Positions 1 to 64,000 of a DNA stretch of 64,000 nt are shown in pieces (positions within the stretch are counted from its first letter, which is position 1; each line of letters starts with the position of its first letter). Origin of the DNA: Hexactinellida sp. DTS-2022 (taxonomy: Eukaryota > Porifera > Hexactinellida). The DNA lies in the NCBI GenBank assembly GCA_028753945.1, contig JAPNXP010000009.1:5952001-6016000 (forward strand), read 5' to 3'. The notes beneath the pieces are model-generated. The model did no database searches and was not told where the DNA came from. It worked only from the letters and a program-made list of their open reading frames with translations. Position numbers and translations under genes: made by a program.

Positions 1-3000
1 AAATAAAATAAAACAAGATTTTTTTATAAATTTTACAAGTAAACTTGCCTGCATATTTCGATCATAGATTACTTTAGTTCTAGTTTTATCATTCTCTTCT
101 TCCTAAAAAGTAAATAACAACAACTAAGACTAATCTCATTAGTGAATAATTATATGAACTCGTTACTGGTAACTGAAGTGCCATGTTTAAGGATATCTTT
201 TAATTTCCAAAGAACCACAAAATGAGAAAAATATTTGACAAAATTAAAGCCCTCAGTTACCACTCCAGTTACATATAAACATTCTCATTTTTTGTTAAAC
301 AAGATTAACACACTGATTCCTTCATCTGAACTTGGTTTATTTTAATACTATGGAGATGATGGTTGAAATTGTCGTTATAATTAAACTCTGTATCATCTGT
401 GATATTCGTGCCCTAGAAGAGTACAAGTTAATTACTCTGTGTACTTCAACAGTAAATATAATTTTATAGTTTACCTTTACACTTTTTTGTAAGACTTTAA
501 CTTTCCCCATTGTCAAGGCTATTAAAGTCATTTTTAATTCTTTATTGGCTAAATAAAGAGAGCATAAATTATATATGGGGATTCAATAATTCATTTGGCA
601 CAATTACAGACCAGACAGCATCCACTAACAAGTCTTAATAGTTCAAAGTTAAACTGAAATTAAAAATCCTAATTTGGTTGTTGACTAGTGTTGTAGTCTT
701 TAAAAGTAACCCCATAGGCAATATTCAATTAACAAGAACTTGCATCTGAATGAAATTTATGGTTAAGTAAGACATGTGGTTACTTGTTGTTAATAAAAGT
801 AACCTCAGAATTTGTGGATGCTCAATATAGTATTGGTTTGTTAAACTTTGTTTGGATAGAAATATCTAAATCATTGAGGAATTAAAAAGTATACTGGACA
901 ATAGTGGACATGTCCATTAGGTACTAGACATGTCCATTAGGGGAATTAGATACACTAGACATGTCCATTAAGTGGGATACGGATAGTTCGCTACACGGAC
1001 ACTACTAACGCGTCGATTTCAAAATAACCTCCTCTGTCTATTGTATGTTGAAACAGATAAGAGTGAAAGTCCAAAGCTGTCTTGGCAGGTAGATAGGAAT
1101 TAATTAATTAATGGTTAAATCGGGAGTTTGTCTGAAGTAGGGATGAGTGAATTCAAGGTGAAAACGTGTGCCAGTTAGAGTCTAGCCAAGATTTAGGTAA
1201 GAACAGGGTTAAAACTCCAGGCGCTTTTCTAAATTTGTAAGGCGATGGGGAAAAGCTGGGGCCTTTGAAATGTGGCATACAGTATATGGAACTACAAATA
1301 TTCCGTGTAGCGAACTAACCGTATCCCAATTAATGTCCAGCGTACCTAATTGACATATTCAGTGTATTCTTAATACTGAAATGATTATAAAGTTCCACTG
1401 ACCACCCATATATCCCTAGCGACTGATTCACCATAAGGAATGTGGACAAGTACATAGCATAGTGAATTTTTTAACTTACGTATTAGTGTGACTTCACTAA
1501 TTTTTTGGAATGTCATTGAATCGCTTGAGTTGAATAAAAGTAGAACGAGAGCTTGGAAGAATGATACATGGAGTTCTTTCGAGCGCTTAACAAATATTAA
1601 TATAATCGTAATACACGCCAATAAAACATAAACTATGATACTTACAACGGGAAAGTTTGCTTTTAATTTACAGTGTCCGAGATAGTGCTGCCATTCCAGA
1701 GTTCTCCCACTATAATTCATCATGTAGTAAGACTGAAAATTGTCAAGAGAGTTGCTTAACTGAAGAAAATACACGAACATTAATTTTCGAATATAGTATA
1801 CGTACTATTATATTTAGATAAAGGAGCTAAAAATTTGGTTTCATTGAATACTTGGAAAATTATTAGAATTCTCGTTTCTTTCCTAATTAGTCTCTAGCTT
1901 TTAGTACTAAAACGAGTCCCTATATCAGCAGATGGTATAATTTCAATTTGCACATATTTCAAGAAATTATATAGAAAGTATAATTTGTATTTCTCAAACA
2001 ATAGCATTTTTATTAATTGTGATGAAAGGGAAAGTTTATAAAATAGTACAAAATATCTTTTTCTCTTAATATTAGACCAAATTAGAGGATACGTGACTAG
2101 TTTTCGGTATTTTCAGTATTAATGAAATATATTTCACGATCATCCGAAAACACTTTATTAACTAAATCATTTTAACCTATTAAGGAAATATTATATACTT
2201 GTAACTTTCAAATTAAAATAAATACAATTCATTATAGAAAAAACATCGTTAAACTAAAATATCGATTAATTATTATGACTACCTCTGCTGGCATATTCAC
2301 TTTAGCTCCTTGGTAAGAAGGCCAATTCGCTTTGGATAAGACGCTTACACTCATGTCAAGACATAGTCTCCTTTGATTTTGCTAATAAGGAATATGAAAT
2401 AATGTTTGTTATTCATGAAATATGAGCCCTTCGGTCTCGGTCGCTTCGCGACCTTTGTTCGTTCGTGCTAGACACTACGCAACACAATTAACGGCCCCTT
2501 CGCGGCCTTACCTTCCTCAAAATATTACTTGTAATAAATAAGTTAATTGTGGCTTATAATTAACGTAGTTGCTCCAGGTCAGTTTGTTGTATTTGGGAGC
2601 CAAGCTGAGTTAACTATTAATTTATTAATTCGCTGCAATACTCTCACCAATATGCCATTTTTTAATGCAGAATATAGGTCAGTAAATAGTTGAATAACTT
2701 TTGATAGTAATATATTATAATACTTATTCGATTGACGTAAGCTAAAAATACATCACCACTAGAGTAAACTGATGGAAGCCAAATTGGATTAATCAGGCAT
2801 ACAACTTCGGAATTGATGTAGGTGAAAATTAAATCACAAACGTCAATAAGTGCAATGAGGCACCAGTAGGAGGTTACATTTTTGTTGTTAAATGTGACAA
2901 TTATGAAAATTTGCAGAAACATGCAATACCATATATTTTAGAAGAACTGAATCAAAATTGTAAAAGCTGAATCCAAATTAGTTCCTACGTGACGTAATAA

Positions 3001-6000
3001 TCCATAAATCGGTATATGTGTGTCTCATTTCATGTTCTCATGTCATCTAAAATTGTGGGCGAATCGGATAAAACTGAGTTATATTCACAAATATGTCCCT
3101 TTATGACGTCATTATAACCCGTTATTTTGTTTAGATACTTCTAAATGCGAACTTTCTATTAAAGTAACTGAATTAAAACTATAACTTCTCTTTGACATTG
3201 AATTAATTAAGTATCCGGGAATCTTGCTATTAGAGAAATAAGATTGTACCTCTTTGAAGGTGTGAGATAGATCCGTAGAAAGTTCAATATCTTTAAACAT
3301 CTCTTCGAGTTTACAAGTGAAATCTGGACCACACTCTATTAATTAAGCGAATTATTATACGTATTATGTTAGAATTATCAAAGAAAATAATTTATTGTTA
3401 GTATAATCATTAATTAATTAATACACAAAGTATGATTTGTTCTTTCTAATTTTGCTCCAAACTTTATTGCAACACAATTCATAACCGATAGTTCCTAGTC
3501 TAAGTAATCACTATCCAGGGGCATTTAATAACTATATTTATGTAACAAATAGATAGTATAATTATACTACTAACTATATACAAACCTTGTTTCAATTTGA
3601 TTAGCATTGCTTTCTCAGCATCAATCGAAGCACTTTTCCCATGAAGTAACCGTTTTGACAAATTTTGCTTGTAAAATCCTTCAAAAATGTCCTTACCTGA
3701 ATGAATAATAAACGATTGACTAACATTAAGCAATTATATAAAACTGTTGATTTTGAATTGTAATACGTGTATGTAATATTGAACGTTCTTATTAAATTTC
3801 AACCATTCTTCTGCAATCTACATCTGTAGGCAGAATGATCAGCCTACTCAACTAAAATTAATTAATACGTGTTTGTTTGTAGGAAGATGTAAACGAGCAG
3901 TTTGTTTGCTAGAAGCAGCTGTTTAATAGCAGTTAAAAGTTATACGCAATGCAAAAAATATTACTACAAAAGGTGTTGCTGGTTTAGTGACTGTTAATTA
4001 GCTTTTTATATAAATTAATTTCATTCATGAGGTCTTCTTTTTCTTGCATCAAATGCTTCTTTGTTCTCGAAAGGATTTCTACCTCAACATTGAGTTCTTG
4101 GTAATCCTGCTTGTCTCTGATGCGGGACAGTTTGGCTGTTTTTCTGTTCATTGTTTTCCTTCTCAGCTCACGGATATAATCCTTTTCTGGTAAACTGAAG
4201 CATCCAGAGTCGAGAATATAATTCATCTCATTAACATCGATAGCAATCAGTTTGTCATTATCAATCAGATCGAAAAAATTACTAGTCATTAAATCTTTGT
4301 TAACCATAATACGTTTCGCGGCTTTTATTTTTTGATGTAGATTACTTTGTCCAGACTTTTCATAGCAATCTTGCGAATAGAACTGTTGTTGTAAATAAGC
4401 CATTTAGTTATTTCAATTTATTTTGTTTACTTGTTTATAAATCAAACAATACCATCCTTATTTATAGCCAATAAGTATAGACTCGTTTCAATTTATTGTA
4501 CAGAAACACATAAGCAAGCATAGTTGCTTCTTTCATTAAATCATTAATAATAAAAGCTTAGAGTGTATCAATACTGCAGTTAACTCATGTCAATAAGAAA
4601 TTTCAGTATAAAACGGGACTAATACCGTAAGTACATACAATAATGTAACTCTTACTAAATACTACTGCGTTTACGAAAGTTTGGTTGTTCATCGATGTAA
4701 TTATTTCAATCATGTTTACGTTGTCGAATTATTGATTCGATCCTTTCCTCCTACTCAATAATTATAATAGTTATTTCATCGATCAGTTCTATGTTCATAC
4801 ATATTTTCTCATAAACTTAATCAAAATATATTTTGTAAATAATAGTATCTGGAATCATTATTACTATAGTCGTCATACATTAGATAAGTAGTGTTCAACT
4901 GATTAAACATCGATTGCATTTAGTTTGGTTTAATAATCTTACAATGTAATAACAGATTTATTTCTGTTAGCATATTTATACAGCATCTCGGGTAGGAACT
5001 TTGATTAATCATTAGACTCTAATAAACAGCCTGCCTAAGGTAATTTGATATTTGTACAAGTTGGCACTTTTAAAGGTAGAACCAGTCGTTCGTGTAAGAA
5101 AGTAATTAAAAGGGCTTTTGCGTCAATGTTTAAAACTATTTAATGTCGAAAAGTTAACATCTCTAGGTATTGTTATTACTATAAACTTGTTCTAAAAATC
5201 AAGAGACAACAATATATATAAGCATGTAAAACGAGAGACTAGCTCTAAATAAATAGTTGATTCAAAACATGTATGCTCTATTTTTGGAACAAACTGCGTT
5301 AATCGACTCTATAATATTAAATAGCTATTATTCATTTACAGAACAAACCACTGATCCCAATACAGTATACAGTGCAACCTCTATAAGTGGGGTCTCTATA
5401 AATGGGGAACCTCCATAAGTGGGGAATTTTTTTACCATATTCGTTTATATCCATACAAATGAACCTCTATAAGCGGGGAAGTGGGGAATGGGGGACCATA
5501 AATTTCAAGGAGTTTTTATCTCCATACAAAACAACCTCCATAAATGGGGGGAATGGACAAATCCTAAAATGATTCTTATAAAATTATACAATATTTCAAA
5601 TAAATCGACTCAAAAGTTCTACAGAAAATTATTTTCGATTGATCTACTCTGATGTTTTTAGAATAAATCACCTAGTGTAGATCAGCAGTTAACTAAATTG
5701 TCATAACATACAAATAAGAACTAGAACGTGCATTAATGTGTGTGTTATATGAATATTTTGTATAATATAGCATATATAATGTTTTTCCAATTGAATTTTA
5801 TAACCGGGGAATGGGGGGCAATTGAAATTTTCCCCGTCCCAGCTCCCCCACTTATAGAGGTTCCACTGTATTACGAAATGGGATTAGCATTTAACACTCA
5901 ACCATTAAGTATTTAATGGTTCTTTGTTCCAAAATAAATTTGAGTATATACTTGTTGTATAGCATTAGCTTGTCGCGGTTTACAAAACACATGTGGCTTA

Positions 6001-9000
6001 AAAGCTTAAAAATACTTGAATTACTTATCCACCGATCATCGGCGTTTGTATTAAATAACCTGGCTAGTTTCTACCGATGGTGTTTTTTATAAAGGGAAAA
6101 TTCCAAAAATACTCAACTTTTTTAAAAATTTCCAAATATACTCAACTTTTTACTGATACTCAAATATAAAACTAGATCTTTCCGAATCTACTCAAGTTTT
6201 TCAAAATAATTCCAAATCTACTCAAGTTTTTCAGAATAATTCCAATTCTGCTCAAGTTTTTTCAATAAATTCCAAATCTACTCAACTTTTCAGTAAATTC
6301 ACAGATCTACTCAAGTTTAGAAAGGCTATATTTAGTCTATCTTATATATTAAATCACAATGTTTTTGTGTTTGTTCAGAATTGATTGAGGAACTGGTAAA
6401 AGCTACATACCTAAAATTTGGCAGTGGGGTGGGGAATACTAGTATTGTATGTACAAATAAGTTCAATATCTAAAAAGATATTCAAATCTTCCATCACAAA
6501 AGGTGTCAAAACCTTTAGCCAATTAAATTCGAGGGGTGTTCCAGTATGGATTAGCAGCTAGCATTTCAATTAGTATAATCGAATGCTTTAGTGTCTGTCA
6601 AATGTTAAGTATGCATTATGGAATACTGAGAAAGTAATCTAATTGATCGAGAGGATGTTCAGGCATTTAATCAGTTATTTGTGTTCTGTCTGTCTAGCCA
6701 TACATTTATAACATTCCATTGTGTTATTTGTTATCAAATTATTATCAATCAATACAATAACTTCTCCACGTCCCAAAGTTAGGGGTCCACTGGTACAGTT
6801 TCTTAGTGATATTTAATTATATATTTGGAATTGGTATATTATTATACATGGACAAGCTCATATATCTAGAAAATTATCTGTTCAAATTTGCATAAATATC
6901 CAAATTATTTAATCTGTCCTTATAGAAACCTGTAGCTAGGATGAACGGATATAAATAGACAGCTAGCGGCCAACCATCAAGAACGACATTTAATTTGAAA
7001 AGGAGATGCTTTAAATACAAGCGAGGGCCGTAGGCCCGAGTACAAGTTGTAAGGACGCGCGTAGAGCAGACGAGCAGATTGTACTAATAAATATTTTTTG
7101 TGGTTGGGATCTCCATACTAGTTTCAATAATCCAATAAAACTTGAGTATATTCGGAATAATCCAATAAAACTTGAGTATATTTGGAATAATCCAATAAAA
7201 CTTGAGTATATTTGGAATAATCCAATAAAACTTGAGTATATTTGGAAAACAATCGGTAGAAAGTAACGAGGTTTTTAATACAAACGCCGATGATCGGTGG
7301 ATAAGTAAACTCAAAATACTTTATTGGTGTGTCTACGTAGTACATTAAACTCTGTTAATAGAGCCAGGTTATTGTTGTTGTTATTATCAATATTGTCTTT
7401 ACAACAATCATATACACTCTATAATGTACACAAGGTACAGTTTTGTACTAGTATATTAAGTAATATTATTAAGGAAATCTAATCAGAGTGGACCATGGGT
7501 CACGGCTCCTGACCCATGACCCATTTGTATTTCAATGTATTCTCCTGTTAAAATACGAATCACTCATCATAATATTGATGTGCATAGAAATACTAAACTT
7601 ATTTGACATAGCAAGTAGCTCTGTTGAGTTTTATTCTATTATTCTATTACTGTGACAGTATATTTATTTATTTTGAAATTGTGTGATGGGTCATGGGTCA
7701 CCAATGTTGACCCATGGTCCACTCTGAATCTTATCTCATAACTTTATATACATATATTGGTTGTTAAAGCTATTGTACTTGGTTTAATATTCAAATTATC
7801 CCTACAAATGTTGTAAATTGTATTACATATAGGGTCTAAAAGAAATTGATTTCTTAGTACATTTTGAATTAGACCCAAAGCCAGTATATAAATAAAGAGC
7901 GATTAAGATAAACAATGTAATTTAATCTAAGCCTATTGCTGCTACCATACAATGTAGATTTGTTCCCAGATTATTGGCCAGTATGCACGAAGCGATTTTC
8001 AGCAATTGGGCGCAAATACCTGGATAATAACATTCCAACTTGGCTTGTTACCTATGGGCAATCATCAAATACGAGCTAATTAAATGGCACGTACATGTAA
8101 TCAAATAAAGAAGTGTGTAAATTAAACAAAATTGTGGATGTTTTGATTGTAATTAGATTGACAAAATGTAAAATGCAAAATGTAGAAATGCAATAGAGAT
8201 CTATAATTAAAACCCTGCAAAAATAGTTTAATAAATTTTGAGGTTTTGAGGGAAAGTTTATTGGCAATTTATAATAAGCTACGCGATAATGAAAGCGGAA
8301 TATGTTAACAAGCAATGTGGATTAATTAGCAAGTGATCATCACATAGCCGACGGTTTATTCTAAAGCGCTAGTAGTATTCTGTTTATAAAACTGTATTTG
8401 TTTAAAAAGTTGTTCTTTTTCTTGCGACAATCTCCTCTTAGTTTTCAAGAGAATTTCTACCTCAACATTGAGTTCTTGGTAATCCTGCTTGTCTCTGATG
8501 CGGGACAGTTTAGCTGTTTTTCTGTTCATTGTTTTCCTTCTCAGCTCACGGATATAATCCTTTTCTGACAAACTGAAGCATCCAGATTCAAGAATATAAT
8601 TCAATTCATTCACATCGATAGCAATCAGTTTGTCATTATCAATCAGATCGAAAAAATTATTACTGGACAAATTCGAATTTGTCAAGATTCGTTGCGCTAG
8701 ATACATCTTTGATGAATTTACAATACACTCCATTTGAAACTATTATATATTGTTTGACTAACAGTTGGAATAATGGAGTAGTCAGGGCTCGAATTATTTA
8801 ATATCAAATATTTCTTTCTGTTCTTGGAGTAAGATTTCTTATATTTATATATCATAAAATTGTTTATTAACCACCAGTTTTACATAATTAATATATTTAG
8901 TATTGTATACGTGTTACACATGTAATGCGAAGTAAGTTTGCTAGCATGTTTCGAAATGTATTGTACAATAGAAGATAGTACGTTACTCACCGTAAATGAA

Positions 9001-12000
9001 TCTAAATATAATCATAATCTTATCCATATTGTTGTCCAACTCGTCATCACTGGAAGCTCCCTACAAAGTTGCAGAATCGGTAATTATTTATCTAAAATAC
9101 CGTTTATTAATCAACTCTTTCGCAGTTTTAGGTGAAATAAATCGAAATTTGTATCTTAGAAAGCAGAAATAAGGAATACTTACTTTATGTCCCGCTATAA
9201 GCATCGCGTCTAGATACTTGGCTAAAATACAATAATTTGATTAAACAGAGTTAGCAAATTAGCTGAAAAGAAAACAAACTAACCAATTAGTTCCGCTGGC
9301 TTGTTTTGTCTCAAATTAATAAACTTCTCGAATCCTTTCTATAAAAACAATGTGTATCATTAACAAATATTTCTTAATAAACAAACTGGGCTAGCTAATT
9401 GGTAACCAAAGTAAATTGTAATAACCTCGGGCATTTAGTTCACAACACAGTCAAAACATACCTTCATGGACACAACAAACATTTCGTTGTCCTTAAAAGC
9501 TTGTGTGATGATGAGATCAATTGATTTTTTGAAATCAAGAAGTTCCTTTATCATTGTTTTGTCCTTCTCCGGATATTTAACTAGTTCATGGCCTTCGTTC
9601 TAATATTATAAAGGAAAATAAATAGATAGTTGACTACACTTAATAGGAACAATTATCCAGTGTCGAAATACATAGATTATTTCGGTTATTTGGGCCAAAC
9701 TACCTTGCATGGCTCTTAACAATTGTTTCAATATTCAATATTACGTATAACAACAAACAAACTTTGATAAAATTCTCGAATGCATCCCTTAACTTCTCCT
9801 CCCCAATCTTGACTGAACAAAGGAAGTCGTACATCAAGCTGAGTTCTCGAATTCTCTCTTCTCTCAGTAGATAGTCAAACCCTTCATATGAGAGTATCAA
9901 TATAAATGGAGGGAGTGTTCTAACTCTCATTTATAAATTCGGTTCGGGTAACTGTTACAAGATGATCAATTTCTCATCGTTATATAGCAATTTTCAGTGA
10001 CAACATTGTTTTAATTTACTTAAAGTACAAGATGTAATAGTAACTATAAGGGCTAATTGATATAGCATGTTTTATCCAGTACTATGATCAAGATAAACTT
10101 TAGGTTTATGTGTTGACTAACATTGGCGGTTAATTGGTTAACCCTAGGGAGAAATCAAATCGTAAATGAGGCCTCAGAACGGTCTTATTTCCTGATATAA
10201 CATGCTCCAATTACCTTTGTTGATAATGGCATCTAAATGATTCTCTATCAGTTGTTTTCTGATGCAAGGAATGAGCAGTTTTCTATCAATAATAAATAAT
10301 TAGTACAAAGTGTATTTAAGCAAATAATAATCTAAATACAAACCTTGTTGAAATATCCAAATAGTGCAGTATTTTATCATTCTCTTGCGATAATATATGG
10401 TCGACATAGTCAAGGTATTCTGGTAGCTGATGGGAAATACAAAATAAATCGTCGTGCTATTGTGTATTTTCAAAATAATATAAAGTTGGTTAGTTCACAC
10501 TTTTCCCCTGGGTTAGTAGCTTATAAGTTATAAGCAATTAATTTGTCAACAAAAGATAGATACTCGATGGAATTTCATTTCTAAGCTAGCTACATTTCTT
10601 GTATAAATTAACTAATTAATTCAATAATTAACTGACGAGCTTGCTCAAGATAAGATGAAAGTGAAACTTACTGAGAAAGAGCCATCTTGTATTCGCGTTT
10701 TACTGTGAATTTGGTAAAGTTTAGTTGTTTCACCAATAAACATACATTCAAAATCCTCAGAATAGAGCTAAAGTGAAAGACCATAATAAAATTAGACACT
10801 AAAGTGTCGAAATTTATGACTTAGAAAATATAATTTATCAATATTAACCAGCTTACTCGCTTTTTATAAAAAATGATTTATCAACAGAAATATATACAGT
10901 TGCATAAAATACCTGTAAATCAATAAGCATTCGGGTTATATTTTTCAAAACGCTTCTGTCAATTGCTTCCCCTGATCTACGAATTAATATATTATAGAAA
11001 TTATTAATATATTAAATAAATATTTGTAACACTTGTTATAAGTTATAACTCATTAGAAGTGTGTTTCGTAATTAAACGAACCACCACATGTGTTTGACTT
11101 TCTGACTACACAACGGAAAATTTAGTCGTGTTAATTAAACCCATCAAGAAGTAATTTTATTTTAATCATATTAATTAATTAGTATTTATATATGTAATTT
11201 TATCAGGTGCGATAATTCATTAGTATTCAGCGGATCCAATCCACCGCTAATTGACCTTTGATAGTAATTAATTCTGGAATTAACCTATGGCTCTAAGAAC
11301 GGCGGCAACCAGTGCCGAAATTATAGAAATGAAATCGCAAACAGATGACATTGAAACCAAATCATCTCAAGACCAAATTAACATTGAGAATATTGTCAAG
11401 GAAATATACCAAGCCAAGCTAATGCTGAATAAAGCTGTGGAGCGTCGTTCCCGTTTGAGTAGGAAACTCCACACTGGATTCCTGCGAGCAGCGCTCAAGA
11501 CTCTGCCGACTGGATTTCAGTCGCTGGACGCTAGCCATCCATGGCTCTGCTATTGGATAACCCATTCACTGGGAGTGCTAGGGGAACACGTGCCAAGAGA
11601 GCAAGCGGGGTTTGTAGCTAAGTTCCTGAGTGAGTGCCAGTCCCCTGACGGAGGGTTCGCGGGGGGGCCTGGACAGATCTCGCACCTGGCCACTACGTAC
11701 AGTGCAGTAATGGCTCTGTGCAGTCTGGGCACGGAGGAGGCTCATAATGTAATTTGCAGACCCGCATTGCAAAGGTAATGTTATTTAGGAATCTCATTTG
11801 TACAGATTGATTTTATAGTTCTAATTGTTGTGGTGTTAAACCAAATTAAATATAGTAAATATTTTAAGGGCAGATTCGATTAAAAATTTACTGAATAGTT
11901 GCTAATTCCTCAAATTTAGTGAACTTTCAGATACTGTTGCGATTTTGATTGATCAATTGTAAATTGTATTACTGTATTCAAGGTATTTGTTGCAAATGCA

Positions 12001-15000
12001 CCAGAAGTCCGGAGGGTTTATAATGCATGCAGATGGAGAGGAAGACATCCGCGGTGCTTATTGTGCGATTTCAGTTGCTCAGCTCACGAACATATCAGTG
12101 CCTGCGCTATTCGATAACACAGGCTTCTGGATCAGCAGGTGTCAGACGTACGAGGGGGGGTTCGCTGCTCGCCCGGGAACTGAGGCACATGGGGGGTACG
12201 GTTTCTGCGGTTACGCGGCACTCCTCTTGCTGGGACAGCAGAAGAAGATTGATCTCAAACGGCTAATACACTGGGCAGCCATGAGGCAGATGAGAATTGA
12301 AGGCGGTTTTCAAGGGAGGACGAATAAACTGGTTGATTCATGCTACGCCTTCTGGGTTGGCGCACTATTTCCCCTCATAATAGCACAGATCAACAAAGAA
12401 TCTCCAGAGCATGTCCCAACAAACAACTTATTCGACAGAGCCTCTCTCCAGGAGTACCTACTCTACTGCTGCCATTACTACTCGGGGGGGTTCACGGATA
12501 GGCCGGGTAACTCCAGCGACTACTACCACACCTGCTACTCACTCAGTGGGCTGTCTCTCGCGCAGCACAGCGGGACTGAAAAGTGTATCGTAGGACACGC
12601 AGATAACGAATTGGAAGTAATACACCCGGTGTTTGGCATCACACAAGTTGCTGCTGAATTAGCTTTGTTGTACTTTAATACATTTAAAGTACCTATTGAC
12701 AATTAATTCCAACTACTAAATGTACTCATTGAATTCGAAAATATTGTAACACTACTTTTTGCACTGAATTAAATGTATATTTGGTAGAGCATTAGTTATA
12801 GTTTTAAATTGGATCTTGATACTGATCCGACTCTTAATTTCTCAGATCCGAATACATAAACGGGGTACAATTGTAACTTCAGGTTAGTATGTATAATACG
12901 CGAAAACGTATTTGATGTATAATACGCGGAAACGTATTTTATGTATAATTATCACGTAATAAGTCAAGTTTGCTCCAAATGCTTTTCGTCATGTGTAGTT
13001 CTCTGTTTAGAACTTTTTCCGTTGTAATCATTACGTTATACCATAGCATGCTGTGGTCAAGACTAGAGGAAAAGTTAATGTATTATACAACTTTAAAACG
13101 TTTATGGTAATTGAGAACTATCGCAAATAAATGATATTTTTTACCAAAACGATGTTGATGATACCTTCGAAATGACAATGGCAATATTATCTTACTTGCA
13201 AGTTGCAAGTAGCTCTTGTGCAGTTTACAGTTGTTAGCGCCTTTGGTTGTAAGCAAAATGCTAAATAACTATAGTCGCCACTAATCCAACAAATAATTAC
13301 AATAGTTTTTGTAAGAACAGTTGACTATTTTCATAATTGTCAAACCAGAATTACTTCGATTTATTTTGAATTATAGTTCTGTACATTATTATATCACATG
13401 TTAACCATACATTTCCAAATACGCGTTAGCTCTAAAAAGATTTTTTGTGGTAAGTAGATATTCTGACCATGGAGTAAACCAACAATAAATTCAGCCACCC
13501 TCAAACATGGTATGACTGGTGAATCAGTGCTTGCGTTGTGTTGTAATCAGTTCTTGCAATATTCAATATTTTCAATTGCATAATATAATTATAACGAATA
13601 CAGTTAATAAATAAAAGGATAAGTAAGTTTGAGCCTATACGTACACATACATAAGGAACCTGTATCCGAAAATTCAATTAGGTAAGGTTCCTTGGAAAAT
13701 GGTTAATAATATATTTGTTTTCCAAACCTTTCATTCTCAATCTCCTGTAATATTTGAATAATTGTACGTTCAAGAAATTTTGGTTGTGCAGTTTCCACAG
13801 GTTTTAGATTTTCTTTAAATATCTTCAATCCTAGCTCCCTACACATAATGAATAAAGCAATTTTTTTCCTTTATGTTATAATGCAATACTTTACATAATT
13901 ACTTAACTAATTACCTAATAGTTAAAATTTGAATAATATTTAACAAATTAAAATGCTCACCAGAGCGAATCTTTTCCGGATGCTTGTATGGTGCAATGCA
14001 AATAGCCAAATATACTTGTAATCAAGATCTAAATTAATAGAAAAGTATGACAGTATAACCTCGTAGAATACGGTAAATACGAACTCCGGTTAATACGAAC
14101 GCTATTTCACTCCCTTCAAATCCTTTTCAATATACAATGACCCTGGTAAAGACAAATTCCGAATAAGGCGAACACATTTTGGCGTTCCTTGGGTTCATAC
14201 TAACGAGGTTTTACTGTATATTAAATAAACGTATGTGTAATAGGATTTGGATATTAGCAAGTTACTTCACTTCCCGTTACTATTGTATTAGTATTTACAA
14301 ATAAATTTACCTGTCTACTTGTTAAAACTTACTAGTTGTTCATAATTTTTATTCCAACAGTTTTCAAGCTGCTTTAGAAATCCTTTGTTTGTCACAGTTT
14401 CACTAAGGAATAGATACATTGAATAGTATACTAATAGGACAGGTTCAGGTTGAGTCTTATCCCTGAGATAAGTTAAGAAATGAGTAGTATTGAAAATAGC
14501 AGACGTTGCAAATTCCATTTGTTACTAAATTGTATTATTGGCTAGTAAATTTACTTATCCTTGTGGAGTCTTACCAAAGTACGATATCATTTAATTTTAA
14601 AACAAAATAGTGTAAAGCTATAATAAAGGTGAAAATGACCTGAGCAAAATTGAAAATAGTTTGTAGTTTAAAGAAACAATGGAATATGAAGCCACTTTCT
14701 ATTCACTTGAGTCACCGACTTTTAATGATGATTTCAAGGAATTATTACTCCTAAAAATTTATTTTCAATGTTAACCGAACTTTAAGAATAGTGTTGGCAC
14801 AAATTAATGTGCAACCTTTCTTATATCAACAATATAATTAGTGGATTATGGATTTTAGAAAATCTACTGAAGCATGTTCTTATAATTACATTGTAATTTT
14901 GTAATTCTGGAAAACATTAAATTGTGTAGTTATTGAATAACGAATGTAGTCTTATAGCACTTGAGCTTACTTATTGAAATGCATCTCAAAAGATCCTCTA

Positions 15001-15491
15001 ATTACTTCCCGTAGAATAGGTTCGATCTTATCATAAAGCTGAGGTCCCATTTGGTTGATACACAAATTCTCGACCTCTCTATACAGCTGATTCCGACTAT
15101 AAGGGACCGGACGCTCGTCATAAATTGCGTAGAGCGTCTCTTTGAGACGCACCCACACTTCGTCCATGTAATTATCAGGAATAGACTGGTTGCTTATTGC
15201 TACAGACATATTATTCATAACAGTACACAAATTATTCAATACAAAATTACAAATGAATAACGTACATCGGAGCTTTTTAATTGTTATCTTCCTGGGTCCA
15301 GTCTGTACCTTGCTGGAAGCAATAATTCCATTGTTTTTAGTACCCAATTCTGCAGTCTGGTTCATTTTCAATTTCTTAATCGGAGAATGAATATTGTTTA
15401 ATTCTTTATCACTTTTAGATCTCAATTTGGGAGATGGACTTGATTTTTCTGGCGACCTTTGCCTTTTTGAGCGATTCAATGTTTTTTTCAT
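1..15491 (-). CDS. CUL4: Cullin-4 (CUL4A/B), multi-exon, C-terminus off the left edge
   Basis: Scaffold of CRL4 E3 ubiquitin ligases, binding DDB1 at its N-terminus and RBX1 at its C-terminus. I joined exons by cullin-4 similarity plus GT/AG sites in phase: 15266-15491, 14971-15199, 14333-14402, 13961-14028, 13728-13838, 10913-10976, 10672-10767, 10344-10426, 10215-10282, 9763-9881, 9462-9599, 9284-9338, 9184-9221, 8991-9060, 3586-3697, about 3190-3335, 2283 to about 2375, 1646-1759, 1480-1585, 475-539 and 314-412. Key matches are [46 protein letters not shown] and [11 protein letters not shown]. The N-terminus is rich in Lys/Arg/Ser/Pro (NLS-like, as in CUL4B). The 66-bp first intron is in frame and could be retained. 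The start is taken at 15491 because upstream codons to 15521 open on GTG. The neddylation region lies beyond position 1. The 3' ends of the exons near 3190 and 2375 are uncertain. Confidence 0.9.
888..1374. mobile_element. Inverted-repeat element (MITE-like) in a CUL4 intron
   Basis: The left end (about 888-1000) and right end (about 1300-1374) are imperfect inverted repeats. They share the block GGGATACGGnTAGTTCGCTACACGG and the outer TTAGGTAC. The left arm also holds three direct copies of GACATGTCCATTA. No ORF is seen, so this is probably a non-autonomous DNA element. Confidence 0.6.
2405..2515. repeat. GC-rich patch with small palindromes in a CUL4 intron
   Basis: Within very AT-rich intron sequence this patch holds short perfect hairpins, GGTCGCTTCGCGACC and GGCCCCTTCGCGGCC. 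A similar GC-rich style appears near 7025-7070. Function is unknown. Confidence 0.4.
3984..4403 (-). CDS. Small-Maf-like bZIP protein, nested in CUL4 intron (copy 1)
   Basis: A 139-residue ORF and a likely sequence-specific transcription factor. Residues about 43-75 resemble the Maf extended homology region ([16 protein letters not shown]). They are followed by a basic region with NRKTAKLSR, which fits the bZIP N-x3-A-x3-R pattern, and a short heptad zipper to the C-terminus. The Maf-typical Gly-Tyr before the Ala-x2-Cys-Arg core is absent, so DNA specificity may differ. There is no transactivation domain, as in small Mafs. It lies on the same strand as CUL4, entirely inside the 5.3-kb intron between 8990 and 3698. 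It is a close paralogue of the gene at 8356-8733. Confidence 0.7.
   Translation of the reverse strand: MAYLQQQFYSQDCYEKSGQSNLHQKIKAAKRIMVNKDLMTSNFFDLIDNDKLIAIDVNEMNYILDSGCFSLPEKDYIRELRRKTMNRKTAKLSRIRDKQDYQELNVEVEILSRTKKHLMQEKEDLMNEINLYKKLINSH
5370..5868. mobile_element. pogo/Tc1-like MITE with TA duplication
   Basis: The left end CAGTGCAACCTCTATAAGTG matches the reverse complement of the right end, CAGTGGAACCTCTATAAGTG. Both flanks are TA (5368-5369 and 5869-5870). The subterminal sequence repeats 'CCTCYATAARTGGGG' several times. There is no ORF, so this is non-autonomous. It lies in the large CUL4 intron. Confidence 0.8.
6005..7322. mobile_element. 1.3-kb inverted-repeat element with subterminal tandem repeats
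   Basis: The ends are inverted repeats of about 70 bp sharing ACTTATCCACCGATCATCGG and CGTTTGTATTAAA, at about 6010-6080 and about 7255-7322. Inside each end is an array of related units. The left has diverged copies of TCCAAATCTACTCAAGTTTT. The right has four copies of a 30-bp unit (about 7125-7245) containing CCAATAAAACTTGAGTATAT. No transposase ORF is seen. The short ORFs here are repeat translations. Confidence 0.75.
7484..7726. mobile_element. 243-bp palindromic MITE
   Basis: The termini CAGAGTGGACCATGGGTCA and their reverse complement are near-perfect for about 19 bp. A second inverted pair follows (TGACCCATGACCCAT), so each arm spans about 50 bp. The centre is AT-rich and non-coding. 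It lies in the large CUL4 intron. Confidence 0.8.
8356..8733 (-). CDS. Small-Maf-like bZIP protein, nested in CUL4 intron (copy 2)
   Basis: A 125-residue ORF with the same Maf-like EHR ([16 protein letters not shown]) and basic region (NRKTAKLSR) as the copy at 3984-4403. It is a presumed small-Maf-type dimerising DNA-binding protein without an activation domain. The core 8453-8659 matches 4075-4281 at 199 of 207 bases with no gaps (counted by eye). The first roughly 30 residues and the zipper tail are quite different. It is on the same strand as its CUL4 host, about 250 bp downstream of the exon at 8991-9060. It has no intron of its own. Confidence 0.7.
   Translation of the reverse strand: MECIVNSSKMYLAQRILTNSNLSSNNFFDLIDNDKLIAIDVNELNYILESGCFSLSEKDYIRELRRKTMNRKTAKLSRIRDKQDYQELNVEVEILLKTKRRLSQEKEQLFKQIQFYKQNTTSALE
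11287..12706 (+). CDS. FNTB: Protein farnesyltransferase subunit beta, nested antisense in CUL4
   Basis: The catalytic subunit that, with FNTA, attaches farnesyl to CaaX cysteines. Two exons, 11287-11774 and 11983-12706, join in phase across a 208-bp GT-AG intron at Arg-Tyr-Leu-Leu. The alpha/alpha-barrel motifs are clear: [53 protein letters not shown] and [12 protein letters not shown]. The three zinc ligands are present: Asp and Cys in LVDSCY, and His in YYHTCY. The product is about 403 residues, slightly short of the human protein (437) at both ends. It lies on the opposite strand inside the 2.75-kb CUL4 intron 10977-13727. Confidence 0.93.
12707..13727. other. CUL4 intron sequence 3' of FNTB; short tandem repeat
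   Basis: About 1 kb of AT-rich sequence without a credible ORF. It should contain the FNTB 3' UTR. At about 12890-12952 there is a short direct repeat with two copies of GTATAATACGCGRAAACGTATTT. Nothing else is recognised. Confidence 0.5.
14051..14216. mobile_element. Short pogo-like MITE in CUL4 intron
   Basis: The left end CAGTATAACCTCGT pairs with right end ACGAGGTTTTACTG, and the right flank is TA. The interior holds 'AATACGAACnCCGGTTAATACGAAC'. It fills over half of the 304-bp intron 14029-14332. Confidence 0.65.
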
Positions 15492-15789
15492 CAAATTTTG
15501 TTTATTACAGTGCGATCGCACCTATTGTATTATTGATATCCAGCTTCAATGCTTGGGAATAAAGTGTAAATATTATTATACACAAATATCAATAATCTTA
15601 AGTTGTAGTAAACTCAATTATCATTCTACTAATTAAATAATAATTTATTCATCAGAAATTGAACCATGGGTAATAACTATCATTACCAGAAGAAATGAAA
15701 TGTATAAAATTGAAAGAAGTGGGGGTAAACCAAACAATTGTACTGTCAAACAGCTCCATATAGGAGTATTACATATTGTGTGTGAGAGA

Positions 15790-16705
15790 CTACTGATCAT
15801 CCTTAAAAGATATATAGGAATCTATTCGCTCGTCCCTGCATTGCTTACAGTACAAGCCGCTCTCAATGGAATAGCAGAGAGCGTCTGGATGCATTAGATC
15901 CGCCTGGCAGCCCAAACAGTGGTAGCATTCGGGATGGTAGCTACGGTCAAGTGCGACAATCCGCGAAGTTTCAGATTCATTTTTTTTGGGTATAATCGGT
16001 TCTTTACATAGATGACATATCGGCGCATATTTTCTGTGGTAATCTTCAATGCAGAAAATGTTACCCATCGCGTCCGTGGTGTACAGCTGTCCGTCCATCG
16101 GACTGAGGCACTGAGTGCAGCTGAAGCACTCTGGATGGAAGTGGCAGTTAGAAGTCTCGATTACTCTAAGTTAATAGTTATGTTAAGTATTTTATTTAGA
16201 TACAACTTAGTACAGTCAAGTTCGTTTTTTCTGTACATTCAAGGACCCAAATTGTGTTCATAATATAGATTACATAGTAAGCAAACTAAATTGAATGCAA
16301 ATCCTATGTAAGTTGTTAATTTGGAACCATTCATAAAGTTTCATATTAAGCAGACGAAAAATTGTTCACAATAAGCATTCGTATTTCTGAACTAGTAAAA
16401 TAGTAATACAACTTGTCACTTGTTACCTGCCTTTCTCTGATTGGGTTTTCGCATTTAGTACATCTCACAGCTATAGAACTAAAATCCGCATCACAGTAGA
16501 AGTTCCCATCGAGTATGAAGAAAATGTGAGTCGACAGTATTACATTACAAGTGTGGCAGGTGAGACAGGACTGGTGATACACTTGGTTCTTAACTCGAAA
16601 TGCAGTGTTCCTTTCTAGAATAGGAGCTGAGCACTTGTGACAAGTTCCGAGAGAGACAGGTATCTCAATCTGATCTGTGGCATCACTCGAACTAACTGCG
16701 CACAT
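15790..16705 (-). CDS. Three-LIM-domain protein (Ajuba/LIMD1/zyxin type)
   Basis: LIM proteins of this group act as scaffolds at cell junctions and focal adhesions and shuttle to the nucleus. The likely exons are about 16413-16705 and 15790-16165, though the exact donor is unsure (16413 or 16427). LIM1 starts at CHKCSAPI and ends CDAD. LIM2 begins CTKCENPI and includes HFHPECFSCTQC. LIM3 is CHLCKEPIIP...YHPECYHC...YCKQC. The MDGQLYTTD...FCIEDYHRKYAP linker is closest to the Ajuba/LIMD1/zyxin C-terminus. The start ATG at 16705 follows TTTTACAG by 6 nt and leaves almost no N-terminal region. Zyxin/Ajuba proteins normally have a long proline-rich N-terminus, so either this is a short form or a 5' exon is missing. 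Confidence 0.75.
16251..16375. repeat. Dispersed 'GTTCATAAT' repeat, copy 1 (LIM gene intron)
   Basis: It begins near TTGTGTTCATAATATAG and ends near GACGAAAAATTGTTCACAAT, giving weak terminal inverted repeats. Related copies are at 21740-21882 and 55910-56093. It occupies half of the intron of the LIM gene. Confidence 0.55.
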
Positions 16706-16758
16706 AGCTATCTGTAAAAGGTAGATTAAACTCATTAATCTCATCCATAATTAATATA

Positions 16759-16870
16759 CAGTGGACTCTAGTTAATACGAACACGGATAAGGCGAACAGG
16801 TTTTAATTCCCTTAGTCAATCAAACGCATGCAAATTAATACGAATTTTTGATTATACGAACATGTTTCGA
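16759..16870. mobile_element. Partial pogo-like element upstream of the LIM gene
   Basis: It starts TA-CAGTGGACTCTAGTTAATACGAAC, matching the end type of the 14051-14216 element (CAGT..., AATACGAAC). I cannot find a clear right terminus, so it may be truncated. Confidence 0.45.
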
Positions 16871-16997
16871 CCTGGTGTTTGTAGGTACAAGAATCTACTG
16901 AAATTATGAATCAGGGACACCTATATTTTAAGAAATAATTGTTGATCTGAGAGTTAAATTGTGTACATACAACTGTACAAAAGCAGCCTATTTTATG

Positions 16998-19922
16998 CTA
17001 AGAAGGCAATGTACATTTGTTTCTATATTGTTCCAAGTGTTCAGGTTGCATGAATCTTTCAAAATCCTTCAAATAATGTCGCAGTTTTTCACTTTCAAAA
17101 ACTTTCAACAGTTGTAAAGCAAAACTAGTACCGTTTTTCTCTTGATGGTAAGATTTAATAGCTTCCACCATTATATTGTAATTCTCAGCTGTGAGGTCAG
17201 ATTTTACAGCTGAAATAAGTTTAGTAGCTCTTTCTTGTTTCGCTTTTAAGTTCTTAATTTCAGGTTTGCTTTCCTTCTTCTCAGCTGTTTTAGTTTCGGA
17301 AATAATAGCAGCAGTGACGGCTGTAGGTGGGTTAATCTCAAAGTCAAATCTATTTCCACTCATTTGCGAAACAAACTTGGATGCCATTGATTTATACTTG
17401 TTTGGTTGAGACTTCTGTTTCGTCTCGATTGATTCAATTTCACTCTTCATTCCTTCCAACAAACCTCTGCACTCTTTTGAACAAGGAGCAGAGTACACGT
17501 CTATGTCCCTAGTGCTAGACACTCTATTCAGATTGTCCCACACTGACCCCTGGAGCCTCGGCCCATTCAGCCGGTCCAAAGCCTCTTTAGAAACTTCTAT
17601 CCTTGGAGACTCAATCCTGCTACATTTCGCGTTTCTGTTGCTCGCAGATTCCACTTTGCGCTTCGACCTTTCCTTTCCTATAACATTCTTGCTAGTCGCG
17701 AATTCTAACGCCTTTGATACACTCTTCTGCTTTTCTTGAACTACAATCGAGAGATCTTTGTTTGAGAAGAAGCTCCTCAACGAAACAATGGCTTCGCTGA
17801 ACTTGCCGTATACCTTAACACTTGGCTGTATCCAGGAAGGTAGCTGAGACAAGTTCCCTGAGTAGCCGAACCTAGAGTCGCACAGGAGAATTGCTCCAAA
17901 GTCATTTTTGTGTCGAATTACGCGGCCAATCGCTTGGTTGACGGATCGGCTGGCCAGTTGCTTGTACCACTCACTGCCTGTTAGGAACTTCTCTCCCTTC
18001 AAGCCCTGCGACTCGTCGAGAAACTCCATTTTCAGCTTAACGCGCGGGTCATTTTTCGGTGGGAAAGGCAGTCCGGTTATGACCACGCCCCTTCCGTTGT
18101 TGTCCGAGAAATCCATCCCCTCCGACACCTTCCCCCTGCAGACCCCGAAGAAGACAGCCCCTGCGCCCGGCGCCTCCGGGTCCGAGACTGTAGCGGAGTA
18201 CGCGTCCATAACAGCTGTGAAGTCCGACTTCCCGCGCGGCTCTTCGAACAGACGCTTGTGGCTCTCCACGCCGCTAGCGATGCCAGTCTGTCGCCAGTGC
18301 TGCATACACTCGTGCATGTTAGAGTAGGACGGGAAGAACACCAGCATTCCTTTGGGCACCACCCTTGCGAAGGTGCAGATGGCATTCCCCAGGCTGGACT
18401 GGTATGCAGTGCTGCTCCTGTTGTGGTAGGCTGAGGTAAGCTCCACGGAGTCGGGCCCCGACCTCACCACGCCCACCCACACCTGTTTGGAGTCTATGAC
18501 GTGTGGGTTCCGCAGCTGTATGGGGAACTGGACCTGCAGCTCGGAGGAGAACGCGTCCAGAGGGGAGAGGGTGCCACTCGTGAGCAGCAGCGACCAGATC
18601 TCCTTCTTTATGACGTCATGGATAGCTGCCCCGGCACAGAAGCACCAGTACGAGAGAATCTTGTACTCGCGATTCCCACTAGTCAACCACGTGTCGCCTT
18701 TTGTTGTTTTAACTTCTTTCCGCAAGAATACTTTGTAGAAACGCGAAATATTTTTCGCGAAATAGGTCGGATCCATATCAGGAGTTGGCATCTCACAAAA
18801 AACAACTTTGACTGAATCCATGAATTTCTGCAGAGACTGTGTGCTTCGCTGGAAGCCGAACTTTTCCCCTTCTGACGATTGCAGGGAGATCGCGGCTTCT
18901 ATTTTGTCCAAGAAACAGCTGACCGTTTCGAACCGGATTCCGCACTTCTGGAATAACTGGAAAATGAAGCTACCTGGCTTGGTGATGCCTTCTGGCGAGG
19001 GAATAGGAATGCTATCCATGTGCGTCTCGAAATCCAGGAGGATTGCTTTTATTCCGCAGAGTAGCTTGAGTTCCTCAGCCGCCTCGGCCTCGCGATTTTC
19101 CGCGAGAATTGGGTCTGTCCTGCGCTTTATGATGGAGTCCAGATCGCTGATACAAGCCGCGATGTCGATAGAGCTCAGTTCGAACGAGGCCGCCTCTTCG
19201 CAGGTCTTCTCCACATTGTGTCCCTCATCTAGAATCACTATAGCGTTCTTGAGATCCACTCCATTCATATTCCTCAGTTTGGTATCTAGTATGTAGTTGT
19301 ATGGCATGAATACAATGTCGGCCGTATCTTTCATGTCCCGCGCCATGAAATATGGACAGAATCCTCCCTGCAAGCCCCTAAGCACCAAGTCCTCGATATC
19401 TGCCATGCCCTCCGCCAATTTAGATTTGGCTTTATCAAGATTGTTGTGATAGGAGCAAGAGCGAGATTTTAATTTCGTCCGACAGAGATTAACTTTATCT
19501 GCGTTGTTTTTCAGCTTTTGTACCTGTGGGTGTATGCATAGCTGCTCGCGAGACCCGATTACGGCGACTACAGGTGTGTACGCAGTGCTCCTGAGCTCGC
19601 CAACCGCCTGTGACAGCTGGGAATGAGTTCTGGAGGCGTATATAATGCGTGGACAGTTTACAGCACCTGTATCCACAGGAGTTTCAGTACCGGGTTTGTA
19701 TACGGGTATCGCCGAGCCTCGGAGCTTCTGAATATGCGCGTTTCTCCAGGCGAGAGCAGCGCACAGGAGACACAGCGTCTTGCCGGTGCCCGTAGGACTC
19801 TCCAGCAATGCGAACTTTCTCGTCTCTAAGCTCTCAATGACTCGCGACATGTACGTTATCTGGCAGGGATACGCGGCGTGAGGGAACTCTACGGGAATCC
19901 CGCGGATTTCTAAAGTAGGCAT
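16998..19922 (-). CDS. RTEL1: Regulator of telomere elongation helicase 1 (RTEL1), intronless
   Basis: A 974-residue XPD-family 5'-3' iron-sulfur helicase that dismantles T-loops, D-loops and G-quadruplexes. Motifs include Q motif/motif I ESPTGTGKTLCLLCAALAW, motif Ia ASRTHSQL, FeS cysteines in SREQLC, NLCRTK, RSCSY and FCPYF, motif II DEGH, LTSGTLSPLDAFSSE, CRGKVSEGMDFSD, GLPFPP and QAIGRVIRH. The residues at about 885-965 form one harmonin-homology domain (TAENYNIMVEAIKSYHQ). Human RTEL1 has two such domains plus a RING, so this protein is shorter at the C-terminus. The box is DEGH rather than the usual DEAH. The start ATG is 7 nt after CATTAG. It is a single exon, whereas vertebrate RTEL1 has over 30. 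Confidence 0.95.
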   Translation of the reverse strand: MPTLEIRGIPVEFPHAAYPCQITYMSRVIESLETRKFALLESPTGTGKTLCLLCAALAWRNAHIQKLRGSAIPVYKPGTETPVDTGAVNCPRIIYASRTHSQLSQAVGELRSTAYTPVVAVIGSREQLCIHPQVQKLKNNADKVNLCRTKLKSRSCSYHNNLDKAKSKLAEGMADIEDLVLRGLQGGFCPYFMARDMKDTADIVFMPYNYILDTKLRNMNGVDLKNAIVILDEGHNVEKTCEEAASFELSSIDIAACISDLDSIIKRRTDPILAENREAEAAEELKLLCGIKAILLDFETHMDSIPIPSPEGITKPGSFIFQLFQKCGIRFETVSCFLDKIEAAISLQSSEGEKFGFQRSTQSLQKFMDSVKVVFCEMPTPDMDPTYFAKNISRFYKVFLRKEVKTTKGDTWLTSGNREYKILSYWCFCAGAAIHDVIKKEIWSLLLTSGTLSPLDAFSSELQVQFPIQLRNPHVIDSKQVWVGVVRSGPDSVELTSAYHNRSSTAYQSSLGNAICTFARVVPKGMLVFFPSYSNMHECMQHWRQTGIASGVESHKRLFEEPRGKSDFTAVMDAYSATVSDPEAPGAGAVFFGVCRGKVSEGMDFSDNNGRGVVITGLPFPPKNDPRVKLKMEFLDESQGLKGEKFLTGSEWYKQLASRSVNQAIGRVIRHKNDFGAILLCDSRFGYSGNLSQLPSWIQPSVKVYGKFSEAIVSLRSFFSNKDLSIVVQEKQKSVSKALEFATSKNVIGKERSKRKVESASNRNAKCSRIESPRIEVSKEALDRLNGPRLQGSVWDNLNRVSSTRDIDVYSAPCSKECRGLLEGMKSEIESIETKQKSQPNKYKSMASKFVSQMSGNRFDFEINPPTAVTAAIISETKTAEKKESKPEIKNLKAKQERATKLISAVKSDLTAENYNIMVEAIKSYHQEKNGTSFALQLLKVFESEKLRHYLKDFERFMQPEHLEQYRNKCTLPS

Positions 19923-19969
19923 TAGCAGTGCTAATGGAGAACCCGATTAGTTGTAGAATAATTCAAAAT

Positions 19970-20135
19970 ATAGGTGCGTTCGCGTAATAATAAGTAGCAT
20001 TTTGCACGAAATTTGCTCGCTAATAGGCGAACTTGTTATTAGACAATTAGTGGGACATGAAATGCTCACTTGGGGACTGAAAATAACTTGCTAATAATGC
20101 AATATAGTATTTGTTATTATTAGGTGAACACAACT
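19970..20135. mobile_element. Possible MITE in the DPAGT1-RTEL1 intergenic region
   Basis: The left GTGCGTTCGCGTAATAATAA and the reverse complement of the right end, GTGTTCACCTAATAATAA, form imperfect terminal inverted repeats. The 400-bp gap 19923-20322 otherwise shows no gene. Confidence 0.45.
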
Positions 20136-20322
20136 GTATCTCTTTTACTGTTCATTGTTTTGCTAATATAGACATGTCTTACTGAAGCCCCCTCCTGGCT
20201 CCGCCTCTGGTTTTGCAATATTATCCGGATCTTTAAAGAATTTATATATAATTTTTTGCTAAATACAGCAAACACAAACAAACAATTCCTAACAATTATG
20301 GCATACATAGGAAATGCATTAA

Positions 20323-21681
20323 TTAAGAAGCGTAGAGGAGTTTTGCAATATAAAACTTTGCACCAAATGCAGCTATCGAGAATATAACCTGTCCAAAAAG
20401 CATTATTATCGTCAAGTTACGTTCATGTTTGGGTCCAAATATTTTGAGTGCCAAGTTAATGAGCGTGAGGTTGGACATATCTACCATGTCTTTATCTTCT
20501 CCCTGTTTCCACTTCACATGGACCAGACCCAACAATGTGAGGACTCTGAAAGAGGTACGCCCCAGTAGTGAGAGAGAGTGTGGCTTGAAAGGCCCTGTAT
20601 AAGACATGTCTAGTTTGTTTGTTTTCTCGTTCCATTTGGGCATTCTGTGTCTCGGGCACTGAATCCACCCGAACAGCTGTGGAACGGAAAGAATGAAATT
20701 CAGAATTTGAGGAATGAAGAACAAAAGAAGAGTCTTGCTGAAGTGACCCAAAATACCGATCACAGCCAGTACCATTCCTGCGAAATTGCAATAAGTGTCC
20801 CCCACGAACACCCTTGCTGGGTACCAGTTGTGCCAGAGGAGGGCTAAGGACACGCCTATGAAGGGACAGGAGACGGAGAATCTGAACAAGGTGAGACTAT
20901 CCATGCTTACGTAGGGTATCTGGAAAATGCTATAAGCCAGAATGCTGCCAGAGATTATCACCGATTGACCTACTTCGATACCATTGATGCCAGCTAGAAT
21001 GTTAATCGCATTGGTGCAGAAAACCGCGAGCAGGAGTATGTACACGTAGAAGAAAAGCTTCAGGTTGATGGGTTGTCCGCGCGGACATAATCGCCATAGA
21101 TCAAACACATTGCCTTGTTTATCGAGAATTGGCAAGAATGTTATAGGGCCAAACGTGGACAGTAGAGTGTCACAAATGAAATCGAAATGTGGCACGGTTA
21201 CCCAGGTGCTGTCGCCGGATAGAATGTATACCATGAGCAGAGGCAGCGATGCCAGAGTGGGCAGCAGCAGTTTGTGTCGCCATCTGAGTTCCAATACGTC
21301 ATCAGCGAAACCAAGGAATATCATGCAACAGATCGATAGCATTGCTGCTAGGTAGTTAACCAGCTCATAAGTAATGGCGTTATTAAGACTGGCAGAGGAG
21401 TCCGTACTATTCGAGAATATTCTAGAACTGGATAGGTACTGAGATAGGAAGGGGACTGGAATGAATAGGAACATTACTATGAGGTATACCGCAGAGGCAA
21501 TAACACCGATTGCCTCGGGGATACGAGGCTTCCCTTTCTTACTGAGATCTCTCCCGGATAAGTCGGCTTTTAGGAATAGGTGTGACATCTCTTTGATGAG
21601 ATGGTGTGTGAGAAAAGCACCCACAAGAGATAGGAACAGGTTAGTTCCTATCAACAGAGCCACTGACATGTCATAGTTCAT
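20323..21681 (-). CDS. DPAGT1: UDP-GlcNAc:dolichyl-phosphate GlcNAc-1-phosphotransferase
   Basis: ER membrane enzyme (ALG7/GPT) that starts N-glycan precursor synthesis by moving GlcNAc-1-P from UDP-GlcNAc to dolichyl phosphate; it is the tunicamycin target. The 452 residues form about ten hydrophobic segments. Family motifs are DLSGRDLSKKGKPRIPEA (near residue 40), GFADDVLELRWRHK, NAINILAGINGIEVGQ, GDTYCNFAGM and the cytosolic-loop CPRHRMPKWN. The human protein is 408 residues. The extra length is mainly in the loop around SSSRIFSNSTDSSASLNN and the loop between helices 3 and 5. It is a single exon. The gap to the upstream NOP2 stop is 272 bp. Confidence 0.95.
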   Translation of the reverse strand: MNYDMSVALLIGTNLFLSLVGAFLTHHLIKEMSHLFLKADLSGRDLSKKGKPRIPEAIGVIASAVYLIVMFLFIPVPFLSQYLSSSRIFSNSTDSSASLNNAITYELVNYLAAMLSICCMIFLGFADDVLELRWRHKLLLPTLASLPLLMVYILSGDSTWVTVPHFDFICDTLLSTFGPITFLPILDKQGNVFDLWRLCPRGQPINLKLFFYVYILLLAVFCTNAINILAGINGIEVGQSVIISGSILAYSIFQIPYVSMDSLTLFRFSVSCPFIGVSLALLWHNWYPARVFVGDTYCNFAGMVLAVIGILGHFSKTLLLFFIPQILNFILSVPQLFGWIQCPRHRMPKWNEKTNKLDMSYTGPFKPHSLSLLGRTSFRVLTLLGLVHVKWKQGEDKDMVDMSNLTLINLALKIFGPKHERNLTIIMLFGQVIFSIAAFGAKFYIAKLLYAS

Positions 21682-21739
21682 TTTACACTGTACGCTAGTA
21701 ACAGTAAATACGAAGTTTTATTTGAAAATCAAGTGAATA

Positions 21740-21882
21740 TTTTGTTACTAATATAGATTTCATGATAAGGCAACTAAAGTTAATACAACTCTTATGTAAG
21801 TTGTTAAATTGGGACCATATGGCTTGTTCATAATAAGTTTTTCGTAACAAGCAGACGAAAAAATTGCTCACAATAAACATAC
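21740..21882. repeat. Dispersed 'GTTCATAAT' repeat, copy 2 (NOP2-DPAGT1 gap)
   Basis: It shares with 16251-16375 the segments ATATAGATT, CTTATGTAAGTTGTTAA, TTGGGACCAT and AAGCAGACGAAAAA plus CACAATAA. It fills about half of the gap between NOP2 and DPAGT1. Confidence 0.55.
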
Positions 21883-21953
21883 CTGCAGTATATTGTATGG
21901 GAAGGAATAACTGACGAAAAATGAGATTTATTTCTAGAAAATTAAAACATGAA

Positions 21954-23603
21954 CTAATCACTGTCGTCAGATTCTACAATTTTCTTTTCAACTATTTTCC
22001 TCTCGCCACTATCAAGTTTCTTCAGTTTTGCGACAAAGAATCCATCGAAATTCTGAACATGCGGATAGTAGCGCTTGCACAGCTTCAGAGAGGGGTGAAA
22101 CCTTTTATCGCGAAACTTAACAAATCCCTCTTTCCCAATGCTAATATCAATTGGTACCAGTTTAACATATCTCTTTCTCAGCGCGTAATCTATCACCTGT
22201 TCGTTCTCGTCAATAAGCACACTGCACGTGCAGTACACCACGACAGCTGAGGCCGACTTGTGGTTAACACTGTCGATAGCCGACAGAATCAGCTGTTTCT
22301 GCAGCGTAGTGCACCGCTTGATGTCCAGGTTATCCTTAGAGGTCTTAACACTCGGGTCTTTTGAAATGACGCCTGTACCGCTACAGGGGGCGTCTAGCAA
22401 GACTCGGTCAAACCCCCCAGTCACTTTATCTGGAAAGCTACGTCCGTCGTAATGACACACAACTGCGTTCTTAACTCCCAATCGATAAATATTCCCGACT
22501 AGAGACTTGGATCTCTCCCTGCTGACGTCATTAGCTATGAGGACTCCGGTGTTCTTCATAAGCGCAGCCACGTATGTAGTCTTGCCCCCAGGGGCCGCAC
22601 ACATGTCCAGCACCCTCTCCCCTTCTCTGGCCGCCAGCGCCATCACCGGGACCATGGACGAGGCTCCCTGGAGCATGTAGTGGCCGGCTAGGTATTCTGG
22701 GGTCGCTCCTATCGGGACCTGACTCTTGTACACGACCAGACCAACCTTAGACCACTCCCCCACAGGGTCCAGATTCACACCTCGATTGATTAGCGCCTGC
22801 GCCAGTTCTCGCCTCCGCGTCTTGATAGGGTTTGTTCTTATGACGACAGGTCGCGGCATTTCGCAGGCGTCTAAGAACGCCTTCAGCTCCGGGACGGAGA
22901 ACACCTGCATCAGCTTAGAGACCAGAAACCCGTTGTACCCGTAGTAGCTGCAGAGATCCGCCTTAAGACTCTTCATGTAGTCGGTCCGACTCATGCCCTC
23001 CTCTCTTCGGGACTTTAGGTCTGAGAGGATTAGAATAGTCTCATCGATCCGTTGGGAGAGAATAGAGATATCCTCTGTCACCAAACCGTCTCCAGCCAAT
23101 CCATCCATGTTGTCAGTAATATTAAGAGTGATCCTTTCAGTGACCTCCTCAGTGAACTCGTCAGGTTGTTCCTGGTTAACCTGTTCATCTTGTTCATTCA
23201 TGACGTCACTCCCAACCTCAGAATCCGAGTCCTCCGGGACAGGAATCTGTACCCCCTCGTCCTCCCCGACACTCTCCATCATTGAAGCCAGATCCTGCGT
23301 GACGTCATCGTTATTCCCTTCGTTTCTAGTCTGCGTATCTGTCTCGTCTATATTGTTATTCTTGTAACCATGGATACCTCCCAGTTCTGCTCTCAGCTGT
23401 TTCTTGGCGGATCTGTTCTTCGCCCTCTGTTTCTGTTTGGAGGATAGTTTCTTAGGCGCAGACTCAGTGCCCTCTGTGCGGAGGGACTTTGTGAGTTTGG
23501 GGAGCAGAGGCACGCCCCGCTTGATTTTCCGTCGATCTGTTTTGCTCACGGTAGATTTAGACTTGTGTCTTCCTTTCTCAGCGCTGTACTGTCTACGACC
23601 CAT
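21954..23603 (-). CDS. NOP2: NOP2/NSUN1, 28S rRNA cytosine-C5 methyltransferase
   Basis: Nucleolar SAM-dependent methyltransferase that modifies large-subunit rRNA and is needed for 60S assembly. The start is taken at MGRRQYS (23603), as in the family; the codons upstream to 23612 open on TTG. The N-terminal 160 residues are basic, then acidic (nucleolar targeting). The core has SREEGMSRTDYMKSLKADL, ALINRGVNLDPVGEWSK, the SAM-binding DMCAAPGGKT, the catalytic-type DAPCSGTGVISKDPSVK (motif IV Cys) and VVYCTCSVLIDENEQV (motif VI Cys). It ends shortly after DGFFVAKLKK, so the long low-complexity tail of the human protein is missing. It is a single exon, 131 bp downstream of the RPL8 stop. Confidence 0.96.
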   Translation of the reverse strand: MGRRQYSAEKGRHKSKSTVSKTDRRKIKRGVPLLPKLTKSLRTEGTESAPKKLSSKQKQRAKNRSAKKQLRAELGGIHGYKNNNIDETDTQTRNEGNNDDVTQDLASMMESVGEDEGVQIPVPEDSDSEVGSDVMNEQDEQVNQEQPDEFTEEVTERITLNITDNMDGLAGDGLVTEDISILSQRIDETILILSDLKSRREEGMSRTDYMKSLKADLCSYYGYNGFLVSKLMQVFSVPELKAFLDACEMPRPVVIRTNPIKTRRRELAQALINRGVNLDPVGEWSKVGLVVYKSQVPIGATPEYLAGHYMLQGASSMVPVMALAAREGERVLDMCAAPGGKTTYVAALMKNTGVLIANDVSRERSKSLVGNIYRLGVKNAVVCHYDGRSFPDKVTGGFDRVLLDAPCSGTGVISKDPSVKTSKDNLDIKRCTTLQKQLILSAIDSVNHKSASAVVVYCTCSVLIDENEQVIDYALRKRYVKLVPIDISIGKEGFVKFRDKRFHPSLKLCKRYYPHVQNFDGFFVAKLKKLDSGERKIVEKKIVESDDSD

Positions 23604-23734
23604 TCTTAGCAACGCTAAGGTGCAAAGGAATCCATTAAAACTTCGGTTAATTATTATTGAATAAGATGTATTGATATTTAATAACTAACACTAACTACTT
23701 AGTCTATAGCTACACTACTTTCCTAACCAACATA

Positions 23735-24764
23735 TCACTCTGTCTTGCTCAGCTTGCCCCTCTTACCGCCCCGGAGTCGCCCGGTCCTACGCGCCGCTAT
23801 CAGCCCCACCTTCCTGCCAGGGGGGCAGTTGCGCCTCACGGTGCTAGGCTTGCCGATGTGCTGGTGGTTCCCTCCCCCGTGAGGATGCTCTACTGGGTTC
23901 ATCGCGACTCCTCGCACCTTGGGCCAACAGTTCCGCTTGGCTTTGTACTTGTGGTAGGCGTTGCCTGCCTTCAGCATTGGTTTGTCCGTCCTACCGCCTC
24001 CCGCTATGATCCCTATCAGAGCTCTGTTCCTGGAAGAGTATGTCTTCTTCTGGCCAGAAGGCAGCTTTATCTTGCTGGTGTTGTTGTCGAGGTTGTGCGA
24101 TACGAGGGTTATGTAGGCCCCAGAGGTCCGTCCCAACTTTCCCCCGTCCCCCACCTTCTCCTCCACGTTGGAGACTATCATCCCCTCCGGCATCGCCCCG
24201 AGAGGCATGCAGTTACCCACACTGATTTGAGCTAGATGGAATTCGGACCAATTCACTAATATTCCCTATTTCACACCTCAATTGAACAGTTATCTACAAT
24301 CTACTTATTAGTCACGGTTTTTCTAACCATTTCTTTTCAGATAAAAATAGTAAGAAAAACCGATAGTTAGAAAAAACCGATGAAAAGTACTAGTAAAGTT
24401 GGAATTTCTTACAAAAGATTGTATCACTAAATAATAGTTAGAATAACTCGGTTTCGACTGTATAAATATAAGAAACTAACTCACCTTTCTTCCCGCAGTA
24501 TATGAACTGGCCAGTGGATATCCCCTCCACCGCTAGGAACTTGTGTTTCCGGAGTTTGTTGCGGTATCTGTCTCGGAAGGCGACCACTGCCAGCGGAGCC
24601 CCTCTGCCCGGATCGTGAATTATGTCCTTCACGACCCCGCGAATATACCCGTGTCTCTCTGCGAAATCTAGAGTGCGGAACTTGGGGACTCCCTTCCTGT
24701 GTTTCGTGTGCGCGCGGAAAATTCCACCTGCGCCTTTTCGCTGACCTCTGATGACTCGTCCCAT
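23735..24764 (-). CDS. RPL8: 60S ribosomal protein L8 (uL2)
   Basis: A universal large-subunit protein next to the peptidyl-transferase centre. Two exons, 24485-24764 and 23735-24231, are joined by a 253-bp GT-AG intron with phase giving KK-AQ. The start is [14 protein letters not shown]. Conserved stretches include [38 protein letters not shown] and [18 protein letters not shown], the conserved loop that carries the hydroxylated histidine in other species. It ends [19 protein letters not shown]. The length of 258 matches the family. It is 188 bp downstream of PRPF8. Confidence 0.97.
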
Positions 24765-24952
24765 TTCAGGCCAATATAACCAATAACGCTAGTAAACAAA
24801 CAAACAAACAACAAACATTTATACGTATAAATAATGTTACCATTTTTGTTACCATACTTTTATTATCAAAGGAAATAATCAATATTAGGAACTAATCAAT
24901 TCTATGAAGTTAGAAACACGGTGTATCCCAGTTGTCTCAGTTAATCTCGTAA

Positions 24953-27900
24953 CTAAGCTAAGAGGTCTTCCAGCTCCGGCTCCATGTCCAGAGTCCCAGA
25001 GGTGTCCAGCTGAGCGAACCGCAGGAAGTGATCCGGTCTGTGCACTTCGTTGTAGAATTCTTTCGGGTTAGCGAGCTGTAGCTCGTACCGCATATTATTC
25101 GAGAACTTAACCCCCATAAAGTTATAATTCCATGAGCCCATAGCCGGTACCATGAAGAACCCGTAGAACCGGTCTGACAGTAGCATCTGTACTCTCTCGT
25201 AGTGAGACGGCAGATACCCCTGTGGATTATTGCCTGTGTCCTTATTCTTCTTTCCCCACTCATAGCCAGAGGGAGTCAGCTTGTACGCGGCCAGAGAGCA
25301 GGAGCCAGGAGTAAAGCTACAGGTTAGGATAATAGTCTTCTCGCCGTCCCATGATGAGTGAGTTGACATTATCTTAGCGTGCGTGGTGACGTCTTGTGGC
25401 GACAGCTGCGGGAGCTCATTCGGCTGTGTGTGTATCCACCCGATGGGCTCCAGGTCCTTGAGATACTCGTGCTGGGGGAGGTTGTCCGGGAGGTGGACCG
25501 TCTGGTGAGTGCCCCACTGGGGGACCAGCACAATGCATCTGATCTCCTTAACCTGCGGGTTGTCTCCAGGAGACACCCCGTAGAGGTGGCCAGCTATCTG
25601 CGTCCGCAGGTCTGAGATTATTATGAACTTGCGCAGCACATTCTTAGGGAGGATATACGTGAACCCTGTCTCCTTGATGTCCTCACTGCTCACGTATATG
25701 TGGTGCGTGCGAAGATGGAGGTTCGTAGCAGAAATAGCTCTCACAGGCCAGTCAGTGCGAGAGGAAAACGTCTGCGTTTCGTAATCAGAGAGAGTCGATA
25801 CTACAATTAGGTCTCCGTGTTTGTTTGTTGTTTTTGTTGTTGTTGCTGTGACCTGTGACTGGTCCTTTGCTTGCTTTTCTATTTCTGCTATTTGCTGTCT
25901 CTGAGCGCTGGGAGCAGATATCTCCATGCCCAGGATAATGTCGCGGATCTCGGATTGAGTGAGCGAGGCGATGTTAACATTGTTCTTCTTCCCGTAGTCC
26001 AACAGAATCAGGTCTTTCAACTCATTCTCTATTTTAGTCCAATCTTCGTCAGCGAGAGATGGCCAAATGTGGTGAGATTCCGTGACCGTTGTTTTGTCCG
26101 GCTTCAAGATAATCTTACTTCTGTCGTTATTAACGTGAAGCGCTCTCAGAATTAGTATCAGCCTGGAGAAAGCTGTGTAAGAAGAAATAGACTTGAGCCA
26201 ATCGTCGTATAGGTTGAATAGCACCATTTGGGGCTCGGTCGCTTTGAGGATGAGGTCACCAAACTTCTCAACCTTAAGACAGGCTTGGAATGGCAGTTGT
26301 AGTTCGGAGCCTTTGATAACAATGTTAGGAAAGTCCAAGAGATGAACTTCCAACGGATCCAACATTCCCTTTCGCGTTACGATAATCTGTCTCGGCTGCT
26401 CCTCTACCGGAAGTGACCGAATCAGAGCAGCCGCCTCTTCTGCGGTTTTCCATTTCGCCAACTGACTCAGCCGTTTTTGCCCCGCCCAAACCTTTGTGTG
26501 GATAATCTTAAGGAACAGCTGACCTGTTCTCGGATTGAATATGAATATAGCTCCGTTTATAGGCTTGGTAGTTAGGTTACCTTCGAACGTTTTATGAATA
26601 GTTACTCTGTACACGTTTGTATCATCGACAAACCATATAATCTGATTAGAGAAGAGCTCTCCGTAGTTCTGAGAGGATAGGTAGGGCTCTGTCGGCTCGC
26701 TGCTGTACAGCTGTAGGCCCTTACGTATGCGCTCCCGCAACACGTAGAGGGCAGGGTTAGCTTTCATTATCTTTGCCATTGCTTGCTGGACGAGGGATTT
26801 CATACCGGGGATCCAATGACCGAAAGCAGAGTGCAAATTGTAAGCGAGGTCGATGGCTATCATAACTCCCGTGGGAGAGGGGTATATGCTCATGTTGTCC
26901 GTTGTGTAGTCGAGGAATTTGGCCCTCGCATACCTCTCTACGTCATGCGAGTCGTAGTCTCCCCATCTCAGCTGAATGTCCAGCCAGTACTTCTGGGTGG
27001 TAGCGGAGTCCATAACGTCTTTAACGTCTGATATGAGCGAGGGCTTTGAGACAGCCCACTTGTTACTTGCGAAAAGTAACACATCTGCACAGGAACTGTT
27101 CATTTTGTAAGATTTCCGCGGATGAATAGTTTCCTTCTGCACCGTTTGGATTTGTAGAGCGTCTAGCTCTTGGTCGAAAACCTGACAGAGATCCATTACC
27201 ACACTCTCGTGTATCTTCTGCCAGAGGTGGGCTCGGAATATTTGTATTAGAGATATCTTCAGGGTGGGAATCTTACCGTGCATGAAAATACCAGTCAAGT
27301 CCAGCTGTACTTGGAAGCCTACATACACGTTAGCTCTGTTAATGGTGGGAGACCACCAGAGGGTGAATCTTCGATTGGGAATCTGGTTGAGTCCAGAGCG
27401 CTGAGCGTTTGTGAGCTTTTTATACTTCATCGACTCTTCAAAACCGCTGGCTTTCTCCCAGAACAGCCCCTCCCAGGTGGGGAAGTAGGTGCCCTTGAAG
27501 AGGGTGTGTTCCAATATGCCCTCCACCCCTCCCAGGGCCTGGATCATATCGGTTCGATAGTTATTCAAGTTCCATAGCTTCCCGTCGTGTCGCTGGTGCG
27601 TCCACCAAAACGGGTTCTGCTTCAGCACTTGGTACTGCTTGAAGTCCGTGCGCACTCTCCATCCCTTGTCATAGGCCAGCGTCTGTCTGTCCTTCTGGAA
27701 GAGGGTGTTAATGCGAGGAATTCCGCGATCCCAGGACTCCTCCAGGTCCTCCAGATTGAGTCTCCTGTTCTGCGAAATGGCCTCCTGTCTCTTCAAGCGG
27801 TACTCCGCCCACACCCGCTGGGAGTCTATGAACTCAGACTCCCAAGGCTGTATGTACCGGTACAAGTTTGGGATCAGCTGATCCTCGTCATGGGACATAC

Positions 27901-30900
27901 CGGATCGGTAGTGAGTTATGCCGGCATCGGTCTGCTGGGACCACCTGAGGTCTGACTGCGGGATTAACACGTGGCCCATGGACAGCATCCCTAGTCCGCC
28001 CAGCTCCTTGGGTGTGTAGAATACAACGGGAGGGAATCTGCTGGGCATTTTGCTGTTGAGTCCTATCTTGATTCGTGTTTGGATTTTATTCTCGCATTTG
28101 ACCAGGAGGTCCAGGAGCTCCTGTGTGTTGGTGACTGCTTCTCTGAAGTAGGTCATGAGTCCGATTAGCGCAGTGTTCCACTTGTTCACTATCTTTGTGA
28201 AGGTGGTGCTACCTGACGCCATAAGGATCTGCCTAACTCTGTTGTGGAACCTCTGCATTGACTCCTCGTCCACACGCAAGAAGCACTGAGCCGTTCTCTC
28301 CTTGGTGACCTCGTTCTGCAGGTGCCAGACTCCGTCTTTGTTGCGTATGTCCTCAGTCCCGGCCCTGCACTTAGGCAGGATCCTAACCTCGAACCCGGTC
28401 ATGTTGAACAGGAGGTTAGGATTGTCCTTCGAGTAGACACTCACGAAACTGTTCTCCCATAGGAGCGTGGTCAGGGACCTGGGCAGTCTGTTCTTAATAT
28501 CCCAGAACACGGCCCTGCCTAGATTAACGTCGTGCTTCATAAGTCGCATGCGCGCGTCACGCGGCCAGCACTTCCTGTTGTTATAGCCGACTATGTTCTC
28601 GTTGTTGGGATCCGGGTGTTCCGTCAAGAAGCGCTGGATCAGCTCCCGCGCCTCCTCGGAAGTGAATCTGAAGAACACGTGGACACGGTCGATGTAGCGC
28701 GAGTAGAACCTGATCGGGTGGAATGTCTCCGTCTCGCTGTCTTGGTACGAAAGGAATTCGTTCGGGCTCTGTGGCGGGCCTGCCATTTCTGCGGCTCTAT
28801 GCAGCCCCAGCACTAACAGATCAAGCACCAAACCGTAGAACTGTACTATGAAGGAAGCGAACTGCAGGCCTCTTATAATCCCGTAGGAGTTGGTGTGGTT
28901 CATGTCTTTGTAGTTTATCACTATATTGTTCTTAGCAGTCATGTAGTCCGCAATGTTGTGGTCGATAATAAGTCGTAGTAATCTGTTCAAGAGAGTAAGG
29001 TCAATCTTCTCGTAAATCTTCTCATACGTAGTTTCCATCATCACATTGCATTCTGCCTCTCCTGTCTCCCAGACGTTCGTGAGGTTGTTTATACTCTGAC
29101 ACCATTTGTAGATCAGCTGTGGAGGCGGCTCTGTGTCTGAGGGTTTGATCCACGGAGGGAACAGTCTCCGCTTGTCCGCCTCGTACCACACGTACTGGTC
29201 CAGATATGCGTCCGTTATCTTCTCGTTAGGCTCTACGTCATACACCGGCGTCAGGTGAGAGTACAGGTCCATGAATTCAATCCCCACCTCTTTAAAGGCG
29301 CGCATTGTCAACAGGTGTCGCTTAATACGGGAGAGAGCCTCGTGTGGATTATCGTACGCCTGCTCGATGAGACCCAGCTCCTCCCGCTGTGAGTGGTTGA
29401 GACGAGACTTTACACTGTAGGCCTCCTTGAGTCTCTCCAGAGCTAGGATGAGCAGCTTGGTGTCGTGTTTGTAGGAGAGAGGCGGAAACGGGATTGGGCT
29501 GAACCGTCTGCTCTCGAGCCAGTGCACCATGGTAGTATAAATAGCCACGGCCTCTTCTGCCGTTATGTAGGGTCCGTCCTTGAGGTAGTTATGCTGTCTC
29601 TCTTGCTCCGCTTTCAGATACAGTCTGGTCAGGCGGCCCAGGTTCTTCTTACACACAGTTTTATCGACAGTAGCGCCTCTACGGATCCTCTCGCGGTTAT
29701 AGTGCGATGTGTTGGTCCACCAGTCAGCTTTGCTCTTGACATATCTCAGAATCATGTTCTCTATCGGGATTGGGAGGCCAGGGACTTTCCATGGGATATT
29801 AGCCTTCCAGCATCTCCATGCTTCTGACAGGTGCTGTAAAATAGTTTTAGCTTTGTTCTGTCTGATGCCCTCAGGCATCATATCCAGAATGTCGTGCATA
29901 ACCGAGGCTCTAAGCTCCAAGTCGTAGTGGCTCTCCACGCGTTGCTTAGTCACCGTTTTAGCGATCCCCTTGCTGTGTCTCCCTTCGAACTGTCGGGAGA
30001 GGAGGTTCCCGAGCCACCTCTCCAGGAGCGGGACGATTCCCCTCAGAAAGAATATCCACACTCTCCAGCCGGGGGCCCAGAACCCGCAGCCCGGCCCCTT
30101 CCCGACGGGACCGGTGTTGAACCGGTAGTATATGACGTGCTTCAGGTCTTTGCACATCCTGATCTGCCGCATGAGCTTGTACTTGTAGCGGTACATGCCG
30201 GTCAGCTGTCCCACGTGAGAGAATACATACTGCAGTCCGTCAGCCAGTTGGTACGAGTCCACATTTCCCAGTCTATACTGTACGTGCGAATCTACGATGA
30301 GTTTCGTGAGTCGCAGTATCTCTCTGCACAGATGGAATGCATTCCCGAATCGAGACTTCTTTCGTTCTTTCGTTGTCAGCGTTTTAACCGGTTTAAGATT
30401 GAAGTTGAAGTCGAGATGGAGGTAGTTTAGATTCTTCCTATGGATGAGCAGGTTCAGCATGTTGTAGCCCTGTCGACACACCTGCAGCCCGGCCTCCACC
30501 CAGTCCAGCTTGGTGCACTGGAAGAACTTTGTCGTTTTGAAAGAGCGGAAGAGGTACCGCTTCTTCATGGACTTAGGCGGTCTCCTCTTGAGCGCGTTGA
30601 GCACGTAGCACTTGAGGAGCTTTTGATAGGAGACACGGACCTTAACAGGGTGTCCCGTGGGCGCGTGTTCCTTGTACCAACTAGCTACCAATGGAATGTC
30701 GATACAGCGACGGGTTCTCCCAGACCGAGTGTTGAAGGGTTTAGGCGCCCAGAGGAGAGATATCCCGTTGGCCGTGTTGTCGCTGTAGAGAGGAATCTCC
30801 TGCAGGAACGGGTCGATGTAATCGGGCAGTTGGAATGTGTCATCGTCATCCGGTAGAACCTCAGGGAGTGATTGCTGTTGAGAGTGAGTGGACTTGTTGT

Positions 30901-32050
30901 GTGTGATTGGATTTATGAGCGGGTCGAAGTAGAAAGCCGGGAGGTCAGGGTCCTCTGTCTTTATGTACACCACATTGGGGGTGTGGTACCAGGAGAGATG
31001 CACGTAGTAGGGCATGCTGTTGTACAGGTAGGGGAAGGCTATTCGGTACTCTGTCCGTATGTGGTGACGTATTATTATCTTGTTAATGTCGTTGAATTCG
31101 TTCCAATCTTCATCCATTATGTTCTGGTCTCGCATCAGAGGCTCGAACTTAGGCCCGCCAGGGATTGCGAGGTTTAGCGCCTTGCTCGTGAAGAAGGATT
31201 TCAGATCGAAGAGATAATAGTAGTTGTTGTCTACCAGGTCTGTGAGCAGCTGGTTAGCCAGTCTGTAGAGCGTAGATAGGATCGGCATCGACAGCTTCCA
31301 TCGCCGGTAAGAAGTCCCATTCACCATCTTCAGGTTGATCAGTTCTTTCGGTTTGTGTTCGTAGAACCAATCGTATATGTGTCCGTCTTCTTCCTCGTCC
31401 AGGTCCATCTGAATAGCCTCCAGCGGCTCGATATCGAGCACGTTGTCACCGTAGTCCAGCGGAGGTTCCTCGTCATCGAAGGGCGGGAACCTCATCCGCT
31501 TGAAGTGGCGTCTGTCCCTCTTCTCGCGTCTCATCATGATCCACATGCTGCCCCACTGGGCTATGTACACCGGCTCTATCACCCAGGGTATCTCGTTAAC
31601 AAACGTGATAGCCCCCGTTATGTGGTAGAGCACACTCACAGTCCGGATCTGCTCCCAGGGCATGGGCATGTTCTCCAGCAGCTTCAACACGGCGTGCGGG
31701 ATGTACTTTAGAGCGCCGAGGTACACTCGCTTGTCGTGACGGAACTTGCGGTTGGTCATGTCGCCGTGGTCTCGCATTATCTTTCGCACGTGCTCTTCAG
31801 GGAGATCCTCTTTCTGGGCTTCCACGAATCCAAACTTGCGCTTTTCAGCATACCTCTTCTGCTGGAGCTGCTGCCACTTCCTCGCCTTCTCCTGCAGCTG
31901 TTCCTCTGTGAGCTCGGGGCTGTAGCCGTCCGAGTAGTATGAGGGCCAGAGAGGGGGGAAGGCAGGGGCCTGCAGGGGAATCTGGTTCTCGGGGAGGAGG
32001 TGGGGAGGCAGCTGCACCCCCGGGGGGTGAGGGGGGTCGAAGTCTACCAT
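24953..32050 (-). CDS. PRPF8: Pre-mRNA-processing-splicing factor 8, intronless
   Basis: The U5 snRNP core scaffold of the spliceosome, holding the U2/U6/U5 catalytic RNA. The 2365 residues (human 2335) are in one uninterrupted exon of 7.1 kb. In order: a proline-rich start, PRO8NT ([18 protein letters not shown]), PROCN, RNA-recognition and U5-binding regions, the reverse-transcriptase-like and endonuclease-like domains, the RNase-H-like domain ([19 protein letters not shown]) and a C-terminal JAB/MPN domain that regulates Brr2 ([19 protein letters not shown]). The extra length is partly an insert near residues 400-420 ([16 protein letters not shown]). The start follows AATAG by 3 nt. It is divergently arranged with beta-tubulin. 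Confidence 0.98.
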
Positions 32051-33213
32051 AAACTATTCACTGCTAAGTATTAGGGGTTTCACTTATTTACAATAGGAAT
32101 ACTTAAAGGTAGAGTCAATTAAAAACCACTATAGTATAGTGGCACAGTAATAATATTGAAGTCTATGCAAAACAAAAACTTTATATCACAAAGTACTGTA
32201 TAATAATAGGAAATCTATAGTTTCAATAGAGCTTTTAGTGTAGTTGATGTATTTAATAAAGCTTAACAAATTCAATACAAATGCTATGAAGATCACAAAA
32301 AGTTTGCACTTATAACACTCGTGTCCCGTAACGGTTTGTTAATCAGGTGTTGGTATTACCATACAGCTATTTAGCTATACGGTATCCTCACGTGGGCTGT
32401 GACATAAGTTGTTTGTGAGAAATAGATTAGTTAAGTCCAAGATGTTACCGTGGTCCAACTGGGCCAAGGTACATTTTGGACTTTAAATTAAGATACAAAA
32501 GTTTTTAAACCTAAGTCAAATATCATAATTATCTGAAATAATATAATATCTAGTAGTGATAAATAATCTGCAGTATTATTGTACAAATGCAGAAATTCGG
32601 CTTTGCACAGAAATGGACATGTAAGTGTTGTTGCCCACAATATTTAGAGGTGAAATTTAATTATTTCAATGCGGTCCAACGGTAGCCAATGCATGTTAGA
32701 TAATGTAACGGATTACTGAGATACAAATGGTATGGAAAAGTGAGTAACACAGTAAGCCAAGAGAGGAACTCAACAGTAATTTAGTACCATTCTTAAGCTT
32801 CCAAGAGATACATGGCGTTGTTAGTTATGCGATAACAATTAGCAAGATAATATTGAATAATTAAAATGCCATACAACCTGATTCTCTTTACAACAGCAGA
32901 AACCTTGCGGAAGAAAGATTAATGGAATGAAGCAAGACAATTACTCTTAACTTGAAGGGTTACCGATACTCAATCTTATTTGCTGTAAGAGAGTCATAGA
33001 AAAATATGGAGAGAATCCTATTGAAAGTAACAATACCCATAATTATAAGGAACTTTGATGTAATTTAAAGAAGCACCATTTCAAAAGACATGCGGTCCTT
33101 ATCTCTGAGATAACCAAATAAATGCATATAAATGGGTGAATGCCCAAAGAGAAATATACCAGTTGCATTGAATACCATTTGAGCTGCAAATTTATTAATA
33201 ATTTATTGAAAAA
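32051..33213. promoter_or_regulatory. Divergent intergenic region between PRPF8 and beta-tubulin
   Basis: This is the only head-to-head gene pair in the window (PRPF8 minus, tubulin plus) and the longest intergenic gap, 1163 bp. No ORF or RNA gene is recognised. It should hold the promoters of both units, but I see no motif I can name with confidence. Confidence 0.5.
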
Positions 33214-35133
33214 ATGAGAGAGATAGTACACATACAGTGCGGGCAATGTGGGAATCAAATCGGATCAAGAGTGAGTTGCAATAAATAATAAAAAGTTAAT
33301 TATAGTGTATCTAACAATAAGTAGCAAACTAAGAAAAAAAGTGAATTATGTTGGAAAAATTAAAAATGGTCCAACACCTTATTGAGGGCGTGAGCTTGAG
33401 AGGAACTTATTTTCAACTCCTTTCTCATTTCTTCTGGAGTCCAGCTATCTGGATATAATCGGGACTTGATGAAAATTTCTGATATATGCTTGCAACCAAA
33501 TACGTCGCGGGCAAATTTTTCTGGAGAGCAATCAATCATTTTCTTTGTTCGTTGTTTTTTATTTCTATATCCTCCATCGACCGGAATATTAGTGATTGTT
33601 AAAACTTTGATTTTATTCAATCTTTTTATGAATTCTAAGTCTTTCTCGTAGTAAGGGTTTTGTTTATAATTTTGCTGACGAGTCTGGGGTTTTGGACCAT
33701 ATTTCTTAATACAGTATTTAGTAAATCGGAGACCCATAAAAAATGAATTACTTACTCTAATTAAAAACAACAAATTAAACTAAAATATTGTATAGAAAAT
33801 AAAACTAAACAGTTGATCTATTGCAGTAATTAAGGATATTATTTTATAGTTTTGGCAACAGTTAAACGAAGAACATTCGATCAACGCAACAGGCAACTTT
33901 GTGAGGACGGACGATCCTCTCTCAGACATACAATTTGAGAGATTAAATGTTTACTACAGCGAGGCACAAGGAAATAAGTGGGTCCCCAGAGCAGTGCTTG
34001 TTGACTTAGAACCAGGGACCATTGATGCGGTGAAAGGGAGTATCCTTGGCGGGCTATTCCGTCCCGATAACCTCATCAATGGGAACAGCGGCGCTGGTAA
34101 CAACTGGGCCAAAGGCCACTACACGGAGGGTGCAGACCTCGTGGAAACTGTGATAGACGTAATCCGCAAAGAAGCAGAAGACAGCGACTGTCTGCAAGGT
34201 TTCCAGCTGGTACACTCGCTAGGCGGCGGAACTGGCTCAGGACTGGGCACGCTATTGCTAGCCAAGATAAAGGAAGAATATCCAGATCGAATACTGATGA
34301 GCTTTAGCATTGTGCCATCACCCAAGGTATCAGATACCGTGGTAGAGCCGTACAACGCAATGCTCTCCACACACGAGCTGATAGACAATACAGACCAGAC
34401 CTTCTGTATCGACAACGAAGCGCTACACGATATCTGCACGCGCGTACTCAAGATAAGCAAAGCCGGCTACTCAGATCTAAACAACCTGGTGTCTAACACA
34501 ATGTCAGGCGTCACCACCTGTCTCAGGTTCCCAGGACAACTGAATGCGGACCTGAGGAAGCTAGCGGTTAACATGGTTCCCTTTCCACGCCTCCATTTCT
34601 TCATCCCAGGCTACGCCCCGCTCTCCTCGATCGCAGTTAAGAACTACCAGTCTATGACGGTGGCAGAGCTGACGCAACAGATGTTTGATAGCAAGAACGC
34701 GATGGCGGCGTGCGACCCTCGCACCGGGAAATACTTGACAGTGGCAGCTATTTTCAGAGGGCAGGTAGCAATGAAGGAGGTGGACGATCAAATGCTAGCT
34801 ATGCAGAACAAGAACAGTGCCTATTTCGTGGAATGGATACCGAATAATGTTAAGACTGCTGTGTGCTCAGTGCCACCAAAAGGTTTGAAGATGAGCTCAA
34901 CATTTATTGCAAACTCAACTGCAATCAAAACCCTTTACCAGCGTCTACTGGACCAGTTCAACAAAATGTTCGCAAGGAAAGCTTTCCTTCATTTCTACAC
35001 TGGAGAGGGGATGGATGAAATGGAATTTACAGAGGCGCGATCTGACGTAACAGATCTGATCTCCGAGTACCAACAGTACGAAGAAATTGGGTTTGATGAC
35101 GAGTATCCTGGGGAAGGTGATGATAATAATTAA
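33214..35133 (+). CDS. Divergent beta-tubulin
   Basis: A GTP-binding microtubule subunit. Exon 1 is 33214-33270 and encodes [19 protein letters not shown]. Exon 2 is 33850-35133 and starts [16 protein letters not shown]; the 579-bp intron is GT-AG. The GTPase signature [45 protein letters not shown], and ACDPR are intact. Many positions fixed in ordinary beta-tubulins differ, including [10 protein letters not shown] for VRSGPFGQIF and NYQSMTVAE for QYRALTVPE. The tail ([12 protein letters not shown]) is short and lacks the axonemal EGEFEEE motif. This suggests a diverged, perhaps tissue-specific isotype rather than the main one. It is functional by appearance. Confidence 0.93.
33360..33737 (-). 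CDS. Unidentified small basic protein nested antisense in the tubulin intron
   Basis: A 125-residue ORF from ATG 33737 ([17 protein letters not shown]) to the stop at 33360, wholly inside the 579-bp tubulin intron on the other strand. It is rich in Lys/Arg with a basic N-terminus that could target mitochondria, and it ends with a helical, acidic-basic segment ([19 protein letters not shown]). The composition resembles a mitochondrial ribosomal protein, but I do not recognise the family and assign no function. Coding status is supported only by the ORF length in AT-rich intron sequence. Confidence 0.5.
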   Translation of the reverse strand: MGLRFTKYCIKKYGPKPQTRQQNYKQNPYYEKDLEFIKRLNKIKVLTITNIPVDGGYRNKKQRTKKMIDCSPEKFARDVFGCKHISEIFIKSRLYPDSWTPEEMRKELKISSSQAHALNKVLDHF

Positions 35134-35417
35134 TATTATTTAATAAGTTAAAACAGTTAGATTTATAGTAAGCAATTAATCAGTGTATTCCCATTTGTAC
35201 ATTAAGTTTGACAGCTGTATTAGATGTATTGTATTGTTTGGATTAAATAGTGAGAGAGACAGGGTAGATAATTCAATGGGTTAGTCGACGACAATGCTTG
35301 ATTTGTTAAAAAAATTATACTTGCCATTAATTAACTTCAGTAATTTGTATAAGTACAATAGTATTTAATTACCATAAATGATTCGTATCTTATGTAAGGT
35401 AACTTAGGTTCTAACTA
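35134..35417. other. Convergent intergenic region tubulin-UQCRB
   Basis: 284 bp between the 3' ends of beta-tubulin (plus) and UQCRB (minus). It should hold both 3' UTRs. No other feature is recognised. Confidence 0.5.
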
Positions 35418-35756
35418 TCATAGTTTGTCCCAGACATCCCGTTCTTCTCTCTCCTTCGCAATCTGCAGCACGTGCACTAGAATGTAGCGAATGTCCTCGT
35501 GAGGCTTAGTCCACTGTTCTGGGGGAAGAATGCGGTTCTTCATAGAGAGATCCAGCGCGCGCTTTATGCGCCAATTACGTAGGTTGTACTCATCCTCTGA
35601 GAGTCTGGTTATAGCGACAGATACATCCGGGTTAAGATGAGTCCACAGGTCGTCTAGTCGCAGTCCAAATTTTTGATGACCCACATTCTTGTACCACCAG
35701 CGGGAATATGCACTGTCGTAGCTCTTAAAAAAGTTAGGAAAGAGCCGCCGAGCCAT
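35418..35756 (-). CDS. UQCRB: Cytochrome b-c1 complex subunit 7 (complex III)
   Basis: The QCR7 subunit of mitochondrial complex III, on the matrix side, associated with cytochrome b. The 112 residues (human 111) are in one exon. The family pattern is clear: WYYKN/AAG-type start (RWWYKNVGHQKFGLRLDDL), AITRLSEDEYNLRNWRIKRALDLSMKNRILPPEQWTK, then a charged C-terminal helix ending KEREERDVWDKL. The ATG is 2 nt after CTTAG. It is the last gene of the right-hand minus-strand array, 244 bp after the M20 peptidase and convergent with tubulin. Confidence 0.93.
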   Translation of the reverse strand: MARRLFPNFFKSYDSAYSRWWYKNVGHQKFGLRLDDLWTHLNPDVSVAITRLSEDEYNLRNWRIKRALDLSMKNRILPPEQWTKPHEDIRYILVHVLQIAKEREERDVWDKL

Positions 35757-36000
35757 AGCTAAGCACTTAAAATAAACCGTTTAAATAATATTTGGAGAAC
35801 TTAAAGCTCTAGGCATAAAAACTACACTTGTGAATAGTCACACAAATATTTTCATAATTATTGTCATCTACTGTTTTAAATTATTCCTAATCGACAACAT
35901 AAACTTAAACTAAATTGGAAGAACCAAACAAAGCCTAAATTACAGGCTCATTAAGTGTAAAGTCCTTATATAACGAGCAATCTAACTCAAGTACATATCT

Positions 36001-39000
36001 TCAAAACAGTCTCGTACGAACTCCCCAGTTGAGAGTCCGAATGGGAATCCTCTCGTTGACCCCATGAAACAGCTGAACGAAAGCAATGTCATTGGGGAAT
36101 AGCGTTGGTAAGAAGCCAATACAAACTGGTACGTGAGTAGGATGTTTGATAAAATATCTCAAGTCAGTTGTGGCCGGCAATAGAAATGGAACGGCCATAC
36201 CTTCGTTGTTAGTATGTTTCAATACAATCTCTTGAATGATACGGAAATACTCTTGAACTCTCGGTTCATTAGATATTTGTTGATAACCTTCTGAGAAGGT
36301 TAATACTTCAATTTCGAGTTTCGGTTTCATCAATCCGTCAATGGATGGAACAGGTTTGAAAAAAAATTCTCCCAAAAGCTACAAAATTGTAAATACATTC
36401 ACGTGTATATAATAACAATCCGAATATTAGTACAGTTAGGTTCTTTTATTATTAACATTCAAATTTTCTTAATAATAAACAGACTTAGAAGCGAACACAA
36501 AATACAAACCCGTTGTTAAATCATAGTGCTTTTTTATAATTTTCTAATAAAAAGTTCTTCCTATAATTAAACAGACGAACAAAATTACATAAGTAGACAA
36601 AATACGAAGTTTCCAAGATAAACTTCCATCAAAACAGACGCCACGTTCCCTTCAAATAAGCCTTTGATGATTACTCGTAGACATAACGTATATAACACGT
36701 ATATATAAAGCAATAATTTATCTAGACAGAATGCATGACTAGCAATAATTTATAGATACTTACTATACTAATTATCTGAACAAAAATGGAATATCATCTC
36801 AGTTACTAACTCTTTTTGAAAGTTCTTGATAGCTAGCAATAAATTCAATTGCGCGGATTATTTCATAATGCAATAACCATAGACATCTACGTACTCCGAA
36901 TTCAGAACTGCCGAATTAGAAATTTATTAAAGAAGCAGTTTGTGTCTCAACTGAGCGCGTGAGTCCTCAAATTACTAAGTTTCAACCCAAATTCCCCAAA
37001 ACAGTCTGGTAACAATGGAGTTCAATTAAATTACTGCAAAGAAGCGATTGCAAACTAAATACAGTTGTAAAGATCGTGTAAAGTGTCAAGAATCAATACA
37101 AGGCGGGTAGACATGAAGTAAAATGGAATCAGCTGTCAATGTGATTACTTGTTTACCAATTATCAGAAGAATGCGAGCAGGAATGAAAGTTCTTGAGAAA
37201 CCTAGCTCAGTCAGACTGACAAGTATGCGCAGAATGGCTTATATAAATGTTAGTAGACCAAATTTTTGTATTTATCTACTTTGTTAGAGTTGACGAGAGC
37301 AAGTGGAACGGACCTTTTGGATGCGACGAGTAATGCAAGCTAAAACTTCTCCCGTTGAATCTTTCAAGTCCCTCAGTTGCCCTGAAGAGGAACTAAACCA
37401 TACGGAAGGTGGTGAAAAAACGAAACACCGAATTCTGGGCGTACCGTACATAGTGGGGACACCCGTCCAATCACCTAAAGGTGTTGGCAATCAGAAGCAC
37501 GAAGAAGGGCAGGGTTGGTGGGCGCATGTATACGCGGAATACGTTTATTCGAGTTTACAGAACCACCAAGAGCTGAGGATACCCTATGAGCGGAAATCCC
37601 CACAGCTGGAGTATAGACGGTATCTGGTAGACTTTATGGGTCTACTTTGTGAGAAACTCGAAATAAACATCGGCACTCAACATCTGGCCGTATACATTAT
37701 GGACCATTTTATGGACAACCACTGCATTACCGACACACAGCTGCACCTCACGTGCTTGGTCAGCCTTCAGATTGCTGCCAAATCCGAAGAGCTGGACAGG
37801 CTAATTCCGACTATTGACACGCTCTCTAGCTTCGTACACTACGCGTACGGGCCAGAGGAATTCAAGCGAATCGAGCTAGTAATCCTAAAGTTCTACAAGT
37901 GGAACTTGAACATCCCCACAGCTGCTCACTTCATCCACTACTACCTCTACAACGCTCTGCATCCGACCGATATATACCAGGGGAAGCCGTTGGAAGATAA
38001 GTTCGAAAATGCTGAAAAAGCGTTTGAGCGATATGCACACTACTTTTTAGAGATATCACTGCAAGAAATTATTTTCCTAGAACACACGCCGGCTACTGTT
38101 TCTGCGTGCTGCGTGCTGGCCAGCAGGAAATGCATGAATATACAACCGTTATGGCCCAGGAGGTTAGAGATAAAAACCGGAAAAACCGTGAAAGATCTCG
38201 CGAAATGTGGCAACTTGATGCTGAACCAGCATGACAGAGACGAGCAGGCCGAAAAGATAGAAGAGATAAACCCCGGTTCTGATGGGCATCTGCCCTCCAA
38301 CCTCTACGAGCTTCCTACACAGTTTATACATGCGTTGTGAGTACCGCGACCCGAGCACTTAGAGTCCATAAGAGTTACTAGCTGCTCTTACAATTCTATT
38401 TCCCTAATCTTCTAATGAATGATTTTATGTAAAATTGATTTGTAGTGGTATTCTCCACAGAAAGGAACAATTGACAGTTACAATTATTAGTTGAACAGTT
38501 TATATTTGGGATAACTAGAATTATTTGTGTTGGAATTGAAATCCATTTAGACATTTGCATTTGAATCATCCAAAGTTATTTTGTCAATAAAGGAAGTTGG
38601 TTTGATTTCTATTGTCTAGTTCTTATGAATTATTAAACTAAAAGTATTATGAAATGTACCTCTATCTACCCACCTCTCTCAGGTCTGCGAAATAATCCTC
38701 TTCGCTGACACCTGGTAAAACTCTTCCGTTGACAGTGAGTTCGCACCTGCTCGGTATCTGGTTGTTCTTAACACCTCCGCTCACCACAGTAGGAACAGCT
38801 GTGTTGTGCAGCATTGCGGTAAACGCACCTCGCTTATCCTTCGGTAAGAAACTGGTTGCATAGTTGGATAACCAGGGGTTGAGGATTTGTTGGAAAATAC
38901 GGTTCTTCGGGAAAGGAAGCTGAGGCGCAACAACTATAAATAGGACCTGGTGAGTAAATATGAGAATTTTCCCATAATACAACAACATTAAGTAAGAATA

Positions 39001-39880
39001 AGCTTAATAGTTAATAACCAGCAAAGAACTCTTGTACCAGTTGAGTGGACCTGAAGCGCATCTGACCAGTAGTCAGCTGCTGCGCTGCTTTGGAAATGGT
39101 GTAGATTGGATTATCGAGTGTGGGGAGACTCGCGTGCCCCCCCGGGCCTGTAGCGATCAGTTTATAGCTAGAAAATCCTTTCTCTCCGAAAGCAACTCCT
39201 ATAATCTGAGTGTCCGTCATTAAGTTCATTCCGCCGCCTTCTCCCAGCATGACGTCACACTCCACTTCTGCAGGGAAATTATCCACAATCCATTTAGCAC
39301 CTAAATACAATACAGATTATTATAAACATATTAAATAAGTGCTTAGAAGCAACAAACCAAGCTTCCCCCCTTCCTCTTCATCTGCTAATGCGATTAGTAG
39401 CAAGTCTCTCTTCATAGGAATCTCCTTTCTCTTCAGGAACAGCATAATTGAGATCGCCATTGCAACCATGTTTTTCATATCAATAGCACCTCTCCCGTAC
39501 AGACACCCGTCCTCTTCATTTACGTGGCCCCCGAACGGATCCAGCCGCCAGCCCTCTCGTCTCCAGGCCGCCTCCTCCACGGGGGCGGGCACCACGTCGA
39601 GATGCACGTTAAGAGCTAAGGGCTTGAGTGCGGGGTCAGGGTTAGTCGCTCTGAGTCGTGCGATTAAGTTTCCTCTGCCAGGAGCAGATTCTAGAATCTC
39701 AGAACATTCGATGTTTCCCTTGGAGAGAAGAGACCGGATGAATTCACAAACCGGGGTCTCATAACCTGAGTCTACTGTACCGTAGTTGATTGACTTAAAA
39801 CGAATGAGTTCTTGAAGGAGTTGTAAAGTTTGGGTTTCAACTTCCTCCCACTCGTCTGACTCAAATAGAATATCTGTCAT
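36001..39880 (-). CDS. M20-family metallopeptidase/amidohydrolase (ArgE/DapE, PM20D1-like)
   Basis: A zinc-dependent enzyme of the aminoacylase/carboxypeptidase type; the substrate cannot be told. Four exons are in phase: 39358-39880, 39019-39300, 38674-38933 and 36001-36378. All active-site elements are visible: NVHLDVVPAP (metal His, catalytic-side Asp), GRGAIDMKN (bridging Asp), ADEEEGG (general-base Glu and metal Glu), GEGG followed by the dimerisation insert GGHASLPT, and a last metal His in QLFHGVNERI. There is no signal peptide. The 2.3-kb last intron (36379-38673) holds cyclin J on the other strand. The start lies 58 bp after the stop of the upstream C1orf74-like gene. Confidence 0.85.
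37321..38340 (+). CDS. CCNJ: Cyclin J, nested antisense in the M20 peptidase intron
   Basis: Cyclin J is a metazoan cyclin with roles in germline and early cell cycles in flies. The product is about 339 residues from ATG 37321 (earlier in-frame codons open on GTG). The cyclin N box includes SPQLEYRRYLVDFMGLLCEKLEI, HLAVYIMDHFMDNHCI, QLHLTCLVSLQIAAKSEE and the linker FYKWNLNIPTAAHFIHYYL. The second fold has YAHYFLEISLQEIIFLEHTPATVSACCVLASR. The usual cyclin-A-type Lys-Phe-Glu-Glu is replaced here by Lys-Ser-Glu-Glu. It is a single exon, complete within the intron 36379-38673, in the only stretch here with plus-strand coding. Confidence 0.9.
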   Translation: MRRVMQAKTSPVESFKSLSCPEEELNHTEGGEKTKHRILGVPYIVGTPVQSPKGVGNQKHEEGQGWWAHVYAEYVYSSLQNHQELRIPYERKSPQLEYRRYLVDFMGLLCEKLEINIGTQHLAVYIMDHFMDNHCITDTQLHLTCLVSLQIAAKSEELDRLIPTIDTLSSFVHYAYGPEEFKRIELVILKFYKWNLNIPTAAHFIHYYLYNALHPTDIYQGKPLEDKFENAEKAFERYAHYFLEISLQEIIFLEHTPATVSACCVLASRKCMNIQPLWPRRLEIKTGKTVKDLAKCGNLMLNQHDRDEQAEKIEEINPGSDGHLPSNLYELPTQFIHAL

Positions 39881-39938
39881 AAGTTAAACTATACCAGAAG
39901 GTGATTATTTATGTATTTGTAACTGATTTCAATTCTAA

Positions 39939-40601
39939 TCAAAGAGCTACTATATTTAATGTTAGAATACTTGAGTGTATTTCTATACTCGTGTAACCAG
40001 CCTTGGCAGCAGTGAGGATCAGCTGTTCTTTAAGTTTCAATAAATATAATTCCCCCTTTGCTTTCTGCTCCTCAAACAAGGATAGAGGAATCGAGAATGA
40101 TATAAAGTTGAACCCAGCTGATGATATTTGGAATAGCTTGAGAGGAATATCAGATAAGCCATTCGTTTGAGTATCCAAGTGTTCTGAATTGAAATATACA
40201 AAGGGATAGCCCAGTAACCAGCCGAATACAAATGTCAATTCAAGAGGGAACTCTCCAGCTTTCAGATTAAATACGTCGGTTAAAGCAGTATTAGAGAGAT
40301 ACTGTATAATCTCAGTATTGATGAACTCAATATGCTTTATTATAATGGCATAAGATGGGTGGTTTGGTGCAATGAATGTAGGAAAATCGATCTTTGGAGA
40401 CACATCTATTACTAGCACATCAGATATGCTTCTAGTCGCTACTTGGTGGGCAAATCCGTCTCTATTTGCTATAAAAATATCGTCACAAACTTGAATAACG
40501 CACAACTGTGTTTGTAGCTGTAACTCCGTAATTAATTGCAACAACTGACAACCGGAGCACCTGAATGAGTCTACCAACCAAGCGGTCTTTATATTGGCCA
40601 T
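39939..40601 (-). CDS. C1orf74/UPF0739-like protein
   Basis: About 220 residues with start MANIKTAWLVDSFRCSGC at 40601. The ATG is 2 nt after CTTAG; the ORF extends upstream to 40682 but that part looks non-coding. The stretch LELTFVFGWLLGYPFVYF and the short two-domain layout recall vertebrate C1orf74 (UPF0739), whose function is unknown. That is recognition from memory and needs a search. There is no signal peptide and no clear membrane segment. The gap to the next gene downstream is only 58 bp. Confidence 0.5.
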   Translation of the reverse strand: MANIKTAWLVDSFRCSGCQLLQLITELQLQTQLCVIQVCDDIFIANRDGFAHQVATRSISDVLVIDVSPKIDFPTFIAPNHPSYAIIIKHIEFINTEIIQYLSNTALTDVFNLKAGEFPLELTFVFGWLLGYPFVYFNSEHLDTQTNGLSDIPLKLFQISSAGFNFISFSIPLSLFEEQKAKGELYLLKLKEQLILTAAKAGYTSIEIHSSILTLNIVAL

Positions 40602-40879
40602 AACTAAGTGGAGAGTCTTAACAACAGAACTGATTATACGCGGCGATTTTAACTTCAATATTTTTCTTATGCTTACTTCCATGTAAATGTAAAGATCAAG
40701 CTAAGAATAAAAGTACAATTTATCAAATAAACTCTTGAATTAAGCGGAAATTCTAGATCACCATTTGTGCTGTACAACAAATATAACATGGCATGCTGAA
40801 TAAGTGAAATACAACTTTAGCAAATAAATGTAGCAAGATATACAAACAGTTACTCATTAGTGTCTCTACCTGCGTGTAT

Positions 40880-43706
40880 TCACAGCTGTTTTATCTCGGG
40901 GAGACAGGTGATCACCAGCTGTTCAACAACACTGTACAGAAGATGTTTGTTAAGAATCGGATCCTGCAGCACTCTGAAGAGCTTATCCAGGCCTCTGCGT
41001 GCGTTCTCAGCACCCAGCACTTCTTGCAAGAAATCAGGTAGAGTCGTTTGCATCAGGTTATAAGCCTGTTCCTTACTCCTGGTCTTCTCTTCATCGCTGC
41101 GATTAGAAGTTTGTTTGATGTCTGAGTTGTCTTTAAGGAGAACATCTTGCAAAGATTCCAAATAGTATACAAGCATCGGTTCTGAAATGAGCCAAACAGC
41201 TGTTAATCGCAGCTGACGGTCGATAGAGCCACCAAAGGAGGCGTGAGCAATAGAAATAATCTGTCTCCGAATCCACTTGAATAGCGACCCGTCCAACTCG
41301 AACAGCTCGTGTATGAGCTCGAACATGTACTCCGCTATCTGCTCCCTCTGACTGTCCTCCTCAGTGAAGTCCTCGCTGGAAAAAGGGTTCTTAAACACGT
41401 TAGTCAGGTTCTGCAAGAAGGGACGCTCTTCGAAAGCATACGTCTGTTTGAACTGTCCGCTGACGGGACTCAGGAAGGAGTAGAGAGCCTCGCTCTCCTG
41501 CAACAGCTGTTCCTGCATGACTGTCTGAATGTACTGATTCAGGGCCTGTCTCTGCGTCTCCCACAGGGTGAATGAATTCCTATGGAACAGTCTGGGAGTT
41601 GAGTTTACTGGCAACTCCTTACGAATCTTTGGACATATTGTTGAGAGTATTTGATGGAGCTCAGAGAAGTCATTGTACGTGCGAGGTATCACCCAGCCGA
41701 GTGCCTGTCCTTTCAGATTATCATCCTCCCCTTTTGACTCAGTCTCCTTTAGCTTGGGAGACACCATGATTATGAAGATAGGATTAGCTCCGCTGTACTG
41801 CCTGGGGTCCATTTCCACGCTGGATACCTCCACGCACCAGTTCCCCAAGTTCTCTATCCAGTCTGAGGTCCGACAGAGGTAATGCTCCATCTCTTTAACC
41901 TCGCTATCCAGCTCCTCGTACGCCTTGTTCAGAGACTGCTTGTCTTCCACAGATAGCGTGCTGCTGGTCTCGAGGTGCTTCGATACAGCGTCTCTCCTCT
42001 CATACAGACTTGTAAGTCTGCTGTCCATCACACTGCATTCCTTCTCGGTAGAAGCAAACGGATTCGTTTTCTTTGTCTCCTTCTGTGTCGCCGCTTGCTG
42101 GCCAGATATCTTCTGAGGCAGATCCTTGATAGATCTCTGGTTCTCTGCTAGGAACTGCTGGTACTCAGAGCTCTCGATGAACTGAGAGAAGAACCGCTCC
42201 CTCAGCTCTTGTACTACGTACTCCTTGAAGAGAATCAGGAAAGATGGGTCGTGTGTGTTGGAGAACTTTTTAAAGAATTCCAGTTTAGAAGCCATTAGTT
42301 TAACATAGTTTGGCGAGTCAGGCTCAAGAAACCCATCCACAATTGCGTGTATGTCATTATCGAGAAAGAGCTGTGCTTGCGTCTCGAGTTCCTCCAAGGC
42401 TAGCCAGAGGTGGCAGAGAGGCGGATCCTCCATTCTCTCCAGAAACAACAGAAACGCGGTTCTTAGCTCCACGTTATCTAGGATCTCCCGCATGCCCTCT
42501 GGATACACCATCTTAACCTGGCTGTGAGGGAGGGAGTCGTCTCTCCCGGGGAGAGAAGCGGTCCTGTTCATGAGCATCGGTTCCTCTCCTGTCAAGTACT
42601 TGAGTCGCTTTTCAGATAATGTAATCGCACACCTACACTGGTTTATATACTTCTGGAGGTTTCTCCCCCGCAATCGCTGTCCCTTTGAAGCATGCATGTT
42701 CATGGCTAGTTTGTCCTGCTGCGTCTCTTGTGCATACTTCATATTTCGAATGGCAGTGGCCTGCATTATCTCCAGCATGATGCTGTAGCGGATTCGCTTT
42801 AGCTCCTCTGGGTCAGAGCACTTGTTTATAACCTTAATGAACTCCTCGTAGGTGCGCGCATACGCGAACGAAGTGTCTCGCGTTTTCTTCATATTCTCCT
42901 GCGCTTGCAGCAGTTCTACGATCTTCTGGTTGATGACGTCAGGATCAGTGATGACCTTAACAGCCGGGAGTATCACCTGGTTAACGAAGTACTCCCGTAA
43001 GAGTATGCGTAATGGTTCGCACCGCATGTCCTCCTCTTTCATACAAATGCAGAGAAATACGTCAGTAATCTGTCGGATGAAGTCAATCTCGCTCTCATTG
43101 CTCTGTAGACACGAATGGAGACATTGAGTGATGGACGCTCGCTTGACGTCCAAGGGCTCGCAGGATTTCTGACTACGAACCAGCTGCAAGTGCTGAGTGA
43201 ATAGGATGATCAGGTCTCTCGTTAGGAGAGTGACGTAATCAACTCTGATCAGTCGGTCTGCTAGCCGCTCGAACGCGCTCCACACAGTTCTACGCACCGT
43301 GAGTCTGAACTCGAACCTGTCACTCCCGAACTTTGAGTACAGCGGGAGCAGGTACCTGACCAGCACGCGGTCCAGGAAGGACTGCAGCTGCGAGTCGAAG
43401 CTCCTGGAGACGAGGAGAGGGAAGTTGGTGGCGCTGTCGGGGTAGAGAGCGCGGGACTGTAGTGTGTCTGAGACAGATAGACCGGCGTTAGACAGCTGGG
43501 TGTCTATAGGGGACAGGAACTGGGAGGGACGGGAGTGTAGGAACCCCCATACAGCGCCCAGCAGAGCTAGAACCACAGCGAGAGAGGGGAGGACTATGTA
43601 GTTAATGAATGTGGGACTGGAGAGGTTGAGGATGTACAGAGAAGCTAGCAGAGCTACGATCGTTGTTATCTTAACTTTAGTAATGCCTAAGTTAGAGAGA
43701 GTAGAC

Positions 43707-43767
<61 letters not shown>

Positions 43768-43774
43768 CTCTCAT
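40880..43774 (-). CDS. SNX25: Sorting nexin 25-like protein (TM-PXA-RGS-PX-nexin C)
   Basis: A 964-residue single-exon member of the Mdm1/SNX13/14/19/25 family, membrane-anchored proteins at ER and endosome/lipid-droplet contacts. In order: a poly-Gln tract, two hydrophobic helices (about 30-85), PXA domain, the SNX25-type spacer (TYEEFIKVINKCSDPEELKRIRYSIMLEI and GRNLQKYINQCRCAITLSEKR), RGS domain (about 430-550), coiled coil, PX domain (RTYNDFSELHQIL; LPVNSTPRLF) and nexin-C domain. The start ATG is 10 nt after CATTAG. The Gln tract is encoded by a pure CAA run. It is followed downstream by the C1orf74-like gene. Confidence 0.88.
43709..43766 (-). repeat. Pure (CAA)n tract encoding about 20 glutamines
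   Basis: An uninterrupted CAA microsatellite (GTT on the plus strand) at the N-terminus of the SNX25-like protein. Pure codon runs are usually length-polymorphic. Confidence 0.9.
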
Positions 43775-43968
43775 AGCGTCTTCACTAATGAGAAAAAGGT
43801 ATTCAGAAATATCATTATAGTCAAATTAATTAGAAATTCGCCACATAACTTATAGAAAACTTGAAAGAGTTGTGAAAATTAGATCACCATGTGCTAAAAA
43901 TTATTTCAGACTTCAAGTCCGATTTATTAGATTTATAAGTTAATTAATTAATTAACTCTTAAATGAGA

Positions 43969-45750
43969 TTATAATGTAGGTTTTCGGTTGAAAATGGGAG
44001 ATAGAGCGAGCTTTGACATCTGATCGTATATCCTTACAATCTTCTCATTATCCATCAAATAATTAGTCACTTTCTTCTCGAACTGTTTGCAGATTAGCAG
44101 CGAGAAGAAGAACCTACCGTTGTAGAGTCGCTCGGGAGTTAGAATCAACCTCTGTATCCCGAGCAGACCCTTAAGAGCTAGTATATCTGTAACTACGTAT
44201 TGCCACTCACTGATGTAATGCACGGTTTTAATATTCTCACTAATCACGGCGTGTGATGAGTCCATTGGAACCAAGTCGATATGATGATCCTCTCCATTGG
44301 AGCAAGCCAGCAAACACAGCAGCAGCAGCCTCGCTATCTCCTCAGACACATTCCCCTCTCTCTGCACTAACCAGTAGTGAACCGACACCACGGGCAGGTA
44401 CCAGTACTCAGGGAGGTCGGATAGCGTAGTGATGTCAAAGTCGAGACAGTGGAACAGAAAGTCTATTTTATCCTTCTCGCTGAGCTCCGCGAGGGACGCG
44501 TGAGAGGGGACTGTCCTGCCCTTGTACATGGTGAGGGGAGGCACCCTGTCGATCCTGTGACTGAGCGGCTCTTTAGACCGCGAGTGCTCCTTTACAAACT
44601 CCTTCTGCGGACATATGATCCCGTATATAGCGCAGCGGATGTGTCTGGACACGAGCCCTGCCGCCTCCTGCGAGAAGTCCTCAGCGCGAGAGGATATGAA
44701 CACGCACTGGTCATTCAGCCCCAGGGCCCCCCAGAACACGTAGTCCAATCGGAACAGCACCTCGTAGGCTATGCTCTGCTCGCCGTCGAGAGTGCCGGAG
44801 TAATCCATCCCAAAGTAGGGCTTAGAAGCACTCAGACCAGCCAGCTTGTCTGGGTTAAATAGCTTAGTGCTGGCCGTGTCGAGGGAGTCGTCTAGCGACT
44901 GGTGGAACCGCTCGTCCATCTGGGATTTTAACCGCGAATACGCGTACATGTAGCCATCCCGATTGTGACTCTTGAGGTACTTGAGAGCTCGGTCGAACCT
45001 GCGTCGGAAGTATAGCTTCTCTCCCTCGGGTATCGATTGACCGGTGATGTAGTTAAAGGCCTCATTGACCTCATGAATGCAGTGCGGGCTGGGGATGTAT
45101 GTCTCAGGCGATGAGAGAAGGAACAGCAACGGGAGGTAGCCAGAACTGAGCGAGGTGAAGCTGATAAACCTCTCGAAAGAATACACTTTCCCTTCCAGAT
45201 AGTCTCCTTCCCATGTTATGTTACTGAGCGAGATTACGCCAGGAATGTCACAGACGAAAGATTCATTTCTATTCGTGAGGATATAAGCGTTGAGGAGCTT
45301 CGCTACGCCAACTAAAGCGGTTGAGGTCTCAATGTCAGTCGGTATCACCTCGATGTTGAGTATTCTAGCAACCTTAATGAACACATTGTATCCCAGTATT
45401 GGCATGCGGGTGTAGGGCTCGCCCTCGCGGAGGGATTTCTTAAATGTAAGCCATCTCGTCATCCGTCTGTCGAATATATCTAACTCGTTCGACTCGTGTT
45501 TCCCACATTCCATCAATATCAATATTTCAAACCCAAAATTTCGTAAGTTTATAAAAAGTCGGAATGCCTTCTCAAAGAACTCTGTGTACTGACCACCACA
45601 GAAACCGTCGAGTTTACAATCACCATAAATAGAGTTGGCGATTGTACGTCCGTCCACCACCAGTTTAGCCGGCCGGTCTTGTATAGACTGAATATCGTAC
45701 CATAGGGAGGGGTGATCTCGTAGCACTGTGAAGAGACCCTTCAGGCCCAT
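43969..45750 (-). CDS. ASTE1: Asteroid homologue (XPG/FEN1-like)
   Basis: ASTE1 is a structure-specific nuclease-family protein linked to 3' overhang trimming with shieldin in vertebrates. The product is about 593 residues from MGLKGLFTVLRDHPSLW at 45750. The ORF runs upstream to 45801, but the family N-terminus and an AG 2-7 nt before this ATG favour the internal start. The XPG-N-like region has LVVDGRTIANSIY, and the internal core has NAYILTNRNESFVCD in place of the XPG-I SSDSDF. The C-terminal half is the asteroid-specific helical region. Several acidic metal ligands of true XPG nucleases seem to be missing, as already seen in this family. It is a single exon. Confidence 0.85.
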   Translation of the reverse strand: MGLKGLFTVLRDHPSLWYDIQSIQDRPAKLVVDGRTIANSIYGDCKLDGFCGGQYTEFFEKAFRLFINLRNFGFEILILMECGKHESNELDIFDRRMTRWLTFKKSLREGEPYTRMPILGYNVFIKVARILNIEVIPTDIETSTALVGVAKLLNAYILTNRNESFVCDIPGVISLSNITWEGDYLEGKVYSFERFISFTSLSSGYLPLLFLLSSPETYIPSPHCIHEVNEAFNYITGQSIPEGEKLYFRRRFDRALKYLKSHNRDGYMYAYSRLKSQMDERFHQSLDDSLDTASTKLFNPDKLAGLSASKPYFGMDYSGTLDGEQSIAYEVLFRLDYVFWGALGLNDQCVFISSRAEDFSQEAAGLVSRHIRCAIYGIICPQKEFVKEHSRSKEPLSHRIDRVPPLTMYKGRTVPSHASLAELSEKDKIDFLFHCLDFDITTLSDLPEYWYLPVVSVHYWLVQREGNVSEEIARLLLLCLLACSNGEDHHIDLVPMDSSHAVISENIKTVHYISEWQYVVTDILALKGLLGIQRLILTPERLYNGRFFFSLLICKQFEKKVTNYLMDNEKIVRIYDQMSKLALSPIFNRKPTL

Positions 45751-45918
45751 GCCTAGTCTAAAGGAAAAATACATATAAATATCTGGATTTAGAACTGGCA
45801 CTGGATAAAGGAATAATATGTATTAACAGGATAAATGAATATTCACAAGTTTATACAAATATCGGAAATCACAATTGTTACTTTGTTACAATAATGCTGC
45901 AGCTGTGCTCGTAAAAAG

Positions 45919-48595
45919 TTAAATTACAGTGGTCTGTAAAGAAGTTAGTTCAGATCGAATCTGCGATAACTCTTGCTTAACTACTGTGTTGGGTAGAAGG
46001 AATTCGAGCGCAGATTCAATGATGACGTATATAAATCTCTTGTTAAGTGCAGTGAGCTGTATAATATCAAACAATCTGTTCATCCCTTTGTCCGTTGCCT
46101 TGCTGCCGAGTAGCGTCACTAGTTCTTCGGGCGGAGAATTCAGCAGATGCAGTCTGGCTAGAATCTCCACTCTCCGCTGTCTGACGTCACTCTTCGTGTC
46201 GGCAGGAGGGACAGAGAGTCCGCGGAATATGCCCTGCGGCCAGATGGAGTCGGTTAACATGGTGAGAAGAAGCGCGAGAAAAGAAGGGTCAGTATACTCT
46301 GTGAAGTTCTCATAGAGTTTCCGATGCAATTTCTCTGCTTGTGTTGTTTTGATTAGACTTTGCAGAATAATGGAATTAAGTAAAATGTAGAGTGACTGGT
46401 CTTCCTCCGCTCTGAGATCGAATATTTCTCGCATCAGCTCCAGGATCTGTTTGATCAGCTGATCGCTATCAGAGTTTGACTCTGCACTTTCGTTCTGTAT
46501 AGTTCCGCTCAGTTTAACGGAGGGACCGTTAAAGTGGTTCTGAGGCGCAAAGAACTTTGCCAGCTCGTCTCTGAGCGCGGGCAGGGCTCGTATCAGGTCC
46601 AGCAGTCTGCTGATGTACGCCTCGATAGCTCTGCGGCGGCCCTCAGCCAGCACCTGCGTGGAGGGAATGAATATCCCGAATCTCTGCGGGAGAGACAGGT
46701 CGGGCGGCAGGTAGATGCCGTGGTCTACTATTCCTTTGTGCAGCGTGTCGAAGTCTGAGAATTTCTTCTGCACACTCCAGCTGTGCACCAGGCCGTCCTC
46801 CAGCTGGCATTCTATGTCCAGCTTGTACTGCACAGTGGAGCGGCCTAGGAGGTTACTCTCCGACTCGATTGAGAAGTCCGACACGCTACAGTTGATTGTG
46901 GTACATTCCAGGACTATACTGGAGTGGTCCAATGGCCCAAAGTTGGCCCCAGGGTGCGTGTTCTCCTCTAGGGAGCTGGTCTGGGGGTCGTAGTAGCTGA
47001 GGAAGGCGCGGTGCACACCTTGCTCCTGGAGACGCGAGCAGATATTCTCAACCGCCTTGTCGAAGAGCTCAGGTGTCACCTGTGCGTCGTCCGATATAGC
47101 TCTCGAGAGGTTCCCTGCTATCTTGGTGTCCAGCTGTATGTACGTGCTAGAGGAGAAGGTCAGGTAGTGCGAGAATATCGTAGCAGCATTCTCCCGCATG
47201 GACAGCTGAGTGCTCTCTCCGTCGCTGGCGTCTACGAACTTGTACGAGTTTACAAACGTCATCACATCCTCCAGGAACTGGGCTTCTCGCCGGGTCTCTT
47301 TGGACCTGCCCAGGAACTCTATGACGTGGTCAGAGAGCACCACGTTGTAGAGGAGCTTCTTCATGGCTCTCCCCTCGGCCGCTGCGTTCGACAGCTCCAG
47401 CTTGGTGCTCTCGCGAGTCAGCTGATTGACACGCCTGCTACAGTGCTGCTTCATGGCCTTAAGAGTCTCCAGATTGGCGTGCTCCTTATCTGAGGTCCCC
47501 TTTCGTGTCAGCTCTTGGATCTCTTTTTCGAGGAAGGAAATGAGACATGCGAGATCAGTGGCTGGGATGTAAGAGCTCTCTAAATACCTAAGGAAAGCAT
47601 AATCATGTCTGCAACATAATGACTCGTATAAATACGCACTTAACCAATGCTTTCGGGGAGAGAGCGCCTGGGGCTCTGGTGTGAATAACGTAGTTAATTG
47701 TCTTAGGATTAGACACGTAGTTGATAGCGGGGTTGAATACTCTGTTAGAAATAACCTCCTTGAGGAGATCTCTCAGGAGAAGGCAGTCGTACTCCTCCAG
47801 CGGCATAAGGTACAGCATTAGGATGTCAGTGAGGCGCTTTTGGTACTCAGACTCACTCGCTGAGTTAGTGCAGACTGCCTAGGGAATATGGTGTATAATG
47901 GTTGTATTATTTGTCAGTTGTAATTTCACCTGAAAGCTGTCCTCCGTTCTCTCCTGCTCCACCTTGAAGAACCAGTCCTCAACAGAGAGAACCTTGGCAG
48001 AGTCCGAGTCTTGTTTCTCGTCCTGTCTCAGCGACTGAGCCAGCATCTGCTGCTGGGCAGCTTTGTACAGTCTTATGTGCGTAACGACCTCCTGCAGTAT
48101 CCTGCTGGTCAGGAAGAGAAACCAGTCAGCTGACTTTACCCGGTCACTGCCGGCTATTACACACTTTTCTATGAGAAGTCTCGTCTCAGTGAGGAATGCT
48201 TGATCAGAGTTTAACTTGGAGTACCAGTTCTGAATAAAGTACCTCAGAACTAAATCTATCATTCTCCCAATCACCTCATCCAGCTGTTTAACGCGAGTCA
48301 GTTCCCTCTCTCTGTTCAGGGGTTTTGAGGCCATTCGTGTCTGTAATGCAGCCTCTACCATGGATAAGCCCTTGGTGAAAGAGTGTGATTCATTTTCAGG
48401 CGACCTCAGTTCGAACAATACATTTCGACTGGCTTTCTCCTTATCTACAGTATAATCGTTTATAGCAAACACCACTCCACTCACGAATGCGATACAAAGA
48501 GCTGATATAACGACACACAACCAAACGCCTAGAGAGTGGAGAGTGAGCAGAGTTAGGAACAGGACTAGCAAAGAAATCCTCCATTTAGATAGCAT
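45919..48595 (-). CDS. SNX13/SNX14-type sorting nexin (TM-PXA-RGS-PX-nexin C)
   Basis: A second member of the ER-anchored sorting nexin family. Exons 47930-48595, 47640-47878 and 45919-47587 are separated by introns of only 51 and 52 bp. N-terminal hydrophobic hairpin (about 7-45), PXA domain (about 60-330; LTDILMLYLMPLEEYDCLLLRDLLKEVI), RGS-like domain, PX domain (KKFSDFDTLHKGI; LPPDLSLPQRFG) and nexin C (LIKQILELMREIFDLRAEED). I cannot decide between SNX13 and SNX14 by eye. The start ATG immediately follows CAGCTAG. Two paralogues of this family flank ASTE1 on the same strand. Confidence 0.82.
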
Positions 48596-48780
48596 CTAGC
48601 TGACAAGATTAACAAACCCTAGTATTAATTAGAACTCTACTAAACCTATTATTTGCTATACAAAGGGCTAATTTATACAAGCACAATTGTTCGCGTTAAG
48701 AAATCCTAACAATTCAGCTAACAGAAGTCACCATAGTTACTAGATAGGATACATGGTATCTAATTATAGTAGAAAAGGCA

Positions 48781-49461
48781 CTATAACTTGGCTAGAGGGG
48801 ACAGGATTCCCTGTAGATCCTTGAACACATCTCCCTCGCTTCTAGCGCCGTCAACTAGGGTATGCAGTCCCTGTTTCTTGTAATACTCCACTACAGGAAC
48901 AGTCTGTGCGTTGAAGGTTTCAAGTCTCGTCAACAGAGTAGCCTCGGTATCATCCAATCTCTTCTCCAGAGGCTCCTCGGTGACGTCATCAACCATGGGG
49001 ACCTTTGGTGGCTTGAATATCTCATGGTACGTCCTCCCACTCGGTTTATGCAGGAGCCGCCCTGTAATGCGTTTTATCAGCAAAGCATCCTCTACATGCA
49101 GTTGGATCACAGCGTCTATTTTAGAGCTGATTCTAGCCAGGAGCTGGTCCAGGAGTTCGGCCTGCTTTATGGTTCTAGGGAATCCGTCTAGCATAAACCC
49201 GACCCCTGTCTCCAGTCGCACCAGGTTCTCCTCTATTATGCTCACCACCAGCTCGTCATCCACCAGGCCCCCCTTCTCCATTATCTCGCTGCACTTCTTG
49301 CCCAGCGCGTGACCCGACTGCACCATGGCCCTCAGCATATCTCCCGTCGCCAGGTGTTTCACGGAGAAATGTTCTAGAATGTTCGCTGCCTGTGTCCCCT
49401 TGCCGGAGCCTGGAGGCCCGATTAGAAGGATCCGAACACTAGGCTTCACTTCCGTAGCCAT
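48781..49461 (-). CDS. AK2: Adenylate kinase 2
   Basis: Interconverts ATP + AMP and 2 ADP; AK2 works in the mitochondrial intermembrane space. The 226 residues (human 239) are in one exon. It has the P-loop GPPGSGKGTQ, AMP-binding HLATGDMLRAMV, DGFPRTIKQAELLD, KRITGRLLHKPSGRTYHEIF at the start of the long LID domain, and RLDDTEATLLTRLETF. The N-terminus is short and has no cleavable-looking presequence, like the vertebrate protein. It is 114 bp after CXXC1 and 185 bp before the sorting nexin. Confidence 0.95.
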   Translation of the reverse strand: MATEVKPSVRILLIGPPGSGKGTQAANILEHFSVKHLATGDMLRAMVQSGHALGKKCSEIMEKGGLVDDELVVSIIEENLVRLETGVGFMLDGFPRTIKQAELLDQLLARISSKIDAVIQLHVEDALLIKRITGRLLHKPSGRTYHEIFKPPKVPMVDDVTEEPLEKRLDDTEATLLTRLETFNAQTVPVVEYYKKQGLHTLVDGARSEGDVFKDLQGILSPLAKL

Positions 49462-49575
49462 TTCTTATAGCCTATAAGATTTCCTATAAGATAGCTTTAT
49501 ATACAGAATTGACACAATTAATGAATAGCAAATTTGATAACAGGTGTTGCATTAATCGCAGAACAAACTGAATAT

Positions 49576-51096
49576 CTACTGGGTGTCATTAGAGACTGGG
49601 GCATTAGCCGGAATAGTTCTGTGGAGAAGAAGCGCGATTAAGTTGCCGCGAGTGGACAGCTGGCCGCGGAGCAGTTTCCGCTGTTCGTCCAACTCGTCCA
49701 GCTTGAGCCACTGAATTAGCTTCTCCTGGTCAATCGTCGCGCGTCGCATCTTCTCCCAGAAGGGGTGCTTGCGACACGTGCGCTTCGTCAGCTGACAGAA
49801 GCGGACCGAGGGAGTGTCCGGCGGGAGAATCGACAGGTTCTCGACCAGAGGACAGCCGCATACGTCATTCGTACCCACCTTAGGCTCCTTCGTGTGCTCC
49901 GGACACATCACCTTGAGCTTCTTGCAGTACGTGTTGTACTTCTTGTCGTACTTGTCGCAGAAGAAGTTGGCCCCCTCCAGTTTAACGTAGGAGCTGAGCG
50001 TCATGCCTGACTCGATCTTAGCCCAGCACTTCTCCATGTGCACCTGTATCTTCTTCATGGTGAACTGGATCCCGCAGGTGGGGCAGTCCAGCATCAGGTC
50101 CTCGGACTCGTTGTCGAACTGTTCCTTGTTGTAGCTGACTGGGAGCTTGGACACGCGGGCGATCAGCTGATTCAGTCGGTGTCCCTCTAGGCCCAGCTGC
50201 TGCAGCCTAGCGCGAACAGCTGTCAGCTCCCTCTCCACCTCTCCCAGTCTCTGTCTGTCCCTCCTCTCGGCCAGACACTCCCCCCCGAGGCGCCACTCCT
50301 CCAGGCGCTGCGGCAGGTGCTGCTTTATCCGGTCAGCGGCCAGCTGGATTCCGCACTCTTCGCAGCAGTACTTAGAGCTGTCCCTAGCGGCGTTAGTGCA
50401 CGCGGGGCCTAAGCACTGAAGGGAACTCTCGTCTGCACCGTGGGGGCCCGACCCGTTGGGTAGCCGGTCTCCTTTCGTGAGGGTGTCTCGGTTCCGCTTC
50501 CTGCGCTCGCACCCCTCCAGATAGGCGTACGTCTCGTCGAACAGAGACTGAGTCTTAACCTTCTTAGTCTTGATCAGCAAATTGGATTTGTTAACATCAG
50601 CTGACAGCTCTTCCTGTCCGTTGGAATTGAATTCACTCTTAACTGCTTGCTCCTGTGTGTAGACATTGGCTCCGTTCGTGCCTTGCTCCAGGTAATCAGC
50701 TGTGCGAAGCTTGTGGTTGGAAACAGCTGACGCGAGCAGTTTGCTGCAGCCGTCGAATGAGCTGGAGTTTGTATCCTCGTGGTTAGTGAGGCCATTGGTT
50801 AGAGCGGTTAGGGGCACCACGTGGTCGTTGTTAGTGGGCGAGTATGGCGTGTCGCTGTTTGTGTGGGTTTTCTTACGGAGACAGGAGGGACACCGGTATT
50901 CAGGTGTGAGGTCCTCCTCGCCCGCGAAAACGCACTCCCGATGGTAGTTCTTTTCGCAGGCGGGACAGAATATGAAGAGGGAGTCTGTGGAGGGACGGGA
51001 GCAGAAGTAGCAGCTGAGCACCTTGGGCGGCGAGTAGCTCAGCTCGTGCTTGAACAGCTTAAGTATCGGCTCACTAGTCACGGCGGCTGTGTCCAT
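49576..51096 (-). CDS. CXXC1: CXXC1/CFP1-like Set1-complex subunit lacking the CXXC finger
   Basis: CFP1 recruits the SET1/COMPASS H3K4 methyltransferase to CpG islands. The 506 residues begin with a complete C4HC3 PHD finger at about 30-75 (CYFC, CPAC, NYHREC, CPSC). The C-terminal CpG-binding-protein domain is well conserved from CLGPACTNAARDSSKYCCEECG through ADRIKQHLPQR, HMEKCWAKIESG, KYNTYCKKLKVMCPEH, DVCGCPLVENL and RKHPFWEKMRRA to LIALLLHRTI. Between them, where CFP1 normally has the eight-cysteine CXXC CpG-binding domain, there is only a Ser/Asn/Lys-rich linker. The ATG directly follows CTATTAG. It is 83 bp after the DCXR stop. It is a single exon. Confidence 0.85.
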   Translation of the reverse strand: MDTAAVTSEPILKLFKHELSYSPPKVLSCYFCSRPSTDSLFIFCPACEKNYHRECVFAGEEDLTPEYRCPSCLRKKTHTNSDTPYSPTNNDHVVPLTALTNGLTNHEDTNSSSFDGCSKLLASAVSNHKLRTADYLEQGTNGANVYTQEQAVKSEFNSNGQEELSADVNKSNLLIKTKKVKTQSLFDETYAYLEGCERRKRNRDTLTKGDRLPNGSGPHGADESSLQCLGPACTNAARDSSKYCCEECGIQLAADRIKQHLPQRLEEWRLGGECLAERRDRQRLGEVERELTAVRARLQQLGLEGHRLNQLIARVSKLPVSYNKEQFDNESEDLMLDCPTCGIQFTMKKIQVHMEKCWAKIESGMTLSSYVKLEGANFFCDKYDKKYNTYCKKLKVMCPEHTKEPKVGTNDVCGCPLVENLSILPPDTPSVRFCQLTKRTCRKHPFWEKMRRATIDQEKLIQWLKLDELDEQRKLLRGQLSTRGNLIALLLHRTIPANAPVSNDTQ

Positions 51097-51179
51097 CTAA
51101 TAGATATCGAGAATATTAATTCGCATACAAATAGAAGTGATAAATATAGAATATAAATAAGGTTGTTTTCAGCAGAAAG

Positions 51180-51914
51180 CTAACAAGCTAGGAACCCCCC
51201 ATCTACCGCTAGGGTGCTCCCATTTATCATGTCCGCTTTATCGCTCAGCAGGTAGAGCACGGCGTTAACTACATCTTCAACTTCTGCGAATTTCCCCTGA
51301 GGGATCTTAGCCATCATGGGGCCAGCCCTGGCCGGGTCTGACCAGCCCACCCTACCCATCGCAGTCATCACGACAGTGGGGTTAACCGCGTTAACTCGGA
51401 TCTGCCTCGGTCCCAGTTCCAGCGCCATGCTACGGGTCATAGCGTCTAGCGCTGCTTTAGTGGAACTGTATACCGTGTGATCTAACAGGGCCGCCTGGCT
51501 GGCCTGCGAGCTGATATTAACGATAGAACCGCCGGCGCCTCGCTCCGCCATCCCCCGCGCCACCGCCTGCGCCACGAAGAGACAGGACTTAACGTTAACA
51601 GTGAAGAGTTTGTCGAATGACTCCTCGGTCACTTCCAGGAAGGGCTGATTCTCCGCGATAGCAGCGTTGTTCACCAACAGATGGATTGGCCCCAGCTTAG
51701 GGATCTCTTTTCGCACTGCCGCGATATCTGACAGGTCCAGATGCACAGTCCGAATGGATGGCTGCTCCTTGGCTAGGGACTCCAGGTCGGAGAGGGTGCG
51801 ACTAAGCGCGATTACCTCAGCGCCACACCTCAGCAGCGCCACGGCCGTGGCTCTACCGATACCCTTGCCTGCTCCTGTAACCAATGCACACTTCCCGTCA
51901 AATCTGATCTCCAT
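51180..51914 (-). CDS. DCXR: L-xylulose reductase (dicarbonyl/L-xylulose reductase)
   Basis: An NADPH-dependent short-chain dehydrogenase that reduces L-xylulose to xylitol and detoxifies dicarbonyls. The 244 residues are exactly the length of human DCXR. Rossmann motif TGAGKGIGRAT, LVNNAAIAE, catalytic Ser in NISSQASQ, YSSTK (Tyr and Lys of YxxxK), LELGPRQIRVNAVNPTVVMTAMG and the C-terminal GGFLAC. The C-terminal Cys is shared with the human enzyme. A long TTTG repeat lies just upstream. It is a single exon. Confidence 0.92.
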   Translation of the reverse strand: MEIRFDGKCALVTGAGKGIGRATAVALLRCGAEVIALSRTLSDLESLAKEQPSIRTVHLDLSDIAAVRKEIPKLGPIHLLVNNAAIAENQPFLEVTEESFDKLFTVNVKSCLFVAQAVARGMAERGAGGSIVNISSQASQAALLDHTVYSSTKAALDAMTRSMALELGPRQIRVNAVNPTVVMTAMGRVGWSDPARAGPMMAKIPQGKFAEVEDVVNAVLYLLSDKADMINGSTLAVDGGFLAC

Positions 51915-51950
51915 ACTATTGCTATATAGTGATATACTCGGATGTAGTGG

Positions 51951-52092
51951 TGTTTGTTTGTTTGTTTGTTTGTTTGTTTGTTTGTTTGTTTGTTTGTTTG
52001 TTTGTTTGTTTGTTTGTTTGTCTGTTTGTTTGTTTGTTGTTTGTTTGTTTGTTTGTTTGTTTGTTTGGTTGTTTGTTTGTTTGTTTGTTTGT
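51951..52092. repeat. Long (TTTG)n tetranucleotide microsatellite
   Basis: About 140 bp of almost pure TTTG, with a few interruptions near 52020-52040 and 52068. It sits between the PRPF6 stop (52232) and the DCXR start (51914). The ORFs drawn through it are repeat artefacts. Confidence 0.97.
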
Positions 52093-52231
52093 TAGACAAA
52101 GTTCTTAACTAAACAAAGAACAGGTCTTCAAAAGAAATGACACGGTATTTTGGAACCTCATGACCCTGTGGGAATCTATAATTAATACATACAGCTTGTG
52201 TTCACAACACTCATATAGAACCATTCATTTG

Positions 52232-55200
52232 CTAGCTGTTGGTGGGGGACGTGAGCTCAGAGGCGAGCAGCTCTATAATCTCGCCAATCTTCATCTTCCA
52301 GTTCCTAATATCTTTTGACACGCCACACCATCTCTCTCCGTGCCTCGGCTCTGCGCTGACGCACTTATTCCTGACTGCGTTTCTCTGCTCCTCGCTCCCG
52401 TACTCCAGCTCGAACTTGTAGAAGTATCCCCACACGTCTCCCACATCTGGGTCCACCTTAATCGCCTTCTGGAACCACTCCCTGGCCTTGCCGATCTTGC
52501 GCTCCGTCCAGAACAGCTTGGCCACTGCTAGGATCACATTCACGTCGTGCTCACACTTCCTCAAGGCGTCTACGCACTTGGTTTTCCTCTGCGGCCTCGC
52601 TTCTAAGAATATCGCTTCTGCCCACAGCACGCCACTACTGGGACACTTCTGCAGACCCCGAGACATGACGGCCATGGCCACCTCTCTGTTCCCGGCTCGC
52701 TCCTCCAGGCGCACCGCCTCCAGCCACAGCTCGGGGCTCACGGGGCAGCGGAGACGAGCCTTCTCAAGATTAGCTCTACATTAGAAGAATAACTTATTAA
52801 TCATAAGGACTATCCTATAGAGCTTCCTTATACATTTCTAGATACTAGATAGTATATAAAAGCCCATACAAACTAAGCTAAAAATTCCGTCTATAAATTT
52901 TTAGACCAAAAGCCCCTGCCATCTATACTATTTAAGTCAAGATAACCTGGTATATAAACAGACGGTCTTATTCTTATCCTATATCAGACTGACCTAGCGC
53001 GCGTGTACTCCCCCATAGAGATCTGAGTCCTGCTGCTGAGCAGCCAGAGAGGGACGCACTGCGGACACCGCTTGAGTCCCTCCATGTACGCAGAGACAGC
53101 CGGGGCCGTCTCCCCCTCCTGCTCCCGGATCTGACCCCGCATCATCCAGAGCTTCGCGTTGTCGGGGAACCTCTCCAGGCCCTCCGTTATCAGCTGATCG
53201 GCTTCCGGCAGGTTGGAGAGAGCCCACTCTAACTTGGCAGACTTCATAACCACGCGAGCCGTCCCTGCGCTTTCTCGAGCCTTAGCTAGCAACGATCTTG
53301 CCCTCTGGTATTCGTTATTCTCGCTCTCAAGCTTGACAGCTGCAAGCCATATCTCCTCGCTATTCGCATTAGCCTACACAGATGTATAATTGCACATTGT
53401 AATTACAGTCGACTTCGCTTAACCTTAATCGGGTAAAAAATTCACAGGATTTATAGGAAGGAATTACATCTTGGCTTAAACTAATTTCCGTTAATAGATT
53501 TCTCCGCTTAATCGGGTCAAGGCAACCTGGTCCCGAGTTGGCCCTATTAATTAAGCGGAGTCGACTGTATTTGAATAACACATGCCATTCCGGTCTCACC
53601 TTAAACGACTCGGAGAGTATTGTCCTCGCGCCGGGGACATCCCCCGCTAGCCACCTGGACTTGGCGCCCATCAGCCACAGCACCTCTGCCTTGGGACAGT
53701 GCAGCACTGCGTCCTGCAGTATCCGCTCCAGCGAGCTCCGGGTCCCGTGTTCCTTCTCGAAGTAGGCAGCCCGCAGCCAGATGCTCTTCTTGCTGGGGAA
53801 CGCGGTTAGCGCGTGCGAGTAGATAGCGCGCGCACAGGTGAGCGCCTCTGCCTGCACAGCTGTGTCCGCGTCCTCCAGCCACTGGCTCTTGCGACTCTCC
53901 GCCTCCACGCCCAGCTCCAGCACCCCGTGTACCACCGCCTGGCACGTGAGAGTGCTGCCAGACTTGTCGCAGTCGTGAGCCTGTTAGAGAGTATAAATAC
54001 AGGAGAGTAGCTATTCATTCTAACTCACATCCTTCAGCCACTGTTCTCTGTTGATCTCCACGCCGTTGGAGAGTAGAGAGCTGATGGCTCTCTCCACAAT
54101 CGTCTTAACCATGTCCGAGTTCTGATTCGCCTCTTCCAGCTTCGCAGCTGTCAGCCAAATAGTTCGGTCGGTCGGGATTTTTTCTCGCGCCTTGTTGAGA
54201 ACCTTCCTCGCGTTCTCATAGGTCTCCAGCTTGGCCAGGGCTACCCACAGGTCCACAGAGGTGGGACAGCACTCCACAGCTCGACTCAGCAAGATACGCG
54301 CGTCGTCTGGCTCCTCCAGCTTTATGGCCTCCTTCCAGAGCGCCACGCTGGTGGGCACGTGCTCCAGGGCCTTCCGCAGGGCCCGCTTCTTGTCGAGCGG
54401 CTCCGTCTCCAGCTCAGCAGCCTTAACCCACAGCCGCACGCTCTGGGGAATCTGCCTACAAACAGATTGTAAATACAGTCGACTCCGCTTTATAGAGCCA
54501 CTGGTTAATAGATTTCTCCGTTTAAATGGGGTCAAAATTTCACAGGATTTATAGGACGGAATGACAGTTTGGCTTAATATTTTCGGTTAATAGATTACTC
54601 TGCTTAATCGGGTCCAAGTAACCTGGTCCCGAGATGGCTCTATTGAGCGGAGTCCACTGTATTATGAATTATATCAATAGTATACCAAAATAAATGACTT
54701 ACAATGGCAACATGGAATATTTGGCAACTTGTAACTTCTGTATTAAATCACATACCTAACAGCCCTGGCCACCACTGCCTTGGCATCCTCCTGTGTCTGC
54801 AGACGAGTCGCCTCCAGCCACACCTCCTCCCCGTTAGGCACAGCCTCGCAGCCCTTGGCGATTATCTGTCGAGCCATCTGGATGTGTCCGGTCACCTCCT
54901 CGAGGCCCGCGCGGGCGATCCAGCCGGGTCCGTGTTTGGGGTTTGTTTTGGTTATGGACTCGAGTAGGAGCCGCGCCTTCTTGAGGTCTCCTATGTCCGT
55001 GAAGGACTGAGGCGCTATGCTGTTCAGATCTGTGCAGAAACTCTTGGGGTCAACCACTGTCTGTCCACTGACAGAATCAGACATCTAATGGTACAGTATT
55101 ATAATGCTTGTAAGAAAATTATACAGTGGAATACCGGTTATAAGAGTATCGTCGGGAACTGCATATAATGTTCTTCTAACCGGCATGTTTTATAACCGGC

Positions 55201-56498
55201 ATAAATTATAGGGTATATGGAAACCGTTCTCCAGTAGAATGTTCTTATATCCGGCATCTACTGTATTGCATAATTATATTGTTTTATGGCGATTATGCTA
55301 TGTAGTATTCTAGCTTACAGATTGCTTGTAACATAATAAAGGTACCTGATCTAACTTTACGGTTATAAACTTCTTCTTCTCCTCTCCGAACAGGTTGAGG
55401 TCCATTTTGGAGCTGGTATTGTACCCTGGCGTCACGCCCCCTGGGAAAGGTGTCGTAAGGCCGGTCCGCGGATCTATGCTGGGCAGGGAGATAGCGCTGC
55501 TGCTCACACCGCGTAGCACCACGTCCGGGACAGGGGTGAACTTCTCCGCGCGACTGGCCCCCCTCTGCTTCTTATTTCTGACGTCACCGACCTCCGGGAT
55601 GCAGGCCCACTGCTCGGTGGACACGTGAGCCAGGTCCCGCTTGAGGCCGGCGAACTGCTGCTGTATCTTGGGTCTCTCCTCGCGGTACCGGAGCACCTCC
55701 TCTCGGAACCGCTGCTCCCTGCGCTCCTTCCTACGCCCGTCCATGCGTCTGTCTATCCCAATGTAGACCTCGTCTGCCTCCTCGTCGTCCTTCTCGTAGG
55801 GAAGGGAGCTGGAGATTATAGACTGTAGCAACTCAATTCAGGTGCCACATTAACTCATTACAGACTTATGAACATTCTTATGAGTATTATGAATATTCAA
55901 GGGAGAAAAAATGTGTTCATAATAGAGAGATAATAAACGAACTCAAGTTAATACGGAAGTCGTACGAATTGTCGTGGTACGAATTGTCGGTATCCGAGTT
56001 AATACAAACCCTAAATAATTGGTTAAATTGTGACCATAGGGCTTGTTCATAATATAAAGTTTCATTTTAAGCGACGAAAAACTGTTCAAAATAACCAGAC
56101 TTGGCTGTGTTTTGAATAAGTTGCATGGATCATCAAAAAATGAGTTGATACAGCCCTGAATTATTAATTTAATTTATTACTCATGGGTTGGATTACACAT
56201 CACACAAACACAACACAATAACACACCTGAATAGGGAGCCCCCGTACCCGGAGAACTCGTCATAATTAGTGTCATTCAGGTCCTCATCCAGTTCCTCGTC
56301 AATCTCCTGCACAGCCTCCGCGTCGCTTGACTTTTTATAAGAAACGTGTCTGTGTCTCTCGTCAGGAACGTCATTAACGTCCCTGGCGGGCCCGATGTCG
56401 GAGCGCGTCGTGAAACCTGTGGCCCCCCGCCCCACCCCCGCCTGGTAGCCCGGGGGGACAGTCTGGCCGATGAAGCTCTTCGGTTTCTTGGAAATCAT
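52232..56498 (-). CDS. PRPF6: Pre-mRNA-processing factor 6 (U5/tri-snRNP)
   Basis: A HAT/TPR-repeat protein that bridges U5 and U4/U6 in the tri-snRNP. Seven exons are in phase: 56227-56498, 55346-55808, 54756-55084, 54029-54455, 53600-53980, 52994-53373 and 52232-52775. Conserved start [21 protein letters not shown], then [160 protein letters not shown]-type (here [18 protein letters not shown]) and [11 protein letters not shown]. The product is about 930 residues, close to human (941). Four of its six introns contain inverted-repeat elements. Confidence 0.96.
53406..53567. mobile_element. pogo-like MITE in PRPF6 intron 5
   Basis: The termini CAGTCGACTTCGCTTAA and its complement ...AAGCGGAGTCGACTG are flanked by TA on both sides (53404-53405 and 53568-53569). 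It makes up about 70% of the 226-bp intron. Its interior resembles 54476-54659 (TTAATAGATTTCTCCG, CCTGGTCCCGAG). Confidence 0.85.
54476..54659. mobile_element. pogo-like MITE in PRPF6 intron 3 (same family as 53406-53567)
   Basis: It starts CAGTCGACTCCGCTTTATAG and ends TTGAGCGGAGTCCACTG, flanked by TA at 54474-54475 and 54660-54661. Shared internal words include TTAATAGATTTCTCCG, TTCACAGGATTTATAGGA and CCTGGTCCCGAG. Confidence 0.85.
55124..55263. mobile_element. 140-bp pogo-like MITE in PRPF6 intron 2
   Basis: The left CAGTGGAATACCGGTTATAA and the reverse complement of the right, CAGTAGATGCCGGATATAAG, are inverted repeats flanked by TA (55122-55123 and 55264-55265). Internal copies of 'ACCGGCAT' are seen. 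It is a different subfamily from the other two PRPF6 elements. Confidence 0.8.
55910..56093. repeat. Dispersed 'GTTCATAAT' repeat, copy 3 (PRPF6 intron 1)
   Basis: It begins GTGTTCATAATAGAGA and ends GCGACGAAAAACTGTTCAAAATAA. It shares AATTGTGACCATAGGGCTTG-like and GTTCATAATA blocks with 21740-21882. It occupies nearly half of the 418-bp first intron. Confidence 0.55.
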
Positions 56499-56698
56499 TA
56501 CTAAATAGCAACAGAGTTCCCATTGATTAATACAAAATACAAATACTTTTAAGAATTCATCCTCTTCCCAAAGTATACAAATTTAACAAAAATCTATAAA
56601 CGGTTCGTCAGTTAGCGCACAGTATAAAATTAGATACCTAAGATACGTGAAATTTGTAATGATAAATATAAAATCCATCTCGTAAAGGATATATCAAT

Positions 56699-59044
56699 TC
56701 AGAATATATCAATAACTTCTCTCTTAACAGATATCATATTGTCGTCAATAACTAAGATTGACAGATACATTGAGAACAGTGCTAGTGCCGAGATAAAGTG
56801 CCACACATCGTGAAAATCGTAAAAATTGAAGAGAATACATTCGACATTCCTTTCGCGAGATGCTGAAGCAGATTCTCGCCACTGTTTAACTTTATTGAAA
56901 TAGAAAGCCAAAGCAATTATCCAGCAAATAATACTGAATATGAACAAAAGGAAAGAAGCAGTGAATACGTGTGGGCAATGTTTATATTCCTTTTTCACAA
57001 ATTTCATCACCCAATAGTATAGAAAATATAATGCAAAATTTAAGATAAATGAATAGAGAATGACTGAAGGAAAATCTGGAATAGCAGAACGCGAAAACAT
57101 CAATCCAAGAATGAGGACATTCGCGAACAAAAAACAACCAATTTGGAAAAATCTGGAACGATTATGACTGACTGCTAATAACAATTTCTTAAAATCGATT
57201 CTCCTCCTCTTCAAACAAATATCATAAAAAGACACAATAAACATCTTTGGCATCCCAAAATAGTAGAGCGAAGCAACCACCACCAATGATAACAGAATAA
57301 TCAATATAGCGTATATACCCCTTATGACGTAGAAGTAGGTATCCCCATGCCAGAGTCCGATGGAGGAGAGAGCTATTGCACTCGAGATTAGCAGAAATGT
57401 ACTTACAGCCTTCACATTTCCATCTGGGTGTCTTTGTTGGTACAACCTGACCATTATAAGCGTAAGCATGATAAACATGAAGGAGATATCGAACTGATAG
57501 TTAGCGCGAGTCGGGCAAGTGTGATAAAGCGCGCTCATAACGCCCTCTGCGATTAGAGCAACACCCATGGCATAGTACACACCGAAAAAGTACGGGATAC
57601 CATGTGCCTCATGGGACAACTGTTTATTGTGGATTTTGTAAGAGACATGACGGATCCCCACAATTACAAGGAATATAATTCCATACGTCACGTACGCTCC
57701 GTTGCTAAGGAGGTTGTTAAAGGCGCGAATTGAGCTGACCCGTCTCTCACATCTGAAGTTGTAATAGCAGAGATCTTGGTTGCGCGTGGTGATCAGCTGA
57801 TCTAGCTGGTCCAGTGCTATCTGGAGAGCTGGCATCCCATAGAACACAAACAGCACTAGGATAAAGTAGAAATAGGAGTTGTATTTCTGTCTCAAGTGGG
57901 AAGGGTGCTTCGTGTATTGACTCGGGAGGTGGAGCTGGTGATCTATGTACAAGTACTTATCCTGCTTTGCGCGATATTTCGCGATTATTTTCGGCTCTTT
58001 TTGGGTGCTTACAATGGGTGAGGTTAGTGCTAATTCATCAGAACTCTTTTCTACATGAGATTCTAAGTTTATGGAGTTTGAGGGTAAATCGATCTGAAAT
58101 GCTGGCAGTCCGATTGAGAAAAACAGGTATTTGGATTTGTTTCCAAAGAACCTCCTCAGAGACAGCTCAAAAATGAAATATCCTCCGATTAGGAGATACG
58201 GGAAGAGAAATAGAAAAACAGAGAACGCAATTCCTCTCCAGTAATTACCAGGTGAGAAAGATCTCGTAACCAGGACACTGACATTCTTTGAATAGTTCTC
58301 AGCTGTCTCGTTGCTAGAGTACTCAGTAGTGATGTCACACAGCTCCCCAGCCGCCCCGATAATAACAACAAACAGTCTGCTAGCTTTGAAGTCCTGTCTG
58401 CTCAGAGAGAGACTAGCGTCCGTACGCATCGTCATTACGTAGCCCCGGGAGCCTAGCCCTCTCAGCTGATCGCCGGGGGGACAGCTGCCCTCCTGGATTG
58501 AGACCACGCAACACAGGGCAGAACTGGAACTGAGGATTATATCGAAGTTATCCGTGTCGATCTGGTAGGAGAAGAAGCTGGGCTCCGAGGGGGACACCAG
58601 GGCCAGAGACGGCGTGTCTAACTGGAGAATGTTAGACGGAGCTGTTGCGAGCGAAAACGAATAGGAAACAGGTGCAATTGAATTCGATTCAAACCAAACA
58701 CGAATAGGAACACCTGCCTTATTGAGGCATATGGTACGTGCGGTCTTATTTACTACATTAGTGTGTGAATAGGACTGGTATTTAATAGGAAGGGCTAGGG
58801 ATTGCATTACATCCAGGTACTGTATGTACACGAATAGGGGATTGGTAGCTGAGTATAGGAGGCTTGCGGTCAGTCGGAGTGTCCCTGGTTTGGAAGTGAA
58901 AATAAAAGTATGTGTCTCATTTCTCACTACACTGTCATGGTATGTTGTGTCCAAGGAAGTGTAGTTCACTTCATATGTGTAACCATTCGCGATTTTTAAC
59001 AAAGCACATACAAGGAGAAGTATTGTGACATTAAATTGTGTCAT
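56699..59044 (-). CDS. SID1 transmembrane family protein (SIDT1/2-like), intronless
   Basis: SID-1 family proteins take up or move double-stranded RNA (C. elegans SID-1) and, in vertebrates, have been linked to cholesterol/lysosomal RNA transport. The 781 residues: signal peptide 1-22 (MTQFNVTILLLVCALLKIAN), a Cys-containing extracellular beta-rich domain with several N-glycosylation sequons to about 285, a first membrane helix near FLFLFPYLLIGGYFIF, a cytosolic loop, then roughly ten more helices. Typical signatures are YHTCPTRANYQFDISFMFIM and, near the end, FYDFHDVWHFISALALF with the conserved His residues of the CREST-type metal site. It is a single exon. Neighbours do not suggest an RNAi cluster. 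Confidence 0.93.
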   Translation of the reverse strand: MTQFNVTILLLVCALLKIANGYTYEVNYTSLDTTYHDSVVRNETHTFIFTSKPGTLRLTASLLYSATNPLFVYIQYLDVMQSLALPIKYQSYSHTNVVNKTARTICLNKAGVPIRVWFESNSIAPVSYSFSLATAPSNILQLDTPSLALVSPSEPSFFSYQIDTDNFDIILSSSSALCCVVSIQEGSCPPGDQLRGLGSRGYVMTMRTDASLSLSRQDFKASRLFVVIIGAAGELCDITTEYSSNETAENYSKNVSVLVTRSFSPGNYWRGIAFSVFLFLFPYLLIGGYFIFELSLRRFFGNKSKYLFFSIGLPAFQIDLPSNSINLESHVEKSSDELALTSPIVSTQKEPKIIAKYRAKQDKYLYIDHQLHLPSQYTKHPSHLRQKYNSYFYFILVLFVFYGMPALQIALDQLDQLITTRNQDLCYYNFRCERRVSSIRAFNNLLSNGAYVTYGIIFLVIVGIRHVSYKIHNKQLSHEAHGIPYFFGVYYAMGVALIAEGVMSALYHTCPTRANYQFDISFMFIMLTLIMVRLYQQRHPDGNVKAVSTFLLISSAIALSSIGLWHGDTYFYVIRGIYAILIILLSLVVVASLYYFGMPKMFIVSFYDICLKRRRIDFKKLLLAVSHNRSRFFQIGCFLFANVLILGLMFSRSAIPDFPSVILYSFILNFALYFLYYWVMKFVKKEYKHCPHVFTASFLLFIFSIICWIIALAFYFNKVKQWRESASASRERNVECILFNFYDFHDVWHFISALALFSMYLSILVIDDNMISVKREVIDIF

Positions 59045-59402
59045 TATAATGCAACTCTATATCCTGTCTCCAAAAGGAAATACAATATATTATTCAGTGG
59101 AATAATAATACAAGTACAATAAACAATACAATTAACTTGTTTGTTCAGTGCCCTCAGCATTCTATTGAATTCGTCAAATAATATGCATCAACAACAATGG
59201 AATTATATATTTACCTATGTATTTATCTCCTTATTTGTTATAAGGATTGAATTAATTAAATTCTTACAGTGATGTAACATAGTAATAACAATTATATTCA
59301 TTGGCAGGAAATATACTCCGAATACGTAGATAATTAGACAATCTTGATATAGCAATAAATACAATAATCAAATAATGTAAAAAGGAGAAAATTCGGACAA
59401 AC
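59045..59402. other. Intergenic gap MGLL-SIDT
   Basis: 358 bp of AT-rich sequence between same-strand genes. No ORF, repeat or RNA gene is recognised, and there is no obvious splice acceptor just before the SIDT start codon, unlike most neighbours. Confidence 0.5.
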
Positions 59403-60374
59403 CTACACTCTTTCGAGAATCCACTCTACATATCTCGCTAGCACCTCGCTCCTTTCCGGCTCCAATTCAATATACAGGTTATGCTTACAGCCTCGCCAAA
59501 CCTCCACACTCCGATCCCTACTGGAGACCGAGTCATAAACGGCAGCGGCGTTTTCTGGGGGACAAAGAGTGTCCATCTCTCCATGGGTGATTAGTATAGG
59601 TAGCGTGATCTCATGCAAACGAGGATATAAGGTATCCAGGTATTTAAGAGTGGTGATTCCAAACTTAGCCTTTATGGTTTCTTTAGCTAGTAGAGGGTCT
59701 TGTATAACTTTCTCTATCTCCGACTCATCTCGTGTTAGCCTTGTGAGATCCGGAGATACGATTGTCATTGTAGGGAAAACCTTCCCCACACACTCAAGCA
59801 GAAACCTAGGGACTTTGCCAACTGTTGCAGACAAGCTTAAATTGTTTCCCGATATTATAATTCCCTTGTACCAAGACTGGTTTTCTAACACAGCAGACAA
59901 GGATAGGGTAGCACCTAGCGAGTGACCATAAATAAACAGTGGATAGTCTTGATGGATGTCACGCATCAGTTGTACTTGCTGTATAACGTCCCGTACGTAC
60001 AGGCCTAGATCATAAACGGGACCCCTTGCGCCACCGCTCCTACCGAACCCAACCAGGTCCTGAGCAAACACAAGGATTCCATGTCGCGAAAACTCTTCCG
60101 CGTAGCCTGAAAACCGCATACAGTGATCCCCATACCCGTGCACAATACAGAGAAGAGCTTTTATCTCCGTACCCCGAGGAATCCAGGAGCAGGTGTATAC
60201 AGTGATTCCGTCAGCATTCGTAAACTCACCCCTAGTGGACAGATCAGGTGCAATGCTCCTAAGTTTGTCGATAGCTTTGCCACCTGGCGTATCGCAACCT
60301 TCTAGCTCAGAAGGAGAAGCGATTACTTGGTTCTCGTGGGTTAAAAAGTCGCTGCTCTGATAAGTAGCTGCCAT
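59403..60374 (-). CDS. Monoglyceride lipase-like alpha/beta hydrolase
   Basis: Cleaves monoacylglycerols in lipid turnover and endocannabinoid breakdown in animals. The 323 residues are in one exon. Oxyanion motif VHGYGDHCMRFSGYAEEF, then FAQDLVGFGRSGG, the nucleophile elbow GHSLGA (Ser), catalytic Asp in THGEMDTLCPPENA and catalytic His in CKHNLYIELEPER: the triad is complete. It resembles MGLL (VFAHDHVGHGQSEG, GHSMGG) but has a roughly 45-residue N-terminal extension. The start ATG is 2 nt after TTTCAG. Plant-type or bacterial MGLs share this fold, so orthology is not certain. Confidence 0.85.
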   Translation of the reverse strand: MAATYQSSDFLTHENQVIASPSELEGCDTPGGKAIDKLRSIAPDLSTRGEFTNADGITVYTCSWIPRGTEIKALLCIVHGYGDHCMRFSGYAEEFSRHGILVFAQDLVGFGRSGGARGPVYDLGLYVRDVIQQVQLMRDIHQDYPLFIYGHSLGATLSLSAVLENQSWYKGIIISGNNLSLSATVGKVPRFLLECVGKVFPTMTIVSPDLTRLTRDESEIEKVIQDPLLAKETIKAKFGITTLKYLDTLYPRLHEITLPILITHGEMDTLCPPENAAAVYDSVSSRDRSVEVWRGCKHNLYIELEPERSEVLARYVEWILERV

Positions 60375-60729
60375 GGCTGAAATTTAGCTAAATATTATAC
60401 GGAATCACTGACCAATTTACCCACGCAGAACGCTTATAATTAAGTACTGGAATTTAATACATAATGAAATCTATATATATCATAAATCAGCTTTTGAATA
60501 GAGCAGTCAAGTAATCTACAATTTATACAAAGATAGAATGCAACATGTAGGAAAGATCGAAAATTACTAATAATTTGGTTTAAATGCATCATTCGATAGA
60601 AGCTATTTGCAGACGGGAAGAGACGGAATCACATCATTAAATTGATTGGTGAAAACTCGAGTTGTAAATTAGATTGCTGCTTTGCTCCTGCTTTGGCTTG
60701 CGTACGCTTATAAAGTGAGAAAATAAAAG
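60375..60729. other. Intergenic gap FOXP-MGLL
   Basis: 355 bp of AT-rich sequence. It holds the FOXP 3' UTR. No ORF or repeat is recognised. Confidence 0.45.
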
Positions 60730-63700
60730 CTAAGCGTTTTGCTCTGAATCTGAACAGTCTTGATTGTCTGTATCTTGACTAAATAATAAAAAAGTATAAA
60801 TATACATACGTAAAATGGCAAAAAATAAATGAAATATTATGTTATGTATCGACAAATATTGAAACTTACTCAGTGGAATGGAGATTAACTTGATAAATTT
60901 GATCATGATTATTACAAAAACTAGAGTCATTCTTGTCCATATCGACATCAAGTTCTGTCTTTATACAAACTCCCATTCCGATCTCCATCGATTCGGCATT
61001 TGATATGTTTAATCTCCTTGTATCAAATTGTATCGGGGTTATGCCCGTTTCTTCATTCTTAACCTCACAAATCGTTTCGTTAACGAATAGCTTTTCTCTC
61101 GATGATGACAATGAGAAATTCTGAAATGGAAGAAGAGTGTGTGCATCTTGTAGGTCATGCGGATAGAAAGAATCTCCAGCAGTCTCATCTTGATATGGTC
61201 TGAAGAAAACCGTAACAATTAATAAACGCATTACAAAGTTAGTTAATCAAATTCTAGGAAATTACAAATATCAGTCATACGTTCTAATCACAGTCTTTCT
61301 TTTCTTGAAAAGTTCATCATTGACAGTCCATACTGCTCCTCTCTGGCTAGGCAATTCTACTCGCTGGAAACATTTGTGTAGAGATAGGTTGTGGCGGATG
61401 GCATTCTATGATTGATGAATTAATAAATATGGAATGTTTAATCTACCATCACAAATACAAACAAGGATTCCTAATAACAAACATTGATAGGGTTTAATTT
61501 AGAAAATAAGCAATTTGTCTGTGTTGTTGCACTATACGAAATTCTATGAGATGGAGTAATGATTATCTAATGCAAATTGAATGACAAACCTTCCATGTTG
61601 GAGCGTTATCACGAAAATAAACGAAATTTCTTGAAAACCAATTATATATCTCATTTAGTGTAAGGTTTCGATTCTCTGACTCAATAATTGCCTAGAAAAT
61701 GAAGGAGAGTAAACCAAAGTAAATATGCATAAACAAACAGAATAACGTACTTGTCTAATAAGAGCCGCGTATGTGAACGGAGGCCTGCTGTTGATGTTCT
61801 TGAACTGCTCTAGGGTATTACGGGCATCTAAAGAAGGAACAGATAAAATGGCTAACAAAAACGCTATTTTAATAGGAATAGGTGTGTACCATCAACATCT
61901 GAGAATAGCTGCATTCTCGGCATCTTCCTGCCCGGACTGATATCGCCAGGGAGCATTCCTAGCAGGGGAGAGCCCTTGAGGTGAAAATCGAGAGGATTTA
62001 ATTCAGTTTTTATTGAAATGGGAGTTTTGGAGAATGCTGCATCACCAACGCCTAAATAGTAATAAATAATTATAACATTATGACTCAATTAAATCCTGTA
62101 CGCATTACATATGTAACTAATTACACACCAGCTATAGCAGATAGGGATACAGGAGTGAGTAGCGGAGTTGAGTTGAGTGACGGAATACTCCCTGTAGACC
62201 CAGAGGGGTACAGGGTAGGAAGCAGAGCGGAACCTAGCACAATTAATTAATTAATAAGAGTAGTATAGTACATTATTTTTTTAAGGTTGAGACCTTGGTG
62301 TAAGTCAACGCTGTAGCGGCCGCGGCCGACCCGAATCGTGGTGTAACTCCGAAAAATATTTGTGCAAAATTTACACCAAGATTGGCCTTATAAAACCCTT
62401 GGTATAGAACTGTTGTTATAATGGGATTAGCAGTTAGTGTAGTACCTGAGGGCTGTAGGATTAGGAGTGGCTGTTGCTGCGTGGAATCAGCAGTTTGGTA
62501 GACAGTAGGAAATATGTGGGGAGAGAAGGTGTGACCTTGAGAGGGCAAATGGGGTGTGACTGAAACTGGTATGAGTGAGGGACTGATATCTGCCGCTGTG
62601 GTACTGATGAAGCTGTCAGAGCTATGTTCATCAGAAGATGAGTTCGGTTTGAAAATACGAGATTCGGTATCCATAGCAGAGAAAATCGGCATAGCTGGAC
62701 CGATTATATTATTCCGAACATTTAATGGGTTGGGTTGACTGTTGAGATGTGAAGTCATGGCAGTGAGAAGAAACTTCTCTTTTTTCAACTAAAGATGGAC
62801 AGTAATAATCCCCGCAATATAGATGATTATTATCAAATATTCTATTGTAATTCCTTTGTACTAAATACAATTACATAATAGTAAGACCAATAAAAATGCG
62901 CTAGGAATTTGTTTAACTATGCTACAATAAATGAAAAAGATTACCAATACATATTATTGATACTTAGTAAATTAATTAAAAGGCTTAAAAGCTAAAAAAT
63001 AGTAGCATCATCCAGACTGTGTTTAGAAATAGATGATTACAGGAGGAAAATAATTTTATGTTTAAAAGGAATGCTTGTATAAATATTTATGTTGTTTTGG
63101 CAACATTTAACGGGTAGTCATAATTAATTTCGCCAAAAAAAGCAATCATAATCCAGATTTTGATATTAGGAATGTAATGACATTACACCTAGGAATAGAT
63201 AAACTTTGTTGCGCAATAAGAGTCCGATTTTGTAGCAATTTACCTGCTGTTCAAGATGAGTAACCATATTTTTCTGATACCTAACTTGAGCAGTAGATTT
63301 TTCGTCGAGTATATGAGTGTTTTTTATATGTCTAGAGAAAAAGTAAATAAAACATTTTATAAATAAAACATTTTAATAAGTAAAGTATTTCCAGATCGAA
63401 CGTACTGAATAAAATCTGATAGAATTGTAAAGTTTTCAGTGCATCCAGGCCATCTACACTGTTGATCTGAATATAGTACATCGTTTACAACAGATTCTAT
63501 AAATAAAGATTTCATGATTAAAATCTCATGTTAATCATGTGTATTAACAATTAAAACAATTTATGTTTTCATAGATAGCATTTTCTTCGAATCGTATTAT
63601 TTACCTGAAGTAGTTGTATTATTGTGAAGCCTCTCGTTTCTATTGGAAAACATTAATTTTATCAACTCTTGTTTAGTACTAAAATGCAATATAATAGGAA

Positions 63701-64000
63701 ACGAACATACTTATGGGCCAATCGCTTTTCCGATTTATCTGTGCAAATCGATACATGCAATTGTTGCAGAACATCAGAAGAGGCGTACCTCAGATCAGGA
63801 GAAGATCTTCTAGCAAGCTTGCCTAGTCTAGGTTTGTCCAGAGGCAATGATGTTGGTTTCTGATAATGGTGTAGCTGTCCAACTGTCAGAAACTGCTTGT
63901 AGGGAGAATGTGAATCCTCCAGTTCATTTTTCTCCTTCTTGATGAACCTGGTGTCGCCAGGACTAAGTCGTCCTTGATTAGATGAAGGATAGAGAGGGTG
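60730..64000 (-). CDS. FOXP: Forkhead box P transcription factor, N-terminus off the right edge
   Basis: A FoxP dimerising repressor. In-phase exons: 63711-64000 (partial), 63605-63639, 63416-63496, 63244-63331, 62446-62788, 62129-62233, 61890-62051, 61751-61827, 61590-61691, 61281-61405, 60870-61199 and 60730-60778. In order: a C2H2 zinc finger ([24 protein letters not shown]), leucine zipper ([35 protein letters not shown]), a Ser/Thr/Pro-rich linker, then the forkhead from [19 protein letters not shown] through [26 protein letters not shown], the recognition helix [13 protein letters not shown] and [15 protein letters not shown]. The finger-zipper-forkhead order and AVWTV identify FoxP. 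A C-terminal acidic tail follows. An SUMO-like IKTELNP and IKTELD are visible. The poly-Gln N-terminal region of vertebrate FOXP is not seen in the part present. Confidence 0.93.

Follow-up and report, generated by a model that had tools for sequence, protein, structure and literature searches.

Two head-to-tail gene arrays in a 64-kb stretch of glass sponge DNA (64,000 nt; here called the window) are probably spliced-leader (SL)-resolved operons, at least in their tight runs, as judged from the genomic sequence. In this reading, DCXR-CXXC1-AK2, C1orf74-M20, and similarly close-set genes would be cotranscribed as polycistronic precursors, each of which SL trans-splicing would resolve into single mRNAs by using a 3' splice site immediately ahead of every ATG. 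The upstream gene would be cleaved and polyadenylated within the same short gap. An earlier note on this DNA had proposed operons; acceptor-like sites before start codons, found as well in an array outside the training set, and the many short gaps free of donor-like words speak for that proposal. Its weakest part is the proposal that all 13 genes of the longer array form one unit.

The longer array runs head to tail from UQCRB to FOXP with every gene on the minus strand. Re-measured coordinates confirm the 13-gene, one-strand layout described earlier, with 12 stop-to-start gaps of 58 to 358 nt (355, 358, 200, 317, 83, 114, 185, 168, 194, 197, 58, and 244 nt in FOXP-to-UQCRB order). Eleven of the 12 gap sizes are identical to those first given; the gap between sorting nexin b (SNXb) and C1orf74 is 197 nt, given the upstream ATG at 40682, and not 278 nt, which corresponds to a downstream ATG. 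Codons were checked for the whole array, with stops in 13/13 genes and ATGs in 12/13 (all but FOXP). All 12 gaps satisfy the rule used for Oikopleura operons (same strand, ≤500 bp), as given in the available part of PMC11067885. The array genes are unrelated housekeeping genes, and a Pfam profile scan of the predicted proteins backs 11 of the 13. They are listed here from the most upstream gene, together with the nested cyclin J:

60730..64000, minus strand: FOXP-like gene, stop at 60730, the most upstream array gene in the window; forkhead matches at window positions 61310-61408 and 61584-61706, FOXP subfamily assigned by eye
59403..60374, minus strand: MGLL-like hydrolase (Hydrolase_4, 1.1e-55); acceptor-like AAATTTCAG ends at 60377, 2 nt before the ATG
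56699..59044, minus strand: SID-1-like dsRNA channel (SID-1_RNA_chan, 2.8e-128); acceptor-like site ends at 59064
52232..56498, minus strand: PRPF6 (PRP1_N, 2.4e-28; TPR), with six introns assigned by eye; acceptor-like GCTATTTAG ends at 56501
51180..51914, minus strand: DCXR-like SDR (adh_short_C2, 2.5e-55); weak acceptor-like CACTATATAG ends at 51922
49576..51096, minus strand: CXXC1-like gene (CpG_bind_C, 5.6e-68; PHD), 83-nt gap; acceptor-like TATCTATTAG adjoins the ATG
48781..49461, minus strand: AK2 (ADK, 4e-54), 114-nt gap; two acceptor-like sites, both weak, 10 and 22 nt before the ATG
45919..48595, minus strand: sorting nexin a (PXA-RGS-PX-Nexin_C); acceptor-like ATCTTGTCAG 4 nt before the ATG
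43969..45750, minus strand: 617-aa gene that we take to be asteroid-like, its protein without a match in Pfam, NCBIfam, or PDB; acceptor-like TTTTTCCTTTAG 7 nt before the ATG
40880..43774, minus strand: sorting nexin b (PXA-RGS-PX-Nexin_C); acceptor-like CCTTTTTCTCATTAG ends at 43785
39939..40682, minus strand: C1orf74-like gene (DUF4504, 7.7e-19); acceptor-like TTTTATTCTTAG ends at 40701
36001..39880, minus strand: peptidase M20 (Peptidase_M20, 1.1e-15), 58-nt gap; acceptor-like CTTCTGGTATAG ends at 39889
35418..35756, minus strand: UQCRB, the last array gene (UCR_14kD, 4.3e-30); weak site GTGCTTAG 2 nt before the ATG
37294..38340, plus strand: cyclin J, nested (Cyclin_N, 6.4e-19; Cyclin_C, 1.3e-11), on the opposite strand between M20 exons that were placed by eye

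Cyclin J had been described as the sole opposite-strand gene among these; its identity stands by Pfam, and a 173-aa plus-strand ORF (46972-47493) also lies antisense within a sorting nexin. The genome as a whole is compact and intron-poor, with nested genes: the assembly is 112.4 Mb, the PRPF8 frame runs for 2366 aa without a stop, and a beta-tubulin intron contains a 139-aa ORF, which is, like cyclin J, a nested example. Searches for let-7 gave no 18-mer match at ≤1 mismatch and 0 Rfam matches, the Rfam result leaving absence unproven because control genomes were likewise silent; to our knowledge, let-7 is absent from non-bilaterians. For the Wnt ligand, the genome held 0 PF00110 candidates, 14/14 control genomes gave none either, and absence is unproven; the same genome search yielded 8 forkhead matches. 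The DIX domain had 2 matches in the genome, which could be axin rather than dishevelled. According to the available part of the Oopsacas paper, glass sponges lack wnt, and myxozoans are the only other animals to do so. The few introns, the nested genes, and the missing Wnt and let-7 matches together give this genome a hexactinellid appearance.

A second array lies to the left of the first:

14967..32050, minus strand: PRPF8, RPL8, NOP2, DPAGT1, RTEL1, a LIM gene, and a CUL4-like gene (names by eye)

The earlier note had judged it similar, with gaps of 131 to 400 nt, and from PRPF8 to the LIM gene the re-measured values (188, 131, 272, 400, and 292 nt) agree; the left array also holds tandem gaps of 729, 851, 833, and 2306 nt. 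Acceptor-like sites precede the first six genes, and the CUL4-like gene had none noted. Across 164 kb of this chromosome, the strand changes so seldom that 54 non-nested genes fall into 8 runs, where 28.0 would be expected, and 0 of 100000 shuffles gave a number as low. This strand list was compiled manually, in part with ORFs that had been named by eye, and its runs include ones of 15 and 21 genes. A conservative list of 41 genes gave 6 runs against 20.9 expected. The window alone, with its composition of 2 plus and 20 minus genes kept, is uninformative (25840 of 100000 shuffles as low). Samples C3, C11, and C7 are housekeeping-poor by eye and likewise uninformative on arrays.

T-rich, AG-ending sequences that resemble 3' splice sites lie ≤24 nt before the start codons of almost every array gene. 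The median acceptor score within 24 nt of the ATG was 1.77 in 18 window genes versus −3.78 in 125 in-gap windows (P = 1.8e-7), and none of 1000 dinucleotide shuffles reached the median of 19 window genes; the 139-aa ORF (33360-33779) is within the 19-gene set and was removed from the 18-gene set. Controls were taken from the same gaps, and the shuffles preserved dinucleotides. Our first acceptor model was a generic one. Under it, six PRPF6 cis-intron ends (by eye) scored between −1.98 and 2.91, the 19 window sites had a median of 1.63, and AK2, UQCRB, DCXR, and CXXC1 all fell below 0. A model trained on the window and applied to the neighboring left-flank array, which had no part in the training, ranked 21 genes higher than 217 in-gap windows (P = 2.6e-5; ≥0 in 12/21 versus 39/217). 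Fourteen of these genes had been examined earlier too, and the 7 new ones alone gave P = 0.0017. In the reverse direction, training on 14 left-flank genes, of which 13 had a usable site, gave P = 3.8e-5 when the model was applied to the window. Two of seven cis-intron ends score poorly with the window-trained model (−9.61 and −7.9), so this model is not simply the genome's own acceptor model. The excess among the 14 left-flank genes over controls was modest under the generic model (P = 0.0081; ≥0 in 2/14 versus 23/148 controls), and the presence of a YAG within 25 nt in the left flank was nonsignificant (11/14 versus 45/84; P = 0.07). A branch-point-like YTAAY lies 10 to 50 nt upstream in 19/32 cases versus 31/99 controls (P = 0.0046). 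Uncurated flank ORFs had no acceptor signal in the three samples scored (C18, n = 35, P = 0.14; C3, n = 10, P = 0.73; C11, n = 5, P = 0.89). An acceptor upstream of downstream genes holds as a statistical trend and not gene by gene.

The start codons in the window were our own choice, which could bias the acceptor count; for left-flank array genes, the first in-frame ATG was taken. The upstream ATG was taken for C1orf74, and for the asteroid-like gene we took the ATG before MGLKGLF and not the in-frame ATG farther upstream. In the LIM gene, the acceptor-adjoining start at 16705 was preferred over the upstream ATG at 16744. The CUL4-like gene was excluded (start unsure, no strong site nearby), as were FNTB, beta-tubulin, and cyclin J as non-array genes; beta-tubulin is without a YAG within 25 nt, and cyclin J has one 34 nt away. 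Upper limits were set on the gaps of PRPF8 (300) and TM2D (400) and, in the 21-gene test, of three genes (400).

Trans-splicing alone is no proof of cotranscription, because monocistronic genes can be trans-spliced too, as they are in tunicates according to the available part of PMC7986045. The genes might instead be dense and independent, each with its own promoter in the gap or in the terminal part of the preceding gene, and yield monocistronic pre-mRNAs that are trans-spliced, with no operon. We regard this as a real but rather unlikely alternative. Array gaps of 200 to 358 nt offer space enough for promoters, and same-strand order persists across the four wide gaps of the left array, a spacing that makes one shared transcript less probable. 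However, stop-to-ATG gaps of 58, 83, 98, and 114 nt leave little room, and independent genes would not be expected to form strand runs of 15 and 21 genes.

Alternatively, the acceptor on the ATG side could be served in cis by a noncoding first exon located inside the upstream gene or on its far side, making the sites the ends of 5' untranslated region (UTR) introns. Nested genes do exist in this region, and among the 15 gaps of ≤220 nt, a donor-like word (counted as GTRAG, GTATG, or GTAAA only) is present in five, namely, those before CXXC1, RPL8, PCYT1, SNARE, and CHMP6. The other 10 gaps have none, and overlapping upstream exons would be required for nearly all genes in an intron-poor region. 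Cis-splicing is improbable, and SL trans-splicing fits the donor-free gaps best. Least credible of all is that the pattern arises from T-richness ahead of ATGs and the choice of starts, with strand runs a matter of local history and no special processing: individual sites are weak, starts were author chosen, and uncurated ORFs are silent, but the signal stands out against same-gap controls and dinucleotide-preserving shuffles and transfers to genes of another array in which the first in-frame ATG was used.

AAUAAA in the gaps is expected from nematode operons. Here, AWTAAA after stops was not enriched (9/32 3' regions versus a shuffle mean of 9.7) and was present in 5/15 gaps of ≤220 nt; AATAAA was dropped as a candidate poly(A) signal for want of enrichment. 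Kinetoplastid directional gene clusters are long one-strand arrays of unrelated genes with few introns and no AAUAAA signal. The arrays here share each of these features, AAUAAA being unenriched, and differ in having introns and nested opposite-strand genes; whole-array transcription is putative. A trypanosome-like mode of expression, which we consider doubtful, would have arrays of 13 to >20 genes transcribed through, nearly all mRNA 5' ends trans-spliced close to the start codon, and 3' ends dictated by the next trans-splice site and not by an AAUAAA signal. In Caenorhabditis (SL1/SL2) operons, an acceptor lies at each downstream gene. Short gaps are a further likeness to these operons (∼100 bp in Caenorhabditis elegans, from the available part of PMC7986045), whereas the lack of AWTAAA enrichment and of any sign of a second leader type sets the sponge arrays apart. 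The 64-kb window had no Rfam match. SL-5S linkage was rejected, as two 5S loci are alike in the 5S gene and its immediate flanks and share no further repeat unit. The U1, U2, U4, and U5 promoters share a RACC-type element near −58.

SL trans-splicing has been reported in hexactinellids (PMC10282587; also PMC7986045, in the part available). Aphrocallistes vastus has many single-exon and nested genes and a trans-spliced leader of ∼37 bp (PMC10282587), and the genome studied here resembles it in its nested genes and few introns. The operon reading departs from the A. vastus account, whose main text describes no operons (“operon” occurs once, in a reference title, and “polycistron” is absent), and the predicted leader on only 4% of A. 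vastus long reads counts against our reading (PMC10282587). As stated in the available part of a 2021 paper, operons had not been reported for glass sponges, and we found no later report in the literature searched. The arrays are similar to the SL operons of tunicates (Ciona and Oikopleura), which also trans-splice, in combining unrelated housekeeping genes head to tail with short gaps. Here the leader is putative, and the array is longer, with 13 genes versus up to seven in Ciona operons and one nine-gene operon cited for Oikopleura in the source portion available, and its gaps of 58 to 358 nt contrast with a median of 1 bp in Ciona operons (available part of PMC7986045).

Judged by the operon sizes reported in the available parts of PMC11067885 and PMC7986045, arrays of such length would be out of the ordinary for an animal. 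Operons, if true, would have consequences for how glass sponge genes are annotated. They would also give the debate over whether trans-splicing enables operons or the reverse a further case, deep and separate from the others.

The 13 minus-strand genes from UQCRB (35418), the last of the array, to FOXP, the most upstream, are separated by stop-to-start gaps of 355, 358, 200, 317, 83, 114, 185, 168, 194, 197, 58, and 244 nt. The earlier note, which proposed this array as an operon, gave the same values on remeasurement except between sorting nexin b and C1orf74, where its 278 nt becomes 197 nt if C1orf74 starts at 40682. Pfam bore out the identity of 11 of the 13 genes, a genome search located a forkhead domain in FOXP, and nested cyclin J indeed lies on the plus strand between the M20 exons. 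The asteroid-like gene had no match in Pfam, NCBIfam, or PDB. It is flanked by two PXA-RGS-PX-Nexin_C sorting nexins (window 40880-48595), perhaps old tandem duplicates, the second with an N-terminal polyglutamine run of about 20; a 173-aa plus-strand ORF lies inside a sorting nexin of the array. In Pfam, the CXXC1-like protein (window 49576-51096) hit PHD and CpG_bind_C, and its matches included no family of CXXC zinc fingers. A tetranucleotide microsatellite (window 51951-52093), made of 36 copies of CAAA as read along the gene strand, occupies a good part of the PRPF6-DCXR gap.

Left of the window on the same chromosome, we found the same layout in successive plus-strand genes (TSNAXIP1-like, tetraspanin, FHA gene, lipoyl ligase, CDP-alcohol phosphotransferase, ZNFX1, TRAP-gamma, TMEM254, endonuclease/phosphatase, cytidylyltransferase, Snf7, filamin, Ctf8, THOC7, and further genes without a family match), with smallest gaps of 83 and 98 nt and a PLK4 gene ahead of the run on the opposite strand. 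The 54 nonnested genes of a 164-kb block form 8 strand runs versus 28.0 expected (0 of 100,000 shuffles as low), and a conservative list of 41 genes forms 6 versus 20.9; on the window alone, the test was uninformative. The left run also holds gaps of 729, 851, 833, and 2,306 nt, and a one-strand run therefore does not equal one transcript. Clustered at L004-L005 (block 34547-40791 of C18, the window's contig) are four ORFs identified by eye as calmodulin-like; they make up two pairs of similar sequences and do not all point the same way. Two related short ORFs in the window (3984-4403 and 8356-8739), bZIP-like by eye, represent a local duplication.

On reading the gaps, we observed that T-rich tracts with a terminal TAG or CAG lie immediately 5' of start codons, for example:

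CXXC1: TATCTATTAG, followed by ATG
PRPF6: GCTATTTAG, followed by TAATG
Sorting nexin b: CCTTTTTCTCATTAG
NOP2 (second minus-strand array): TTTGCACCTTAG
LIM gene (second minus-strand array): ACCTTTTACAG

Under a generic acceptor model, the median score of 19 window genes was 1.63, reached by 0 of 1,000 dinucleotide shuffles. Against control windows from the same gaps, 18 window genes had a median of 1.77 versus -3.78 (P = 1.8e-7), and 14 of 18 scored at least 0, versus 24 of 125 controls. Under the same generic model, fourteen left-flank genes were only modestly above controls (P = 0.0081), with 2 of 14 scoring at least 0 versus 23 of 148. The window-trained model gave scores of at least 0 to 8 of these 14 versus 28 of 148 controls (P = 0.0017), 4 of seven additional left-flank genes versus 11 of 69 (P = 0.0017), and, pooled, 12 of 21 versus 39 of 217 (P = 2.6e-5). 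The signal was absent in three sets of uncurated flank ORFs (P = 0.14, 0.73, and 0.89 for n = 35, 10, and 5, respectively); among these are transposon-like ORFs, internal exons, and ORFs whose start is uncertain.

Trans-splicing is the best-fitting use of such acceptors. In 10 of the 15 gaps of at most 220 nt, a search for the donor-like words GTRAG, GTATG, and GTAAA gave no match; cis use there would therefore have to come from inside the upstream gene. Six PRPF6 cis-intron ends, placed by eye, had generic-model scores within the range of the ATG-side sites. The window-trained model scored 2 of 7 cis-intron ends poorly, which counts against full likeness: the two kinds of site are perhaps not alike in all respects. 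Within the PRPF6 introns (window 53400-54680), inserts that resemble one another and contain words such as GACTCCGCT have the appearance of short mobile elements. Beta-tubulin (window 33214-35133, plus strand), which is not an array gene, lacks a YAG in the 25 nt before its ATG. Its first intron, after exon 1 at 33214, houses a minus-strand 139-aa ORF (33360-33779) without a match in Pfam or NCBIfam.

If the genes yielded separate mRNAs, the poly(A) site would have to fall in the short gaps. AATAAA/ATTAAA is present in 5 of 15 and is not enriched after stops (9 of 32 C18 3' regions versus a shuffle mean of 9.7); other top hexamers were modest (ATTTTC, 11/32 versus 4.5; TTGTAT, 10/32 versus 5.1). 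These data, from at most 33 3' regions, would agree with a downstream acceptor that determines where the 3' end forms.

The assembly comprises 112.4 Mb in 18 contigs; for a chromosome-scale hexactinellid, an estimated 141 Mb is described (PMC10232365). The window is poor in introns and contains nested genes on the opposite strand, and the Aphrocallistes genome paper lists 12,409 single-exon transcripts, 19,578 genes, and 2,432 nested genes (PMC10282587). Our genome search returned no Wnt candidate, a zero result that is no proof of absence, alongside 8 forkhead matches and 2 DIX matches that may be axin; the Oopsacas paper describes Wnt as absent in glass sponges and elsewhere only in myxozoans. 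A let-7 word search of the genome gave no match. A glass sponge is the likely host, and a myxozoan an improbable one. The snRNA copies (L023-L026, L032, and L033) include at least two U1, two U2, one U4, and one U5; each copy found has, some 58 nt upstream, a RACC-type element that may belong to the snRNA promoter.

The Aphrocallistes genome paper also reports a trans-spliced leader of about 37 bp on 4% of long reads (PMC10282587). We found no account of hexactinellid operons in the literature searched, where coverage of subscription journals was poor. Sequence statistics support putative trans-splicing at the array start codons. The tightest gene runs are likely operons, and it is possible that all 13 genes form a single unit.
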